The notes under the pieces: generated by a model | Seen by the model: the letters and a program-made list of their open reading frames with translations, nothing else | What the model was told of the DNA's origin: nothing | The model's database searches: none | Translations under genes and position numbers: made by a program | Assembly: GCA_016214035.1 (NCBI GenBank) | Contig: JACRPF010000016.1 | Coordinates: 1 to 64,000 of the forward strand | Source of the DNA: Spirochaetota bacterium | GTDB lineage: Bacteria > Spirochaetota > Brachyspiria > Brachyspirales > JACRPF01 | Direction of reading: 5' to 3' | DNA length: 64,000 nucleotides | Part shown: in pieces, positions 1 to 64,000 of the stretch | Position numbering within the stretch: the first letter of the stretch is position 1 | How the letters are laid out: each line of letters starts with the position of its first letter

Positions 1-1585
1 GTGGCATTCGTGCTGACGTAGACGCCGGTAATCTGACCGGACAGATTGCTTCCATAACCCTGCCCAGTTACTGTCGGGTTCGTTATCCAGGTGATAGGTG
101 CCGGGTTCGTGATACCGACAAACGGCGTGCTTCCGTTCGTCACATAGTTCGTGAAGTTGTTCGTGTATGTGAGGCCGACACCGTTCGATGCGATGACCGA
201 CAGCGGCAGCATGCCGTTCGGGAACACCAGCGCGTTCAGCGTAAACTCAAACGCCGGGCTTGTATTCGTCCAGGCGTAGAACGCACCGTTCGTATACAGC
301 ATCACCGCCGTCACGCCGCTCACGTTCTCGTAGTTCGTACCGCGATAAACGACAGTATTGCTTATCACGCTTCCATTGATGTAGTTCGTCACCGCTGCAT
401 ACGGAGCGCTGTTGTCGATGAGGTTCGTCTGATAGAAATAGTTCGTTTTGTTATTCGACGATACCGCGATGAACTCGAATGCGTTCGTACCGTCAAGCAA
501 CGAGACTGTGTTCACATTCGTCGTGAAGCTTGTGCCGTTCGTAACTAAGGCGAATGTGCCTGCGTTCGTCCGGAAGTAGACCGCAGGAGGATCGAGTATT
601 CCCGCCACATTCGTAGCATAGCCCATGAATGTCATCGTGCCGCGGTTCGTCGTGTACTGCGCGATGTTCGTCTGCGCTATAATTGGCGCCAGATTGTTAA
701 CGATGAACATCGTACTTGCCGAATTCGTGCCGATTCCAGCAACGTTCGTCGAAGTCACATACGCATAGTATGCGCCGTCAGTAACGCCGGTTGTGTTCCA
801 GTTGTTCGTGAACTCGGTACCGTTCAGGAGACCCGCTATGTTCGTCACCATGCCGCCGGCGTTCGTGATGACAACTCTCGTTACGGCAATACCGGACTGT
901 GCGTCAATATTCGTGCCGCGTATCGTGTATGTGCCGCCGATTATCTGACCGGCGGTAATGTTTGTAAATCCAACGAGCGGCGCACTTAGGTCTACATAGT
1001 TCGTCTGATAATTCGTTGCCACAAAGCCGTATTCATTGCTCGCCACCGCGTAGAATACGTTCGTTATCGGGAAGCCGGTAACCGTGACGTTCGTCGTCCA
1101 GTTCGTCGTTGTGCCGCCGGCAAGTGCGTATGCAGTCGTGGCATTCGTGCTGAAGTAGACGCCGGTAATCTGACCAAAGTCATTGCTCGCCCAGCCCTGG
1201 ATCTGCACCGTGCTGTTCGTGATCCATGCCCCTGACGGCGGATTCGTTATTGCAGCCGTCACCGTTACCGCGCCGCGCTGCGCATTCGTCGATGCGCTGA
1301 ACCAGCTCTCATTCATATACGGTGCGGCAGCATCATAGGCGGTCACAAAGTAGTAATAGGTGTTACCGAACGACACCGATGCATCGGTGAACGATGTCGC
1401 TCCGGCACCGGTAATATTCGTATAATATGCGCTGAAATTCGTCCAGGCATCTGCATTGACCGACCGGTAGACACGATAACCCGCGGTATCTCCGCCGGTA
1501 TTATTCCAGTAAATGGCGACATTGGATACGCTGTTCGAAACTCCATTGAACGCCGGGACTGCGGGTGCTGTTGTGTCCGCCTGCG
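1..1585 (-). repeat. FN3-like module and Ig-like repeat array, running off the window
   Basis: An FN3-like domain (about 1290-1585) precedes several Ig-like repeats. Their recurring parts are ITNP...W-I/V-T-N, GQITGVYxSTNAT and a closing NxFYAVASN-type strand. The DNA at 1-40 nearly repeats 1138-1177, which shows the periodic unit. The array is still in progress at position 1, so more repeats and the real C-terminus lie to the left. Confidence 0.7.
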
Positions 1586-4500
1586 CTGTGCCTATGTAAC
1601 CCAGACGATACGGCGCAACTATATTCGTATCGTTCGTACCTATTCCGCCGGACACCGCAGGATAATGAATGCTGCCCCACCAGTTATTCGACACGGCATT
1701 CCCTGCCGCATACACGGCATTCACGGTATTTGAGAATATATCATTCATGCCGACGGTATTCTGACTGGAGGCATTGGTAAAAATGACGCCTGTATCGTTC
1801 GATGTTATCACATTCAGACGCATCACTACATTCGACGAATAATCTATTCTTGTACCGGCGCCGTTCGACGAAATCGTGTTCGACAGCATCGTTACGGCGT
1901 ATGCGTTCGTCAGACTCACCGCCTCAAATTCATTATGTCCAATCGCATTATTCATGAATATACTGTTGCTTACGGTGACCGCCGCTATGCCATTCGATCC
2001 ATAATCAATACTGTTGTATCCCACGGTCACATCACCGCAATTATTGATGCTTATAGCGTTTGTATTGCTGATGAAGGTATTGCTGACGATACGCACATTC
2101 GACAGACTGTTGATCTCCCATCCGGTGCGGTTATTTATGAACAGATTGCTGTATATCTGCCCTCCGCCCTCGAACGACCACATCGACACTGCGGTGTAAT
2201 TTGATTCAAACCGGTTGTATGTCACACTCCAGTTGGTATTCGTAATGTCAGACACACTTAACGACCCATATAGCTGATTCGACACGATCCGCGCCGTCGT
2301 CAAACCGGAAAGGCCTATCGCCTGCATACTGTTATTATTGATATAATTCCCGACGAGGACAGGTGACGCGTCATTTATCTTGATCCCGAAATTCATACCC
2401 CAGCCGACACGATTGCTCATCACGGTGCCCACCGCGCCGTTCCCATACATGATATGTCCGTTACCGCCCATGCCCGAATTGGATATCGTCATGCCGTAGA
2501 TATTCACCGTGCTCGCATTCGTCACTTTGATGACGAACATCGAACCGCCGCCGTTGATTGCCGCAGCGCTGTTGTTGCCGTTCGTATACCACGGCCAGCT
2601 CATGATGGTGATATCCCGGCCTATCTCGATGCTGCTCGCGTTGTACGTGCCTGCGAACACCGCGATGGTATGTCCGTTGCTTGCCGCAATGATCGCTGAA
2701 CCGATGGTCATATAGACCGCGCCGGTATTCGTGTTCGACGCCGCTACGGAGCCGCTGTATGAAGACTCGCGGTAACCCGCATCAGGAGCATAGCCGCTGT
2801 ACGTGGCCGCGTATGGAGTGACGATAGTCCCCGCATCAACCGCTCCGCTCGATGCGTTGGTGATAACATATCCGGCAGCCGGATCTAGCTGCGGATCGAG
2901 CGTCCCCGAGGACGGGCTCAATGAGACGTTCGCCGCCCCCCATGAGTTGGCATTGTAAACATTGTAGTGATGTCGCGTGCCATCCCAGTTATCATCGTTC
3001 AGTCCGTACTGATTGTTGGCGTAGAAGATATTGTTCGTCGTGTACACTGTCGCGCCGTTGGCGATATACAGCCCGTGCCATGTGTTTCCGGCAATGGTAT
3101 TATTGACAGCAGTAACGTTCTTGGCGTCCCACGCCGCGGTTATCCCGTAGAACGATGCCCCGGCAATCAGGTTGCGTGCGACAACACCGTCGGCGGTGCG
3201 CGCAAGATTGATATTATTGCCCTGATTCGAGCGGATTTCGTTTGAGACTATGACAACGCCGTTTGTCGCCGCTACGTAAATACCGTTCCCGGTGTTGTAT
3301 GATATGACGTTGCTGTCGATGCGGTTATTGCTGTAATCGCTGATAAGCATTATACCATCGTAATTCGACTGAACATTATTGCCGTAACTGACCGAGTTAA
3401 CAACATTTGTCATCAGGATGCCGCGCGCGTTCGAAATAACGGTATTGTTCGAAGCCCCGACCTCGGCCGCGAACGGGCCGATGCATATGCCGTTGGTAAT
3501 TGCACCGGTTACGCTATTATATGAGAACACGAGATTGCTCACGTTCACGCACATGATGCCATTATCCGCGCTGCCGGTGATCGCATTCGACACCGCGTTG
3601 ATCGATGCCGCATTGGTGATGAAAAGCCCCTGATCAAAACCAATTATCTCATTGCTGATAACGCGGTTATAGAAATAGGTATCGGCCACGGCCAATCCTA
3701 TATCGCCCATACCCGACAAACGGTTGTTCATCACCACATTGCTGACAGCCTGCTGAAAGACATACAGGGCGCCTGATTTTGTGCCGCCTGTCCCGCGAAG
3801 TATGCCGGCTACCGTGTTGTTCGAAACACCGCAGTTCGTGGTGTACGCGAGCACGATGCCGCCGTTGTTGGTCGCATCGAGATTATTACTGAACACATTG
3901 TTGCCGTGCACAGCACTGCCGGCGGAGGCATAGAGCAGAATACCGTAATTCGTGAGCAGATAATTCGAGTTGAACGCGACGGTGCTGTTATCGCACCCGA
4001 AGAAAAGGCTGATGCCGTTGGATGCCCGGGTCACCGTATTACTGACGGCGTATACATTCGTCGAGAAATAGAACGAAACGCCGCCGTTATTGCTTACGAT
4101 GCTGTTGCCGGCAAAATAGGTGTTCGGCGAATACGACGCCTCGAACGCATTGCCGCCGCTGCCGGTGATATGATTGCTTACTACCCATCCGCGGCTGACG
4201 TTCGAGGTGAAATGAATGCCTCGTGCCATGCTGGAATATATCCTGTTGCCGACGAGGTAATTGCTCGCCGCACTGCTCATCACCACGCCGTTCGACGCTC
4301 CGGTTATCGTATTATCAACAAGCCCATTATTGCCGGACTGCTCACCGATAGCGACACCAACCTCTGCGCCGGTCAGTGCGTTATTCGATATATACTGTCC
4401 GTTATTGTTCGAATTCAAATATATGTTTGCAAAACGTGAGCCGGCAATGCTGTTGCTGAAGATCGCATTCGACGCATTATCGGCGGACAGCCAGATGCCG

Positions 4501-7500
4501 TGCAGTCCGCTTCCCGTGATGCTGTTATTGTACACCAGGTTGGCATCTGCATTGGATAAAAAGAAAACACCGGATATGGCGTTACTCGTCATTGTGTTGG
4601 CAGAAATATAATTCTGCACAGCCCCCGGATATACCGCAACACCGTATGCCTGATTCGTTCCGGTGAACACATTACGCATTATATAATTATTCGTCGCACC
4701 GAAGACCAACATCCCGTTCACATTTGCCGTTATCGTGTTGTCAACGATGGAATTACTGAGCGCCGCCGCCCACAGATGAATCGCCGTTGCATTGTTGCTG
4801 CTCAGATTATTGTTCGACACCATCGTAAAGCGCGCGTTATTAAGATAGATGACCGCGTTGCTGTTCCCGCTGAAGTCATTATCACGCACCGAATGCCCGA
4901 GCCCGGTGATGTAGCAGGCGCTTGCGGTATTCCCGACGAACGAATTGCTCAGCACGGAGCTCAGCGACGCATAGGTAAAATACAGCGCATTGATATTGCT
5001 GATGAAGTTGTTGTTCACGATGAAGTTCGATTGCGAATTGATATCGCACAGCAGTGCCGCCGTCGTATTGGTGTTCGTGGTATTCGCGAAGGTAAAGCCC
5101 TCGATCCGGACATTCATGCTGTTCGAAATATGCAGCATATGATTTGTAGATTGATCACCGGCGAACACAGCGGCGGAACGGTTATTATTGGTCAGCCATA
5201 CCGCCGATACAACAGCAAGATTCGTCTTGCCGAAGATCCGTACCGCGGCGGTATTCGTCCCCGCATATACGGCCACGGTCTGTCCGTTCGTCGCGGCATC
5301 CACCGCTGACTGAATACTTACATACTGCATACCGGTATTCGTGTTCGATGCCGCAAAGTTCGCGATAATACCGATCGACGGATTCGCGAAATTCGTCGGA
5401 TAGGTGACGTTCGCCGGATCACCGGTGAGTGCACGCGCATTCCACATATAGGAGATGTTCGTAACGCCGGAAAGCATCGAAATATCGTAGAACGTGTTCG
5501 TGAACGAATTGGATGGCGTCGGCCAGAACACATTCGACTGTGTGGCGAATGTGGTGAACGAGAACGTAACGCCGTTCGAATAATTGACCGCTCCGCCGTT
5601 CGTATAAACAATCAATGTCCCATAATAGGAGCTGTTCGTCATGATGTTCAGGAATATACCGTTCGTAAGCCCCGCCGGATCACCGGCGATATCGCCTTCC
5701 GCGTCCGCATACACGATTGACAATGTAAAATTACTGTCCCACGGCGTCTGCACCGAAATATTCGACAACCCGTTCGTCACCGGCGCTATCGCCTGCGCGT
5801 TTGTCAGAACCGGCGGATTGCCGAGTGGCGTTCCATTTGCCGATGCGCTGAACCAGCTTTCATTGGCATATGGCGCCGCAGTATCGTAAGCCGTGACGAA
5901 ATAGTGGTACATCGTACCGTAGGAAACCGCCGTATCGGTGAATGTTGTCGAGGCTGCACCGCTAAGATTTGTGTAATATGACGAGAAGTTGGTCCACGTA
6001 TTGTTCGTCGCCGAGCGGTAGATATAATAACCGGCTGTGTCACCGCCGATGTTATTCCATGTCACCATCACCGATGAAGCGGCATTCGACACGGCGGTAA
6101 ATGCCGGAATCGCCGGGGACATAGTATCAGCCTGCGTAATACCGACCATGCCGAGACGATACGGAATATATGCATTCGTATTCGTGCCGAATATGCCGGC
6201 GGCTACCGCCGTGAGATTCATCGTACCGAAATAATTGGTGAAGAACAGGTTTTCCGTTCCATTCGCAACTATATTCGTTGTCTGTGAGAGGAAGTTGTTC
6301 TGCTCAAAGGAATTGCTTATCGATGCGTTTGTCACCAGCACACCGACAACGCAATTTGATATCGTGTTGAGCTTGAATGTATTGTTGGTAGCCCCTTCAA
6401 GCCGTATGCCGGATGAAACCGTTCCATCGATCATATTGCTTGTAACACTGTTGCGTATAACTCCGTTGGACAACACGATACCATTGGTGCTGCCCGTCAC
6501 CGAATTGTACGATATAACGTTGCTCACTGCCGAAGCGCCATAGAGCAATACGCCGATGCGTATATTCGACACGACAGCATTATTGAACACCGTATTGTTT
6601 GTTGCGCTGGAAATGCGAATACCTACATTATTGCGTTCAACCAGATTACTGATTACGGTATTACTGATCGCAAGTCCGGAGATGAATATACCCTCGTTCT
6701 GCCCCGGGCCATAAACGTAATTTGAAGCAATCGTGTTCAACCGTGTTCCGGTGCCGGTTTCAAGACCGATACCAACCGTCGTATTGGAATACACCGTATT
6801 GTATTCAATCGTATTATTCGTGGCATTGATCACATACATGCCGTAACCGGAATTGTTATTCATGATGTTGCCGCTGATGCGGTTCCATGACGATGTGTTG
6901 CAATATACCCCGTATTGATTGCTCCAAATAAGGTTTGATATGATGTCATTACTCATATCGCTGCCGGAATTGATCTGTACGCCTGCACCGCTGCCGTTGG
7001 AACTTATTTCATTATTAAAAATACGATTGCTCCGCGCACCGCCATACGCAAAAATACCGCCAAGCCAGTTTCCCGTTATCTTGTTTGATATGATTGTCGA
7101 ATAATCACCGCCGTTGATGTCAACGCCGCGGCTTTCAATCGTTTTCTCTACGTCGTTCGATGCGATATACGTATATGCCGCTGTCGACGGCAAACTGATA
7201 CCATATGTCCGATTGGAATAGATACGGTTCTGAACGAAAGCATTACTGACACTATTGCCGGCTGCGACAATGCCGTACTGTCCGCCCTGAATGGTGAATC
7301 CGGCTATCGTAACCGCAGTGGAATTATTAACAACCACATTGGTTCCATTATTTGTATTGCGCACATCGATTACCGCCGATCCGCGATTGCTGCTTGTCAA
7401 CCAGGCCCACGACATGACAACAATGTTCGTTTTGCTTACAATCGAAAGCGGCGCTGTATTCGTGCCGTCAAACATAACAACGGTCTGTCCGTTCGTAGCG

Positions 7501-10500
7501 GCGTTTACCGCAGCCTGCAGCGACGAATAGGGAATACCGGTGTTTGTGTTCGAAGCAACGGTTGATAGAACATATCCGGATTCAACCCAGCCGATATCCG
7601 GCCCGAAACCCTGGAAACCGGCGGTCCACGGTGATACAATTGTACCGGCATCGACCAGCGGTGAAGCGCTGTTGGTTATCGTGAAGTTTGTTAATTCAAC
7701 AAGCGGATTTTTGCCGTACAGGTTACCGGCGCCGAAGTATCCGGTGCCGTTCGTATCGCGGCCGCCGTCATTGGTGAAACAATTGAAATCGTTCGTCGTT
7801 CCGGCGGAAGAAACGCTCCTGATGCCGCAGTACGGCGCCCCTAAAAAGCCGTTGGATATGATCAGATTATTGAGCGCGAATCCCGTGCAGCCGGTGTTCC
7901 AGAAAATACCGTCATACCGGTTGCTGAATATGGTATTATTGACGATATGGACGTTCGTCGATGCGTAGATATAGATTCCGTATACGGAATTCACGCGCGA
8001 CATGTTCCGGGCCACGATGACGTTCGACGTACTGCCTACCAGTATGCCGTAGACGTTCGATTCACTGCTGTTGCTGATGATGATATTCGACAGCGAATTA
8101 TTCATGCAGTAAATACCGGCGTTCGCGTTCGAGCTCACCGTATTGCCGACGATGGTGTTCGTCGACCCCGAGTTCATCGATATGCCGTCATAAAACCTGC
8201 TGACCGTATTGAAAGCGATTGAATTGTTGTGCGGGTCATTCGTGCAGATGATACCGGAGCTTAAGCTGAAACCCGTCAGTCTGTTTGATACGATCTGGTT
8301 ATACGCCGTCGTGCTGTTGCTCAGGAGTATCGCGGGCCCGATATTCGAATACATCGTATTGTCAACGACAAGATTGCTCGCCGCGCCGTTCGCGATGCAC
8401 ATTCCCTGCACGGTATTGGTGTATATCGTGTTGCCGCGAACCGTGTTACTCATCGCCGCACCGGTGATATATACGCCCATCGTCTGCGACGGTCCGTTAA
8501 TAATATTCGACGCAACATTATTGTACGCGGCATTCGCCGTACCGATATACACGCCCGCTGTAGCGTTCGAACAGATCCGGTTATTGATCACCGTATTGCT
8601 GATGCTCGTGTTGGACATTATCACGCCGTACTGCGTTGCCGATCGCACTGTGAAACCCTCGATTCGGCAGTTCACCGCGCCGTTAAGATTCCATCCATAT
8701 GTATTGCCGGAAACATTCATATCCACGGCAGCGCGATCAGTATTCGTAATCCACGGCCAGGAGATGATGCTCACATTCGTTTTTGCCACCGTGATCTGCT
8801 GCGTGTACATGCCGGCGAAGACGACTACCGTCTCCCCTGCCGCCGCCGCGTTGACCGCGGATTGAATCGTCAGATAATTGCTGCCCGTATTCGTGTTCGA
8901 AGCCGCATAGTTCGGAGTGATGACAATCTGCGGATTGAATTTCGTTGGATACGATATGTTCGCTGGATCTCCGGTAAGCGCGCGGGCATTCCACATATAT
9001 GTTATATTCGTCACGCCCGGCAGTAGCGATATCGCATAGAACGTATTGGTGAACGCATTCGACGGTGTCGGCCAGAACGCGTTCGACTGCGTTGCAAACG
9101 TAGAGAACGAGAACGTAACGCCGTTCGTATAGTTTACCGCGCCGCCGTTCGTGTAAACGATCAATGTCCCATAATAGGAGCTGTTCGTCATGATGTTCAG
9201 GAATATACCGTTCGTGAGCCCTGCCGGATCGCCCGCGACATCGCCTTCCGCATCCGCATACACTATCGACAGCGTGAAGTTGCTGTTCCACGGCGTTACT
9301 ACCGAGATATTCGATGTACCGTTCGTCACCGGCGCTATAGCCAGTGCGTTCGACAGAACCGGAGTATTGTCGCGCGTCATACACGTAATCCAGGTGTTCG
9401 ACTGACCGTTATCAAGGTCATCATACGCATATAATCTGAAATAATTTGTGACATATCCGGCAAGGTTCGATATAACGATATTCGTCGCCGTCCCGGTGTT
9501 CGTCACCGTAAACGGTCCGCTGTTCGTGTTCGTAGTGTATTCAACCGTATAATTTGTCGCATCTGCTGAAACAGAATTCGTCCACCAGAGCGAAACAGCA
9601 TGATACAGACCGGTATTCGTCACATCAAATACAGCAGGCAGGGCAGGTGGAACGATATCGATCCAGATATGCCCCTTGAAATTCGTCGGATAATCTATGC
9701 CGTTGGTATTTCCGCTCACCGCGCTCGCCCACCAGGTGTAGGTGATGTTCGTACCCACCTGTTTGGTAAGTTCATAGAGGCTGTTCGTAAACAGGTTCGC
9801 GGACATATCATACATGATATTCGACTGGGTTACGGCGGTGGTGAATGTGAATGTATAGCCGTTCGTATAGTCCGGCACGCCTCCGTTTGTCAGCGCATAC
9901 GGATTTCCATAGAACTGTCCGTTCGTGAACAGATTGATATATATCACATTCGATGCGCCCATCGGCGCATAGCCGGGGATGTCTCCTTCCGCATCAGAAT
10001 AGACAACCGTGAAGGTCAGCGAATTGGTCCTGCCAAGACGTACGCTTGCGTTTGATTGTCCGAACGTCTGATATGCGCTTGCCGTGATGTTGCTCAACAC
10101 CGGCAATGCGTCACCGGCTGTGCAGGCATACCATGCATAATTCGTAGCATTGCTGTAACCGTCGACTGCATGCAGGCGCACATAATAGAGCGCGTATCCG
10201 ATGAGATTTGAAAGCGTCGTGTTCGTGGCCGTTCCGACATTCGTGAAGACCGTACCGCTGTTCGTATTCGTGCCGTACTCAAGGACAAAGCGGTTCACAT
10301 CCACTGATGAACTGTTCGTCCAGAATACGTTCAGTGTATGATATGCCCCCGTATTGGTAACCGTAAAGAACGCCGGTTCGCCTGGCGGTGTATAATCAAT
10401 CGTGATAACCGGATTGATGTTCGTCAGATATTTCACCTGCGTCGCATCGCCGCTTACCGCATACGCCCACCAGCTGTATGAAATGTTCGTCACACCCGGG

Positions 10501-13500
10501 CGCATCGCCACATCGAGCAGACTGTTCGTCTCCGCTATACCACCGACGTTCGTGTAGAACGGATGCTGCTGAGTCGCGAAGGTGGTGAACGTGAACGTAT
10601 AACCGTTCGTAAAATCATACGGACCGGCATTCGTATACACCGGTATCACGAATCCGCCGCTGAAATTCGTCATGACATTGATGGCAATCCAGTTCGTCAG
10701 CCAGCCGCCGATACCGGGCGCGTCACCTTCCGCGTCGGCATACACCACCGACAGCGTAAAGCTGTTCGTGGGACCGAGACTTACGCTCAGATTGTTCGAC
10801 CCGTTCGTCACCGGCGCGAATGCCAGCGCATTCGACAGTACCGGCGGGCCGCCAAGCGGTGAACCGTTCGTCGAAACACTGAACCAGCTTTCATTGATGT
10901 ACGGCGCCGCGGTGTCGTACGCGGTCACAAAATAGTAATACGTAGTCCCATAGACAGCCGCCGTATCCGTGAACGACGTCGTCGCTGCGCCCGACAGGTT
11001 CGTGTAATAGCTGTTGAAATTCGTCCACGTATCATTCGATACCGATCGATAGATATGGTAACCCGCCGTATCGCCGCCGGTGTTGTTCCACGTGAGTATC
11101 ACCGAAGCCGCGGTGTTCGACACACCGGAGAACGCCGGTATAGCCGGTGACAGTGTATCGCCCTGCGTTATGCCTACAGCCCCGAGACGGTACGGAACGA
11201 ATACATTCGTAGTCAATCCGCTGTTGGTCGCGAGTACCGCGGTGAGATTCAGGCTGCCGAACCAGTTTGAGGTGAGCATATTCGCCGTGCCACCGGTCAT
11301 CTCGACGCCATACTGCTGACCATTGATATTATTGAGCGCAATAGTATTCGTCACACTATCGAATACCCCGATGCCGCGCGAGGCATTGCTTACGATATCA
11401 TTGCGCGTTACCGTATTGCTGATGATATTCGACATGCAGATACCGTACGATTGCGCCGCACCGAATATCGTGTTCGACGAGATTACGTTGTTGCTGTTCT
11501 TGGCATTCGTCAGATAAATACCGGCGACGGCATTATCCCCGATGCGATTCTGAACGATGACGGCGGCAAAGGCGACATCCTCGAATGAAATACCGTACAT
11601 ATCGTTGCTCATGATATCGTTCGAATAGATGCCGGTATAGCGGGGGCCGTTGAGATGAATGCCGATATCCTGATCCGGCCCGTATATCCGGTTCGATGCT
11701 ATTCTGTTATAGTCTGCTGCAGAATGATGAAGGAATATCGCCTCACTCTGATTTGAAAAACAGTCGTTCCCGGCGATGTTATTGCTTACCGCGGTGCCGT
11801 TTACCAATACGCCGGTGATGTTTTTATAGATGCGGTTCCCGTCGATTCTATTATCATCCCCCGAGGTCACCCGCACACCGTAGGTACTGTTCATTATCGT
11901 GTTCGACTGAAGCGTATTACCGTCGGCATTTTCGTTCGCAATGACGATACCTTCGAATCCCGCGCCGTCGAGCATGTTGTTCACGGCCATAGAATTCTGC
12001 GCGCTGCCGTCGAGGATGATACCGTTGGGCCACATCGCTGTGAACGAGTTCGATATGATGCGGGTGTAATCGCCGTCGAGCACATAGACGCCGCATTTCT
12101 GGTTCGTGCCGAAGAAGGTGTTGCTCGCCACCGTTGTATAGTCGGCGTCATCCGCCCCGACATACACGCCGTAATGTCCGTTGGAAAACATCGTATTGTA
12201 GTTTATGGCATTGGAAACCGACACCCCGTTGATGGCGATACCGTTATTCGTCTGCGCGGATATGGTATTGCCTTCAATAATATTACTGCTGCTGCCCGAT
12301 ACGATTATACCGTCGCTGTTCGATACTACCGTATTGCTGACGATACTGTTGCTGTACGAAACGTTTCCGAAGGTCATACCGTTCGGCTGTCCGTATACGG
12401 TGTTGCCGCGAAACACATTGCTCCACGAAGCATTCACGCCTATACCGCTATCGCCGTTGGAATACATGGTATTCCCGACCGCGGTATTGACGGACGTGAA
12501 ATTATAATAGAGGCCATGCCAACCGGCGTATGCGATCACATTGCTCTCTATCGTCTGACGGCTGCCGTCCGCTAATCCTATACCCACGGTGCCGCCGGTG
12601 ATCGTATTGCCGCGTACTAAGTTGAATACCGACGCCGTTTCTTCGAGCTGAATACCGATATCATTGCCGACAAGCGTATTCGACTGAACTGTGTTGTTCG
12701 AAGAGTATAAGACATAGATCCCGTTGCTGGCGTTGCTGGCCACCGCATTGCCGGATACGGTATTCGCAAACGCACCGTTCGAAAGTACAACGCCGTTACG
12801 CAGGTTCGACGTGATCGTATTGATTACGATGCGGTTGTTCGACGATGCCCCGTCGACGACGATGCCGTCCCCGCCGCCGTATGCGACAGTGTTATTCGAG
12901 ATGATATTGTCACACGCAAGCGGATTATAACTGCGTAATGCATACACCGTATTCGAGAAAAGAGTGTTTGCCGCGAATGTGTTACGCTTGCCGCTGAGAT
13001 TCTCGATAGCGGAATTCATGCCCCGGATATCGTTGCTGAGGATACGGCAGTCGACTATAGAACCGAGGCGCATGCCGTAATTTCCCGTCGGGCGGATACT
13101 GTTCGACACGACTGCGGTATTGCTGGCGGCGCCATCAAGATTGATGGCATGATCAAGATTCGCAATAAACGTATTATTCTCAACCGTTGAATCATTCATC
13201 CCCATTGTCAAAAGACCTATGATTACATTGCTGATCTGATTCCCGCGGATGATTATATTGGTAAGTCCGCCGATATTCGCGTCGATCCCCATCTGAGTGC
13301 CGCTGCCGAAAATACTATTATTGACAACACGCGCCCCGTGGCTTCCCGACAGCAGTCGTATATCGGTGCTGATATTCGAGATCGTCGTGTTCGCGATCAC
13401 GGTACCCGGCGCATTGGAAACCAGAACACCGACCGAGTAATTGTTGACGGCGATATTGCTCAGTGTTATGCCGGAAGAATTCTGAATGTAGAATCCGTTG

Positions 13501-16500
13501 CCCCCGCCGTATCCCGCGACAATCGCGTTATTCGTCGAAACGATCGACATATTTGTCTTCCCGGCGATATTCACGTTCATACCTGGAGACAGCATGTCGT
13601 TCGATACGTTCATGAACACATACACGGTGTAGTTTGAAACGGATGCATCCACAGCTTCCTGAACGCTTGTGTAGATACTGGCCGTCGCCGAGTTGGACGC
13701 CACATATATCGCCGGTGCAACCCGGTTGCCGTATGCCGTCGCAGCATCATGATTCACATGACCGGCGGTATTGAGTATCGAAATTCCCGTCGTAGGTGTC
13801 GTTGCTCCCGAGCCGTCACGATACAGTGTACCGAGCGCATTGGTCATGAACGTATTGCCGACGATGGTATGACCCGCAAGATCAATGCCGGTCTCATATA
13901 AGGCACTGGCAGCGGAGCCGTTGGTACCGGCGATGATGGAATTCGATATACTGAACCCCGTAACATACTGCGCAAGATAGATGATCGATCCCGATGACGA
14001 CCAGTTATTGGTGATGAATGAATCATAAATGCGTATATTCGTCGCATTGTAAAGCTGCATCCCGCCGCCGTCGTTCACGGTTACATAGTTGTTCCGTATC
14101 TGCGCGCTGATGTCGCAGGTATCCACAAGCTGTATGTATATCCCGCCGCCGAACGCATTGCTCGCATAGTTATCGGCCACCGTGCCGAATATCCGGCAGT
14201 TCGTAGACCCGTTGACCTGAATACCGCCGCCGTATCCCGTACTGAGCGCACCGTTATGATGCACGTTTGCATTGATGATGTTGCCGCCGCCGCCCTGCAT
14301 GAACACGCCGCCGCCGGCATATGAGATGTTGCTGTACACGGCCCCGGTGACCATACACTCACGGGAGTCGATGATGACGACACCGCCGCCCCATCCCCAG
14401 CTGTTCGTCGATGTATTGTTGTATACATCCGCAGCCACAATATTGGAATAACTTCCGCTGCCGATGCAGATGCCCCCGCCGAAGCTGTTCGTCGCCGTGT
14501 TGTGATGCACCGCGCCGAGTATCGTGATATTCGTGGAATTATACGTGCGCATCCCGCCGCCCGAGCCTATGCCGTTCAATCTGTTGTAAGCAATATCCCC
14601 GGACACCATACCGCCGCTGACATGCATCATATCGATGCCCGCCCCCTGCGCAGCCGTATTATTGCTGATGACCGCATTTGTTACCGTCACACCGGTGACG
14701 TTCGACAGCCACACGCCGCTGCCGTTGCCATGGTTACGAACGATATTGCCGTCAAATATGTCATCCGCGGTGAATACAGCCCGTATGCCGTTCGTCAGAT
14801 TCCGCTCAATAAGATTGTTCTGCACCGTGTTCGACATACTATTGCTGACATAGATACCGTAAAATGCGTTGCTCGTAATGGTATTCGACACCACACGCGA
14901 CAGCGTACTTGATCCGAGATAGATGCCGTAGCGACCGTTACTGCGCACTTCATTCGACGCAATGATGTTCCCCGCAGCTGCGGAGTAATTCCCGCCGATG
15001 CCCGACCCGGCATTATTAAACACCCTGTTAAACGCGATCTCATTGGTGCGGGAACTGGTACCGATCGTTATTGCGGCATAGTTTACATTGATAGCGCCGT
15101 AGATATCATTATACAATACGAAGCTGTAGGGTGTACCCGGCAGATTGACACCACGATTAAAGTTACCGCCGATATCATTCGATATCACGGTGTTTGAATA
15201 TGCCGTCCCCGAGGAAATATTTACACCTTCAATATTGGAATAGATCCGGTTGTTGAATACCATGTTCGAAACGCTTGTATTGGCGAACATCACACCGGTG
15301 TTCATATCATGGATATAGTTTGACAGCACCATGTTGCTGGACGATACATTTAAATAGATCCCGTAACCGTCATTCGTCCCCCATATCTCGTTGGAAGCTA
15401 CGGTCATGTACACCGCACTGGAGCCGGCGACGCCGTTCGCAAGATTCGAGATGCTCCGGTTGTTCGCGACTACGTTCGAACGGCCGTAATTCGCATAGAA
15501 CCCATTGGTAAACCGCGAAACCGTAAATCCCGCAATGCTGCAGTTCGTGGTGCGGTCAAGATAGAAACCAAAACTGCTGCTGTATGAGCCATCGAGTATC
15601 GTCACTTTATTGTCGCTGTTCGTCAACCACGCATACGCGATAACGTTCACGTTGCTCTTGAATGCAATCGTAACGGACTCGGTATAGCTGCCGGGGAATA
15701 CGACGATGGTCTCGCCATTCGCCGCGGCATTCACCGCAGCCTGTATTGTCGTATAGTTGCTGCCCGTATTCGTGTTCGACGCCACATAGACAACTGCTGC
15801 CGCGTTCGTATATGATGATTCGAAATATCCGATATCCGGCCCGTTACCGTTGAACGCCGATGAAATCCCGGCGATGACCGCACCCATATCGACCGCAGGG
15901 CTGTTGGATGACGCGATGATGAAATTCGACAGCAGCGGGTCGGCGAAAATATTGGCGCTGTAGGCAGTGCCGCCGTTGTCATTCGTAAGCTGCCCGGCCG
16001 TACCGTAGATCAGGTTATTCGCCACCGTGATGGCGCCGCCGGAATTCTCATAGAAGCCGTATCTTCCGCCGGCATTGCCGTTGGACATCATGATGTTGTT
16101 CTTTATGGTATGACTGCCTGCTCCGACCGACAATCCGTGGTAATCGTTGCTCACGACGGTATTGTTATATATCTCCAGATTGTTCACCGACCCATCGGCA
16201 TAAAGACCGGACTGGCTGTTGTTATGCAGCAGATTTCTCACGATAAGCGAACCCGGTGCGCTCAGATATATCGCGCTTTCATTCACGCTGCCGAATATCT
16301 CGTTCGATGCGAGATAATTCGTGCCGCCGCTTATATACACGGCACCGTCCCAGGCGCCGTTACCGGAACCGTTGCTGTATATCCTGTTCTGGACTATTGA
16401 CAGATATGCGCTGCCGGTATTCGCAAATATTCCATTCGTCGAATAACCGATGCTGTTCGAGCAGATGAACGCACCGTCCTCCTTGTTCCCGAATTGGATA

Positions 16501-19500
16501 CCATACACTCCGTTGCTTTCAATGATGTTCGAAATTATCCGGGTATTCGTCATGCCGGTTACGTTCTGACCGATGTAAACACCTGCGCTGCCGCCGCCGT
16601 ATGTCCCGCGAATGATATTATTGACAATGAGGTTCGTGAACGATGAACTGATCAAAGCAATACCGCTGTACTGATTCGCCAGTATTGTATTGCTCTGTAT
16701 CCTGGTTCCGTGACTCGCGCTCACTTCAATGCCCTTGCCGCCGTTCGTCGCTATTGTATTATACGCGATGAACGTATCACGCGATGTATTCATAACCTCA
16801 ACACCTTCGTTCGGACCGCCGGTAATGAGGTTCGAGACGACAGATACGTTGCTCGAACTGTCAATCTGCACCTGACGTGCGGCAACGGAGACGAAATTGT
16901 TCACCACTGTCATGTTCGCACTGCCGGTTATCGAAATGCCAAGCTGTGAACCGGTGAACTTGAATCCTTTTACCGTGACGCCGGACGATGCAGTGAATGA
17001 GAAAGGACCTCCCGCACCTGTATCGATTATGGTATTCGAATTATTGGTATTCGACAGATATGAATACGCGGCTATCGTTACATTCGTCCTGCCGTTGAAC
17101 GCGGTCCATCCGAGATTGTATGTCCCCGGATAGACGACAAGCATATGTCCGTTCGACGCCCCCGGCATGGCAGCCTGTATCGTCGCATAGGTGGATCCGT
17201 TATTCGCATTTGAAACAATGTTCACCGGCGTGGATATCGCCGTTACCACGCCCGGCGTTCCGTACCACGATTCATTGCCGTTGGTATCAACCACATTCGC
17301 CAGATAATAGTACGTCCCGTCCGGCGGAACTTCCGTGAACTGCGTTACTGCTGCGCTCGTGATATTGGTGACTATCATGGCATCGCTGAGATTCGAGTAT
17401 GAATCCACGAGATTCGTCGCCACGCGGAAAACACGATAGCAGTAAAAATCAGCCGGCGCGTTTGATGCCCACCACACCGTCGCCTGATAATTCGTGTTCG
17501 TACCGAACGTGTTCGGAATCGACGCAGGAATCGTCCAGTCATTATTGCTGCCGATGAATCCCAGGATCCACGGTGTCCCGTTCGTCACCGTGCCGGATAT
17601 CTTCATATTTGTCGCTATGCGCGTACCGAACCAGTTGCTCGGCATCGACAATACACCGCCGATCACATACACATTGCTCGTATTCACGATATTGTTATAA
17701 TATCCGCTATTCGTTCCGTCAGCGCCGACACCGAACGAGTGTCCCGTTATCGTGTTGTACGCGAAGGTGTTTGACAGACCGTTGGTGATGAATATTCCTT
17801 CAAGCACATTATTAAAGATGCGGTTCGTATGCAGCGTATTCATCTGTCCCTGATGTATCCGGATGCCTGTTTCACCATTACCGAAGATGGTGTTCGATGC
17901 GATATAATTGCTGTACGCACTGCCGTATGTCAGTGTTATTCCATCGCTCGTATTCGACCGCACCTCGTTATATGACACCGTCCATCCGGTTGTGGTAAGA
18001 GCTATCCCGCGGGCGCTGTTGCCGTAGATGGTGTTCGAAAGGGCGCTGTTGCCGTCGGCGCTCCAATATGCGCGTATACCATCACTGTTGCCGAAAACCG
18101 TATTGTCGGCGATAACGTTCCCCGTGCTTGCACCCCATATCATCTCAATACCGTCACCGGCATTTGAACACAGCGTATTCCTGACGATACGGTTGTTCGA
18201 CGCATTGTCGAATTTTATGCCGGCACCGCTGTTCAGACGGATGATATTACTCGTGAATATATTGCTGAAGGAACCTGTTGTGATCAGCACGCCGACTGCG
18301 GCATTCTCGACGGTGAAACCGATGACACTGTTCTTCGCCGAATTCGAAATAAGGATTCCGCTTGCGGCTCCCTGAATCACCGGAGCAAACATGTTCTTCG
18401 CCATTATCGTGATGTTCGTTCTGCCGATAAACTGCACCCCGGCTGCGGTCGTGCTGTCATCGACAATTATCACATGACCCTGCGCTGCACTGTCGACGGC
18501 CGCCTGAATCGCCATGTAATTGCTGCCGGTATTCGTGTTCGAGGCGATGTAGTGCGGCAGTACGGTAATCGACGGCCAATTGCTCGACGAATCCGGCAGC
18601 CGCACCTGCGTTTGATTCCCGGATACCGACATCACCCACACGCGGTACGTTATGTTTGTCACGCCGGGCATCATGGATAATGAATACAGGTCATTCGTCA
18701 CAGATACCGCACCGACGTTCGTATAGAACACCAGTTTATTCGTGGGCGTTATCGAAAGCCGGAATTCATGGCCGTTGGAATAATCAAGCGCTCCGCCGTT
18801 GGTACCGACAAGTATCGCTCCGTACCCGCTGTTATTCGTTGTGAAATCCACAAGAATGATGTTGCTGACCCAACCGGCAAAACCGGGAATATCGTATTCT
18901 TCGTCGCTGTAGGTAACCGCTATCGTGAAATTACTGTTCCACGGCACCGTAATACTCATATTGCCCGGACCGTTCGTCAACGGAGCAATCGCATAGGCGT
19001 TCGACAGCACCGGCTTTAGATTCCCTTTATAGGGGCTTTCCTTATAGCCGATATCCATAGCCGCGTAATTATATGCCCCGCCCCAGTTCGTTCCCGCATC
19101 GATGCACGGGGAGATATTCGACAGCGAGTAATCTCCCGCGCCAGCGTTCACGAACAGCGGATTGGCATTATACAGGTCATTCATCGCGCCATTCACGTCA
19201 GGCCCGTACATCCCGCTTGCGTTGTTATAGAAACAATTGAAATCTCCGCGCGCACCCATATCATAGTTCGTCTCGTTCTTCACGCCGTACTGCAGGCTGT
19301 TGATAATGATGTTATTGTAATAGCGCACACCGCTTGCGCTCCATCCACCGAGCATGATACCGTAAATACAGCTGTCGATGGTGTTGTTCAGTGCAACAGC
19401 ATCGTTTGCAAGATAAATACCGCCGTACATGTTCGTTGCCTCGCGCACCAGATTATACCGGGTAACGCCGCCGCCCACGGCGATGCCGCCGATGCCTGCG

Positions 19501-22500
19501 CGTATATCGTTGCTCTCCACCAGCACCGAACCGCCGGTACCGGGACCGAATACGACACCGAACCCGCTGTTGTTCGTGATTATATTGCCGCGTATGACCG
19601 TATTGATGGCCGGGCCGCCGCCCCAGCCGTCGCAGCTTATAGCCTGGTCGTTAAACCGTGTAAACACATTGCCGATGATATTTACGGACGCCGGAGATGT
19701 CTCTTTCACCCGTATGCCGTACTGACTGTCATTGCCGATAAAATTATTGCTGATCAGCGCCCCTCGCGCGTTTTCGTACCCGATGATCATATTCGAGAAA
19801 CCGCCGATATTGCGCAGCGTGAATCCCGTAAAGTTCAATGACCCGTTGGTTACAGCAAACAGGAAATCCCCGCCGCCCTGAATGACGGTTGCTCCGTTCG
19901 ACCCGTTGACCACCCAGTCCTGGGCGATGAAACTGATATGCCTGCCGCCGACCATGACATTGCTGACATTGAACGTATTCGAATATACATAGATGATGTT
20001 CGTCACGCCTGCCGACGCCGAGTTCACCGCTTCCTGGAACGTGAACGAGAGCATTCCCGTGGTCGCATTCGACATCCGCGCCGGGACCACAACGATCGGA
20101 CCGCTGTTCGAATCATACTTTCCTGAGACGCTGTCGAGTACCTTCACATAGATATTGCTTTCCATGGTGTTGTCACGGAAATACAGCGTTGCCGCCCCAT
20201 TGTCCGTATTGGTAAACATATAGGTGCACCATCCCGCAGCGTTCGTGACGAAAACGCCATGCGCGTTGGGCGATCCGTTCGTCGACCAGGCAATAGTCCC
20301 GGAGGAATTCGACATCCAGTTCGATATCGTTCCCGTGTACCACGGCAGTATCATGTCATTACTGTCGCGCGCGGTTATCGTCACCGGCTCATAGCCGTTG
20401 ACCGATGCGATTCCGTCATGCGACACCGAGAAATATGCAATACCGGCCGAAACCGTCTGTACCGAACCGTTCGCGGAACCGAGCGGCGTCACCGTAACAC
20501 CGTTCGTCATCGCGCGTACATCGGCACTGTAGACATTCACCGCATAGTTTGAGCCGATATCGGCGTTGACAAGATCATAGGTCACAAGCACATTCGTGTA
20601 TCCGCCGCCCGGAATGACGACTGATATATTGGTGAAATCTATCCAATTCGGTTTCGATCCGTTGATGTAGTTTCCGTTCGATATCAACGTATCGGTTGCG
20701 GACTGATAGTAACCATCACTGTTATTATCGTAATAGAGATGCACGCCGGTTATCTTCGATTCCAGCGGAAATACGGCAGTGCCGGAATGACGTATGGTCA
20801 GGTTTGTTATGACGACAGCATTCGCATTCTCGGAATACAGCCGCACCTGCAGCATCTCTATGTTGTTCACCGTCTGCGGCACGGTTGCCGCCGCCCGGGC
20901 ATTATAGCCGCGCATGATACGCAGATCAGCCGTATACGGGAAACAACCCATATCGCGTCCGTTGAAGCCGGTGCCGAGACACGGTGACGCCGAAGTGAGA
21001 TGATAGTCGTACGGAAACCCGCCCACGAATTTCGGATCGGCGTTGGTATCGTTGGCGCCGGGGCCGCTGTTGTAATTCCCGTTCTGATTGCTCCACACAC
21101 AGTTATAGCTTATCACCGGCGTTCCCGAATCAACGCGTATGCCGTAACAACCGCCGTTCAACGCATTCGACACGATGATATTATTGCGGATCACCGGATT
21201 GCCGTCAACACGAATACCGTTCTCACGGTTCGAAACGATAGTATTATGTTCAATGGTCGGCGAACTGCCGCCCTGCATCCCGATACCGGAATACTGATTA
21301 TTGATGATGAGATTATATGCTATCGTCCCGGAAGCGCCCCAGAGGAAAACGCCCTCGCCGACACCGTCGATGATATTATTGCTTACCAGTGAACCGGTGT
21401 TATTCAGATATATCCCGTTGCCGCTGCCGAAACCGGCAATGTAATTGCTGACAACCGTCCCGCCGCCCAGCCCTATTGCACGTCCGCGGAATCCGCTGAA
21501 ATAATTGGAAACTATCGTGAATGCACCATACTGCTGAATAGCGCATTCACCAAGATTGCTGCCGTAGAAACGGCAATGTATAACGGCACCTGTTGCGCCG
21601 TTATCATATGACAATGCACGGTAGTTCCAGTCACCGCCCTTGGTGAACACGAACGAAAGATTGCTGAACGAAACGGCAGCGCCGCTGTCAGGTGAAAAAA
21701 GCCGTTCGGCATATCCGGTGATTATCGTATTCGACACGTTCGTCGAATAGAAGAAGATATTCTTTCCGAAGATGGAAATATTGCTCGCGGTATACGCACC
21801 TGCGCCGATAAGAATGCGGTTACCCGATACCTGCGCCCCCGCCACAGCATCCGACAGGAGGACATAGCTCGTGCCAAGCGTTTCATTGGTTATCGGCGGA
21901 GCGTTCACGACGATATTCCCCTCGGTGTTGTTATCAATCTTTCCGCTTGCACCTTCAACAACACGGACGTTATATGACTCAACCGCGCTGTTCTGCACAT
22001 ACAGCACCGCATCGCCGTAATCGAGCGCGTCGAACGTATACGTCGCCCAATTATTGCCGCCACCGCCGTCGGTCAAGATACCTTTCCCGCCGCCCATGTT
22101 GGTCCATGCTAATTGCCCGCCGATGGCACCCTGATTTGACAGTGTTATTGTTCCCGTGTAGCCGGTGATTTTATTGCTTGCGGCGTCGCGTGCGATGATG
22201 GTCAGCGCGAACGGAAAATTCTGAAACGCATTCGTCGTATGCCGGATGACGAAATGATCGAGCCCGGACGATACCGTCTGCGGATTTCCATACGCATATT
22301 TGACGACTTCAATTCCCGTTCCGTTCGTATCGGCCGTGATCATATTACTGCCGACAACACCAACGACATATGTCTCACCGGCAATTGCGTTGGTAAAATC
22401 GTAGACAAACATGAGTACGCGGTCGCTGCCGGGAACCACATTGAAATTAAGCCCGGTGAAATTCACATTATTGCCGCTGACCGTACCGTTGGCGATGAAC

Positions 22501-25500
22501 GTATCAGGTCCGTCAAACACCGCGTTTGAATTCATATCTTCGACCAGTCGTATGTTCGTATATTCAAGCGGAAGCGTGTTCTTTGACGTACCGTCGTTGG
22601 ATATCGTCATCGCGGTGATATGCGCCGTTGCCCCGTCACGCGCCGACAACCCCATAGCAAGCAGCGCCGCATTCGATTCATTCGCCATCACCGTTCCGGT
22701 CATCCGTGTATTGTTCACCGCGGTCACAACGAGCGCTGTAACGAAAGGATAGCAGCCCATATCCGCATACCCGCTGCCCGCGGCGATACACGGTGACAAT
22801 TTTGTCAGACGCAGATTGGCGGGCATATTCACGAAAAGCGGCGCCGTGCTGATATTGCCGCCGCCGATGGTCACGTTCGAATAGTTGACGCCGTTGTTCC
22901 ACGAATCGTTATAGATCACGGACGGGCTGCCGCTCGACGCCGAAATACCGGCCTGCGAACAGTTCACCACAATATTATTGTACACCAGCGCATTGTCCAC
23001 ACCGGTGTTGATACCGTTCTGCGGCCCGTTTATTGTATTATTGAAAATACGCATATAATTGCCATGACAATTCTGTATACCGCTGTATCCGCCGTGAATT
23101 TCATTATAGGCTGCTATTGTGTTACCGCAGGAGTTCACTGCTGTCTGATAGTTCGAGAAGTAATTGCTGATGCAGTAATTGGTCGCCATGTTACCGTTGT
23201 TCACGCCGAATCCGGTCCCGTTACCGGAGCCGAGGAACCGGTTCCACACTGCGGTAACAGCGGCGTTATTGCGTGAATCAATCGCGGTGCCGTTCATGCC
23301 GCTGAACACCGAATTAGACACATACAGCGCCGTATTATCCGAACAGAGTACCATTTCATTTGCCTTATTCTGCCCGTCAAACGCACAGTCGCGAATCGTG
23401 CCTGTTGCGCCGTAGATATACCGTACCGCGGTAGCCGGCCACGGGCTCCAATTCCAATTTGTCCCGGCGAACGACACCGTGACGCCCTGCATCGAGAACT
23501 GAGCCCCGTCGCGCACCTCGATGATGCCGGTCGATCCCGTAGAATTATCCTGTATGACCACACCGCCTTTGTTCGACGATGACAGCCACGTATCGCTCAC
23601 CAAATAGATGTTCTTATTGCTTATCCTGATGAACGGCTCGTTGTACACGCCGCTGTAAACAACAATCATATTGGATGTATTGTTCTGCGCATTGGTTATC
23701 GCATCGGCAATACTTACGTACTCTGCGCCGATGGTCACGTTCGATACCTTCGAGGCGGGTCCCGGCGCTCCGGCGCTTGCACTGAACCAGCTTTCATTCT
23801 TGTATGGGCCGGCCGCATCAAGCGCGGTTATGAAATAGTAATTCGATGCACCGCCCATGGGGGCGGTATCGGTGAAAATCGACACCGTTGTATTGGTATA
23901 CGGCCCGTTGAATTTCTCCCACATATCCTGACCGACTTTGCGGTAAATCTTGTACGATGCTGCTCCGCCTACATCCGGCCAATCGAGCACAACACCGGAG
24001 GCATTCGTCACGGCAGTCAGCCCCGTCGGCACCGGCGGCGGAACAACATCCGCCTGATTCGTGCCCACAAACCCGAGGCGATACGGCACATAATAATTCG
24101 ACGGCGTCTGATACATTTGGTTCGATATATCGCCGTAATTGATCGTTCCGAAATAGTTCGAATAAACCTTATTGATGCCGCTGCCCATGTTATCGACAAA
24201 GCGGAATGATACGTTCATGCAATTGTTGAGCTCGATGATATTATCATTCGGAGCCCATTCAAAAATAACCATCGAGCCGACATTCTCGAAGGTATTCAGC
24301 CGTATCGTATTGCTGGTCGCATCGCGCAGCCACAATGCCGGACGATTGGGCATGTCAAAGAAACGGTTCGATGTGATAGTGTTCATGCGTGCGTCCACAT
24401 TCTGCATGCTCATCGCCTGCCAGACATTCGACGACATGCTGTTGCCGACAACCGTGTTGCTTATCGATGTGTTCCGTATATCAATGCCGCTTCCCATCCC
24501 GGAAACGGCATTGAATTCAATTCTGTTATAATTCCCGAAATAGATGCCTATACCGGTGCTGTTCGTACTGCCCCAGACGCGGTTGTATGCGATGAGATTG
24601 CGCTCCGAACTGTTATCGATCTCAATGCCGTTATTCATATTCGAATAGATATTATTGCTTATCGCATAGTTCGAATATGAAGCGTTCCGCAGGGATATTC
24701 CGTTTGTATTGTGATAGATATAGTTACTGTATGCGTAATCATCGTGAGACGCATCCATTAATATCCCGTAGAAATTACTCACAAGCGTATTGCCGATGTT
24801 CGTGTTATACGACATCGACTGCGCATACCATATCCCCGCGTTCGAATTAAAGCTGATCCTGTTGTTAGCGATGATATTATACCGGGAAGTACCATACACC
24901 TTCACGCCCGTATCCCAATTCGTAAGCATAATACCCTGGATTGTATTACCGCTTGCATTCGAGATGAATAAGCCGATACCGTTACCCGTGCCGCGGAGGG
25001 CAACCTTAGTATTATTATTCGACCCCTGCCAAGAGGCGGCAATAATGCTGATATTATTCTTGTTCGTAAGCACAATGGTATCGGTATATACTCCATCACT
25101 TATGAGTATGGTCTCACCGGACATGGCGGCATCAATGGCCTTTTGTATCGTCGCATAGTGCATCCCGGTGACCGTATTCGATGCGATACCGGGTCCTGCC
25201 ATCGTAACAAAATTCGTCGTAAACGCCGCCCAGGCGGCACCCTCGGCATTCGTCGCATACACACGGTAATAATATGTGGTATCGGCCGCCAATCCCGTGA
25301 TGTTGGTTGAAAAGCTACCCGTTGATAAGATACCAAAATCAGAAACGTTACTCCAGTTCGCAAACACCGTGCCGCCGTCATTTGTACCGTAATAGACCTT
25401 CACCGTTGTGTTAATGCCGCTATCGAATTCAAGTGTGCCCCGCATGATTGCCGAATTCGATAATACTGTTGCAGCACCGGCACTATTGTTCACCACCGGT

Positions 25501-28500
25501 GCCCCGGGCGATGAATATGTGCGCACTTCGAAATAATCCGATTGCAACTGCCCAGCGCCGCCGGCCTTTATCCCGGTTACGATGACATGTATATAATTTG
25601 TCCCGTTGATATTCTGCAGGAACGGCGCTGCTGCTCCGAGATTCGTCTGAATCACCGTATACGCCGCAGGCGTCACCCCGCATTTCGCCCACACACCGCC
25701 GGCTTGCTTCCATACATAAATACCGCCGCCGGTCTCTGTCGTCGCTCCTTTCCAGCGTATATATACATTGGTGATGAGCATCGGCGGTCCATTGATGCGC
25801 ACACGGAACCGCTGTCCTCCATATGGAATAGCCGCCATATCTGAAATGAAGTAGGTCGCATCCTCACTATACAGGGTAGTCCCAGGAACACCCACTGCTT
25901 CACCGGGAAACGCCGGTCCGGTAGACGGCGGATCAACAGCACCGAATGCGCCGTCATTCGTATACGCTATTATTTCTACCATACCGCCCGTGGGGTATTT
26001 ATACACATTTGAGCCCGCAGGAATATTGTCAGCATAATTGGTTGTATAATCATACGACACAAGCCCCGCACTGTTGCTGGACTTAACACCGAATACCATC
26101 TGACCGTTCGAGACGGTCCATGTATCAAACATCACGGTCCATACGGAAGTAACCGGCGCTGCATTCCACATCCCTCCGTTCACATTCCACCAGAATCCGC
26201 ATGCAGGCGCCGCATTATCATAATTGGTCCCGCTGAACGCGACAACATTTGAGACCGACGCGAACGGCACATCATTGGTGATCGCGAGAGCAGGCGCACT
26301 GAAATCAAAATTATTCACCTGTATGTTGGTAAACTTCACCCCGTTGCCGTTGCTGGATACTGCATAAAAAGCATTGCTGCCGTCCGCGAATGCGCTCACA
26401 TTCACGCCGTTGGTCACCCAGTTCGTAGTACCCGATACGAGTCCGAGCGTTGCAAGATTAGTCCCGAAATAAACGGCAACGACATTCGAACCGGCGTTGC
26501 CCGAAAATGATAACGATGGTGTTGTCACCCATGCATTCGGTGCCGGGTTTGTTATCGTCACATTCGATGCGGATTCTGCGAGTGAATACGCGGATTCCTT
26601 CCACCCCATATCAGGTCCCATCCCGGCGAACACACTTGATATCCCGGGTATATTTGTTCCGCGGTCTACCGCCGCACTCGAGGCGCTCTGAATGGCATAT
26701 GTCGCAATCGAGTCGACATACGGGTTCTGTCCGCTGAGATTGCTCAGTCCCGCACTGTTTCTTCCGGATGCATTCCAGTCACCGGGCGCATTGTTGTAGA
26801 ATGCATTATAGTTGATGTCCGCACCGCCGGAAGTCCCGCTGTCGTACACGCCTGTATTGGTATTATTAAAAATAATATTATTCGCTATACGGATATTTGC
26901 GGAATCGACCCAGTCGACACCGGTACCGTTGCCGAACATCGTATTATTAAAAATATCATTGCTGCCCGCCATGATGATCGCAACACCGCGCAGATGATTT
27001 CCCATGACATTCCGGAAAACGGTGTTTGAAGGCGAGCTGCTGAGATTTACCCCCTCCTCCTGGTTTGGTCCGAGGAATTTATTTGAACAGACGATATTAC
27101 TGGCTACGGCGCTGCCGTTGAACATGAGGCCGGAGTATTTATTGTCGGCGACCGTATTGCTGACAACCCGCGAACCGCTGGCCGTATTGCCGATATAGAT
27201 GCCGTAACCGCCGTTGCTCGATATCGCGTTGCCGCTGATCTCGGTATTCCTGTTCGTCCCCTTTATAATAAGTCCAAAATCACCGTTTTTCACGACAGTA
27301 TTATTGATAAACCGGTTTGATGCCGGCACCGATGCGAAAAGCTGGATACCGAAACCGGAGTTCGTTCCTTTGTTATATCCGACATAGTTGTTCGACACCA
27401 GTGTATTGTGGCTCGGCCCGTAGATATCGATCCCTATGGCATACGGCGAATTCGGCGGCATATTACTCACAACAGTATTGTTGATTATCGTCGCGTTCGT
27501 CCCCGCGGATATACCGTATACATTGGTGACATTGATACCCGTGGTTCCGCGTACCGTATTGCCGTCGATGATGAGCGATGACGACTTCGCCGCATAGATA
27601 CCGAATGTCTCAAACGTCGCCGCCAGCGATGTATTCCCGCCCGAATCAAGCACCGTGTTGCTCTCAATGGCAACCGGTCCGGTGGTAAAAACGGAAATGC
27701 CGCTCTGCCCCGAGCGGATAATGCTATTGCCGGAGATTACTGCCGAAGCGAGCACCCCGGTCGCCATGTTGATACCCACACCGCCGCATGCTGCCCCGTC
27801 GCGGTTATCAGCTATCGTATTATCGCATATGGTATATTGTCCGTCACCCTGCTCAATAAAAATACCGTGCGCACGGAAATTGCCGCTCACCCGCCAGCCG
27901 TTGGAGCTGATGATATTATTTGAAATGAGGATTACGGTTGCAGCATCATTGCTCGCGCACCAAACCCCGTAACTGTAATTCGTCGCCAGATGATTACCGA
28001 TGACATTGCTTACGACCGTGACCGTCTTACCGGTCATCGCGAAAAGTGCAATACCGCTGCCGTCAACCGCATTACTGCCATTATAGAGGATAACATTACT
28101 TGCGATGTTTACCGGGCAGTTTTCGATACGAATACCGCCGCTCGGAGCGTTCAATGCGGGATTCGAACAGATATTGCTGATGATGATATTAAAGCGGACA
28201 TTGATCACCGCAGGACATTCCCGTGCGCGTATACCGAAGGCAGTGTCCCCGTTATTGCGTTCAATACGGTTATAGGCAATATCAGCACCGCCGGTGTTTG
28301 AATTGCAGTATATGCCGTTACCGGCGAACAACGCATGTGAATTATCGAAAATAGCATTTGACCATATGGTAGAATAACCGGCCCCCTGATTCAGGAGCAC
28401 TCCCCGTGAATCATTGTAGCAAATGCTGTTATTCCATAGATTAACAGCTCCGTTCGAACCGACGCGTATCCCCGATGACCCGTACGACAATGTGAAACCC

Positions 28501-31500
28501 TGTATCGTCGCTGTAATTGCCGTTGCCGCGTTCGACACGGTAATGGGATCGGTCGTAAGGGAGGTAGCCTTGATAATTGTGGAAGCATATGTACTGTTCG
28601 TCATCCATTCAAGGGAACGCAGCGTCAGCGATTTTGTAATGCTGAAATCACCTGTATGGATACCGTCATAGATAAGTATCATATCCCCGGCAGTCGCCGC
28701 GTTGATCGCTTCCTGTATGTTCGTATATTGCAGTGTGCTGTTCGCATTGCTTGCAACCGGCGCTACGAACGTCACGGTCCCGGCGGGAGAATACCATGAT
28801 TCATTTCCGTTGGTATCGAGAACGGTCACAAAATACCGGTAGATGCCGCCGCTGGTGAGCGTATCAATATATTGCGTTGTCGCGGAGTTGTTAATAGCGG
28901 CTATCTTTTTCACATCCGTCAGGTTTGAATAGGAATCATCGACGGTGCGGAACAGCGTATAATTACTGAAATCAATCGGTACCGATTGTCCCCATTTCAC
29001 AGTAATCTGACCCGGTGTAAGATTGGTGACCGCGATGCAGACGGCCGGCGCCGTCGGCATCGTCCAATCGTCATTCCGGCCGCCGAAAGCATTCCGCCAC
29101 GGCAGGAATGCGGCGATTGTCCCGGTGATTTTCATATCGTTATAGGTACGCGTACCATAGTAGTTGGTCGCCGCCCTCGGTGCCGTGCCGGTTACGAAAA
29201 TATTATCGCTATTGTCGACAATATTATTATTGCAGAACTGGTTCGAACAATCGACGTTTCTTATCCCGACACTATTGTTCGAGATCGTACTGTATACAAT
29301 GCTGTTTGTCCCCGCATTTGAGAAAAAGAATGCACTGCCCTGCGCTGATGCTACCGTACAATTCGATACAAACATATTGGATGTTATTGTAATCTCGAAG
29401 GCGTCATTCTGCGGCGCAAAAATCGATGATGTCAGAAATCTGCTGCTGGGGGAATTGGTCAGATAGAAAACCGATTTCAACGATTGTTCTCCGGTGATCA
29501 CCGCATTACTGAACAATGCTGATGGCGCTCTATCCATATAGAAGGACCGTAATCCTGCGTTATTCGAAAAATTCCCGCTGACGGTGCAGTTGGAGGTTAC
29601 ATATAAATATATCGCCGCGCCGTTGGTAGAGATGCTGTCACATATCGCACCGGTGAAAACGTTGCTTTTACCATAATCATAATCGATCCCGCCGCCAAAA
29701 TATGCGGTATTCCCAAACATATACGCATTGACTGAATTACTGTCAGATGCGACAAAATACAAACCGCCGCCCGATGTACTGGTGCCGGTACTTGCATTCG
29801 ATATATAATTTCCGGTGATTGTATTATTTTTACCGCCGTTCAGATACCCCCCCCCGCCGCCGTACACCGCCGTATTGCCGATGATATCGCCACTGATCAC
29901 GCTGTTGGATACTGATTCAAGATCGAAACCGCCGCCGGTCCCGACATTTCCCGTTACAGAATTCGAAATCATCGCAGAATACACCCGGTACCCGAAACCG
30001 GCCAAGACATACAATCCGCCGCCGTTCGAATAACATGTATTAAAAGAGAGTGCACTATTGCTGATCAGGGCATTTGTGCTGTAAAAAAAGAAAACACCAC
30101 CGCCGTAACGTGCGTTATTCCCGTATACGTCCCCGAGCACATTGTTTGAAACACCATAATCGATATCAATACCGCCGCCATATCCGTTCGCCATGCTATT
30201 ATAAGAGACCATACCGCGTATCGTGTTGGTCGCGCAGAGATTCAAAAACATACCGCCGCCGGAACTGTTATTGCCGAACGATATATTGCTGCTGATGTTC
30301 CCGCCGAACTCACTGAATGAAAGTTTGTACGCGAACACACCGCCGCCAGATAGGCCGGAATAATTCCCGCCGATGTTCGCCGATATATCATTGGAAATGC
30401 AATTCGATATAAATAAGCCGCCGCCGTATGAATTCGAACACTGATTGTTGAAGATATTTCCACCGATAATATTCGTTCCACTGCTTAGTATTACCAAACC
30501 GCCGCCGGAGCGAGTCCCCGGATACATGGTGTTACTGAAAATATCACCACTGATCGTAGTATAGGGCGCATTCGACAGAAAAAGACCGCCGCCAGAATCT
30601 GCGGCGTAATTCCATCCGACAGCCGCAGAAATATTGTTCGATTTACTGCTATAAATGACGATACCCGCGCCATAATCATAGACAAGTGCGTTCGTCGCGG
30701 CATTATATAGAACGGAGCCCGCGATCGCATTCGAACTGCTGCCGTTAACATAAACCCCTCCGCCGTCTCCTGCGGTAGCGATATTACTGGCTATCATATT
30801 GCTCACAAAGGTGTTCGTCGAATTATATAGAAAAATCCCTCCGCCCTGCGCAGCCCGGTTACCTACTACATCACCGGTAATGCTGTTCCCGATTCCGTAG
30901 TCAATCTCAATACCGCCGCCCAGACCGGCGTTGGTATTTGAATTGAATGATACGGCACCTGCGATCTGACAATTCGTTGTCGCCGACAATAACACACCGC
31001 CGCCGTAGGAATTTGCACCCGTTGCTGCATTACTGATAATGCTTGCATTGATCGTATGTGATGACCCGCCGTTCACAAAAATACCGCCGCCGGACGCGGA
31101 ACTGCCCGTTACACTATTTCGTATAACCAAGCCGTCAAGAACATGACCGCCGCCCATGGTGAAATATACACCGCCACCGCCGGCCACCGCAGAATTTCCG
31201 ACAATATACGAATCGACCGTGTTATTCGAACAGTACTCCAGCCAGAGACCGCCGCCCATCGATGATGCCGCGCTCCCTTTATTCGTACAATTTGTCCCGT
31301 GTATGATATTGTAATGGGCGTTTGACAAAAAAATACCGCCGCCGCCGTATACAGCGGTATTATTTGTTATCAGCGCGTCTATCAAATTCGATTCAGATCC
31401 AATGCCAAAAACGCCTCCGCCTACGGAATACGCACCGTTCGATGCGGTGTTATTATATATCTCGGCGCAAACGGTATTCGATGCTCCATACCAGAAATAC

Positions 31501-32393
31501 ACACCACCGCCCACAAAAGCACCGTTTGACCAGATCTTATTACTTACTACGGTATTGGTTGCATATGAAAGAAATATCCCTCCTGCCGAGTTGGCGCTGT
31601 TACTGCAGATATTCGCATCGATGATATTCCCGACCCCGGAACTTACGGCTACAGTACCAAACCCATTGGGTACTCTGTTATTGAAGATACTGCCGTTGAT
31701 CCGGTTATATGAACTTGACCGGATATACACACCGGAACCATATGATGTCCCTCCGCCGGTGTTACTCGCAAAATTACTCGCAATAACTGCGTTAACATTA
31801 TTGCTCATCCCGCCTATGATGAATACGCCCGTACCGCCCCATGTATTGGCGGCCCCCATATTGGTATTGAATGCAATGGTACCGCGTATCGTGTTATTCG
31901 TACCATTGTCGATAAAGACGCCGGCACCGTTCGTCGTGGAACACTGATTTGAACGGATGAGCAGGTTCACATCGTTGTTCATGCAGCGATCGATATAGAC
32001 CCCGTGTTTCCACTTTTCAACAGATAGATTCGACAGGAAAATACCGCTCGACCCGTTCGAAATAAGTATGCCGATGCCTGCGAGCGTACCGGTAAGGCGA
32101 AGCGGCGTTGTCGCATTCGTGCCCATAACAGTAAGATTGGTCTTCCCGCTGATAGTAAAAGCAGCGGTTGTGTTTGAAAATATATAAACGGTATAGTTAC
32201 TGTCCCAGGCATCAATCGCTAACTGTACAGACGTGTATTTCTGTCCTGTTGCGGAATTACTTGCGACCTGAGAAAAAAGAGACATCAGAGAACATGACAG
32301 AAAAAGGAAAATACATGCAAACGTTTTCACGACAATAGGTACACAAATACCTGAAGATACACCATATTTAAATTTGATGCGGAATGGATGCAT
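1..32393 (-). CDS. Giant secreted multi-module beta-helix / FN3 / Ig-like protein (C-terminus beyond window)
   Basis: A single minus-strand frame (codon first bases at positions equal to 2 modulo 3) stays open from 32393 to the left edge, at least 10,797 codons or over 1 MDa. I translated it near 30, 1030, 2480, 5050, 7570, 10030, 12610, 14050, 15070, 17530, 20050, 22510, 25030, 27550, 30010, 31210 and 32200. Each gave the same phase and protein style. The product starts with a signal peptide. It then alternates right-handed parallel beta-helix modules (repeats of the type SNTIxxNxxxGIxxxxSxxN) with FN3-like, Ig-like and other beta-sandwich modules. It is very rich in Asn, Thr, Ser and Gly and poor in Lys and Cys. 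By family logic it is an exported adhesin-like or carbohydrate-interacting fibre; substrate and export route cannot be told because the C-terminus is missing. Start choice: ATG 32393 has a GGTGA ribosome site 7 nt upstream and gives a 42-residue leader. GTG 32330 gives a classical short signal peptide but has no ribosome site. The frame is closed by TGA near 32434. Confidence 0.93.
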   Translation of the reverse strand, partial: MHPFRIKFKYGVSSGICVPIVVKTFACIFLFLSCSLMSLFSQVASNSATGQKYTSVQLAIDAWDSNYTVYIFSNTTAAFTISGKTNLTVMGTNATTPLRLTGTLAGIGILISNGSSGIFLSNLSVEKWKHGVYIDRCMNNDVNLLIRSNQCSTTNGAGVFIDNGTNNTIRGTIAFNTNMGAANTWGGTGVFIIGGMSNNVNAVIASNFASNTGGGTSYGSGVYIRSSSYNRINGSIFNNRVPNGFGTVAVSSGVGNIIDANICSNSANSAGGIFLSYATNTVVSNKIWSNGAFVGGGVYFWYGASNTVCAEIYNNTASNGAYSVGGGVFGIGSESNLIDALITNNTAVYGGGGIFLSNAHYNIIHGTNCTNKGSAASSMGGGLWLEYCSNNTVDSYIVGNSAVAGGGGVYFTMGGGHVLDGLVIRNSVTGSSASGGGIFVNGGSSHTINASIISNAATGANSYGGGVLLSATTNCQIAGAVSFNSNTNAGLGGGIEIDYGIGNSITGDVVGNRAAQGGGIFLYNSTNTFVSNMIASNIATAGDGGGVYVNGSSSNAIAGSVLYNAATNALVYDYGAGIVIYSSKSNNISAAVGWNYAADSGGGLFLSNAPYTTISGDIFSNTMYPGTRSGGGLVILSSGTNIIGGNIFNNQCSNSYGGGLFISNCISNDISANIGGNYSGLSGGGVFAYKLSFSEFGGNISSNISFGNNSSGGGMFLNLCATNTIRGMVSYNSMANGYGGGIDIDYGVSNNVLGDVYGNNARYGGGVFFFYSTNALISNSALSFNTCYSNGGGLYVLAGFGYRVYSAMISNSVTGNVGTGGGFDLESVSNSVISGDIIGNTAVYGGGGGYLNGGKNNTITGNYISNASTGTSTSGGGLYFVASDSNSVNAYMFGNTAYFGGGIDYDYGKSNVFTGAICDSISTNGAAIYLYVTSNCTVSGNFSNNAGLRSFYMDRAPSALFSNAVITGEQSLKSVFYLTNSPSSRFLTSSIFAPQNDAFEITITSNMFVSNCTVASAQGSAFFFSNAGTNSIVYSTISNNSVGIRNVDCSNQFCNNNIVDNSDNIFVTGTAPRAATNYYGTRTYNDMKITGTIAAFLPWRNAFGGRNDDWTMPTAPAVCIAVTNLTPGQITVKWGQSVPIDFSNYTLFRTVDDSYSNLTDVKKIAAINNSATTQYIDTLTSGGIYRYFVTVLDTNGNESWYSPAGTVTFVAPVASNANSTLQYTNIQEAINAATAGDMILIYDGIHTGDFSITKSLTLRSLEWMTNSTYASTIIKATSLTTDPITVSNAATAITATIQGFTLSYGSSGIRVGSNGAVNLWNNSICYNDSRGVLLNQGAGYSTIWSNAIFDNSHALFAGNGIYCNSNTGGADIAYNRIERNNGDTAFGIRARECPAVINVRFNIIISNICSNPALNAPSGGIRIENCPVNIASNVILYNGSNAVDGSGIALFAMTGKTVTVVSNVIGNHLATNYSYGVWCASNDAATVILISNNIISSNGWRVSGNFRAHGIFIEQGDGQYTICDNTIADNRDGAACGGVGINMATGVLASAVISGNSIIRSGQSGISVFTTGPVAIESNTVLDSGGNTSLAATFETFGIYAAKSSSLIIDGNTVRGTTGINVTNVYGISAGTNATIINNTVVSNMPPNSPYAIGIDIYGPSHNTLVSNNYVGYNKGTNSGFGIQLFASVPASNRFINNTVVKNGDFGLIIKGTNRNTEISGNAISSNGGYGIYIGNTASGSRVVSNTVADNKYSGLMFNGSAVASNIVCSNKFLGPNQEEGVNLSSSPSNTVFRNVMGNHLRGVAIIMAGSNDIFNNTMFGNGTGVDWVDSANIRIANNIIFNNTNTGVYDSGTSGGADINYNAFYNNAPGDWNASGRNSAGLSNLSGQNPYVDSIATYAIQSASSAAVDRGTNIPGISSVFAGMGPDMGWKESAYSLAESASNVTITNPAPNAWVTTPSLSFSGNAGSNVVAVYFGTNLATLGLVSGTTNWVTNGVNVSAFADGSNAFYAVSSNGNGVKFTNIQVNNFDFSAPALAITNDVPFASVSNVVAFSGTNYDNAAPACGFWWNVNGGMWNAAPVTSVWTVMFDTWTVSNGQMVFGVKSSNSAGLVSYDYTTNYADNIPAGSNVYKYPTGGMVEIIAYTNDGAFGAVDPPSTGPAFPGEAVGVPGTTLYSEDATYFISDMAAIPYGGQRFRVRINGPPMLITNVYIRWKGATTETGGGIYVWKQAGGVWAKCGVTPAAYTVIQTNLGAAAPFLQNINGTNYIHVIVTGIKAGGAGQLQSDYFEVRTYSSPGAPVVNNSAGAATVLSNSAIMRGTLEFDSGINTTVKVYYGTNDGGTVFANWSNVSDFGILSTGSFSTNITGLAADTTYYYRVYATNAEGAAWAAFTTNFVTMAGPGIASNTVTGMHYATIQKAIDAAMSGETILISDGVYTDTIVLTNKNNISIIAASWQGSNNNTKVALRGTGNGIGLFISNASGNTIQGIMLTNWDTGVKVYGTSRYNIIANNRISFNSNAGIWYAQSMSYNTNIGNTLVSNFYGILMDASHDDYAYSNYIYHNTNGISLRNASYSNYAISNNIYSNMNNGIEIDNSSERNLIAYNRVWGSTNSTGIGIYFGNYNRIEFNAVSGMGSGIDIRNTSISNTVVGNSMSSNVWQAMSMQNVDARMNTITSNRFFDMPNRPALWLRDATSNTIRLNTFENVGSMVIFEWAPNDNIIELNNCMNVSFRFVDNMGSGINKVYSNYFGTINYGDISNQMYQTPSNYYVPYRLGFVGTNQADVVPPPVPTGLTAVTNASGVVLDWPDVGGAASYKIYRKVGQDMWEKFNGPYTNTTVSIFTDTAPMGGASNYYFITALDAAGPYKNESWFSASAGAPGPASKVSNVTIGAEYVSIADAITNAQNNTSNMIVVYSGVYNEPFIRISNKNIYLVSDTWLSSSNKGGVVIQDNSTGSTGIIEVRDGAQFSMQGVTVSFAGTNWNWSPWPATAVRYIYGATGTIRDCAFDGQNKANEMVLCSDNTALYVSNSVFSGMNGTAIDSRNNAAVTAVWNRFLGSGNGTGFGVNNGNMATNYCISNYFSNYQTAVNSCGNTIAAYNEIHGGYSGIQNCHGNYMRIFNNTINGPQNGINTGVDNALVYNNIVVNCSQAGISASSGSPSVIYNDSWNNGVNYSNVTIGGGNISTAPLFVNMPANLRLTKLSPCIAAGSGYADMGCYPFVTALVVTAVNNTRMTGTVMANESNAALLAMGLSARDGATAHITAMTISNDGTSKNTLPLEYTNIRLVEDMNSNAVFDGPDTFIANGTVSGNNVNFTGLNFNVVPGSDRVLMFVYDFTNAIAGETYVVGVVGSNMITADTNGTGIEVVKYAYGNPQTVSSGLDHFVIRHTTNAFQNFPFALTIIARDAASNKITGYTGTITLSNQGAIGGQLAWTNMGGGKGILTDGGGGNNWATYTFDALDYGDAVLYVQNSAVESYNVRVVEGASGKIDNNTEGNIVVNAPPITNETLGTSYVLLSDAVAGAQVSGNRILIGAGAYTASNISIFGKNIFFYSTNVSNTIITGYAERLFSPDSGAAVSFSNLSFVFTKGGDWNYRALSYDNGATGAVIHCRFYGSNLGECAIQQYGAFTIVSNYFSGFRGRAIGLGGGTVVSNYIAGFGSGNGIYLNNTGSLVSNNIIDGVGEGVFLWGASGTIAYNLIINNQYSGIGMQGGSSPTIEHNTIVSNRENGIRVDGNPVIRNNIIVSNALNGGCYGIRVDSGTPVISYNCVWSNQNGNYNSGPGANDTNADPKFVGGFPYDYHLTSASPCLGTGFNGRDMGCFPYTADLRIMRGYNARAAATVPQTVNNIEMLQVRLYSENANAVVITNLTIRHSGTAVFPLESKITGVHLYYDNNSDGYYQSATDTLISNGNYINGSKPNWIDFTNISVVIPGGGYTNVLVTYDLVNADIGSNYAVNVYSADVRAMTNGVTVTPLGSANGSVQTVSAGIAYFSVSHDGIASVNGYEPVTITARDSNDMILPWYTGTISNWMSNSSGTIAWSTNGSPNAHGVFVTNAAGWCTYMFTNTDNGAATLYFRDNTMESNIYVKVLDSVSGKYDSNSGPIVVVPARMSNATTGMLSFTFQEAVNSASAGVTNIIYVYSNTFNVSNVMVGGRHISFIAQDWVVNGSNGATVIQGGGDFLFAVTNGSLNFTGFTLRNIGGFSNMIIGYENARGALISNNFIGNDSQYGIRVKETSPASVNIIGNVFTRFNDQAISCDGWGGGPAINTVIRGNIITNNSGFGVVFGPGTGGSVLVESNDIRAGIGGIAVGGGVTRYNLVREATNMYGGIYLANDAVALNNTIDSCIYGIMLGGWSASGVRYYNNIIINSLQYGVKNETNYDMGARGDFNCFYNNASGMYGPDVNGAMNDLYNANPLFVNAGAGDYSLSNISPCIDAGTNWGGAYNYAAMDIGYKESPYKGNLKPVLSNAYAIAPLTNGPGNMSITVPWNSNFTIAVTYSDEEYDIPGFAGWVSNIILVDFTTNNSGYGAILVGTNGGALDYSNGHEFRLSITPTNKLVFYTNVGAVSVTNDLYSLSMMPGVTNITYRVWVMSVSGNQTQVRLPDSSSNWPSITVLPHYIASNTNTGSNYMAIQAAVDSAAQGHVIIVDDSTTAAGVQFIGRTNITIMAKNMFAPVIQGAASGILISNSAKNSVIGFTVENAAVGVLITTGSFSNIFTSNIIRLNSGAGIKFDNASNNRIVRNTLCSNAGDGIEMIWGASTGNVIADNTVFGNSDGIRAYWSADGNSALSNTIYGNSARGIALTTTGWTVSYNEVRSNTSDGITLTYGSAYSNYIASNTIFGNGETGIRIHQGQMNTLHTNRIFNNVLEGIFITNGLSNTFAYNTITGHSFGVGADGTNSGYYNNIVNTSNVYVIGGVLSMPSNWFGTRIATNMKISGTVTNGTPWILGFIGSNNDWTIPASIPNTFGTNTNYQATVWWASNAPADFYCYRVFRVATNLVDSYSNLSDAMIVTNITSAAVTQFTEVPPDGTYYYLANVVDTNGNESWYGTPGVVTAISTPVNIVSNANNGSTYATIQAAMPGASNGHMLVVYPGTYNLGWTAFNGRTNVTIAAYSYLSNTNNSNTIIDTGAGGPFSFTASSGVTVKGFKFTGSQLGISITGSANMTVVNNFVSVAARQVQIDSSSNVSVVSNLITGGPNEGVEVMNTSRDTFIAYNTIATNGGKGIEVSASHGTRIQSNTILANQYSGIALISSSFTNLIVNNIIRGTYGGGSAGVYIGQNVTGMTNTRIISNIIESNGVYGIQFGNKEDGAFICSNSIGYSTNGIFANTGSAYLSIVQNRIYSNGSGNGAWDGAVYISGGTNYLASNEIFGSVNESAIYLSAPGSLIVRNLLHNNSQSGLYADGSVNNLEIYNNTVVSNDYHGLSVGAGSHTIKNNIMMSNGNAGGRYGFYENSGGAITVANNLIYGTAGQLTNDNGGTAYSANIFADPLLSNFIIASSNSPAVDMGAVIAGISSAFNGNGPDIGYFESSYTNAAAVVYVASNTNTGSNYTTIQAAVNAAANGETIVVFPGSYTESVTIAFKSNVNVIAYAWLTNSDNKVTILDGSYSSSFGFYLDRTTNCSIAGFTVSRFTNGFYANYGRSNVVANNRSISNLANGVAGSSAVYMTVASNEIWGTNDGYGIYLNVSSSNMVLSNYIHDMNTGVMFANTSVSNMVFNNRIYSNIEGVNISSGTAYSNTVISNDIGGNFNRGVNLPGTPYSFVLYNDIYGAINVNYAAITIGTSSRTNEIAFNRVFNNAGSGIGGNYSAAAGNIIASNEVRSNGRYGIYLGSSTLSRVVSNTITSNAFYGIYVSNSMSNTVQNNLIERNLTNGIRAVFTADDIFDGNIVRNHGNGSGVWLSNVTGVTVTNAVISNNTAAQGAGIDMMHVSGGMVSGDIAYNRLNGIGSGGGMRTYNSTNITILGAVHHNTATNSFGGGICIGSGSYSNIVAADVYNNTSTNSWGWGGGVVIIDSRECMVTGAVYSNISYAGGGVFMQGGGGNIINANVHHNGALSTGYGGGIQVNGSTNCRIFGTVADNYASNAFGGGIYIQLVDTCDISAQIRNNYVTVNDGGGMQLYNATNIRIYDSFITNNWSSSGSIIYLAQYVTGFSISNSIIAGTNGSAASALYETGIDLAGHTIVGNTFMTNALGTLYRDGSGATTPTTGISILNTAGHVNHDAATAYGNRVAPAIYVASNSATASIYTSVQEAVDASVSNYTVYVFMNVSNDMLSPGMNVNIAGKTNMSIVSTNNAIVAGYGGGNGFYIQNSSGITLSNIAVNNYSVGVLVSNAPGTVIANTTISNISTDIRLLSGSHGARVVNNSIFGSGTQMGIDANIGGLTNIIIRGNQISNVIIGLLTMGMNDSTVENNTFIANLDHAINLDGAASNTAVVSNSIRPTGNYGMRLGSIVDCRILSNDIRGMNSAIENLSGKRNTFAANTLFSNTVYALRSYNPLACDNIISNNTVAYGGGDGIVVDGASSNNRIVINTITSNLRNGVVLSNGAFANTVSGNAVASNASNGIYVLYSSNNTVQSNTLVGNDIGIQLEETASVFNLVRGNTITGGTVGIGLADGSRQTIESNVIAYAGWHGLYYNFTSVNTAVGNTMYSNGDSGIGVNASWSNVFRGNTVYGQPNGMTFGNVSYSNSIVSNTVVSNSDGIIVSGSSSNIIEGNTISAQTNNGIAINGVSVSNAINYNTMFSNGHYGVYVGADDADYTTVASNTFFGTNQKCGVYVLDGDYTRIISNSFTAMWPNGIILDGSAQNSMAVNNMLDGAGFEGIVIANENADGNTLQSNTIMNSTYGVRVTSGDDNRIDGNRIYKNITGVLVNGTAVSNNIAGNDCFSNQSEAIFLHHSAADYNRIASNRIYGPDQDIGIHLNGPRYTGIYSNDIMSNDMYGISFEDVAFAAVIVQNRIGDNAVAGIYLTNAKNSNNVISSNTIFGAAQSYGICMSNIISNTVTRNDIVSNASRGIGVFDSVTNTIALNNINGQQYGVEMTGGTANMLTSNWFGSLNLTAVLATNSGLTTNVFVPYRLGAVGITQGDTLSPAIPAFSGVSNTAASVILTWNNTGGDTAGYHIYRSVSNDTWTNFNSYYTNLSGAATTSFTDTAAVYGTTYYYFVTAYDTAAPYINESWFSVSTNGSPLGGPPVLSNALAFAPVTNGSNNLSVSLGPTNSFTLSVVYADAEGDAPGIGGWLTNWIAINVMTNFSGGFVIPVYTNAGPYDFTNGYTFTFTTFATQQHPFYTNVGGIAETNSLLDVAMRPGVTNISYSWWAYAVSGDATQVKYLTNINPVITIDYTPPGEPAFFTVTNTGAYHTLNVFWTNSSSVDVNRFVLEYGTNTNSGTVFTNVGTATNTTLSNLIGYALYYVRLHAVDGYSNATNYAWYACTAGDALPVLSNITASAYQTFGQSNASVRLGRTNSLTFTVVYSDAEGDIPGYAPMGASNVIYINLFTNGQFYGNPYALTNGGVPDYTNGYTFTFTTAVTQSNIMYDMSANLFTNSLYELTKQVGTNITYTWWASAVSGNTNGIDYPTNFKGHIWIDIVPPALPAVFDVTNTGLYHAVSLWWTNSVSADATNYTVEYTTNTNSGPFTVTNTGTATNIVISNLAGYVTNYFRLYAYDDLDNGQSNTWITCMTRDNTPVLSNALAIAPVTNGTSNISVVTPWNSNFTLSIVYADAEGDVAGDPAGLTNGIFLNIMTNSSYYGTLIVYTNGGAVNYTNGVTFSFSTFATQSNAFWPTPSNAFTNTFYAISLLPGVTNITYMWNARALTGDPANISYPTKFNPQIVITPNYAASNTNTGSNYLTIQSAVNAAAAGETVVVFAGMYTQQITVAKTNVSIISWPWITNTDRAAVDMNVSGNTYGWNLNGAVNCRIEGFTVRSATQYGVIMSNTSISNTVINNRICSNATAGVYIGTANAAYNNVASNIINGPSQTMGVYITGAAMSNTVRGNTIYTNTVQGMCIANGAASNLVVDNTMYSNIGPAILLSNSTTAYNQIVSNRLTGFSLSSGIICTNDPHNNSIAFNTVSRFYDGISMNSGSTNTIVGNTVSSNANAGIYCMNNSLSNIIISNSSESNVYGILVGSTSNVIVARNMSRVNSVYGIYIYASTNVHIVNNTIFSNRYDGIFWNTGCTGFALNNLIISNGFLGAPYCGIRSVSSAGTTNDFNCFTNDGGRDTNGTGYFGAGNLYGKNPLVELTNFTITNSASPLVDAGTIVSPWTAGFQGFGPDIGWVESGYVLSTVASNTNTGIPYSSLQAAVNAATNGQTVVMFDGTNTAPLSIVSKTNIVVMSWAWLTSSNRGSAVIDVRNTNNGTNVVVNNSTAVTIAGFTIQGGQYGIVAAGNSVSNAFVQNRIYSNRTYGISLPSTAAYTYIASNDVEKTIESRGVDINGGDYSTIISNKITGNWLGGIFAYGGARSNRIFNNEISSNGSGAGVQINSGSDMSNDIISNLIWSNQYGVYCNTSSWNRISGNIMNNNSGYGMYVINATNNTIEYNTVYSNTTVGIGLETGTGTRLNTIASNYVYGPGQNEGIFISGLAISNTVISNLVERNNVGIRISSATNNTVFNNAVVSNIRIGVLLYGASAVSNVISYNSVTGSTNGIVLSNGVIRNSVTSNMIDGTVSSGIRLEGATNNTFKLNTISNCVVGVLVTNASISNSFEQNNFLSQTTNIVANGTENLFFTNYFGTMNLTAVAAGIFGTNTNAYIPYRLGMVGITQADTMSPAIPAFTAVSNAASSVMVTWNNIGGDTAGYYIYRSATNNTWTNFSSYYTNLSGAASTTFTDTAVSYGTMYHYFVTAYDTAAPYANESWFSASANGTPLGNPPVLTNAQAIAPVTNGLSNISVQTPWDSNFTLSIVYADAEGDIAGDPAGLTNGIFLNIMTNSSYYGTLIVYTNGGAVNYSNGVTFSFTTFATQSNVFWPTPSNSFTNTFYDISMLSGVTNISYMWNARALTGDPANVTYPTNFANPSIGIIANFAASNTNTGMQYVSIQSAVDAATNGQTVAVYAGTNTAAVRIFGKTNLAVVSAVWLTNNNRSAAVFAGDQSTNHMLHISNSMNVRIEGFTFANTTNTNTTAALLCDINSQSNFIVNNNFISNINALYFTYASLSSVLSNSFVGNTASACYITGLGHSVRDNDFSGNSNAVIYLNNARFTMVSNNNLSSNNATAIHLWAAALSNSIVDNTITANVNGMLVFGATNNYIMRNVFTGTNQAYGVAVYPGAVQNYISANTMTSNAISGVFFLSNADANLVYNNSITGSGLHGIWLSADNASNAIFSNSIAGSRFANIYLNSNNNGQYISNNALTGAEVGVAIGEQSGNNGLVDNTITGASNGVVMSSAASNYLVGNRIYSSMARGIHFTSNVSRGWVVSNHITGSGGNAFEASYSPNTYFAGNSIVSNNGGVSFYFSTNVYAVSNTVTRASNGISLFFGCDNSTVAFNSNYLLTNYGILLYASAGSAVHGNNVFSNNLDATNNGGIVLAYTTNCGVSNNTVAGILRGTGGTKSGALYVFQQAVSNVVMNNRLSGMGDIGLAVADTYFYNRVISNEIIGFDQGLFITNAASINAVSNAITGSADNGIMCVNVSNLVFSYNSVTGAITNGICIGPFAAEVGASNNTVISNARGILMTNVVNSVSYGNNVQSNYDGIMLISDYSNNRIDSNVISYNTGNGIYVAATNGVVIVSNEIRSNQGNNINLARTADGVVARNLIAGASFYGITAAWDAKNVTAVNNTIAGNTWHGLYIANGATVYTTNNIFYANNQYGLNDDNWDGTRHHYNVYNANSWGAANVSLSPSSGTLDPQLDPAAGYVITNASSGAVDAGTIVTPYAATYSGYAPDAGYRESSYSGSVAASNTNTGAVYMTIGSAIIAASNGHTIAVFAGTYNASSIEIGRDITIMSWPWYTNGNNSAAAINGGGSMFVIKVTNASTVNIYGMTISNSGMGGNGHIMYGNGAVGTVMSNRVGWGMNFGIKINDASPVLVGNYINNNSMQAIGLSGLTTARIVSNQLYGSLSVSDITNTNWSVTYNRFESNYTAVSMWSFEGGGQIYSNLFINNRTGWEINSLSNVRIVSNTFISNTNAISINNCGDVTVGYNSIDYGSNGIAAVTVSNSIFMNNAIGHNEFEAVSLTNAYAVTMLSNTISSNGAGTRIDYSSNVVMRLNVITSNDTGVIFTNASSQNTVGMNDIFSNTVNAVYAAGNAVSNNWWGSIHYPAVSGGIGTNDTNIVAPYRLGYIGTAQADTTAPAVPAFNGVSNSVSNVAIYWNNTGGDTAGYRVYRSVNADAWTNFSAYYTNITGAGATSFTDASVSFGNTYYYFVTAYDAAAPYMNESWFSASTNAQRGAVTVTAAITNPPSGAWITNSTVQIQGWASNDFGQITGVYFSTNATTAYALAGGTTTNWTTNVTVTGFPITNVFYAVASNEYGFVATNYQTNYVDLSAPLVGFTNITAGQIIGGTYTIRGTNIDAQSGIAVTRVVITNAGGMVTNIAGLLNGTEFTNNWNTTGVTDGAYYAYVTSTNVAGIGTNSASTMFIVNNLAPIIAQTNIAQYTTNRGTMTFMGYATNVAGILDPPAVYFRTNAGTFALVTNGTSFTTNVNTVSLLDGTNAFEFIAVSSNNKTNYFYQTNLIDNSAPYAAVTNYINGSVISNTVVYRGTNYENVSGVTAVMLYTNGAFYAWTNTSPAFEFTLNALVFPNGMLPLSVIASNGVGLTYTNNFTNYVTNGSTPFVGITNPAPITWITNPTVTGQGYGSNLSGQITGVYVSTNA
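1585..5345 (-). other. Beta-helices H13 and H14 of the giant protein
   Basis: H13 enters at about 5280-5345 (ASNTNTGMQYVSIQSAVDAA) and runs about 850 residues to an exit reading GYAPDAGYRESSY near 2780. H14 enters directly afterwards at about 2680-2755 (NTGAVYMTIGSAIIAASNG) and is shorter, about 370 residues. It ends in the PYRLGYIGTAQADT linker near 1590-1640. Confidence 0.7.
5345..6130 (-). repeat. FN3-like plus ADAEGD sandwich pair, duplicate of 8915-9380 in part
   Basis: An FN3-like domain (about 5825-6130, ending NESWFSAS) is followed by an ADAEGD sandwich (about 5345-5825). The sandwich DNA is closely related to 8900-9370, including an identical 56-bp run at 5611-5666 and 9160-9215. 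The copies are 3,549 bp apart, a multiple of three, so the duplication is in frame. Confidence 0.8.
6130..8915 (-). other. Beta-helices H11 and H12 of the giant protein
   Basis: H11 enters at about 8830-8910 (ASNTNTGSNYLTIQSAVNAA) and exits with GFGPDIGWVESGY near 7560-7610. H12 follows directly with entry motif NTGIPYSSLQAAVNAATNG at about 7490-7560 and ends at the PYRLGMVGITQADT linker near 6130-6185. Two helices joined without an FN3-like spacer is the less common arrangement in this protein. Confidence 0.7.
8915..11165 (-). repeat. Array of alternating FN3-like and ADAEGD beta-sandwich modules
   Basis: From N- to C-terminus I read: FN3-like (10860-11165, ending NESWFSVS); ADAEGD sandwich (about 10370-10860); FN3-like (about 10110-10400); SDAEGD sandwich (about 9660-10110); FN3-like (about 9380-9660); ADAEGD sandwich (about 8915-9380). 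The three sandwich copies share NGYTFTFTTF or NGVTFSFSTF, YADAEGD or YSDAEGD, and a closing TYxWWA or TYMWNA strand. The last copy is a close duplicate of 5345-5820. Confidence 0.7.
11165..13690 (-). other. Beta-helix H10 of the giant protein
   Basis: The entry motif ASIYTSVQEAVDASVSNYTV lies at about 13640-13710. About 840 residues of regular coils (GIxxxxxSxNxIxxNTxxxN) follow. The module closes with PYRLGAVGITQGDT near 11165-11215, the linker that also precedes FN3-like domains elsewhere in the protein. Confidence 0.7.
13690..15800 (-). other. Beta-helix H9 of the giant protein
   Basis: The entry motif ASNTNTGSNYTTIQAAVNAA lies at about 15705-15790. Beta-helix coils continue for about 700 residues. 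The first two thirds use GIY/GIYL coils; the last part (about 14000-14600) switches to GGG coils like those of H1. The exit is less regular than in other modules: a short linker precedes the next entry motif near 13680. Confidence 0.65.
15800..19030 (-). other. YSDEEYD beta-sandwich, helix H7, FN3-like module and helix H8
   Basis: About 18555-19030 encodes a beta-sandwich whose core strand reads FTIAVTYSDEEYD, related to the ADAEGD modules near 5700, 9230 and 10730. Helix H7 enters at about 18475-18550 (ASNTNTGSNYMAIQAAVDSA) and runs to about 17520. An FN3-like domain of the second subtype (17230-17520) ends NGNESWYGTPG. Helix H8 enters at about 17140-17215 and exits with GNGPDIGYFESSY near 15820. 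Confidence 0.65.
19030..23760 (-). other. Beta-helices H4, H5 and H6 with two paired beta-sandwich / calcium-motif inserts
   Basis: Helix entry motifs are seen at about 23690-23755, 21810-21885 and 20000-20070. Exit signatures are YADMGCYPF near 22750, GRDMGCFPY near 20945 and MDIGYKESPY near 19040. Between H4 and H5, and again between H5 and H6, lies the same two-part insert. The first part carries a Ca-binding-like acidic loop (EDMNSNAVFDGPDTF near 22530; YYDNNSDGYYQSATDT near 20720). The second is a beta-sandwich with a TGYTGTITLSN / PWYTGTISNW strand. It ends in a near-repeat, SGKIDNNTEGNIVV / SGKYDSNSGPIVVV. Confidence 0.65.
23770..25190 (-). other. Beta-helix H3 and following FN3-like module
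   Basis: The entry motif TVTGMHYATIQKAIDAAMSG lies at about 25110-25190. Beta-helix coils follow down to about 24060. The module ends with the linker PYRLGFVGTNQAD, which recurs as PYRLGxVGITQxD or similar at about 11170, 6140 and 1600. Positions 23770-24055 encode an FN3-like domain ending NESWFSAS, closely related to those near 10860, 5830 and 1300. Confidence 0.7.
25190..26590 (-). other. Ig-like, jelly-roll-like and FN3 insert of the giant protein
   Basis: After helix H2 the chain runs through two Ig-like units (ITNPAPNAW..., then ITNDVPFAS...) similar to those at 1-1290. Next comes a segment of about 150 residues with few repeats (containing GGGIYVWKQAGGVW), then an FN3-like domain (LAADTTYYYRVYATNAEG). 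No catalytic motif is visible. It resembles a spacer or binding insert between helices. Confidence 0.55.
26590..29080 (-). other. FN3-like module (second subtype) followed by beta-helix H2
   Basis: Positions about 28770-29080 encode an FN3-like domain containing YTLFRTVDDSYSNL and ending NGNESWYSPAG. The helix entry motif ANSTLQYTNIQEAINAATAG follows at about 28670-28760. About 700 residues of beta-helix coils come next. The module closes with the exit signature GPDMGWKES near 26590-26640, a variant of the D-I/M-G-x-x-E strand that ends most helices in this protein. Confidence 0.7.
29080..32260 (-). other. Module H1: N-terminal Gly-triplet beta-helix of the giant protein
   Basis: It opens with the entry motif SNSATGQKYTSVQLAIDAW followed by a YTVYIFSNTT strand. 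It continues for about 1,050 residues as short coils with a recurrent GGG triplet (for example GGGIFLS, GGGVYFW, GGGLYV) alternating with NNT/SNN turns. This Gly-triplet coil is the longest single helix in the window. It differs from most later modules, which use GIY/GIxL coils instead. It ends near a GRNDDWT-type linker. Confidence 0.75.
32262..32330 (-). other. Signal peptide of the giant protein
   Basis: Read from the GTG at 32330, the protein begins MKTFACIFLFLSCSLMSLFS and continues QVAS. This is one positive residue, a hydrophobic core and a polar cleavage region, a textbook Sec signal of about 21-23 residues. If translation starts at ATG 32393, the same core is preceded by a 21-residue basic/aromatic extension (MHPFRIKFKYG...). 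That resembles the extended signal peptide regions seen on some very large autotransported proteins. The comparison is only by analogy. Confidence 0.8.
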
Positions 32394-32552
32394 CAGATAT
32401 TCACCATATAAGGATAGGCAGAGAACATAGACAATTCAGACTCCATGAAGCCTATTGCCGGAGTTGGTGAACAAGGGAAACTTAGACGATGGTCAACTAC
32501 CATCCAAAACCGACTTATAGGTATAACAAATTATCGGCTAAAAGGGGAACAA

Positions 32553-32561
32553 ATTATACCA
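32553..32561 (-). promoter_or_regulatory. Possible extended -10 promoter of the giant gene
   Basis: On the minus strand TGGTATAAT forms an extended -10 element (TATAAT at 32558-32553, preceded by TG). The TTGACT at 32574-32569 is only 10 nt away, too close to act as its -35 box. The transcript would carry a leader of about 155 nt to ATG 32393. The decamer AACAAATTAT, which overlaps this element, occurs again 24 bp away (32525-32534 and 32549-32558, plus strand). The rest of 32394-32615 holds no gene. Confidence 0.35.
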
Positions 32562-32615
32562 TACAGATAGTCAATGGAATAATATGGATAAAAGCGAACA
32601 TATTTTGAAACTATG

Positions 32616-32687
32616 AGCCGGCAACAGGACTTGAACCCGCAACCATCTGATTACAAATCAGATGCTCTACCATTGAGCTATGCCGGC
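32616..32687 (-). tRNA. tRNA-Thr (anticodon UGU)
   Basis: The minus strand folds as a complete cloverleaf: acceptor GCCGGCA pairing with TGCCGGC, D-stem GCTC/GAGC, and anticodon stem TCTGA/TCAGA with loop TTTGTAA. The T arm contains GGTTCAAGTCC-type sequence. The anticodon UGU reads ACA/ACG threonine codons. CCA is not encoded. It lies just upstream of the Thr-rich giant gene on the same strand. Confidence 0.95.
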
Positions 32688-32769
32688 GGTACATCAACAA
32701 AACGTCCGACGGTTTACCACGGATAGAATGAAAAGTCAAGCGCTTTTTATCCGGCTCGGCATGATTGTC

Positions 32770-32797
32770 TTGACAATATATACTGTTTTATTATAAT
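32770..32797 (+). promoter_or_regulatory. Consensus sigma-70 promoter of the vor operon
   Basis: TTGACA at 32770-32775 and TATAAT at 32792-32797 are both perfect consensus boxes, with a 16-nt spacer. Transcription would start near 32804 and give a leader of about 95 nt before the GTG of vorB. Confidence 0.75.
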
Positions 32798-32838
32798 TCC
32801 AAAACAAGATAAACTGATTTTGTGACACAATAACCCGT

Positions 32839-32876
32839 CCGCATCGGATTGCGGTGTCCCGCAAATGAGTTTTTTT
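32839..32876 (+). promoter_or_regulatory. Attenuator-like competing hairpins in the vor leader
   Basis: TGCGG at 32850-32854 can pair upstream with CCGCA (32839-32843). It can alternatively pair downstream with CCGCA (32859-32863, stem extendable to TTGCGG/CCGCAA). The downstream hairpin is followed after 5 nt by seven T residues (32870-32876). The two folds exclude each other, as in transcription attenuators. The gap before the T run and the short stems make it a weak terminator; no known riboswitch class is recognised. Confidence 0.3.
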
Positions 32877-32898
32877 CATCCTGAACCGGGAGAACGCT

Positions 32899-33948
32899 GT
32901 GAACGAACGCGTATTGATGAAAGGCAATGAAGCGATGGCGGAATCGGCCGTTATCGCAGGCTGCCGATACTATTTCGGTTACCCGATAACCCCCCAGAAC
33001 GATGTCCCTGAATATATGTCCCGCCGCATGCCCGAAGTGGGCGGTGTGTTCCTCCAGGCGGAAAGCGAAGTTGCCGCGATCAATATGGTGCTCGGCGCTT
33101 CCGCATCCGGCAAGCGTGTCATGACATCATCTTCGTCGCCCGGCATCAGCCTCAAACAGGAAGGTATATCATACCTCGCCGGCTGTAATCTTCCCGCCGT
33201 CGTCGCGAACATCACCCGTGCGGGCCCGGGACTCGGCGACGTGACTGTTGCACAGAGCGATTACTTCCAGGCCACACGCGGCGGCGGACACGGCGATTAC
33301 CGTACTCCAACACTCATGCCCGGCAATGTACAGGAACTTGCCGACATGACTGTCATGGCATTCGACATCGCCGACAAATACCGTACACCGGTGATGATAC
33401 TCGCCGATGCGACTATCGGTCAGATGATGGAACCTATCATTTTGCCACAACCGCCAACAAAGACGTATGATAAGCCTTGGGCGCTTACCGGCGCGAAAGG
33501 CAGAAAAAAGAATGTCATCCGCTCACTATGGCTTTTCCCCGACCTCGGTCTCCCGATGAACAACGAACAGCTGCAGCGCAAATATGCCGAGATTGAAAAA
33601 GAATACCGCATGTATGAAGAATATATGACCGACGATGCAGACTATCTGTTCGTCGCATACGGCACAACCGCGCGAATGGTCAAAGAAGTGATACAGACGC
33701 TCCGCGGCGAAGGCATTAAAGCGGGTCTGTTCCGGCCGAAGATGGGCTGGCCGTATCCTTACACGGAACTCCGTGCATGCGCGAAAAACAAAAAGTTCGC
33801 GCTCACCGTCGAGATGAGCTATGGCCAGATGGTGGACGATGTGCGCATCGGCATCAACGGCGACATACCGGTATATTTCCACGGCAGAGCCGGCGGTGTT
33901 ATCCCGACTACCAAAGAGATCATCGCGGCGATGAAAGGACACATGTAA
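32899..33948 (+). CDS. vorB: 2-oxoacid:ferredoxin oxidoreductase, alpha subunit (VorB-like)
   Basis: This is the pyruvate/2-oxoisovalerate-type ferredoxin oxidoreductase subunit of 349 residues that carries the pyrimidine-binding domain. GYPITPQ at residues 27-33 and QAESEVAAI at about 53-61 match VorB/KorA proteins. It oxidatively decarboxylates 2-oxoacids with CoA, passing electrons to ferredoxin, in the cytoplasm. Start GTG 32899 follows a GGGAG ribosome site. It heads an operon with the beta and gamma subunits immediately downstream. Substrate preference (branched-chain versus 2-oxoglutarate) cannot be settled from sequence inspection; overall length and style favour the 3-methyl-2-oxobutanoate type. 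Confidence 0.88.
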   Translation: MNERVLMKGNEAMAESAVIAGCRYYFGYPITPQNDVPEYMSRRMPEVGGVFLQAESEVAAINMVLGASASGKRVMTSSSSPGISLKQEGISYLAGCNLPAVVANITRAGPGLGDVTVAQSDYFQATRGGGHGDYRTPTLMPGNVQELADMTVMAFDIADKYRTPVMILADATIGQMMEPIILPQPPTKTYDKPWALTGAKGRKKNVIRSLWLFPDLGLPMNNEQLQRKYAEIEKEYRMYEEYMTDDADYLFVAYGTTARMVKEVIQTLRGEGIKAGLFRPKMGWPYPYTELRACAKNKKFALTVEMSYGQMVDDVRIGINGDIPVYFHGRAGGVIPTTKEIIAAMKGHM

Positions 33949-34698
33949 ATGGCTACGATATACCAAAGGCCGAAATCGCTTGAAGACGTACCGTTCCATT
34001 ACTGTCCGGGATGCGGTCACTCAGTGGTGCATAAACTCATCGGCGAATGCATCGATGAGCTTGCAATACTTGAGAAGACCATTCTCGTCGCACCGGTAGG
34101 CTGTGCCGTGAGCGCATACAACTACTTCGCCTGCGATGTTAGCGAAGCGGCGCACGGACGCGCGGCGGCTGTTGCCACCGGCATCAAGCGCGCCAACCCG
34201 GAGAACATCGTCATATCCTATCAGGGAGACGGCGACCTTGCGTCCATCGGCATGGCGGAGACCATACACGCGGCGAACCGCGGCGAAAAGATATGTGTTA
34301 TTTTTATCAACAATAATGTCTATGGAATGACGAGCGGCCAGATGGCGCCCACAACGCTTGAAGGTCAGAAAACGACAACGTCACCGAAAGGACGCAATGC
34401 CGCAGACACCGGCTACCCCATCAACATGTGCGCGCTCATCTCAACCCTTCAGGCGCCCATATACGTTGTGCGGACGAAAGTCACGAGTGCGGCGACAATA
34501 ATGAAAACAAAAAAATACATCAAGCGCGCGTTGGAACTGCAGGTTCAGGGTAAAGGGTATGCGTTCGTAGAGATTCTTTCAAACTGCAACACAAACTGGA
34601 AGATGACACCGCTTGCCGCTAATAAATGGATAGACTCCACGGTTGAGCAGATATTCCCGCTCGGCGTTTTCGTCGACAAATACAAGGAGCAGGCATGA
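33949..34698 (+). CDS. vorA: 2-oxoacid:ferredoxin oxidoreductase, beta (TPP-binding) subunit
   Basis: This 249-residue protein carries the hallmarks of the thiamine-diphosphate subunit: CPGCGH at 19-24, GDGD at 93-96, and NNNVYGMTSGQ at 121-131, which bind the cofactor and Mg2+. It pairs with VorB to form the active site for 2-oxoacid decarboxylation. Its ATG follows the vorB stop with no spacer, so the two are translationally coupled. Family naming (vorA, korB) varies between genomes; the role as the TPP subunit is secure. Confidence 0.9.
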   Translation: MATIYQRPKSLEDVPFHYCPGCGHSVVHKLIGECIDELAILEKTILVAPVGCAVSAYNYFACDVSEAAHGRAAAVATGIKRANPENIVISYQGDGDLASIGMAETIHAANRGEKICVIFINNNVYGMTSGQMAPTTLEGQKTTTSPKGRNAADTGYPINMCALISTLQAPIYVVRTKVTSAATIMKTKKYIKRALELQVQGKGYAFVEILSNCNTNWKMTPLAANKWIDSTVEQIFPLGVFVDKYKEQA

Positions 34699-35225
34699 CC
34701 GAGCGTATTATCATAGCCGGTTTCGGCGGCCAGGGCGTGCTTTTCAGCGGAAAACTCCTCGCTCAGGCCGGTATGATGGCCGGTTTTAATGTAACGGAAA
34801 TTCCCTCGTACGGCGCTGAAATGCGCGGCGGAACGGCAAACGCGGCCATTATCATCTCGGATAAGGAGATTGCCTCGCCCATCATCGAGACCCCGACGAC
34901 ATTCCTCTGCCTGAATGCACCCTCGCTTGAGCGGTTCATCGACAGTTTGGCTCCAGGCGGACTTCTCGTTTTAAACACATCACTGGTTAAAAATAAGCCT
35001 CCGAAAGACGATATTACTATCATAGGTGTAAACGCCAACGATCTGGCCGCGGAAGCGGGTAATCCCGGTGTCGTGAACATGCCGGTCATCGGTGCTTACC
35101 TGAAAGCGCGCGGAGTACTAACGCTCGCGATAGTGGAACGGGCGCTTGATAAAGTGATCTCGGAAAAGCATAAAGACTTGTTAGCGATCAATAAGAAGGC
35201 GCTTACAGCAGGCTTCGGGGCATAA
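34695..35225 (+). CDS. vorC: 2-oxoacid:ferredoxin oxidoreductase, gamma subunit
   Basis: The 176-residue product opens with GFGGQGV at residues 9-15 and contains SYGAEMRGGTANA at about 38-50, both typical of the gamma domain that contacts CoA and completes the complex. The start overlaps the vorA stop by four bases (ATGA). No gene for the small 2[4Fe-4S] delta subunit lies upstream or downstream in this operon. The enzyme must therefore use a ferredoxin encoded elsewhere or be a three-subunit form. Confidence 0.9.
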   Translation: MTERIIIAGFGGQGVLFSGKLLAQAGMMAGFNVTEIPSYGAEMRGGTANAAIIISDKEIASPIIETPTTFLCLNAPSLERFIDSLAPGGLLVLNTSLVKNKPPKDDITIIGVNANDLAAEAGNPGVVNMPVIGAYLKARGVLTLAIVERALDKVISEKHKDLLAINKKALTAGFGA

Positions 35226-35254
35226 CGTAAAGTTCCGGGCCAAGAAGGTTGGCA

Positions 35255-36091
35255 ATGGCTACGGTAGTAAAAGAAAAGGCGACGGAAGCACAGAAAGCGG
35301 AATTCAATGACCGCATCAAGGAATTCCGCGAGCAGGTTGAAGCGATCAGCGAAAAGATCAAGACGCTTGAAAAAGAGATCACCGCTGTCACGGACAAGAC
35401 TGAAGCCGCATATCAGCGGATCAAACTGTCCGAACTGTATATGAACGTGGTGTCCTATCACTGCGGCATGAGCCAGCTTTCACAGCATATGCTCAATTAC
35501 AAGAATGAATCGTATCTGAACGAAGGCAGAAAAATACTTTACAAAGTGCTCATCCTGCTCGAAGAGGCACTCGGCAACCATATCGACGATTCGCTCACCG
35601 AGAACGATGATACGCATGTGAAGCTTGCCGGAAAAATCGACGACAAATGGCGGCTGTCGTTTGCGCGGACCCTCGGTTATAACATCAACCTCCTTGAAGA
35701 CTGCTACGGCGACAATACAAAGTGGAAATGGAGTTTTGTCGAGGTGGAAGGACGCTATGCCATTGCGATGAAAAACTTCATCGACTATAAGAACTACATC
35801 AAGAACCTCGACCCGCGCGTGGAGGGCTTTGCCGAACGCAGCAATATGATGAAACTCGTGAAAAAGCTCCTGCTGGAAGCGGCGGAGTCGTTTCGCAAAA
35901 AATACGAGCTGAAAGAGCATCGTCTTGATGATATGAAATATGCGCTCAACATCCTCGGCGCCATGCGGCGCATTCACATGTATCTCGGTGAAGCTGATGA
36001 AGCGAACGAGCGTAAAAAGGTCTATGACCTCTGGAAGAAAAAAATGGAAGACGACCTGCGCAAAAAAGAGGAGCTAGACTCTCGCCGCTGA
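35255..36091 (+). CDS. Conserved coiled-coil / helical protein of unknown function
   Basis: This 278-residue soluble protein has no signal peptide. Residues about 8-50 form a charged coiled coil (KEFREQVEAISEKIKTLEKE). A helical middle follows with several Trp/Tyr residues, then a strongly charged C-terminal helix ending KKMEDDLRKKEEL. I do not recognise a domain; it looks like a lineage-specific protein. Start ATG 35255 is preceded by AGAAGG at a good distance, which favours it over the TTG at 35249. It lies 29 bp after vorC and is probably in that transcript, but nothing shows a functional link. Confidence 0.75.
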   Translation: MATVVKEKATEAQKAEFNDRIKEFREQVEAISEKIKTLEKEITAVTDKTEAAYQRIKLSELYMNVVSYHCGMSQLSQHMLNYKNESYLNEGRKILYKVLILLEEALGNHIDDSLTENDDTHVKLAGKIDDKWRLSFARTLGYNINLLEDCYGDNTKWKWSFVEVEGRYAIAMKNFIDYKNYIKNLDPRVEGFAERSNMMKLVKKLLLEAAESFRKKYELKEHRLDDMKYALNILGAMRRIHMYLGEADEANERKKVYDLWKKKMEDDLRKKEELDSRR

Positions 36092-36127
36092 GCTGTTCCC
36101 GGCAGGAGTATTTTTCTACTTACCTTA

Positions 36128-36156
36128 TTGCATTTTTATCCCTCTGCATATATAGT
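36128..36156 (+). promoter_or_regulatory. Promoter of pckG
   Basis: TTGCAT (36128-36133), a 17-nt spacer and TATAGT (36151-36156) form a good sigma-70-type promoter about 73 bp before the pckG ATG. The predicted transcription start is near 36163. Confidence 0.55.
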
Positions 36157-36167
36157 GGCTTCTCGAT

Positions 36168-36184
36168 TGCGCTGTTTCAGCGCA
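36168..36184 (+). other. Perfect hairpin at the 5' end of the pckG leader
   Basis: TGCGCTG TTT CAGCGCA forms a 7-bp perfect stem with a 3-nt loop, starting only about 5 nt after the predicted transcription start. No T run follows, so it is not an intrinsic terminator. It could stabilise the messenger or serve as a protein-binding site. Confidence 0.45.
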
Positions 36185-36228
36185 CTTAACTACCACAATA
36201 CGGCTCCACCGCCGTTAAGGAACATCTC

Positions 36229-37986
36229 ATGAACAAGCACGTCGAAGTATGGGTTAACGAGACCGCAAAACTCACCAAACCCGACCGCATCGTGTACATT
36301 GACGGATCTGACGCTGAAAAAGAACGGCTCACCAAAGAAGCCCTTGCGACAAAAGAGATAACCGAACTCGATCAGAAACGCTACCCCGACTGCTATTACC
36401 ACCGCACCGCCATCAACGACGTTGCGCGCGTGGAACACCTGACATTCATCTGCACGATGAACAAACAGGACGCCGGCCCCACGAACAACTGGATGTCGCC
36501 GCCCGACGCATACGCGAAACTCAGCGCCATATTCGACGGCTCGATGAAGGGGCGCACCATGTACGTCATCCCCTACCTCATGGGACCGGCGAATTCAGCG
36601 TTCTCGAAAGTGGGCGTTGAGCTCACCGACAGCATCTACGTGGTGCTCAACATGCGCATCATGACGCGGATGGGAAAGATCGCACTCGACGTACTGGGTG
36701 ATTCAGCAGCTTTCGTCAAGGGCCTCCACTCTAAGGCCGACCTCAACGAGGACCGCCGCTTCATCTGTCATTTCCCGGAAGACAACACCATCTGGAGCGT
36801 GGGCAGCGGATACGGCGGCAACGTGCTCCTCGGTAAAAAATGTTTTTCACTGCGCATCGCGAGCTTCCTCGGCAGAAACGAAGGCTGGATGGCGGAACAT
36901 ATGCTCATCCTCGGCTTGAAAGATAAAAAGACCGGCGAAAAACAGTATATCGCAGCGGCCTTCCCGAGTGCATGCGGTAAAACAAACCTCGCCATGCTCG
37001 TGCCGCCGGCGGCGCTTGCCGACCGCTATGAAGTGACCACCGTCGGTGACGACATCGCCTGGATGCGTATTGACGACAACGGCCAGCTCCGCGCGATAAA
37101 CCCCGAATACGGGTTTTTCGGCGTGGCGCCGGGAACCAATTCGAAAAGTAATCCGAACGCGGTGAAAACGATAAAGAAAGAAACGATATTTACCAATGTC
37201 GTTCACACCGCGGACAACGGCGTATGGTGGGAAGGAAGCGACGATGCCGCTCCCGCAAACGGCACCGACTGGAAAGGCAATCCGTGGACGCCGGCATCAA
37301 AGGAAAAAGGCGCCAATCCGAATTCACGTTTCACCGCGCTTGCGAAAAACTGCCCGTGCATCGACCCGGATTGGGAATCACCGAAGGGCGTACCGATATC
37401 GGCCATCATCTTCGGCGGACGGCGCGCAAAGACCGCTCCGCTCGTTTACGAATCGTTCAACTGGCAGCACGGTGTCTTCGTCGGCGCCACCATGGCGTCC
37501 GAGACCACGGCTGCGGCCGCTGGTCAGGTGGGTGTCATGCGCAATGACCCGATGGCGATGAAACCGTTCTGCGGTTACAACGTCAACGACTATTTCGCCC
37601 ACTGGCTCGCCATGGGCAAGAAGATGAAGAACCCGCCGAAGATATTCAACGTGAACTGGTTCCGCCAGGACGAGAACGGCGCATTCATGTGGCCGGGCTA
37701 CGGCGAAAACCTCCGCGTACTGGCATGGATCGCCGCACGGACCGCGGGAAAGGCCACTGCAAGCGAGACAGCCATCGGCAATCTTCCGGATGCATCGGCC
37801 ATCGATACCACCGGGCTTTCGATACCCGCAGATATGGTGAAAAAACTCCTCTCAATCGACAAGTCGGTATGGGAAACGGAGATCGCGAGCATACGGAAAT
37901 TCTTCGGCGAGATCGATGACGGACGTCTGCCGAAAGAGCTCAAAGATGAGCTTGAAAAACTTGCGGCACGTATTCAAAAGATTTAA
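36229..37986 (+). CDS. pckG: Phosphoenolpyruvate carboxykinase (GTP)
   Basis: The 585-residue enzyme converts oxaloacetate and GTP to PEP, CO2 and GDP, linking the TCA intermediates and gluconeogenesis (or running in reverse for anaplerosis). The P-loop FPSACGKTN at residues 245-253 carries the reactive cysteine of the GTP-dependent class. VGDDIAWM at 272-279 binds metal. Length matches the GTP family (about 590-620) rather than the ATP family (about 530-540). It has its own promoter and leader hairpin. The 3' end overlaps the next gene by about 41 bp in another frame. Confidence 0.95.
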   Translation: MNKHVEVWVNETAKLTKPDRIVYIDGSDAEKERLTKEALATKEITELDQKRYPDCYYHRTAINDVARVEHLTFICTMNKQDAGPTNNWMSPPDAYAKLSAIFDGSMKGRTMYVIPYLMGPANSAFSKVGVELTDSIYVVLNMRIMTRMGKIALDVLGDSAAFVKGLHSKADLNEDRRFICHFPEDNTIWSVGSGYGGNVLLGKKCFSLRIASFLGRNEGWMAEHMLILGLKDKKTGEKQYIAAAFPSACGKTNLAMLVPPAALADRYEVTTVGDDIAWMRIDDNGQLRAINPEYGFFGVAPGTNSKSNPNAVKTIKKETIFTNVVHTADNGVWWEGSDDAAPANGTDWKGNPWTPASKEKGANPNSRFTALAKNCPCIDPDWESPKGVPISAIIFGGRRAKTAPLVYESFNWQHGVFVGATMASETTAAAAGQVGVMRNDPMAMKPFCGYNVNDYFAHWLAMGKKMKNPPKIFNVNWFRQDENGAFMWPGYGENLRVLAWIAARTAGKATASETAIGNLPDASAIDTTGLSIPADMVKKLLSIDKSVWETEIASIRKFFGEIDDGRLPKELKDELEKLAARIQKI

Positions 37987-38353
37987 CGCGCAGAAGACCG
38001 CGCGATTTTCATTCAGCTGCAAACGCTGCGGCCAGTGCTGCCGCGACCGGGGGTTCGTCTACTTTACCAAGGACGACATACGCCGTGCGTCGAAAGTGAT
38101 CGGCATGAAAGAAAAGGAATTTGCCGGCACCTATCTGACACATCGCGGAAATCGTTTCTTCATTAAAGTAGGTGATAACGGCTGCTCGCTCCTCACCGAA
38201 AACGGCTGCAGAATTCAGAACGGCAAACCGGTGCAATGTTCATCGTTCCCCTACTGGGATGAATATATCGGCGTGAACGGAGAACTTGTCAACTTCGACC
38301 GGGAATGTCCGGGTATTACGAAGGTCAACGACGACGAGTCACATCCGAAATAA
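37946..38353 (+). CDS. YkgJ-family cysteine-cluster (CxxCxxCC) protein
   Basis: This 135-residue cytoplasmic protein has a metal-binding cluster C-x2-C-x2-CC at residues 25-32 (CKRCGQCC). Further cysteines follow in the pattern CSLLTENGC and PVQCSSFPYW. This is the UPF0153/YkgJ zinc-or-iron chelate family of unknown biochemical role. Start ATG 37946 is chosen because it has an AAAGAG-like ribosome site and gives the usual N-terminus. It overlaps the end of pckG by 41 bp, suggesting coupled translation. Its 3' end overlaps the convergent hydrolase gene by 29 bp. Confidence 0.8.
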   Translation: MSLKNLRHVFKRFNAQKTARFSFSCKRCGQCCRDRGFVYFTKDDIRRASKVIGMKEKEFAGTYLTHRGNRFFIKVGDNGCSLLTENGCRIQNGKPVQCSSFPYWDEYIGVNGELVNFDRECPGITKVNDDESHPK

Positions 38354-39302
38354 ACGGAATAACGGCGGATAGAAAACGCTCCGGCTGTTCTTCCTGCGGC
38401 ACATGTCCGCAGTTGGAGATTATCACTAATCGCGCACCGGGAATATCCCGTGCAAGCCGTATGCTGTTTGACATCGGCACAAGTCTGTCGTCATCACCGC
38501 TCACCACCAAAACCGGAAGGTGCAACTCTTTCAGTCTGTGTGATATACCCTTCGGCCGCTCTGCTGTGGTAAACCGCCAGAGCGCCACATCCCAGTTCGA
38601 CATCTGCACCGGGCGCGAATAATTACTGATGATATCCGCTGTCACACGATTACTGTCATGCCATGCGGAAACGAGTATGCGCACACCGGTTTCCTGCAGC
38701 GGACGCACGATAAGCGGTCCAATGTGGTCAACCTGGGGGAACTGCGCCAGCGAATGAAGCCACGAAGGAGGACCGCCGCCGTATATCGCCGCATCGACCA
38801 GCACAAGTCCGGTAACCGATTCGCGGTAATCAAACGCGGTGACCACGGCAAGCATGCCGCCGAGAGAATTACCGACAAGGACAGCATTTGAAAAGCCGAA
38901 GAGTTGTATCATATCGCGAACCAGCGCAGCACTCGATGCTATCGAGAACGGGTCGCGATTGGTAATCTCACCGCTCACCGGACGCGCGGTAAGTCCGAAC
39001 GGCGGGTAGTCGAATGCGATAACCGTTCCATAAGCCGAGAGCGGCCGAATGACCTCACGCCAGCTGTATACCGATGCACCGAAACCATGAAGCAGCACCA
39101 TGGCCGGCGCACCGCTTCCGGCAATCCTGTAGTGCACGTTAAGCCCGTTGACGTTGGTAAATCTGCTTTCCGGCCACGCAAGCGCTGCGGCATCTGATAT
39201 CGTATTCCCGAGCGGGCGAACCGGAATAACGAGCGGCACGATGAACACGATGAGAAACAATATCCCTATCGTGCCGAAAATAATCGAAGTTGAACGCTGC
39301 AT
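38325..39302 (-). CDS. Membrane-anchored alpha/beta-hydrolase
   Basis: The 325-residue protein begins with a signal anchor (hydrophobic stretch at about 7-28) and then an alpha/beta-hydrolase fold. The features are an oxyanion HGFG at 72-75, nucleophile elbow GNSLGG with Ser146, an acidic residue in GDDDRLVP, and a catalytic His in NCGHVPQEE near the C-terminus. The domain would therefore sit in the periplasm. The substrate is not predictable. Start ATG 39302 is chosen over 39359 because it falls 11 bp after the upstream stop. It is probably co-transcribed with the TspO-like gene. Confidence 0.82.
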   Translation of the reverse strand: MQRSTSIIFGTIGILFLIVFIVPLVIPVRPLGNTISDAAALAWPESRFTNVNGLNVHYRIAGSGAPAMVLLHGFGASVYSWREVIRPLSAYGTVIAFDYPPFGLTARPVSGEITNRDPFSIASSAALVRDMIQLFGFSNAVLVGNSLGGMLAVVTAFDYRESVTGLVLVDAAIYGGGPPSWLHSLAQFPQVDHIGPLIVRPLQETGVRILVSAWHDSNRVTADIISNYSRPVQMSNWDVALWRFTTAERPKGISHRLKELHLPVLVVSGDDDRLVPMSNSIRLARDIPGARLVIISNCGHVPQEEQPERFLSAVIPFISDVTRRR

Positions 39303-39312
39303 CGCGGATATA

Positions 39313-40095
39313 TCAGGCGGCTGCCGGTTTTTTGAAGAGCGAAAAAACTCCGGCAGCAAGGATCAGCAGTATACCGACACCGCACACAATCACGATTGTG
39401 GTGAATACCGGTGCAACCGTCATGCGTTTTATTATGATACCCGACAATGCCCAGATGACAACCAGTGCGTATGCGATATCGCGCCGTGTAACCAGAACCG
39501 CCGCGGTGATTATCACTGCGGCGGCGATGACTATCACCGTCCACACAACCGGCGATATCCCGAATCCGTCCCACGAGAGCGAGACAAACAATGCCGTCGC
39601 ATTCGCTATGGCGGCAACGGTAATCCAGCCGAGGTAGACGCTGAACGGTATCTGCACGAACCAGCGTTCCATCCTGCTCACCGCGGTTCGTCCGATATCC
39701 AGTCTGACATATATCGTTATCAGCGATGTAAGGATTGCAATCATGAGAATGAGCGAGACGAGCAGAAAATCATAATGCCATGCAATAATCCATGCCGCAT
39801 TGGCGACACACGACAGCGCAAAATACCATCCGGCTTTTTCGATGAACGCATTATCGCCGCCGCCGAATCCCCTGCACTGATACACCGAAAACATGAGCAG
39901 GAGCAGATAAATGACACCCCAAATAGCGAACGTGATGCCCGCCGGTGCGAACAGATTACCGTATGAATCCGAAACCGCGCCGGTAGTGACGCCATTGATC
40001 GGAAGGATATTCGCAAGCGCGTTCACCGTCACCATACCGATGAAGCATGCGACATTCGCGACGATCAAAACCGGATTCGTTTTCTTCTGTTCCAC
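39313..40095 (-). CDS. TspO/MBR-like tryptophan-rich membrane protein (long form)
   Basis: This 260-residue protein has about eight hydrophobic segments. Its N-terminal half (NALANILPINGVTTG, then FAPAGITFAIWGVIYLLL) resembles the tryptophan-rich sensory protein family. It is longer than classical TspO (about 160 residues) and belongs to the long variant found in many bacteria. A role in tetrapyrrole or small-molecule binding is known for TspO itself but not shown for the long form. Start GTG 40095 is preceded by GAGGAG at 7 nt, better supported than the upstream ATG 40149. Confidence 0.65.
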   Translation of the reverse strand: MEQKKTNPVLIVANVACFIGMVTVNALANILPINGVTTGAVSDSYGNLFAPAGITFAIWGVIYLLLLMFSVYQCRGFGGGDNAFIEKAGWYFALSCVANAAWIIAWHYDFLLVSLILMIAILTSLITIYVRLDIGRTAVSRMERWFVQIPFSVYLGWITVAAIANATALFVSLSWDGFGISPVVWTVIVIAAAVIITAAVLVTRRDIAYALVVIWALSGIIIKRMTVAPVFTTIVIVCGVGILLILAAGVFSLFKKPAAA

Positions 40096-40223
40096 AAAAA
40101 CACTCCTCGCATATGCATTCGCGCAAGAAGTGCAGTATATCGCGCTCAATGAAAATGTAAATCGCGCCGTTTTGCATCGTATCCGCGCTTTCGTCCGTCA
40201 CGGCCGAAACCCGAAATCACGTG

Positions 40224-40251
40224 TTGTGTTTTTTTTTGTATTTGTTATAAT
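40224..40251 (+). promoter_or_regulatory. Promoter of tRNA-Lys
   Basis: TTGTGT (40224-40229), 16 nt including a T-rich tract, then TATAAT (40246-40251). It lies 30 bp before the mature 5' end of the tRNA. Confidence 0.5.
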
Positions 40252-40281
40252 GCGGTACGATTTATGAACGAATCAAAACAC

Positions 40282-40354
40282 AGGCTGTTAGCTCAGTTGG
40301 TAGAGCAACTGACTCTTAATCAGTGGGTCGGGAGTTCGAGTCTCCCACGGCCTA
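40282..40354 (+). tRNA. tRNA-Lys (anticodon CUU)
   Basis: A complete cloverleaf is visible: acceptor AGGCTGT with ACGGCCT (one G-T pair), D-arm GCTCAGTTGGTAGAGC, anticodon stem ACTGA/TCAGT with loop CTCTTAA, and T-arm GGGAGTTCGAGTCTCCC. The anticodon CUU reads AAG. The discriminator is A and CCA is not encoded. Confidence 0.96.
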
Positions 40355-40358
40355 AAGT

Positions 40359-40378
40359 GCATCCGCGCTGCGTGATGC
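40359..40378 (+). other. Hairpin just after tRNA-Lys
   Basis: GCATCCGC and GCG-T-GATGC form an eight-pair stem with a one-base bulge and a GCT loop, four bases after the tRNA. No T run follows. It may be a 3' processing signal rather than a terminator, which would place the next gene in the tRNA transcript. Confidence 0.35.
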
Positions 40379-40411
40379 GAGTATGTTGAGTAAACGGTAT
40401 AAAGAGCATCA

Positions 40412-40714
40412 ATGAAGGAAAAAGAAACAACCGGCAAGATTTACTGTGCGAATTGCCGCTACTGCGTCCTGTTCAGAAAACTCACGTCCGACAAAACACG
40501 TTATACGCTCCGGGTGAAATGCACCCAGGAGATGTGGAAAAAGAAGCTCGGTGAGGATAAGATGTATAAATATTTCACGGTGGGCAGACGTACCGTGAAG
40601 AAATGCGCGCCGTACAAGCAGATGGGTGATTTGAAGTCATTTCTCAGATTATTACGCAAAAGCCTTCCGGTACGTGACGATGTGTATACGATAACTAAAA
40701 AAGGCAAGCCATGA
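40412..40714 (+). CDS. Small basic cysteine protein, function unknown
   Basis: The 100-residue protein has a C-x2-C-x2-C cluster (CANCRYC at about 12-18). Another Cys at about 37 and one near 66 follow, with many Lys/Arg residues. This could bind zinc or a nucleic acid, but I recognise no family. It lies 57 bp after tRNA-Lys, and its stop overlaps the ATG of the following lipoprotein gene, so the pair is coupled. Confidence 0.65.
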   Translation: MKEKETTGKIYCANCRYCVLFRKLTSDKTRYTLRVKCTQEMWKKKLGEDKMYKYFTVGRRTVKKCAPYKQMGDLKSFLRLLRKSLPVRDDVYTITKKGKP

Positions 40715-41097
40715 TGAAAACCGTACGCATCGCCCTCATTTCACTCGCGGTACTGACGGCCGTCTCATGCATAACATCACAGGTGGCGATTGAGAAAAAC
40801 GATACTCCGCTCACGCTCTCGCAGAAAGCACAGGACTACTTCAGCAACAAAGAATACACCGCCGCGATTTCATATTACCAGGCCATCATCGACAATTATA
40901 AAAAGGACCAGTTTGAAAAAGAAATCGCCTGGGCGTACTACGAGATTGGATTCTGTTATTTTACCATGGGCAATAATGACCTGGCAAACAAGTATTTCAA
41001 CACCGTCATAAACGATTTCTCCATCCAGGCGCCACGCGTTCTTGCTGAAAAGATTAAACTGAAAATAGCGGCAAAGATACACGCTGACAAAAAATAA
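40711..41097 (+). CDS. TPR-containing lipoprotein
   Basis: The 128-residue precursor has a lipoprotein signal with lipobox LTAVSC; the Cys at about residue 20 would be lipidated. Tetratricopeptide-type helices follow (AQDYFSNKEYTAAISYYQAI, then EIAWAYYEIGFCYFTMGNND). Such small TPR lipoproteins act as scaffolds on the periplasmic membrane face. It starts inside the end of the preceding gene and is followed after 15 bp by the large membrane TPR protein, so a joint envelope role is plausible. Confidence 0.75.
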   Translation: MMKTVRIALISLAVLTAVSCITSQVAIEKNDTPLTLSQKAQDYFSNKEYTAAISYYQAIIDNYKKDQFEKEIAWAYYEIGFCYFTMGNNDLANKYFNTVINDFSIQAPRVLAEKIKLKIAAKIHADKK

Positions 41098-41112
41098 CGT
41101 CGCGGGGGCAGC

Positions 41113-43176
41113 ATGGGCGACATCCACAGGGGCGTTTTTTCCCGTTTTCTAAAGACGTTTTTACTGCTTGCACTGACCGTGGCGCTCGTGACGTTCATCA
41201 CCGGTGTAATCAGCGAATTCAACGCCCCGACAAATCATGGTATTTCCGTGCGTGTAAGCGCATTTAACGCAGACCACGGCATACCCTCATTCCTGAACGC
41301 AATCGTAAGCACCGCAGCCGTTGCGGGAATCAGCGCGCTGTTTTCACTGTTCACCGCATTCCCCTTCCTACTGCTCATATCGCTTTATTATGCGTATTTC
41401 TATATCAGCGACCGGTCGCTTCGCGGTGTATTCGCATCCGATATACTCGTTTTCAGAATATCGCAGAACCTGATAGCGGCGGTTACCGTGCTGCTCGTTG
41501 CGTACATGTTATTTTCATATGTCCTGATCGGTACGTTATCAGAGATGGCAAAAACGTCGAAGATGATGACGATTCATCATAATTACCGCCGCTATAACAG
41601 CTGGCTTATCAATGACAACATCGCGCAAGCCAGAAAACATCTGCGTGAATTCGAACGCCGCATGGATAAAGGCGCCCCTGTACCCCACGGGTCGTTTACA
41701 CCGGCGCTGGAGCACCTCGCCGTCGCCATCGAGCAGGATGCGCTCAATTACGATGCGCTTGAGCTTCGCGCAAAAGCGTACGACCTGATCGAAGTTAACG
41801 AACAGCGATTATCCCCGAAATCATCCGCGGCGATCAGCTACCTGAGGCTCGGCACACAGGCGTTTGCAGGCGGGCGCCTCAAAGAGGCCACCGTCCATTT
41901 TGAGAAGGTGCTGTCGCTGTATCCGGACAATGCGGAAGCCGCATACCGCCTCAAAGAGATCCAGTCAATACAATCGAACTCCAAGTTCATATACGAGAAC
42001 AGATCGCCCGCCGAGATAAACCTTATCGTCACGCTCACCAACGCCGCGATAGCGCTTGAAGGCGGCGACCATTGGAAATCATACATGCTGCTGACGAATC
42101 TCATCGTCCGGCATCCGTTTCATAATGATCTCAGAAAATATTATACGCTCACCATGAAAAGCATACGGGAAAATGATTTCTGCATCATCGATACGCGGCA
42201 TGTCGTCGCGTACATCATCCAGCATGCAAGCCTGAGTACGTACAATCAGTCGCTCATGACGAACCGGTTCCGTAAACTGGGCATCCGCACCATCAACGGC
42301 ATCGATGTGCAATCGCCGGAATTCGCCGCGGCAATCACAAATCTGCATCGAATGAACATAGCGGATATCAACGGCGTTACGAATAGCGATAAGGATTTCC
42401 CGCGCCATAATGAGGTGGTAAAGCTTCTGATCCGGGAGATCGAGGAAAGCGCATTTATCGCAGGCGACAATGTATTCCCGTCGCACAGTGTGCTGCGTCT
42501 TTCGGACGCCAGACTGCTCTATTTCGGCGCCATCATTCCGTTTGACGGATACCGGTATCTGAGCGATGTAACCATTACCGCCGAAGACGGAACCAGAGAA
42601 CACTATGCGTTCGGACGTATTTTCAACGCCGAATTGACCAACGCCGCGGGCTCCGTCACCGGCGTCACGAAGTTCGTATTGAAAGGCCGTATGCGTAACG
42701 GGACGCCTTCACCCGACGACACCGAAAAAACCGATGTGTATATACGGGTACATCCCGGCGTCCTCGACAATCTGAATGCGCCCCGCGAGGAGCTTGAACT
42801 CCTGTCCGTCCCCGCGCTCTATACACTGTACAAGGACTACCCTAACATCGGCTATGCGGTAGACGACGTACGCCAGGTGCTCGGCAAGCGGCTCATGCTG
42901 CCGTTATGGCTCATCGCACTCGTATTCATCATCGCCTATGTTTCGCTCCGGTACCGTCTGTCATATCAGGCAAACCTCCATCCGCTGCATTCACTGACAG
43001 GATTCGCAGGTGTGGCGCTTCTCACCATGCTCGGGCTTACGGTCTTCGACTTCCTGTTCGCATTCCTCTACCGGAACTATCAGGCGGAGATAGCCTATAC
43101 GATTGTAGCCGGCGGCATACTCGTTATCACCGCATGGTTCTCCATCGCGATATCGCGCTACCGTTTCTCCGCATGA
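41113..43176 (+). CDS. Large integral-membrane protein with TPR region, function unknown
   Basis: The 687-residue protein has transmembrane segments near residues 11-33, 60-95 and 115-140. A large soluble middle follows, with a TPR pair (AISYLRLGTQAFAGGRLKEA, VHFEKVLSLYPDNAEAAYRL), then a beta-rich part. Three to four C-terminal membrane segments (about 597-615, 628-650 and 660-680) close it. I recognise no named family; the layout suggests an envelope-assembly or sensing protein. Its stop overlaps the ATG of rsmA by four bases. Confidence 0.75.
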   Translation: MGDIHRGVFSRFLKTFLLLALTVALVTFITGVISEFNAPTNHGISVRVSAFNADHGIPSFLNAIVSTAAVAGISALFSLFTAFPFLLLISLYYAYFYISDRSLRGVFASDILVFRISQNLIAAVTVLLVAYMLFSYVLIGTLSEMAKTSKMMTIHHNYRRYNSWLINDNIAQARKHLREFERRMDKGAPVPHGSFTPALEHLAVAIEQDALNYDALELRAKAYDLIEVNEQRLSPKSSAAISYLRLGTQAFAGGRLKEATVHFEKVLSLYPDNAEAAYRLKEIQSIQSNSKFIYENRSPAEINLIVTLTNAAIALEGGDHWKSYMLLTNLIVRHPFHNDLRKYYTLTMKSIRENDFCIIDTRHVVAYIIQHASLSTYNQSLMTNRFRKLGIRTINGIDVQSPEFAAAITNLHRMNIADINGVTNSDKDFPRHNEVVKLLIREIEESAFIAGDNVFPSHSVLRLSDARLLYFGAIIPFDGYRYLSDVTITAEDGTREHYAFGRIFNAELTNAAGSVTGVTKFVLKGRMRNGTPSPDDTEKTDVYIRVHPGVLDNLNAPREELELLSVPALYTLYKDYPNIGYAVDDVRQVLGKRLMLPLWLIALVFIIAYVSLRYRLSYQANLHPLHSLTGFAGVALLTMLGLTVFDFLFAFLYRNYQAEIAYTIVAGGILVITAWFSIAISRYRFSA

Positions 43177-44033
43177 ACATATACGCGCCGCGGGAGATTA
43201 CCGCGCTGCTGGAGTCACACGGGCTTGCACTTTCAAAACAGCGCGGACAGAATTTCCTCACCGATATGCATATCGCACAACGCATAGCCGCGGCAATTGA
43301 TGAGCCGGCGGCCTCGGCCGTGGAAATAGGACCCGGCATCGGCGCGCTGACAATACCGCTCGCAGGCCGGTACGCCGGGGTATCCGCCGTCGAATTCGAC
43401 CGCGGGCTCTTTCAGCTGTGCACCGAGATTCATACGGCACTGCCGAACGTGTCGTTCATCCATGCCGACATCCTTGAGTATGAGCTTCCCGGCAACAGCC
43501 CTGTCGATGTTTGCGGCAATATTCCGTACAATATAACTTCGCCGATACTGGAATGGCTTCTCATCACCAATGCCGGACGCTGGCATAAGGCCGCATTCAT
43601 GGTACAGAAGGATTTCGCACTTCGCCTGGCTGCTTCCCCCGGGGATGATGATTACTCTGCGCTCACGCTCCTCCTCCATTTCGCGGCGGTAATGAAAAAA
43701 AAGTTCGATGTCCCGCGAAGTGTGTTCTACCCCGCACCCACCGTTGATTCCTCCGTCATCACGCTCACACCCCATACGCATACCGATATGAAACTGTTCC
43801 CGCTGTATCGCGCCGTTGTGAAAAGCCTGTTCCACAGCAGGCGGAAAACCGCACACAACAATCTCATCAGATCACCGTACCTGGCCGTCCCCGCGGCGCT
43901 GGTAGAGGACGCGTTCAGACAATGCGCCATCCCGGCCAGAGAACGCGGCGAACGCCTGTCGTTCGACCAGGTCTACGGAATCACCCGGATTTTCTCTCTG
44001 GCGGAAAGCCCTGCCATATTGACTCCGCCGTGA
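43173..44033 (+). CDS. rsmA: 16S rRNA (adenine1518/1519-N6)-dimethyltransferase
   Basis: The 286-residue enzyme dimethylates two adenines in helix 45 of 16S rRNA during small-subunit maturation. The sequence shows the family's opening KQRGQNFLTD, SAM motif I EIGPGIGALT, and motif IV NIPYNITSPI. A C-terminal RNA-contact region reads FHSRRKTAHNNL. Start ATG 43173 (ATGA overlap with the preceding gene) gives the normal length; the frame is open further upstream but only over the preceding gene. Confidence 0.94.
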   Translation: MNIYAPREITALLESHGLALSKQRGQNFLTDMHIAQRIAAAIDEPAASAVEIGPGIGALTIPLAGRYAGVSAVEFDRGLFQLCTEIHTALPNVSFIHADILEYELPGNSPVDVCGNIPYNITSPILEWLLITNAGRWHKAAFMVQKDFALRLAASPGDDDYSALTLLLHFAAVMKKKFDVPRSVFYPAPTVDSSVITLTPHTHTDMKLFPLYRAVVKSLFHSRRKTAHNNLIRSPYLAVPAALVEDAFRQCAIPARERGERLSFDQVYGITRIFSLAESPAILTPP

Positions 44034-44106
44034 TTAATGCTATATTATTCCGCGACACCAATGCCGCACGGCGATGTGTGTTATGAAGACGACCAAGGAA
44101 CAACCC

Positions 44107-45770
44107 ATGAGCCACCTTATTCGCTGCTGTATCCTGTTTATAACTGCTGTGTTCTCTGTACATGCGGCGGGCTTCAACGCCTACGCATCACGGTCCCCAA
44201 AAGCTCTCATCTGTATATCGCTTCCAAACAAAGCGTTCCGGTAAGTTTTTTCGCCGAAGGCACCGCGCTCACCGTACTCGCCGTACAGCCGCCCAAAGGC
44301 GAACGTTCCGGCGATGACACCGTGCTGCGGGGCACCGGCGATTTCAAGGTAAGTTATACGGGCGGACGAAAGGGATACAATATCATCAAAGTCAAGTATC
44401 AGCTCTGCCTCGATGACGCGGGGGTGTGCCTTACACCGGCAACCGTACCGCTTGATTTTACGTTAAGCGAAGATTCACCGCGCCCGCAGAAGAAAAAGGA
44501 TCTCTTTGAAGCAATGGCGGGCATGGTGGGCGGTGACGGCAATGTGGCCATAGCCCTGTTGGTATGTTTCCTTGCAGGCATCGCGTCATTCCTCCTGCCC
44601 TGCGTGTATCCGCTCATCCCCATCACCATCAGCTATCTCGGCACCCAGACCGATAAAAAGACAAAGTCTTTCCTCGGTTCGCTTCTGTTCGGCATCGGCA
44701 TCGTGGTCACCTATACACTGCTCGGCATCATCGTTACGGCCGTGGGAAGAGTGACGAACATTCAGTTCGGATCGATAGCCTATCATCCGTTTGTGCTGGT
44801 CCCGCTCGTGCTGTTCTTCCTCTATTTCACGTTCTCCATGTTCGGCTTTTATGAATTCAAACTGCCGTCGTTCATGCATCAGGCAAAGGACCGCGCCTAC
44901 AAGCGCGGCGACTCATACGTCGGTAAATTCTTCATGGGCGCCGTAACCGGTCTGGTGGCATCCCCGTGCGTCGGCCCCGTTGTGGCATCCATACTTGCCA
45001 TAAGCCTTACGCAGCCGCAGTACGGCTATCTGTATATGTTCTTCTACGCCCTCGGGTTCGCATCGGTGCTCGTCCTGCTCGGGACGTTCTCATCGCTTAT
45101 CGGCAAACTCCCGAAATCCGGCGGCTGGATGGACATTGTAAAATATATCTTTGGGCTCATGATGCTCGGTTTCACCGCATATTATCTTGATATTCTGTTC
45201 CTTGTACTCGGCGTCAAAAATGCGGCCACCTATCTTACCATCGCCATTATCTCGCTTGCGGCTATCATGCTCACGCTGTTGGGGTTCAAAAAACTCGATT
45301 CGTATCTGAAAAGCGACCGCCTGAAGGCACTCGTCGTCGTACTCCTCTTCCTTACCGGGCTTTCGATAACCCGTGTGGTGCAACTGGAGCTCTTCAATAC
45401 CAACGCCCGTGTTGAAACACGAGCGCTTCCTGAAGCCGCCAATCTCGATGAAGCCGTTGCCCGCGCGGCAAGCGAAAACAAACTCGTTCTGGTTGATTTC
45501 AATGCGGTGTGGTGCGAGAACTGCGAGCTCCTCTCCGAACGCATCCTCAAGCAGCCTCCGGTGAGCGATCTGATCAGTCAGCGCTTCATATTCGTGTCGG
45601 TGGACGTAGACCATGAACCGGAATACAAAAAACGCTATAATATTCAATGGCTGCCGTGGATCGTGGTGCTGAACGCAGAAGGCAAACCCATCTATGAACG
45701 AAACAGCTTCGGCCTCTTCAACAAAGAGCTGAGCGATTCACTGTTCATGGAATTAAGCTCGCTTCGCTGA
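44107..45770 (+). CDS. dsbD: Thiol:disulfide interchange protein DsbD, signal peptide in a different frame from the body
   Basis: DsbD carries electrons from cytoplasmic thioredoxin to periplasmic thiols. The body shows all three redox pairs: CLDDAGVC in the periplasmic alpha domain, LLPCVYPL and ASPCVGPV in the eight-helix membrane domain, and WCENC in the C-terminal thioredoxin-like domain. The body frame (open from 44037) has no signal peptide. ATG 44107, with AAGGA 8 nt upstream, instead encodes MSHLIRCCILFITAVFSV, a good signal peptide, in another frame that stops at 44242-44244. Joining them needs a -1 shift; C CCA AAA at 44196-44202 is a slippery heptamer in the right phase. The alternatives are a one-base deletion or a sequencing error. 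Confidence 0.85.
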
Positions 45771-46247
45771 TTCCTCATCATGCGCCCGCCGCCATATTCG
45801 CGCGGCAATATAGATAACGCCGTAACTTAACGCGCCTAACAGCACCGCAACGACAAGACTGCCCGCGGCAATCTCCCTGATGTTCGCAAGAATGAAATCG
45901 GTCACTTTCACCCCCGCACCAAGCTTTTTGATGAACGGCGTGCCGAACAGGAATGTCCCCACACGGTAATCGAGCATGAGAAAGAATACGCCGGTTACCG
46001 GATTCACGATGAGCGTTCCGAGATACGTCGAGATGATGTTGAGCCGGAAAAAAACCGCGATACCGAGTGCGATGAACATGCCGGCAACGGGTATCGGCAG
46101 TATCGACAGAAAAAGGCCCAGTGCGAACCCAAGCGCCAGGCGATGCGGCGTCCGCGTGCGTTTGAGCATGAGGATAAGAACGCGAAATATCCGTTTGATC
46201 CCGTTCTTCTTTTTAACCGTACCGCGTTCCCCTTCAGGCGCCGCCAT
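45753..46247 (-). CDS. DUF2062 membrane protein
   Basis: The 164-residue protein has a basic N-terminus, then the DUF2062 pattern HRLALGFALGLFLSILPIPV, and about three hydrophobic segments. The family is found in many Gram-negatives without a settled function. It overlaps trpF by 14 bp and is the last gene of the minus-strand operon. Its 3' end overlaps that of dsbD by 18 bp. Confidence 0.82.
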   Translation of the reverse strand: MAAPEGERGTVKKKNGIKRIFRVLILMLKRTRTPHRLALGFALGLFLSILPIPVAGMFIALGIAVFFRLNIISTYLGTLIVNPVTGVFFLMLDYRVGTFLFGTPFIKKLGAGVKVTDFILANIREIAAGSLVVAVLLGALSYGVIYIAARIWRRAHDEESAKRA

Positions 46248-46833
46248 AGACGACCTTCATCAGCGCACGTATCTTTTCCGCGCTCTTGATGCCGGGTGAA
46301 ACTTCGACGCCGGATGAGACATCAATGCCGTCCGGTTTGAATGCAAGCGCCTTGGACACGTTTTCCGGATTGATGCCGCCCGCAATCAGGTACGGACGTT
46401 TTTTCCCGGCAAGCAGCGACCAGTCGAACGGCGTGCCGCTGCCGCCGCGCATCGCCGATGCGGTGTCATACAGAAGTATTTCATAATGCGTATACTGCGA
46501 TACGCGATCGAACGATGCGCTGTCGCTCACCGGTATGCTCCGTATCACCGGCGCGTGCACATCGCCTGCGTATGCATCGCTTTCATCACCGGAAAGCTGT
46601 ACATAATCAAGTGAACAGAGATCGGTTATGCGGTTCACCTCATCGAGCGGGGCGTTCACGAACACGCCGGCGGTACGGATATTCCCGTCGAGTTCAGCGA
46701 TGATGTCTTTTACGTGCGGGGCTTCCACCCGCCGCGGCGACGGCGCAAAGATGAAACCGATGATATCCGCGCCTTCCAGCGCACATACCTGCGCGTCTTC
46801 AAGCCGCGTAATGCCGCATATTTTTACGATCAT
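46234..46833 (-). CDS. trpF: Phosphoribosylanthranilate isomerase
   Basis: The 199-residue TIM barrel catalyses the third step of tryptophan synthesis. MIVKICGITRLEDA at the N-terminus carries the catalytic Cys, and GVFVNA and LIAGGINPENV are the usual later strands. The catalytic Asp would lie in the SLDYVQLSGDE region or its equivalent. It overlaps trpC by four bases. Other trp genes are not in the window. Confidence 0.93.
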   Translation of the reverse strand: MIVKICGITRLEDAQVCALEGADIIGFIFAPSPRRVEAPHVKDIIAELDGNIRTAGVFVNAPLDEVNRITDLCSLDYVQLSGDESDAYAGDVHAPVIRSIPVSDSASFDRVSQYTHYEILLYDTASAMRGGSGTPFDWSLLAGKKRPYLIAGGINPENVSKALAFKPDGIDVSSGVEVSPGIKSAEKIRALMKVVYGGA

Positions 46834-47612
46834 ACGCCTTTCAATTCCCGTATCGTGCTGCCGACAGACGATGAGCGCATGAGCGCCTCGCCCACCAGTA
46901 TGCCGTGAACACCGCTTGCCGTCAGACGGGCCACATCATCCCTTGTAGTAATACCGCTCTCGGCGACCACAAACCGGTCACGCGGCATATCTTTCATGAT
47001 GGATACCGTCGTGTCAAGATCGATGGTGAAATCGACAAGATTGCGATTATTGATGCCGATGATGGATGCACCCGCTTCCAGTGCGGCATCCCGTTCCGCA
47101 GAGGTGTGCACTTCGACCAATGGCGTCATCATGAACGTTGCGGCGAGTTCAAGCATGCGCTTAAGCGCCGGCACGTCGAACAGCGACGTAATGAGCAGGA
47201 ATGTATCGGCAGGTGTTGCGGCGGTCTCATATATCTGATATTCGTCTATGATAAAGTCTTTGCGCAGAATCGGCAGCGGCGAGACACCCCTCGCCTGAGC
47301 GATATAATCGATATTCCCCTGAAAATATTCTTCCTCGGTCAATATGCTCATCGCATCCGCATGTCCGTCCGTATACGCCCGGGCCGAGGCAACGGGATCG
47401 AAATGATGCGCAATAATGCCTTTTGACGGCGATGCTTTTTTTATTTCCGCGATGAGAATAACACCGGATGCTGCCGTCCGGAACAATGACCGGAACCGGT
47501 CCCCGGCACGCGGCACAGCGCGTTTACGGAGCTCTGCCAGCGGCACTGCCGCCATGCGCGCGTCAAGCGCCCGTTTTTTACTCGCGACAATGCGGGTGAG
47601 AAAATCGGGCAA
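46830..47612 (-). CDS. trpC: Indole-3-glycerol phosphate synthase
   Basis: The 260-residue TIM barrel catalyses ring closure to indole-3-glycerol phosphate. The substrate-binding strand LIAEIKKASPSKGII, the catalytic-Lys strand PILRKDFIIDEYQIYE, GINNRNLVDF and VAESGI are all present. It starts only 6 bp after the stop of the LysM protein gene and runs straight into trpF, so the order in the operon is LysM protein, trpC, trpF, DUF2062. Confidence 0.95.
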   Translation of the reverse strand: MPDFLTRIVASKKRALDARMAAVPLAELRKRAVPRAGDRFRSLFRTAASGVILIAEIKKASPSKGIIAHHFDPVASARAYTDGHADAMSILTEEEYFQGNIDYIAQARGVSPLPILRKDFIIDEYQIYETAATPADTFLLITSLFDVPALKRMLELAATFMMTPLVEVHTSAERDAALEAGASIIGINNRNLVDFTIDLDTTVSIMKDMPRDRFVVAESGITTRDDVARLTASGVHGILVGEALMRSSSVGSTIRELKGV

Positions 47613-47617
47613 AGAAT

Positions 47618-49009
47618 CTATCTCCCCTCACGCTTTCGCAGACGTGTGATAAAATCAAGATTGTCTTTTGTTACGGTATCGCGCTTCGATTCCACCAGCG
47701 AAGGATCAAAGCGGTCCGCGAGATAGAGCATCCAGCGGGCATGTTCAAGCTGCCCGACGCTGATATAAATCTCGTGTATCTCGAAATATGATTCGGCGAG
47801 ACCGGTGCGTACGTTGGCCGGGATGCGTTCGTTGCGGTCGCTCAAAAGATCCTGCGGCAGCTTCGGTATGACAAGCTTCTGCCCGGGCAGTATCATGTCC
47901 GGGTTCTTCAGCCGTTCAAGGTTCTGCGCGTAGATGAACGGCCAGTAAAAACCGTTCCCGTAAAACTTTTTCGCCAGAAACCACAGCGAGTCACGGTACT
48001 TGACGGAATAATCGGATGTGCCGTTCTTTATCTCGTCGATGAATGCGCTCATCTTCTTGATGGTTTCGCGCTGTTTGCGCTGCGCATTCTCGCCCGGAGG
48101 AGTGAGTGTTGTTATCGTATTCGACGCATTCGTCGGTATGGTTACGGCGTTCGATGCCGGTTTGTTCGTATCGTTCGTAATTATCATGTCGTTCGTTTCA
48201 GGAACGGTTTTCATGTAGGACGTTTTTGCAGTATATACGCCGCGAAACATCTGAGGACCTACCGGCACTTTGTTATAAAAAACGATGAAGAAAACCACCA
48301 CAATGACCAGCGCCAGAACACACGAAATGGGCACGAGGTATACGCTGAGGGCGGAGGCATGACGTCCGAGTAACGGAGCAGTGCTCTCAGCGGGATGCGC
48401 CGGGGCGGCTGGTGCTGCCGGCGGAGCGGCGGTTTCCTTGTTTTCCGTTGCCATTGATACACTCACTTGTTGTTTATCGGTTTTTTCCTGCGTTTGCGGT
48501 GAGGCAATGCCGGTCTCGACTATTTCTTCAAGCTCAACGTTCTCACGCCGCGCCGTCTTCGACAGTGGTTTTATTTCAGGGATATCGTCAAGATCCTCTT
48601 CGATAACATCGGCAGGAGTCTTATCAAACCGCCTGCTGAGCGGCATCGCCGCCAATTCCCTGGACGGTGAAAATGCAATACTGCCGCCTGCGGGGGAGAA
48701 TGTGCCGAGTCCGCTGAGAGACACAGCCGCTTTGCGTGTTTCCGCGGTGATATACGCGAACAGCGCGTCGGAAAATGCCGTACCCGTACCCGCGGATGAT
48801 GAACCCGCTGCGAAGGTGACGGTCATCGTACCCGCCGAAATATTGGGCACCGGCACGAACGCACCGATACCACGGACGATAACCCGCTCGCCGTCGGCAA
48901 GTTTACCCGCGAGCTCCGCGGTAAAACCCGACAGCTCACGTTCCACATCGGCCTTGCTTGCGCCGGTCTCCGCTGCAAGTGCTGCTATAACATCTCGGTC
49001 GGTAAGCAA
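47618..49009 (-). CDS. HU-like domain / transmembrane / LysM fusion protein
   Basis: The 463-residue protein begins with an HU/IHF-like domain (residues about 1-66: LTDRDVIAALAAETGASKAD then VIVRGIGAFVPVP). A second, more worn HU-like half follows (about 76-118: LSGLGTFSPAGGSIAFSPSRE). Then come an acidic and Pro/Ala-rich linker, one transmembrane helix (about 224-245), an Asn/Thr-rich stretch, and a LysM domain (about 334-383: VKYRDSLWFLAKKFYG to PGQKLVIPK). A C-terminal helical tail ends the chain. This puts a DNA-binding-like domain inside and a peptidoglycan-binding domain outside. Start TTG 49009 is preferred: it has GGAG 6 nt upstream. GTG 49021 sits almost on the predicted transcript end. 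Confidence 0.78.
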   Translation of the reverse strand: MLTDRDVIAALAAETGASKADVERELSGFTAELAGKLADGERVIVRGIGAFVPVPNISAGTMTVTFAAGSSSAGTGTAFSDALFAYITAETRKAAVSLSGLGTFSPAGGSIAFSPSRELAAMPLSRRFDKTPADVIEEDLDDIPEIKPLSKTARRENVELEEIVETGIASPQTQEKTDKQQVSVSMATENKETAAPPAAPAAPAHPAESTAPLLGRHASALSVYLVPISCVLALVIVVVFFIVFYNKVPVGPQMFRGVYTAKTSYMKTVPETNDMIITNDTNKPASNAVTIPTNASNTITTLTPPGENAQRKQRETIKKMSAFIDEIKNGTSDYSVKYRDSLWFLAKKFYGNGFYWPFIYAQNLERLKNPDMILPGQKLVIPKLPQDLLSDRNERIPANVRTGLAESYFEIHEIYISVGQLEHARWMLYLADRFDPSLVESKRDTVTKDNLDFITRLRKREGR

Positions 49010-49036
49010 TCCTGTCTCCACGCGAAAGTTTTACGG

Positions 49037-49064
49037 ATTATACCATTAGGGTTAAAAATATCAA
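49037..49064 (-). promoter_or_regulatory. Promoter of the LysM-trpC-trpF operon
   Basis: On the minus strand TTGATA (49064-49059), 16 nt, then TATAAT (49042-49037). The predicted start is near 49030, leaving about 20 nt of leader before TTG 49009. It is too short for a trp leader peptide or attenuator. Confidence 0.6.
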
Positions 49065-49108
49065 CCGCACAGCGGCACGCACAATTACATACCCCGCGCT
49101 ATGAATTA

Positions 49109-49137
49109 TTGCATTTTACAATTGAATACTGTAGGAT
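49109..49137 (+). promoter_or_regulatory. Promoter of the sppA operon
   Basis: TTGCAT (49109-49114), a 17-nt spacer and TAGGAT (49132-49137) precede the sppA ATG by about 30 bp. It is arranged divergently to the LysM operon promoter. Confidence 0.4.
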
Positions 49138-49168
49138 GTACTAAAAGAAACCGCGTGAGGAACAATCA

Positions 49169-50185
49169 ATGAAAACCGACTCCATACCCCCCGTAAAAGG
49201 GTACATCGCCCTCGGGCTTATCGCGCTTGCCGTTGTGTTCGGCATCATTAATCTTATGGTGAAACCGAAGTCGGCGGTGGTGTCTCCGAAAGAGAAGAGC
49301 TCCATGAAGAACATCACCTTCACCAAACCGGGCATTGCCATCGTAACGATAGATGAGATCATCACCCTGGAGCGCGCCCGGTCATTTTTCGGTGAACCGA
49401 CGCGTTCCTCCGCGGAAATGATTGCCGATGACTTTGAGGCATATGCGAACGATGAACGCGTAAAAGCGATAGTGCTCTCGGTGAACAGCCCCGGCGGTAC
49501 GCCTGCCGCGTGCGAGATGATATACAAGCGGATGATGACGCTGAAAAACAGGAACAAATTACCGATTGTGGCGCATTTCAGAGAGGTTGCCGCATCGGGC
49601 GCCTATTACATATCAATGCCCGCCGACAAGATCGTCGTCTCCGCAGGCACGATAACCGGGAGCGTGGGCGTCATCATGTATACCATCAACTTCAGCGGTT
49701 TGATGGAAAAATTCGGCGTGAAATATTACGGCATCGTGAGCGGGAAAAGCAAGGATATACTGTCGCCGTACCGCAAACCGTCGAATGATGAGATAGACTA
49801 TCTCAACGCCATGGTGTATGACGTATATACCGATTTCCGGGATGTGGTGTTGCAGTCGCGCGGCGAAAAGCTGAAAGGCTCACCGAATGTGCTGCTTGAC
49901 GGACGCGTATTCAGCGGCAGACAGGCCGTGCGCGTGGGCATTGCCGACATGATAGGCACTGAACGCGACGCCATCGCCGAGGCATGTAAACTCGCCAAGC
50001 TCGATCCGGAAAACCCGAATATTATCGTACCGCAGGAGCATGACAATCTGTTCATACGCATGCGTCAGGCACTCGGCTCGATGGTGCAGGGATCGATGAA
50101 AAGCGACACGGGCATAGAACAGCTCATCACGCAGAAATATTCCGGCATTCCGATGTATATGTATCTGGGACACGGAGGCAAATAA
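49169..50185 (+). CDS. sppA: Signal peptide peptidase SppA (S49 family)
   Basis: The 338-residue membrane protease has one N-terminal transmembrane helix (about 11-30) and a single S49 domain. The Ser-Lys dyad is Ser143 in VAASGAYYIS and Lys195 in SGKSKDILSP, 52 residues apart as in the short SppA of Bacillus. NSPGG at 106-110 is the usual glycine-rich loop. It degrades cleaved signal peptides in the membrane. A GAGG ribosome site precedes the ATG by 8 nt. The stop overlaps the next ATG (TAATG). Confidence 0.92.
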   Translation: MKTDSIPPVKGYIALGLIALAVVFGIINLMVKPKSAVVSPKEKSSMKNITFTKPGIAIVTIDEIITLERARSFFGEPTRSSAEMIADDFEAYANDERVKAIVLSVNSPGGTPAACEMIYKRMMTLKNRNKLPIVAHFREVAASGAYYISMPADKIVVSAGTITGSVGVIMYTINFSGLMEKFGVKYYGIVSGKSKDILSPYRKPSNDEIDYLNAMVYDVYTDFRDVVLQSRGEKLKGSPNVLLDGRVFSGRQAVRVGIADMIGTERDAIAEACKLAKLDPENPNIIVPQEHDNLFIRMRQALGSMVQGSMKSDTGIEQLITQKYSGIPMYMYLGHGGK

Positions 50186-50778
50186 TGCGCGCATTTGCCG
50201 AGACTTTTTTCGCCTATATCGGCGCGCCGTTCAGGGTATCATTGAGCGCCGGTGAACGCGACCTCGGAACGGCTGTACTCCTTTTTCTCATCGGCATGGT
50301 GAGTGCGGCATTGTCGTTCCTGATGTGCCGGACGACATCGCTCAATCCGCTCCTCTTCATCGCCGGTGCCGCCGCCTTCAGCGCGGTGATGCTGCTTTCT
50401 CTTGCGGGAAAAACAGCACTCTGCAATTTCTCAGGCGTTTTCGGCGTAAAGTACCGCAAGGGTAAAAGTCCGAGGACATTCTTCGCATCCGCCGTGTCTC
50501 TGCACGGCTTCTATCTGTTCCTGCTCCCCATCGCATGTGCACTGTCGGCATTCCGTATTTTGCATATATCCTCTATTGTGGTCGCCTATGCGGTCTTTTC
50601 GATCATCATCCTTGTCTTCTTTTATCGGGCTATTAAGCTCCATTTTGATGTGCGCTCAACGGCATCGGCATTTGCCGTTTTCCTGCTGCCCGCATTCTAT
50701 GATTTCTGCACCTCCATAACGACGATCGTGTTCCTGTTCACATTCCTTGCGCAAATCGTCCCGACGGCCGGCGGTTGA
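50185..50778 (+). CDS. Yip1-like integral membrane protein
   Basis: The 197-residue protein has an N-terminal amphipathic segment (FFAYIGAPFRVS) and about five hydrophobic helices, the pattern of bacterial Yip1-domain proteins. Function is not established for the family. It is translationally coupled on both sides: one base shared with the sppA stop and one with the start of the LptF/G gene. Confidence 0.6.
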   Translation: MRAFAETFFAYIGAPFRVSLSAGERDLGTAVLLFLIGMVSAALSFLMCRTTSLNPLLFIAGAAAFSAVMLLSLAGKTALCNFSGVFGVKYRKGKSPRTFFASAVSLHGFYLFLLPIACALSAFRILHISSIVVAYAVFSIIILVFFYRAIKLHFDVRSTASAFAVFLLPAFYDFCTSITTIVFLFTFLAQIVPTAGG

Positions 50779-51902
50779 TGCGCGTCCGTATCATCAGCAG
50801 ATACGTAATCGCCGAGGCAATCGGCCCGTTCTTTGTGGGTCTCTTTTTCTTCACATTCATATTCTTCGCCGAAGCGCTCAATCGCGTCATTCGACAAGTC
50901 GTTGAACGCGGCGCACCGTTCACGCAGGCGCTCGAGCTCTTCCTCTACATGATGCCGTTCAATCTTGCCATAACCCTGCCGATGGGCGTGCTCATGGGAA
51001 GCCTCATGGCATACGGCCGGCTCTCCGGCGACAGCGAAATAGTGGCGATGAAAGCATCGGGACTCAGTATCGTTTCCATATACAAGCCCATAGCCATATT
51101 CGGCGTTGTGTTTTTCGCCTTCATGCTGTTTTTCAACGACGTCATACTGCCCGAGGGAAATTACCGGTATCGCGCCATGTTCTACTATGTACTCAACATG
51201 AAACCGTCGGTGGCCGTAGAGGAACGCCGATTTATGGCGCTCCCGGATACCACACAGCGCATATCCGCGTCAAAGATATCCGGCAACATCATGTCGAATG
51301 TGACCATCTATGACGAATCATCTCCGACGAAACGGGTGGTCATTACCGCCACCAAAGGCGAATGGGTGAACAACAAACAAAACGCGCAGCTCATCAACCT
51401 GCACCTTGAGAACGGCATGCTGCAGGAAACCGAAACCGACAACCCGCGCAACGCCACCTACACGCCGTTCAAGGACCTCACCATCAATCTCTCGCGCAAT
51501 ATCGTTGACGTCATCACCGAGCATCACCGGAGCGACCTCGAGTCACCGTCCTGGGTGATAAAAAAACGGATGGTTGAAGGAAAGAAACACGGCATGTCGC
51601 GCGGCGAACTGAATGAGCATAATATCGAATATCAGAAACGGTTCTCCCTCGCCTTCGCCTGTCTCATCTTCACGCTGCTCGGCGGACCGCTCGGCACCGT
51701 GTCACGCCGGAGCGGTAAAGGCGTGGGCTTCGGCATATCGATAGCCATAATATTTATCTATTACATATTCATGGTACTCGGCCAGATGCTCGGCAGATCG
51801 GGTGTTCTCCCCGCGGCACTCGGGATGTGGGTGCCGAACATCGTCCTCGGCGTCACCGGCGCGGTTTTATTCTACCGGTTATGGCACGCGGAAGGAAAAT
51901 AA
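50778..51902 (+). CDS. Lipopolysaccharide-export permease, LptF/LptG family
   Basis: The 374-residue YjgP/YjgQ-family protein has transmembrane helices near 10-35, 55-80, 100-120 and three more at about 292-370. A large periplasmic beta-jellyroll lies between (about 130-265). It belongs to the ABC permease that lifts LPS or related outer-membrane glycolipids toward LptC. Whether it is F or G is not clear, and a partner is not in the window. Start ATG 50778 is used because the TTG three bases upstream overlaps the preceding gene without better support. Confidence 0.88.
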   Translation: MRVRIISRYVIAEAIGPFFVGLFFFTFIFFAEALNRVIRQVVERGAPFTQALELFLYMMPFNLAITLPMGVLMGSLMAYGRLSGDSEIVAMKASGLSIVSIYKPIAIFGVVFFAFMLFFNDVILPEGNYRYRAMFYYVLNMKPSVAVEERRFMALPDTTQRISASKISGNIMSNVTIYDESSPTKRVVITATKGEWVNNKQNAQLINLHLENGMLQETETDNPRNATYTPFKDLTINLSRNIVDVITEHHRSDLESPSWVIKKRMVEGKKHGMSRGELNEHNIEYQKRFSLAFACLIFTLLGGPLGTVSRRSGKGVGFGISIAIIFIYYIFMVLGQMLGRSGVLPAALGMWVPNIVLGVTGAVLFYRLWHAEGK

Positions 51903-52001
51903 CAGTCATTTTCGAGAAAGATGTTTCTCATCGACCGCTCAACGCGCGTCCATCCACTACCACCCTCCAATCATATCATCCCAACGCGCGTCCCCTCCCC
52001 G

Positions 52002-52625
52002 CTACCACTCACAATGCCTATGCTCCCCGTCGCAGAACGGCTTATTCTTCGAATTCCCGCACCGGCACAACGAATAATGCTCAGAAAGATGCGGCTTTGC
52101 ACCGCTTTCGTCCTTCAGTTCAATACCGCCCTCGACATTATAAGCCCCATTCTCGGCAACACGTATCGCCGGCGGACGGTCGATGGAATCATGATACACG
52201 CCGTCCACGGTATAACTTAACGCGCCTGACGGGCATTGCTCAATCGTCTTGATTATTTCGTCTTTCGACGCGCCGTTCGCGTTTACCCAGCGCATCTTCG
52301 ACATATCGAACACCTCGGGCAGCTTCAGGCATGAGCCGTCATGCGAACAGATGCCGCGATTATCGTGAATGGTTATCTCTTTGCCTTCATATTTCACCAC
52401 GCGGTCTTTCACACGGTCGGGAGACTTGTCCCCGTTGAAATGTATCTCGGTATGCGTACCGTCACAGAATGGTTTCCGTTTCGACTGGCCGCAGCGGCAG
52501 AGCATCATCACAGGCTTTACCGGCAATGGTTCACCGTGCACACCGATAAACGATGTGAGGCCCTTCACCATGAAGGCGCCGTTCTTTTTTACTTCGATAA
52601 CCGGTTTGGTGTCGGCCATGGTCAA
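52002..52625 (-). CDS. Double CDGSH iron-sulfur protein with central ferredoxin-like (Fer4_19) domain
   Basis: The 207-residue soluble protein carries two CDGSH clusters, CRCGQSKRKPFCDGTH at about 43-58 and CRCGNSKNKPFCDGEH near the C-terminus. Each would hold a 2Fe-2S cluster by three Cys and one His. Between them is a divergent ferredoxin-like domain (RGICSHDGSCLKL, then EQCPSGAL). The domain order CDGSH, Fer4_19, CDGSH is known in bacteria but the role is not. It overlaps the upstream DoxX gene by four bases. Confidence 0.88.
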   Translation of the reverse strand: MTMADTKPVIEVKKNGAFMVKGLTSFIGVHGEPLPVKPVMMLCRCGQSKRKPFCDGTHTEIHFNGDKSPDRVKDRVVKYEGKEITIHDNRGICSHDGSCLKLPEVFDMSKMRWVNANGASKDEIIKTIEQCPSGALSYTVDGVYHDSIDRPPAIRVAENGAYNVEGGIELKDESGAKPHLSEHYSLCRCGNSKNKPFCDGEHRHCEW

Positions 52626-52990
52626 TCCCTGCCGAGCGTACCGCCGATGACAAGCGCCGCTCCCGCTATTGCTGTATCCTTGAGCACCGCGACCATCGCC
52701 AGACGGTCACCGCCGATGAGTCCCGGGATGTGAATCATGCCGACGAACATGAGGAGCATTACCGCCAACAGCGGCATTGATATCGAAAGCAGAATGCGTG
52801 TCATGATGCTTATCGATGCGGCGATGAGCGCCGTGCCGGTGATGATGACGAGCGCAAAGCGGAGCTGTCCGAAATATACGGGCACCATACCCGCCATCCC
52901 ATGAGCGTTCATGAAATGGAACAATCCGAATACCGCCAGCGGCAGCGCGAATATAAAACGTCCGGCAATAGCCATTCCTTTTTTGTTCAT
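52622..52990 (-). CDS. DoxX-family membrane protein
   Basis: The 122-residue protein has four hydrophobic helices with the DoxX-type start GRFIFALPLAVFGLFHF. DoxX-like proteins are small inner-membrane proteins tied to redox or thiol metabolism in some bacteria. Its coupling to the CDGSH protein gene supports a redox context but does not prove it. GAGGAG stands 8 nt before the ATG. Confidence 0.75.
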   Translation of the reverse strand: MNKKGMAIAGRFIFALPLAVFGLFHFMNAHGMAGMVPVYFGQLRFALVIITGTALIAASISIMTRILLSISMPLLAVMLLMFVGMIHIPGLIGGDRLAMVAVLKDTAIAGAALVIGGTLGRD

Positions 52991-53063
52991 ACGGATATCT
53001 CCTCGGCTGATGATGTTTTACTATATCAATACGTGAATGATTGTCAATCAGAGGCGGCGGATA

Positions 53064-53972
53064 CTATTTTGAACCTTTCATCTCTTTTACGATATTGCCG
53101 CGTTTCAAATGATCGCGGTAATGATCACCCGACTCGATGATTATCTGTTTAAGATAGCCCATGTTCTTCTTGATGTTGTCGTGATAGAGGTCGCGGTCGA
53201 TGTCCCAGCGGTCCTTGAAATGCAGACGCAGCGTATTGGCGACATTACCGAGATCATGCTCGATGCGCTTTTTCGCTATGGCGTAATAAAAGTATTCGGT
53301 TTTTTCCAGCAAATCGCGTTCGGATTTGAACATCGGTGCGCCGCTGTCAACGGATTCCTTGTAGAGGAGGAGGAGCTTTTCAAGATACAGTCTGTCGGCT
53401 ATCTGCGCTAGCAGGTCCGCTGTGGCCACGATATTCGCGGCCTGCGCAATGCCGGGCGAGCGGAATTTGAGCATGGCCGGCGTCACCGAAAGTTTCGTGC
53501 ACGCTATCATGGTCACGCAGTCACTGACCGCGGTCTCCGGCATCTTCTTTCCGGTAAGATAATTGCGCACGAACGTGACGCTTCGCGCCTCATGCTGCGA
53601 ACCGTATTTCGCGCCGGTGCCGTCGGTGTCTTCAGCGGTCTGCAGATATCCCGTATCATGAAACATCGCCGCGATGAGTGCCCGCATCGTCTCCGTTTCG
53701 CTCAATCCTTTACCGGTAAGTTTTGCGCCGTGTATGAGCCGCGCCGAGGTGAGAAACACGCCGGCGGTATGGTCGAAATCGTGATAGGGCGTATTGCTCG
53801 CGCGGAAACCGCCGAACTCGCCCTTGAATATTTTGCAGACATCCTGATAAATACCTGAGATGACGGTGATTATCGACCGGTAACCCAGACGCGTGAGTAT
53901 CTCGGATACTTCCAGCATCACGGCATCCGGCTCAGTGATGAACATGATTTTGTCGGTCGGGTCCTGTTTCAT
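53064..53972 (-). CDS. HD-domain phosphohydrolase-like protein
   Basis: This 302-residue soluble protein carries metal-binding HD superfamily residues: YHDFDH at 63-68, MFHDTGY at 103-109 and a later Asp in VATADLLAQIADR. The layout (H...HD...D) resembles cyclic-nucleotide phosphodiesterase-like HD proteins. The substrate is unknown. It stands alone between the uracil-DNA glycosylase and DoxX genes. Confidence 0.75.
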   Translation of the reverse strand: MKQDPTDKIMFITEPDAVMLEVSEILTRLGYRSIITVISGIYQDVCKIFKGEFGGFRASNTPYHDFDHTAGVFLTSARLIHGAKLTGKGLSETETMRALIAAMFHDTGYLQTAEDTDGTGAKYGSQHEARSVTFVRNYLTGKKMPETAVSDCVTMIACTKLSVTPAMLKFRSPGIAQAANIVATADLLAQIADRLYLEKLLLLYKESVDSGAPMFKSERDLLEKTEYFYYAIAKKRIEHDLGNVANTLRLHFKDRWDIDRDLYHDNIKKNMGYLKQIIIESGDHYRDHLKRGNIVKEMKGSK

Positions 53973-54031
53973 GGCGATAACGATATCCTCTCATATAATA
54001 TCGGTACCGGAAACGATAAATTTGAAGCGGA

Positions 54032-54769
54032 TTACTCTATTTTTATGTCGGGGCTCTGAAGCGACGGGGGAACGGGTCTGCCGCAGATTTCCAGCAGGAA
54101 ACGAAGGTCTTCATATACTTTATCCATCATGCCCGGCGAGCGAAGCAGAAATGACGGATGATACGTGGCAACGACCGGAACGCCGTTATACGCATGTTTC
54201 TTGAGACGGAACTGTCCGAACGACATCCCCTCTTCAAACGGCACCAGATTGCCGAAACCATGACGGCCGAGCGCGCAGAGCACCTTGGGCTTGAGAAGCG
54301 CAATCTGTGCGTCAAACCAGGGACGGCACGCTTTTTTCTCTTCGGGAAGCGGGTCGCGATTGTCCGGCGGGCGGCACTTGAGCGTATTCATGATATACAC
54401 CTCATTGAGCGTGAGCCCCATGACGGCAAGCCATTTATCAAGGAGCTTTCCCGCGCGGCCCACGAACGGGAAACCCTGAAGGTCTTCCTGTTCTCCGGGC
54501 GCCTCACCGACAAAAACGATCTCCGGCTTCTTGGCGCCTTTGCCGAATACCACTTTCGTGCGTGTTTTTGACAATGCGCAACCGGTACACTGCTGAACAA
54601 CTGCATCGAGTTTATCGAGCGTCGTATATTTTACCGTCCGCTCCGTCTTCCGCCCGCGTATCGTCCGTTGTCTCACCGTCACCGGCCTTCGCACACGTGA
54701 AAAAACAAGTTCGCTGAATGCAAGTCCGAACGTGTTCGTGTATGCTTTTTCTATTGTATCTTTATTCAT
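54032..54769 (-). CDS. Uracil-DNA glycosylase, family 4 (iron-sulfur type)
   Basis: The 245-residue enzyme removes uracil from DNA. GEAPGEQED at 88-96 is the family 4 catalytic motif, and YHPSFLLR near 203 is the second motif. Four cysteines (61, 64, 132 and 148, pattern C-x2-C ... C-x15-C) fit the 4Fe-4S site. A poorly conserved N-terminal extension of about 50 residues precedes the core. It starts 11 bp after the mutL stop, so the two repair genes share a transcript. Confidence 0.9.
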   Translation of the reverse strand: MNKDTIEKAYTNTFGLAFSELVFSRVRRPVTVRQRTIRGRKTERTVKYTTLDKLDAVVQQCTGCALSKTRTKVVFGKGAKKPEIVFVGEAPGEQEDLQGFPFVGRAGKLLDKWLAVMGLTLNEVYIMNTLKCRPPDNRDPLPEEKKACRPWFDAQIALLKPKVLCALGRHGFGNLVPFEEGMSFGQFRLKKHAYNGVPVVATYHPSFLLRSPGMMDKVYEDLRFLLEICGRPVPPSLQSPDIKIE

Positions 54770-54780
54770 GCCCGTTCACT

Positions 54781-56613
54781 TTACAGCCTGAAGAACTTTT
54801 TATCAAGGTACGCTTTTTCCATCCGGATGATGAACGGTCTTCCATGCGGACAGCTGCCGAGAATACCCTCAGCCGCGATGGCGTCGATAAGATTCTGCAT
54901 ATCGGCCATCGACAGCGCATCGTTCACTTTTGGCGACAGCTTGCAGGCGATGGTCTCAACCGCCTCGTCGATGAAACGCTCAAAACGGAACTGTTCACCG
55001 TGGGTGAGATAGCCGTCGAGCACTTCTTTCAGTATGCGGCCCGCGTCGCGCTTGGGCAGGAACACCGGAATGCGGTCGAATGCTATCGTTGTCGGCCCGA
55101 GAAGGTCGAATATTATCCCTACCCTCGCAAGGTCTTCCTCGCCTTCCTTGATACGATCAATCTCCCGCGCACCGTATTCGAGTTCAAGCGGCACCAGAAG
55201 CGGTTCGTATTCTATCGTACCGGCAAGAATGCGTTTTCTGATACGCTCGAAGTTAAGCCGTTCATAGGCTGCATGCTGATCAATGACAAGAAGGTCATCG
55301 TCATGCTCGGCGATGATGTATGAAAAGAACGATTGGCCGATTACCCTGAGATTCCCGGTTATGCGTCCGTCAGATGTTTTTGCGGCGGGCGCGGTGCGTT
55401 GTTCCGGCAAATCTGACGGCAGACGAGATTCATATGTAAATACTTGTTCAGCCGCACGGCCGGCGGGAAGCGTTGATGTAACCTGATAATCGATGGTTGT
55501 ACGCGGCGACGGACCGGATTCGTTTTCAGATGTGATGAGCGGGATATCCTGCGTCTGAGCGGCAGTCTCTTCCCGTTTTGCCGTTATGGCCGCGAGCGGA
55601 TCCTTCGACACATGGAATACGCGGGCACGTTCGGTAAGCACTTCGCGTATCGAATGATAGATGAGCGAGATGATCTCCTGCTCGTTCTTGATGCGTACCT
55701 CGCGCTTGCTCGGGTGCACGTTCACATCCACTTTCGCGGTGTCGATGGTGATATAGAGATAGTAGCACGGAAACCTGTCGCGCGGGATGATGCCGTCATA
55801 GGCACTTTTCACATTGTACGCAAGGCTCCGGTGCTCGACAACACGACCGTTGATGAAGATGAATGAATTGCGGCGGCTTGCGGCATGCCATTCCTGGTCG
55901 GAGACATAACCTTCAACTGAGAAAAAGCCGCCCTCAGCAGTGAAGCGGATGAGGTGCGGAAATGAATCGCCGACAACAGCCGCTAAACGCTCGGCGCGAT
56001 CCTTTGCGGGCGGATATGAAAAGTGCACCTGTCCGTTATTGGCATATGTGAAACCGGTGCCGTGGTAGCGCAGTATCATCGCCTCCACTACTTCCTTTAT
56101 GGCAACAAGTTCCTTTGCCGGTGATTTCAGGAATTTGAACCGCGCCGGCAGATTGAAGAACAGATTTCGCACGGTAATGGAAGTCCCCTGCGCGGCAGCA
56201 GCAATAGTGTATTCTTTTCTGATACCGCCCTCGACTATCATCCGGGTACCGTCACCGTCGGCGGGTTTCGTGACAAGCTCAAGCCTCGACACATCAGCTA
56301 TGCTTGCCAATGCCTCGCCGCGGAATCCGAGCGTACCGATGCGGTCGAGATCGTCGATATCGGCAATCTTACTCGTTGCATGATGTGTGAGTGCAAGCGG
56401 CACTTCGTCGTGGGGAATGCCGTCGCCGTTGTCCGACACGCGGAGCAGCGATATCCCGCCCTCGGCTGTCTCTATGTCAACGCGTGTTGCGTGCGCATCA
56501 ACCGCATTCTCAATAAGTTCTTTTGCCGCGGATGCGGGACGTTCGACCACCTCACCCGCGGCGATGCGGTTGGCAATATGCGGCGGCAGTTCACGTATGG
56601 ATTTACGGCTCAT
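54781..56613 (-). CDS. mutL: DNA mismatch repair protein MutL
   Basis: The 610-residue protein has the GHKL ATPase motifs ELIENAVDA, DNGDGI and GFRGEAL, and DVNVHPSKREVRI at the end of the N-terminal half. The C-terminal half carries DQHAAYERLNFE, which fits the endonuclease motif DQHA-x2-E-x4-E, and CPHGRPF. It should therefore nick DNA itself, as in bacteria without MutH. No ribosome site precedes ATG 56613, and a good -10 box ends only 6 nt before it. Confidence 0.95.
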   Translation of the reverse strand: MSRKSIRELPPHIANRIAAGEVVERPASAAKELIENAVDAHATRVDIETAEGGISLLRVSDNGDGIPHDEVPLALTHHATSKIADIDDLDRIGTLGFRGEALASIADVSRLELVTKPADGDGTRMIVEGGIRKEYTIAAAAQGTSITVRNLFFNLPARFKFLKSPAKELVAIKEVVEAMILRYHGTGFTYANNGQVHFSYPPAKDRAERLAAVVGDSFPHLIRFTAEGGFFSVEGYVSDQEWHAASRRNSFIFINGRVVEHRSLAYNVKSAYDGIIPRDRFPCYYLYITIDTAKVDVNVHPSKREVRIKNEQEIISLIYHSIREVLTERARVFHVSKDPLAAITAKREETAAQTQDIPLITSENESGPSPRTTIDYQVTSTLPAGRAAEQVFTYESRLPSDLPEQRTAPAAKTSDGRITGNLRVIGQSFFSYIIAEHDDDLLVIDQHAAYERLNFERIRKRILAGTIEYEPLLVPLELEYGAREIDRIKEGEEDLARVGIIFDLLGPTTIAFDRIPVFLPKRDAGRILKEVLDGYLTHGEQFRFERFIDEAVETIACKLSPKVNDALSMADMQNLIDAIAAEGILGSCPHGRPFIIRMEKAYLDKKFFRL

Positions 56614-56619
56614 AGTGGA

Positions 56620-56648
56620 AGTATAACACGGCAGCGAATAACCTGCAA
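56620..56648 (-). promoter_or_regulatory. mutL promoter giving a possibly leaderless transcript
   Basis: On the minus strand TTGCAG (56648-56643), a 17-nt spacer and TATACT (56625-56620). Transcription starting 6-7 nt after the -10 box would begin on or next to the A of the mutL ATG at 56613. Confidence 0.5.
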
Positions 56649-56661
56649 TATGTTTATTTTA

Positions 56662-57576
56662 TTATGCCACGATCCACAGTGGATTCACCCACGCCATACG
56701 CCCTTGTTCATCGGTGCATTCGACACGCAGACACCTGAGATCAGCGCTCTTCACCGTAAACACGGCGCGCGTGATAAGCTTTCCGTCGTTTCCTTCAAAA
56801 CGTGCCCCGCCCCATTGCGGTGTCCGGAAGGCGATCGACCGTACCGGCGATGTTTCCACGGTTACGGTCGTTCCGTCAATGACAACCGATTTGAAATCAG
56901 GTCCGCTTGATGCGTAGAAATTACCCGCGCGTATCGCCGCCATTATCGCATCTGCCGTACACTGCTCGGTTTTCACCATGATCCAGCCGCCCTGCGTGTC
57001 AAGCGGATGCATATCACGAACGACATAGTGGTGCGAATCGTCCGAGGCAAAACCGAACATACGCATGCCGATGCGGAGCATATCGTCCCAATGCGCCATT
57101 GAATGACCGTTGGCGGCGTCCACATGGCAGACGTGGTTATACACTTCAACACCGAGAACTCCTTCGCACAGTCTCGTCATCTCAAGTGTCTCGTTCGACC
57201 AGTATGGATGCGCGAGAATCACATCGCCCCCCTTCGCCTTCACCGCGGCGATGATATCTTTCGGGTGCACATTCCTTCTCGCTTCAGGCGGGAGCGACAA
57301 CGCCTCGCGCGTATTTACGGCAACAAGGTGATAACAGCCGTTATACGATATGTCTATCTCTTCGCCCGGGATAAGCAGCATCTTTCCCGTGTGTGAATCT
57401 ACAACGGTACGTTTGTTATGATCGGTGACGGCAAGAAAATCGTACCCGCCGTCCTGATACATCGCAACAATATCCCCGGGTGATTTCTTTCCATCCGACA
57501 TCGTCGTGTGCGCATGCAGATTGCCCTTATACCAATTGCCCTTTTGTGAAAAAGGATTCTGAAACTGAATGTTCAT
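56662..57576 (-). CDS. PHP-domain metal-dependent phosphoesterase
   Basis: The 304-residue protein has the PHP metal ligands H21-x-H23 in NLHAHTTMSDG, TDHNK near 57, EEID near 73 and the later HPYW and DDSHH motifs. The family hydrolyses phosphoesters such as histidinol phosphate or short RNA. A C-terminal beta-rich part of about 90 residues ends the chain. The specific substrate is not evident. It is upstream of mutL on the same strand with an 48-bp gap. Confidence 0.85.
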   Translation of the reverse strand: MNIQFQNPFSQKGNWYKGNLHAHTTMSDGKKSPGDIVAMYQDGGYDFLAVTDHNKRTVVDSHTGKMLLIPGEEIDISYNGCYHLVAVNTREALSLPPEARRNVHPKDIIAAVKAKGGDVILAHPYWSNETLEMTRLCEGVLGVEVYNHVCHVDAANGHSMAHWDDMLRIGMRMFGFASDDSHHYVVRDMHPLDTQGGWIMVKTEQCTADAIMAAIRAGNFYASSGPDFKSVVIDGTTVTVETSPVRSIAFRTPQWGGARFEGNDGKLITRAVFTVKSADLRCLRVECTDEQGRMAWVNPLWIVA

Positions 57577-57599
57577 TGAAACTCTCCTTGGCCATTATA

Positions 57600-58154
57600 T
57601 TAATACGTAATCGAATACACTACGATAAGCAAAGCACGTTTCCCGCCGCTGTTCTCGGGATAATGCGGCACCTCGCCCTCGAAATATAGACTGTCTCCGG
57701 CCTTCATCGCCACCGCTTCCTCGCCGAGATGAAATGTAATCGTACCTTCCAGCAGATAGATGAACTCGTCACCGCTGGTAGTCACACTTTTACGCGTGGA
57801 CTTCGGCGGCAGTTCAAGCAGGAACGGCTCCATGGTCTTTGACTGTTTATCCTTCGCAAGCGTCCGGTAGATGAAACCGGACTCGGGGTGTTCCCGCTCG
57901 ATAACCTCACCCTTCCCATCCGGAGTATACACATATCTGGTATCGGGCTTTGAGCCTGCAAGCAGCGCGGCGGGGTCCGCTTCAAGCGCCTGAGCTATCT
58001 GATACAAAAGAGGCAGCGACGGCAGCGTACGGAAGTTCTCCACCTGTGAAAGAAAGCCTTTTGTCACACGCACTTTTTTCGCAAGCACGTCGAGTGTATA
58101 GCCTTTCGATTCCCGAAGCTTTTTGATATTAAGCGCAACGTCCATCGTTCCCAT
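57600..58154 (-). CDS. XRE-family transcriptional regulator with C-terminal cupin domain
   Basis: The 184-residue protein has a helix-turn-helix domain at about 10-65 (LRESKGYTLDVLAKKVRVTK, then FLSQVENFRTLPSL) and a cupin barrel at about 105-184 (SGDEFIYLLEGTITFHLG, GDSLYFEGEVPHYPENSG). Such regulators sense a small ligand in the cupin and often control a neighbouring transporter or amino-acid gene. Start ATG 58154 follows GAGG at 11 nt and lies 8 bp after the EamA stop. The frame is open further upstream only because it overlaps that gene. Confidence 0.88.
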   Translation of the reverse strand: MGTMDVALNIKKLRESKGYTLDVLAKKVRVTKGFLSQVENFRTLPSLPLLYQIAQALEADPAALLAGSKPDTRYVYTPDGKGEVIEREHPESGFIYRTLAKDKQSKTMEPFLLELPPKSTRKSVTTSGDEFIYLLEGTITFHLGEEAVAMKAGDSLYFEGEVPHYPENSGGKRALLIVVYSITY

Positions 58155-58162
58155 ACTGCTGT

Positions 58163-59014
58163 CTACCTCGGCAGGGAGAATAATATGATGCAGATAACCG
58201 CGGCCGCCATGCCCGCCGCTTTCATGACGGAGAAATGCTCTTTCAGAAAGAGCACTACAAGCGGTGCGGTAATTAAAAAACTGAACTGCGAGATGGTGAC
58301 CGCCACGGATGCGTCTGCGGTATTCACCGCGAGCTTGAGAAAGAATACGATGCCGCATATCAGTACACCCGATATCAGTGAATACCGGATAATGGACCGG
58401 TCACAGCTCATAGCGCGCTCACGCAGCGTATAATACAGTATGCCTGCTGCTGCCCACCATATGCCGCCGACTGCAAGAAAAAGCTCATTCGACACGGCAT
58501 AGTTGCTTGCAATCTTGTAGCTGATTCCCATACACGCCCGTAGTATCGACGCCGCCACAAGCAGTATGATGAACTGATATGCTATCTTTTTATTGCCGGC
58601 GCCTTTCTCAGGAACCGAGAAAAGCGATATTGCCGCGAGAGAAAAAACAAGTGCGATGATTTTCATCGTTGTTATCGATTCACGCAGAAACATGAAAGCC
58701 ATGACGGCAACGAACACAAGGTTGAGCCGGTAAATAGTTGCGCCGATGGCCGCACCTGTCTTCTTCATCCCTTCAACAAGCGCAATATTTGCGGCGATTG
58801 AGAATATGCCGGCAATTGAACCTATAACCAGTGTCGGCAAGGTCATCTGCAGGGAATGCCGCGCCGCGCCGAGCAGAAAAAAGAACAGAAACCAAATGAC
58901 ACCGATGAAGCAGAAAAATAGTCCCACCGGCCGCCGTTTCTGGCCGTATTTCTTGAAGACCATGTCATTGACACCGGCGAATGAAAGACTTGCAATGGCG
59001 TATACAATGCCCAT
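58163..59014 (-). CDS. EamA/DMT-superfamily transporter
   Basis: The 283-residue protein has ten hydrophobic helices in two EamA halves (about 1-135 and 145-283), the fold of drug/metabolite exporters. The substrate is not predictable. It lies directly upstream of the cupin regulator in the same operon, and the shared promoter contains a perfect inverted repeat, which suggests ligand-controlled expression. Confidence 0.85.
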   Translation of the reverse strand: MGIVYAIASLSFAGVNDMVFKKYGQKRRPVGLFFCFIGVIWFLFFFLLGAARHSLQMTLPTLVIGSIAGIFSIAANIALVEGMKKTGAAIGATIYRLNLVFVAVMAFMFLRESITTMKIIALVFSLAAISLFSVPEKGAGNKKIAYQFIILLVAASILRACMGISYKIASNYAVSNELFLAVGGIWWAAAGILYYTLRERAMSCDRSIIRYSLISGVLICGIVFFLKLAVNTADASVAVTISQFSFLITAPLVVLFLKEHFSVMKAAGMAAAVICIILFSLPR

Positions 59015-59043
59015 AAGTCACCTATATAGCTAAGATATACTTG

Positions 59044-59076
59044 GTATAGTATAACTATACTTTCAATAAAAGTCAA
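59044..59076 (-). promoter_or_regulatory. Promoter with palindromic operator for the EamA-regulator operon
   Basis: On the minus strand TTGACT (59076-59071), a 17-nt spacer and TATACT (59053-59048) form a strong promoter. The perfect inverted repeat GTATAG-N5-CTATAC (59044-59060) covers the -10 box and the end of the spacer. A third half-site-like AGTATA follows toward the gene. This is the geometry of a repressor operator; the XRE-cupin protein encoded in the operon is the natural candidate. Confidence 0.65.
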
Positions 59077-59134
59077 ATTTAATCGATAATGCAGCGATTT
59101 CAATGAATTTGTGATGAACTGCTGCGCGATTATT

Positions 59135-59905
59135 TCAAGCAGTTTTACCGATAAATACGTTCGTGCAGTATTCGAATACCACCCGGCCATTCACATTATA
59201 CGCATCAAATATACGCCTGAGCTCCTGGACGACAACGTCATAGTGCTCATGATATTCCTTCGGCGCATATGATGACGAGCGCAAACGTCCCAATAGCGAA
59301 TCAAATTCGAACTGCTGTGCATGTTTCATAAGATATTTTTCAAATGGTTCGGGCGCATAGAAATCCGATACGATGGTGTCATCAATATTCTTATGCGTCA
59401 CGTTACCGTATCCGGGAATATGTTCCTTTAAGAATGTTTCATATGCCGCCTGAAAGTCATTATTTTCCGTACTTCGGTCATTCCAGATCAGAACCGTCCA
59501 GGCGCCCTTTTTTGCAATACGCAGGAATTCAATCTTAGCCCGCCCACGGTCAAACCAGTGAAATGCCTGTGCCGCACATATTAAATCCACCGTGCAGTCA
59601 GGCAGCGTCGTAAGCTCGGCAGTACCGTTGATACTTCGGAATGAAGCGTATCGTGACAGATCATCCTCCGCCGCTTTCCGCATAGCGTCATTGGGTTCAA
59701 CCGCATATACCAGACCGGCATGCGGCAGAAGCAGTCCGGTGAGTATACCCGTACCCGAGCCGACATCCGCCACCGTCGAGTTTTTTGTAAGACCGCATTT
59801 CTCATTGAGCAAATTAATTATCTCAAAAGGATAACCGGGGCGGTATTTCCTGTAATCATCAACACGATCGGAAAAACGTTTTGTACTGTCCACATGACTC
59901 CCCAT
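59135..59905 (-). CDS. Class I SAM-dependent methyltransferase
   Basis: The 256-residue protein has SAM motif I ADVGSGTGILTGLLLP at about 46-61, an acidic VEPND for ribose contact, and DLICAAQAFHWFD as motif post-II. AQAFHWFD is typical of the UbiE/Tam-like group. The substrate is unknown. It starts 3 bp after the pyrE stop, so it is probably transcribed with pyrF and pyrE. Confidence 0.88.
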   Translation of the reverse strand: MGSHVDSTKRFSDRVDDYRKYRPGYPFEIINLLNEKCGLTKNSTVADVGSGTGILTGLLLPHAGLVYAVEPNDAMRKAAEDDLSRYASFRSINGTAELTTLPDCTVDLICAAQAFHWFDRGRAKIEFLRIAKKGAWTVLIWNDRSTENNDFQAAYETFLKEHIPGYGNVTHKNIDDTIVSDFYAPEPFEKYLMKHAQQFEFDSLLGRLRSSSYAPKEYHEHYDVVVQELRRIFDAYNVNGRVVFEYCTNVFIGKTA

Positions 59906-59908
59906 ATT

Positions 59909-60433
59909 TTACGTTGCAGATTCCAGTTCTGATTTTGTAAATAATCCGATAAGGTTCAATCCGTGTTCCTTGAGCTTTTCCTTGCCGCCGCTCTCACGGT
60001 CGATGACGCATATCACATCCTGAATGATACCGCCGGCTTTCCGCAGCATGGCGACACCGTCAATGATGGCCCCGCCGGTAGATACTACATCCTCTATGAT
60101 AAGAATACGTTTGCCGTTTATCTCTCCGCCTTCAGCGCATTTGCAGGTACCGTATTCCTTCGCCTGCTTCCTGATAAAAAGCGTCGGCATCCTTGAGTAA
60201 TGCGATATCATCGTCGCTATCGGGATTCCGCCGAGTTCTAGTCCCGCGATATAATCGATATCTTTCGGAATACGTGTTATCGCTTCTCTCGCGATATTTT
60301 CAAGTATTTCCGGAACAGACTCGAAGAGATATTTGTCAAAATATTCCGTACTGGTCTTTCCCGACCGCAGAACGAAATTACCTCGGATATTCGATACTGT
60401 ATATATCTTTCGAGCAAGTTCCCGGTGATTCAT
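59909..60433 (-). CDS. pyrE: Orotate phosphoribosyltransferase
   Basis: The 174-residue enzyme joins orotate and PRPP to make OMP. The PRPP-binding motif IIEDVVSTGGAIIDG and the lysine-containing RKQAKEYGT loop are present. Start ATG 60433 is chosen over the TTG three bases upstream because GGAG stands 6 nt before it. It follows pyrF in the same operon, 31 bp downstream. Confidence 0.92.
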   Translation of the reverse strand: MNHRELARKIYTVSNIRGNFVLRSGKTSTEYFDKYLFESVPEILENIAREAITRIPKDIDYIAGLELGGIPIATMISHYSRMPTLFIRKQAKEYGTCKCAEGGEINGKRILIIEDVVSTGGAIIDGVAMLRKAGGIIQDVICVIDRESGGKEKLKEHGLNLIGLFTKSELESAT

Positions 60434-60464
60434 CAATGTCTCCGTTTATATTTTATTACGAACG

Positions 60465-61280
60465 TCATATGTTCCTGCTTTTATTGATCTCATCATTTGT
60501 CTTTTGCGCTGCAGTGCGTGCGGCCTGATCGAAATTTTCGTCTTTCCCCGCGTAAATGATGCCGCGCGATGAACTTATGATAAGTCCAAATCCGTCTTCG
60601 GTACTGCCGCTCGTCACCGTGCGTGCGATATCACCGCCCTGAGCGCCGACGCCCGGCACAAGAAACGGAATATCAGGGCACAGAGCGCGTATATCACGAA
60701 GTTCATCCGGATAGGTGGCGCCTACGACAAATGCCAGATTTTTATTATAGTTCCAATGCGCACGCGCAAATGCCGCCACACGCCGGTACAATTTTTCACC
60801 ATCGCAGTTCGTTTCCTGAAAATCCGTTGCGCTTCTGTTCGAAGTTCTGCAGAGCACAATCGTCCCCTTATCACTGCGGTCGATGAACGGCTTTATCGAA
60901 TCGGTTCCCATATATGGATTCACCGTAACCGCGTCAGCACCATAGCGGTCGAACGCCTCTTTCGCATACATCGCCGCGGTGCTGTCGATATCACTGCGTT
61001 TCGCGTCAAGTATCACCAGAATATCCGGATAATTCTTTTTAACATAATCGATAGTCAGTTTGAGTTCCAATTCCAGTCCATATGCCGCATAATAGGCGAT
61101 CTGCGGTTTGTACGCGCAGACGATATCGTGCGTCGCGTCGATAATCCGCCGGTTGAATTCGAATACGGGGTTCTTTTCATGCCGGATACAATGCGGTACT
61201 TTTTCGATATCAGGATCAAGACCGACACACAGCATCGAATTATTCCTGCGCCACGCTTTTTGCAGTTTTTCACTGAACAT
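60465..61280 (-). CDS. pyrF: Orotidine 5'-phosphate decarboxylase (type 2)
   Basis: The 271-residue TIM barrel decarboxylates OMP to UMP. LCVGLDPD starts the barrel, ILDAKRSDI is the catalytic Lys/Asp strand, and FLVPGVGAQGGD binds phosphate. Length and the DAKRSDI form are those of the longer type 2 enzymes. It lies upstream of pyrE, so the last two steps of UMP synthesis are encoded together. Confidence 0.93.
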   Translation of the reverse strand: MFSEKLQKAWRRNNSMLCVGLDPDIEKVPHCIRHEKNPVFEFNRRIIDATHDIVCAYKPQIAYYAAYGLELELKLTIDYVKKNYPDILVILDAKRSDIDSTAAMYAKEAFDRYGADAVTVNPYMGTDSIKPFIDRSDKGTIVLCRTSNRSATDFQETNCDGEKLYRRVAAFARAHWNYNKNLAFVVGATYPDELRDIRALCPDIPFLVPGVGAQGGDIARTVTSGSTEDGFGLIISSSRGIIYAGKDENFDQAARTAAQKTNDEINKSRNI

Positions 61281-61301
61281 TCATGTATCTCCGCATCCGT
61301 A

Positions 61302-61871
61302 TTATCGAAACAGTTTTGACGCAAGACGAAGCATATTCTGCCCGAGTACTCCGGCCTGCTGCAATCGTTTCGGCTGCTTGAGAATATCCCCGGGCGCTGA
61401 GGCACTTGCCGTAAGCCCGTTGATCTCACCCGGTACGCAGAGCATGCCGTTCGACAGAAAGTAATTATAGATGATGCCGGTGGTAATGCTCTGTCCGCAG
61501 TCCTCGCCGCTGCCGACGGCGATGGCCCCGCCGATCTTCCCGGTAAGCGGCCGCGTATTCCGGTGCACATACGTCCTGTCGAACAGCATCTTCAGCTGGC
61601 TTGTCACATTCCGGTAATACACCGGTGAACCGATGATAACCGCATCACACTCCCTGTATGCATCGGTGACAGCGCTCATATCGTCATCAATAACACATCT
61701 GCCTGTCCGATGACATGATTCACAGGCGTTGCAGGGTGACAGCTTCATCTTTCCCAGCTGGAATTCCGTTACCGTCCAGCCGGCATCAACAAATGGTTTT
61801 GCGGCATGTTCAACAAGAATACCGGTATTACTGTTCGTCCTCGGACTTCCGTTAATACACAATAGATTCAT
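61302..61871 (-). CDS. NADPH-dependent FMN reductase / iron-sulfur flavoprotein
   Basis: The 189-residue flavodoxin-fold protein has the phosphate loop NGSPRTNSNT at about 7-16, a C-x2-C-x2-C cluster in PCNACESC near 47-54 with a further Cys at about 60, and GSPVYYRNVTSQLK for FMN. This is the iron-sulfur flavoprotein type known from anaerobes. The electron partner is unknown. Start ATG 61871 follows AAAGGA at 7 nt; the upstream TTG is less likely. Confidence 0.85.
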   Translation of the reverse strand: MNLLCINGSPRTNSNTGILVEHAAKPFVDAGWTVTEFQLGKMKLSPCNACESCHRTGRCVIDDDMSAVTDAYRECDAVIIGSPVYYRNVTSQLKMLFDRTYVHRNTRPLTGKIGGAIAVGSGEDCGQSITTGIIYNYFLSNGMLCVPGEINGLTASASAPGDILKQPKRLQQAGVLGQNMLRLASKLFR

Positions 61872-61994
61872 TATCAAATCCTTTTCTATTATATATAACA
61901 GAGATACAATAATATCCAGTATTTATCGTGCGACTTCCAATACCGCTGCATCGTATCGAGAGCCGGTAAACATAACAAGGTGCCGCAATAACAC

Positions 61995-62023
61995 TGGACA
62001 ACTCACTCCCGCTGCGGTATACT
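61995..62023 (+). promoter_or_regulatory. Promoter of the P83/100 gene
   Basis: TGGACA (61995-62000), a 17-nt spacer and TATACT (62018-62023) stand 27 bp before ATG 62051. Confidence 0.55.
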
Positions 62024-62050
62024 GTTTCTATCGATTAAAGAGGTGCGGCC

Positions 62051-63637
62051 ATGATACTATCGAATACCATGAAATCAATTGCGCTGGTTATTTTGATATC
62101 AACAGCGGCATTCAGTCTTGAAGTTGCCGTTGATGAGATACAGAATGCCGCGCAGGCGAAAATAGAGTTCATCAACTACACCGGGCCCAATAAAAAAATC
62201 GACCCCGCCGGCGGCATCAGCGCCATCGGCGAGCAGCTCGCAAACGGGTCACGCGCGAAATTCAACGAAACATTCAGATACTTCGGCAAGTATTCCATCA
62301 CCCGCGCGGTAACGGCAGAAGAACCCGGCAAACTGTCAGCCGATATATTCTCCATCGACGCGGATGCGCAGGTGGACCATATTGACAATGTCAGGCGCAT
62401 CATCGCCGCATATCTCTCCGCCATGTACGGATACGAGAAAAAGCAGGCCTGGGCGCTTGCGGTGTATGTTTCCTATTACAACGCGGTCCATCGCGCCGAG
62501 ACGACCTATTTTGCGGGCGCATATAAAGCTTCGGTTATGAAGTACATCAACGCATCGAATGCCGGTATCGCCATAACATATTCCGAATGGCCCGGGAAAA
62601 CGAAAATGCTTATCCCGCTCACTGACGGCATCAGGAAAGGCGCAAGCAATGTGGTTGATCCGTTCACGCTTTCCGATGACAAGACGAAAAAGGAACTCAG
62701 GAAAGACGACCGCATCCCTGAACGCAAAGAAATCACCGAGATGAAAGAGAAGGCGCTTGACAAAGAGAAAGGAGCGCTCACCAAAGACAAGGAAGATGTT
62801 GCCAAAAAAAAGGACGATGTCGCAAAAGAGAAGCTGGCGCTTGATACGAAAAAGGACGCAACGCCGAAAGAAAAGGAAGCCGTCGCCAAAAAGGAAGAAG
62901 AGGTTAAAAAAGAGGAAAAACGTGTTGAGGAAAAAGCAGCGGACATAAAGAAAAAAGAAGATACGGTAGCCGAGGAGAAGAAAGAGATCGCGCAGGACGA
63001 GAAGAAAAAAGCGGAAGCCGTTTCGCCGAAAGAAGCGGCGCTCGATGCCAGAGAAAAGACGCTTGACAAGCGGGAGGACGCGCTCAAGTCGAATGAGCCG
63101 GATAAGAACATCTACGCACAGAAGCTATACTATTTCAAAATGCGCGACTACATCGAAGGCGGCCACTACAACAACGACTTGTACATGATTGACGCAGCCG
63201 CACGCAAACTGCTGTTTAAATCATCGGTACTTAATATATGCGGCGACCGCTGTGACATATTCTCCGACGGGATTGTTGTACTTACGCACACCGGTACGCA
63301 CGGAAAAGCGCACCACCTCACACTCATCGACCGTGAAACACTTACGGAAAAGGACACCGGTGCCGATGACATATTCTACCGGAGCTTCATCGAGATCAAG
63401 GACAGTTTCATCTATGCACTCGTGGTGAAAGACGGCAAACATTATCTCGGCAAATTCGACAGCACGCTCACCCGCGTGGCACTCTCGGCGGATGCGGTTA
63501 ATGAGAACACGTTCATCAGTTTTTTCAGCGATCAGGTGTTCATTAATGCACCGGATAAATCGGTGCTGGTACTGAACATGAAAGACCTGTCACGTATCGA
63601 TGTTATCGCTCCTGAAACGGGACAGCTTAAGAAATAG
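62051..63637 (+). CDS. P83/100-family protein
   Basis: The 528-residue exported protein follows the Borrelia P83/100 antigen family in its N-terminal 200 residues: IEFINYTGPNKKI, AIGEQLANG, YFGKYSITRAV, ADIFSIDADAQVDHIDNVRR, YNAVHRAETTYFAGAY and YSEWPGKTKMLIPL. A signal peptide occupies about residues 1-24. Residues about 215-350 are a strongly charged Lys/Glu coiled coil with many KEK repeats. The last 175 residues are beta-rich and propeller-like. The family is confined to spirochaetes; a structural or envelope role is assumed, not proven. GAGGTG precedes the ATG by 5 nt. Confidence 0.92.
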   Translation: MILSNTMKSIALVILISTAAFSLEVAVDEIQNAAQAKIEFINYTGPNKKIDPAGGISAIGEQLANGSRAKFNETFRYFGKYSITRAVTAEEPGKLSADIFSIDADAQVDHIDNVRRIIAAYLSAMYGYEKKQAWALAVYVSYYNAVHRAETTYFAGAYKASVMKYINASNAGIAITYSEWPGKTKMLIPLTDGIRKGASNVVDPFTLSDDKTKKELRKDDRIPERKEITEMKEKALDKEKGALTKDKEDVAKKKDDVAKEKLALDTKKDATPKEKEAVAKKEEEVKKEEKRVEEKAADIKKKEDTVAEEKKEIAQDEKKKAEAVSPKEAALDAREKTLDKREDALKSNEPDKNIYAQKLYYFKMRDYIEGGHYNNDLYMIDAAARKLLFKSSVLNICGDRCDIFSDGIVVLTHTGTHGKAHHLTLIDRETLTEKDTGADDIFYRSFIEIKDSFIYALVVKDGKHYLGKFDSTLTRVALSADAVNENTFISFFSDQVFINAPDKSVLVLNMKDLSRIDVIAPETGQLKK

Positions 63638-63751
63638 CTATTTATCGAGGTTTTCTTCACAGAAACGGCATTATCTGTCTACCGGTAAATCATCCATAAC
63701 CGCCGTACAATATGCAAAGACCAGGGAGTATGGTTACGGTATATTGTTGCC

Positions 63752-64000
63752 ATGAAAAATAAAACAGCCTTGATAACCGGCGCCGGTTCGAACCTGGGGC
63801 TGGCGCTTGCAAAACGTTTTCTGGCGGACGGATACAACGTAGCAGCCTGCGACGCGAATACCCGATTTATGAAAGCGGCCGCCGCCGAGTTGCATACTGT
63901 CGACCGTACCCGCGTACTCACACTCGGGGCTGATATTTCCGATGAACGTGCCGTCAAACACATGACGCGATCCGTTGTAAAACGTTTCGGCGGCATTGAC
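63752..64000 (+). CDS. Short-chain dehydrogenase/reductase (3' end beyond window)
   Basis: The first 83 codons encode a Rossmann fold: ALITGAGSNLGLALAKRF with the TGxxxxxG cofactor loop at residues 9-16, an acidic CDANT after strand 2 and GADISDE. The Asp in CDANT suggests NAD(H) over NADP(H). No strong ribosome site is visible before ATG 63752. The catalytic Ser-Tyr-Lys lies beyond the window. The 115 bp between the P83/100 stop and this gene hold nothing else I can identify. Confidence 0.82.
   Translation, partial: MKNKTALITGAGSNLGLALAKRFLADGYNVAACDANTRFMKAAAAELHTVDRTRVLTLGADISDERAVKHMTRSVVKRFGGID

Follow-up and report, generated by a model that had tools for sequence, protein, structure and literature searches.

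The giant open reading frame and its surroundings

The window analysed here is the whole stretch of 64,000 nucleotides at the start of contig C13 (137,491 bp; G000:C13:1-64000) of a Spirochaetota genome of 5.21 Mb in 22 contigs, which is 98.2% complete and is called G000 in this study. A minus-strand open reading frame of 32,391 bp begins at position 32393 and is still open at the contig edge, and with this length it exceeds the 20 kb single-ORF criterion for bacterial giant genes. Its stop-to-stop span is 10,811 codons (3..32435), and an SD-like GGTGA lies 7 nt 5' of the ATG. Base 1 of the window is base 1 of the contig, so the 3' end of the gene is the contig end and the C-terminus is absent from the assembly. 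The leftward extension that the first-pass annotation had suggested for reaching the C-terminus stops there, and searches of G000 at the DNA, protein and sorting-domain profile level gave no candidate for it at the other contig edges. The features of the locus are as follows.

3..32393, minus: giant open reading frame, ATG start, 10,797 codons, 5' complete, 3' end lost at the contig end
32268..32393, minus: Sec-type signal region, residues ~1-42, ...CIFLFLSCSLMSLFSQ/VASN, from a hydrophobicity scan
1590..32261, minus: 14 right-handed beta-helix domains, from Pfam PF13229 and PF05048 above cut-off and a custom N-cap profile
28767..29066, minus: FN3-like linker domain 1, profile built in this study (as for domains 2 to 7)
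23760..24047, minus: FN3-like linker domain 2
17238..17534, minus: FN3-like linker domain 3
10857..11156, minus: FN3-like linker domain 4
9369..9656, minus: FN3-like linker domain 5
5826..6125, minus: FN3-like linker domain 6
1275..1574, minus: FN3-like linker domain 7
18570..19016, minus: unnamed module of ~148 residues, copy 1, profile built in this study
10404-10847, 9663-10106, 8925-9365 and 5373-5816, minus: copies 2-5 of the same module
3..1259, minus: first part of an Ig-like repeat array (residues 10379-10797), truncated where the contig stops
32615..32687, minus: tRNA-Thr, just upstream of the giant gene on the same strand
32899..34698, plus: divergent 2-oxoacid:ferredoxin oxidoreductase genes (POR_N, TPP), 85% and 81% identical to G001:C69

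The neighbours of the giant gene are found in the same order, with 81-85% identity, in G001, which belongs to a sister genus of the same family; contig C13 is thus not a contaminant. Beside the POR_N, TPP and 280-aa genes, G001:C69 carries a complete CTD protein of 1,682 codons followed by a PorV-like gene. By synteny this protein was a candidate for a direct ortholog of the giant, and it was rejected because its modules are nearer to two other G000 proteins, on contigs C1 and C2, than to the giant. The shared position together with the divergent modules indicates that the locus is kept as a site for such proteins while its content is exchanged or expanded.

Integrity of the reading frame

The first-pass annotation had claimed one minus-strand frame of at least 10,797 codons, bounded by a signal peptide at one end and open at the other, with a product of more than 1 MDa. 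The computed translation agrees with all of these points: there are zero stop codons from 32393 to 3, the frame reaches the contig edge without a stop and the mass is 1.133 MDa, the missing C-terminus not counted. The same DNA has 488 and 493 stops in the two other forward frames and 164, 397 and 608 in the reverse frames, hence the open frame is not due to chance. Codon usage learned from eight neighbouring genes ranked frame 0 first of the six in 105 out of 105 windows of 900 nt, which leaves no sign of a frameshift, and both chance and a frameshift were discarded as causes of the open frame. Synonymous codon usage correlates with that of the neighbouring genes at 0.84. Paired modules, within the giant and between relatives, differ mostly at synonymous sites (dN/dS 0.09-0.40). 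N, G, S, T and A are abundant in the protein, and K makes up just 0.9% of it.

The signal peptide corresponds to a hydrophobic stretch (residues ~11-40) that is preceded by basic residues; this call relies on a hydrophobicity scan, with the cleavage site placed by eye. It is the sole hydrophobic segment of the whole protein, so no internal start would yield a product with its own signal peptide. A promoter and start inside the region, which the first-pass annotation had named as something that could split it, thus has no second signal segment to go with it, and promoter-like counts are near or somewhat above the shuffle expectation (32 vs 26.4, 39 vs 25.1). The 5' half of the gene contains more terminator-like sequences than expected (23, expectation 13.7). 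No hairpin in the frame is stronger than the one at 31361-31332 on the minus strand, which has 11 pairs followed by a T run; it overlies codons of the recurrent GGGGIF motif and is presumably a by-product of coding.

An assembly error, a hidden frameshift or internal starts could make the frame an artefact or a set of several proteins, and the MAG-like assembly, the contig ending within the gene and the strong hairpin speak for this. Set against it are the stop counts and coding scores, the purifying selection between modules, the single signal segment and the flanking synteny, as well as related very long frames that fill whole contigs in independent assemblies (G001:C84 and G063:C299). The artefact or multiple-product reading is largely refuted and we give it a very small probability. 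The frame is a single real, continuous, coding gene.

Domain architecture

Pfam Beta_helix and NosD matches run along the full length of the giant, and the 14 beta-helix domains are separated by linker modules. The helix N-caps are at residues 45, 1215, 2405, 2884, 3502, 4108, 4618, 5061, 5539, 6233, 7832, 8281, 9016 and 9886. Copies 4 and 5 of the ~148-residue module are 87% identical with a dN/dS of 0.09. The Ig-like array at the open end shares 61-74% identity with the arrays of G000:C10 and G001:C21, both of which continue to a T9SS sorting domain. This architecture, the paralogs and the T9SS link described below were absent from the first-pass annotation.

The AlphaFold model of one helix plus FN3 unit (residues 8276-8870), for which the input alignment consisted of 13 related units, has a pLDDT of 81.5 and regular three-strand rungs. 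A model of the Ig array was set aside with a pLDDT of 50. Foldseek matched the modelled helix unit to AlgG, AlgE4, NosD and tailspikes with low TM-scores, which we put down to solenoids sliding in register. These matches fix the fold and not the function.

The nearest solved folds and sequences include the mannuronan C5-epimerases AlgG and AlgE besides tailspikes, and together with a weak match to the AlgG model they raise the possibility that the giant carries tandem epimerase or lyase domains and works as an enzyme array on acidic polysaccharides. The AlgG equivalog (NF038177), however, scores 24 bits where 700 would be needed, and the NosD copper maturation protein model (TIGR04247) reaches 185.6 bits over nine stretches against a subfamily cut-off of 300. 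Searches with the Pfam and NCBIfam profiles gave no catalytic family on the giant beyond the generic helix models, and AlgG-like similarity (phmmer, NCBIfam) is confined to one of the 14 helices, at residues 4739-4868. An enzyme array is thus improbable. NosD, AlgG and the solved structures were dropped as functional labels, as they yield a generic fold only. Known members of the PF13229 and PF05048 families (NosD, AlgG, AlgE) share the fold of the giant's helices and are mostly single-domain enzymes or periplasmic proteins, whereas the giant has 14 helices per chain and no curated catalytic family above cut-off.

Related proteins in the same and other genomes

A complete paralog of 4,604 codons is found on G000:C10. 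It is shorter than the giant and consists of the same module types, namely three helices, FN3-like domains and long Ig arrays, and its identity to the giant's Ig array is 74%. It ends in a Por_Secre_tail domain (TIGR04183) above cut-off. Further CTD proteins of G000 have 2,986 (C2), 2,935 (C1) and 1,682 (C18) codons.

The nearest kin of the giant in G001 is contig C84 (1-15405; 15,405 bp), which is filled completely by one open frame of 5,135 codons. It has the same module types as the giant and is shorter, with blocks that are 45-57% identical in the helix and FN3-like parts and shuffled in order. C84 terminates in an Ig array, and its last 55 bases recur inside G001:C21, with which it has 48 31-mers in common; with C127 it has none. 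C21 opens within that array, and after 2,108 codons its frame closes with a CTD-like tail (20.1 bits, cut-off 23). Given the sequence shared by C84 and C21, the G001 giant probably comprises some 7,200 codons or more. Directly after this probable C-terminus, C21 encodes a TPR-rich protein (1,166 codons; L054:6339-9836). This TPR gene was considered as a synteny bridge and abandoned, since it has merely a weak match in G000.

Contig C299 of G063 (16,883 bp) is likewise a single open frame, of 5,627 codons. Across 296 sampled genomes of the phylum, in a comparison that covered frames with related helix units and was not exhaustive for ORF length, the next-largest frames after the giant have 5,627, 5,135, 4,604 and 4,120 codons. 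Of these four, two or more are also truncated by contig ends. The suggestion of the first-pass annotation that the gene is among the largest of its phylum fits these numbers. A search of named genomes with the N-terminal 600 residues gave no match, and with the Ig array the sole match was the record of G040, a genome of the same phylum. The text of a Brachyspira hyodysenteriae paper mentions no giant protein. The giant probably grew as its modules were duplicated and shuffled inside the genome.

Candidate export machinery

Sorting-domain matches were found at 27 places in G000, of which 25 are above the TIGR04183 cut-off. All eight homologous C-termini that we saw carry a CTD-like tail (C1, C2, C10 and C18 of G000; C21, C69 and C127 of G001; C101 of G040), the one on G001 C21 being below cut-off and the one of G040 being read by eye. 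Two genes downstream of the C10 paralog lies a PorV_fam protein (NF033709) with 101.9 bits and a cut-off of 90, which falls short of the stricter PorV equivalog. A PorV-like gene also directly follows the substrates on C1, G001 C69 and G001 C127, and after the one on C2 the start of such a gene is present at the contig end. The position of PorV-family genes beside large sorting-domain proteins suggests that they may be dedicated shuttles.

An ORF of 2,255 codons on G000 C22 (L065:4882-11496) matches TIGR04189 with an E-value of 5.7e-21 and 73.5 bits, against an equivalog cut-off of 200. It had no match in the PDB, SprA included. Four other Spirochaetota proteins match the same model, the best with an E-value of 4.8e-41. 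Judged by these profile scores, the C22 ORF is probably a real but distant SprA homologue. Several Spirochaetota families have SprA-like proteins of ~1,900-2,250 residues, which score under the SprA equivalog cut-off. In G000 the PorU sortase model NF033707 matches just with its CTD part, and the GldM/PorM motor model TIGR03517 has no match. From these profile searches, we refer to the export system of G000 as T9SS-like rather than as a proven T9SS, and we infer the link of the giant to it, including a sorting domain, from the paralogs. The exported single product of the first-pass annotation is consistent with the N-terminal signal and the paralogs' sorting domains, on which the predicted export is based.

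Beta-helix passengers are typical of the T5SS. Such T5-like autotransport, a T1SS or a Sec-only lipoprotein pathway would be other ways to export the giant, the C-terminus of which lies beyond the assembly and the signal of which contains a cysteine (LFLSC). Against these routes, the homologous C-termini found are all CTD-like tails and not beta-barrels, while the lipobox is non-canonical and missing from the paralogs. We regard export by one of these routes as doubtful.

A putative surface fibre

Our preferred reading, which we consider probable, is that this one real gene encodes a giant surface-anchored fibre, an adhesin or scaffold, with divergent T9SS-like export. The chain would be exported by Sec via its N-terminal signal, and the missing C-terminus would carry further Ig-like modules and a Por_Secre_tail-type sorting domain. 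Guided by this C-terminal domain, the protein would pass the outer membrane by a divergent T9SS-like route, with the SprA-like channel and a PorV-family shuttle that is probably encoded just downstream of the gene, and this route would retain it on the cell surface. The helices comprise ~7,650 residues, which at ~24 residues per rung and a rise of ~0.48 nm would give a stiff rod of ~150 nm, plus linkers and hinges. Such a hinged rod could project from the cell and bind other cells, polysaccharide or a surface; the adhesin role is proposed by analogy.

Instead of being anchored as a projecting fibre, the giant might leave the cell after secretion or become part of a matrix or sheath. A passage in PMC10202324 describes T9SS substrates as either released or anchored, and covalent anchoring of the Porphyromonas type is unsupported, since the PorU sortase was undetected. 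The PorV-family genes adjoining large substrates, as suggested dedicated shuttles, argue against this, and in Flavobacterium johnsoniae substrate-linked shuttle proteins of the analogous PorP/SprF type also decide the final localisation (PMC12618676). The repeated rod-and-hinge layout fits a tethered fibre as well as a matrix. Release or incorporation into a matrix is rather unlikely in our view, though less so than the enzyme array or the other export routes.

The anchored fibre that we favour resembles SprB of F. johnsoniae, a 669 kDa gliding adhesin exported by the T9SS that forms a surface filament (PMC7918930). Both would be giant repeat-rich surface filaments with T9SS export, which for the spirochaete protein is predicted from sequence. 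SprB, from the Bacteroidota, has ~60% of its size, carries a CTD of type B and is known to act in gliding, whereas the spirochaete giant is a beta-helix concatemer with type A-like CTDs on its paralogs, set beside SprB by description.

Giant genes were stated in the first-pass annotation to be known from Chlorobium and Omnitrophota, and they are also known outside those two groups (PMC11573180). The Omnitrophota Velamenicoccus archaeovorus has an ORF of 39,678 aa (PMC10066038), so the size of the spirochaete giant alone is not new. The Omnitrophota giants are similar in being single ORFs of more than 20 kb, mainly from uncultured genomes, with a proposed extracellular or adhesive role. Annotated domains are scarce in them and predicted membrane helices numerous, while in the spirochaete giant the helix domains are clear and no membrane segment lies inside the chain, and its paralogs bear sorting domains. 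Giant surface proteins of bacteria have been described before; a beta-helix giant in Spirochaetota is new.

A 2016 survey detected the T9SS in 60 of 97 Bacteroidota genomes and none elsewhere (PMC4793230), and the later T9SS literature that we found likewise places it in Bacteroidota only. Uncultured Spirochaetota with sorting domains, PorV-family genes and SprA-like proteins would broaden this range. We tentatively propose, at somewhat less than even confidence, that deep-branching Spirochaetota possess a reduced, divergent T9SS with module-shuffled giant beta-helix fibres as its main load, the giant of more than 1.13 MDa being the largest seen. As part of the same proposal, this system would consist of a SprA-like channel and substrate-linked PorV-type shuttles, without a recognisable GldM motor or PorU sortase. 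If its largest cargo exceeds 1.1 MDa, the question arises how the machine moves a chain of ten thousand residues, and whether it is folded or unfolded en route. Such giants hide in ordinary MAGs: in each of two related genomes a single frame, truncated on both sides, occupies an entire contig.

Across their unrelated folds, the giant CTD proteins show a ~2-4 fold enrichment of the dipeptide [ST]N that N[ST] does not share. This includes positions 3-32393 of the window, the proteins on G000 C10, C1, C2 and C18 and the one on G040 C101. In smaller CTD proteins the enrichment is 1.4-2.8 fold and in most non-CTD exported proteins 0.4-1.6. Within the Ig array the TN columns do not vary, and [ST]N may serve as a motif for modification at the surface.
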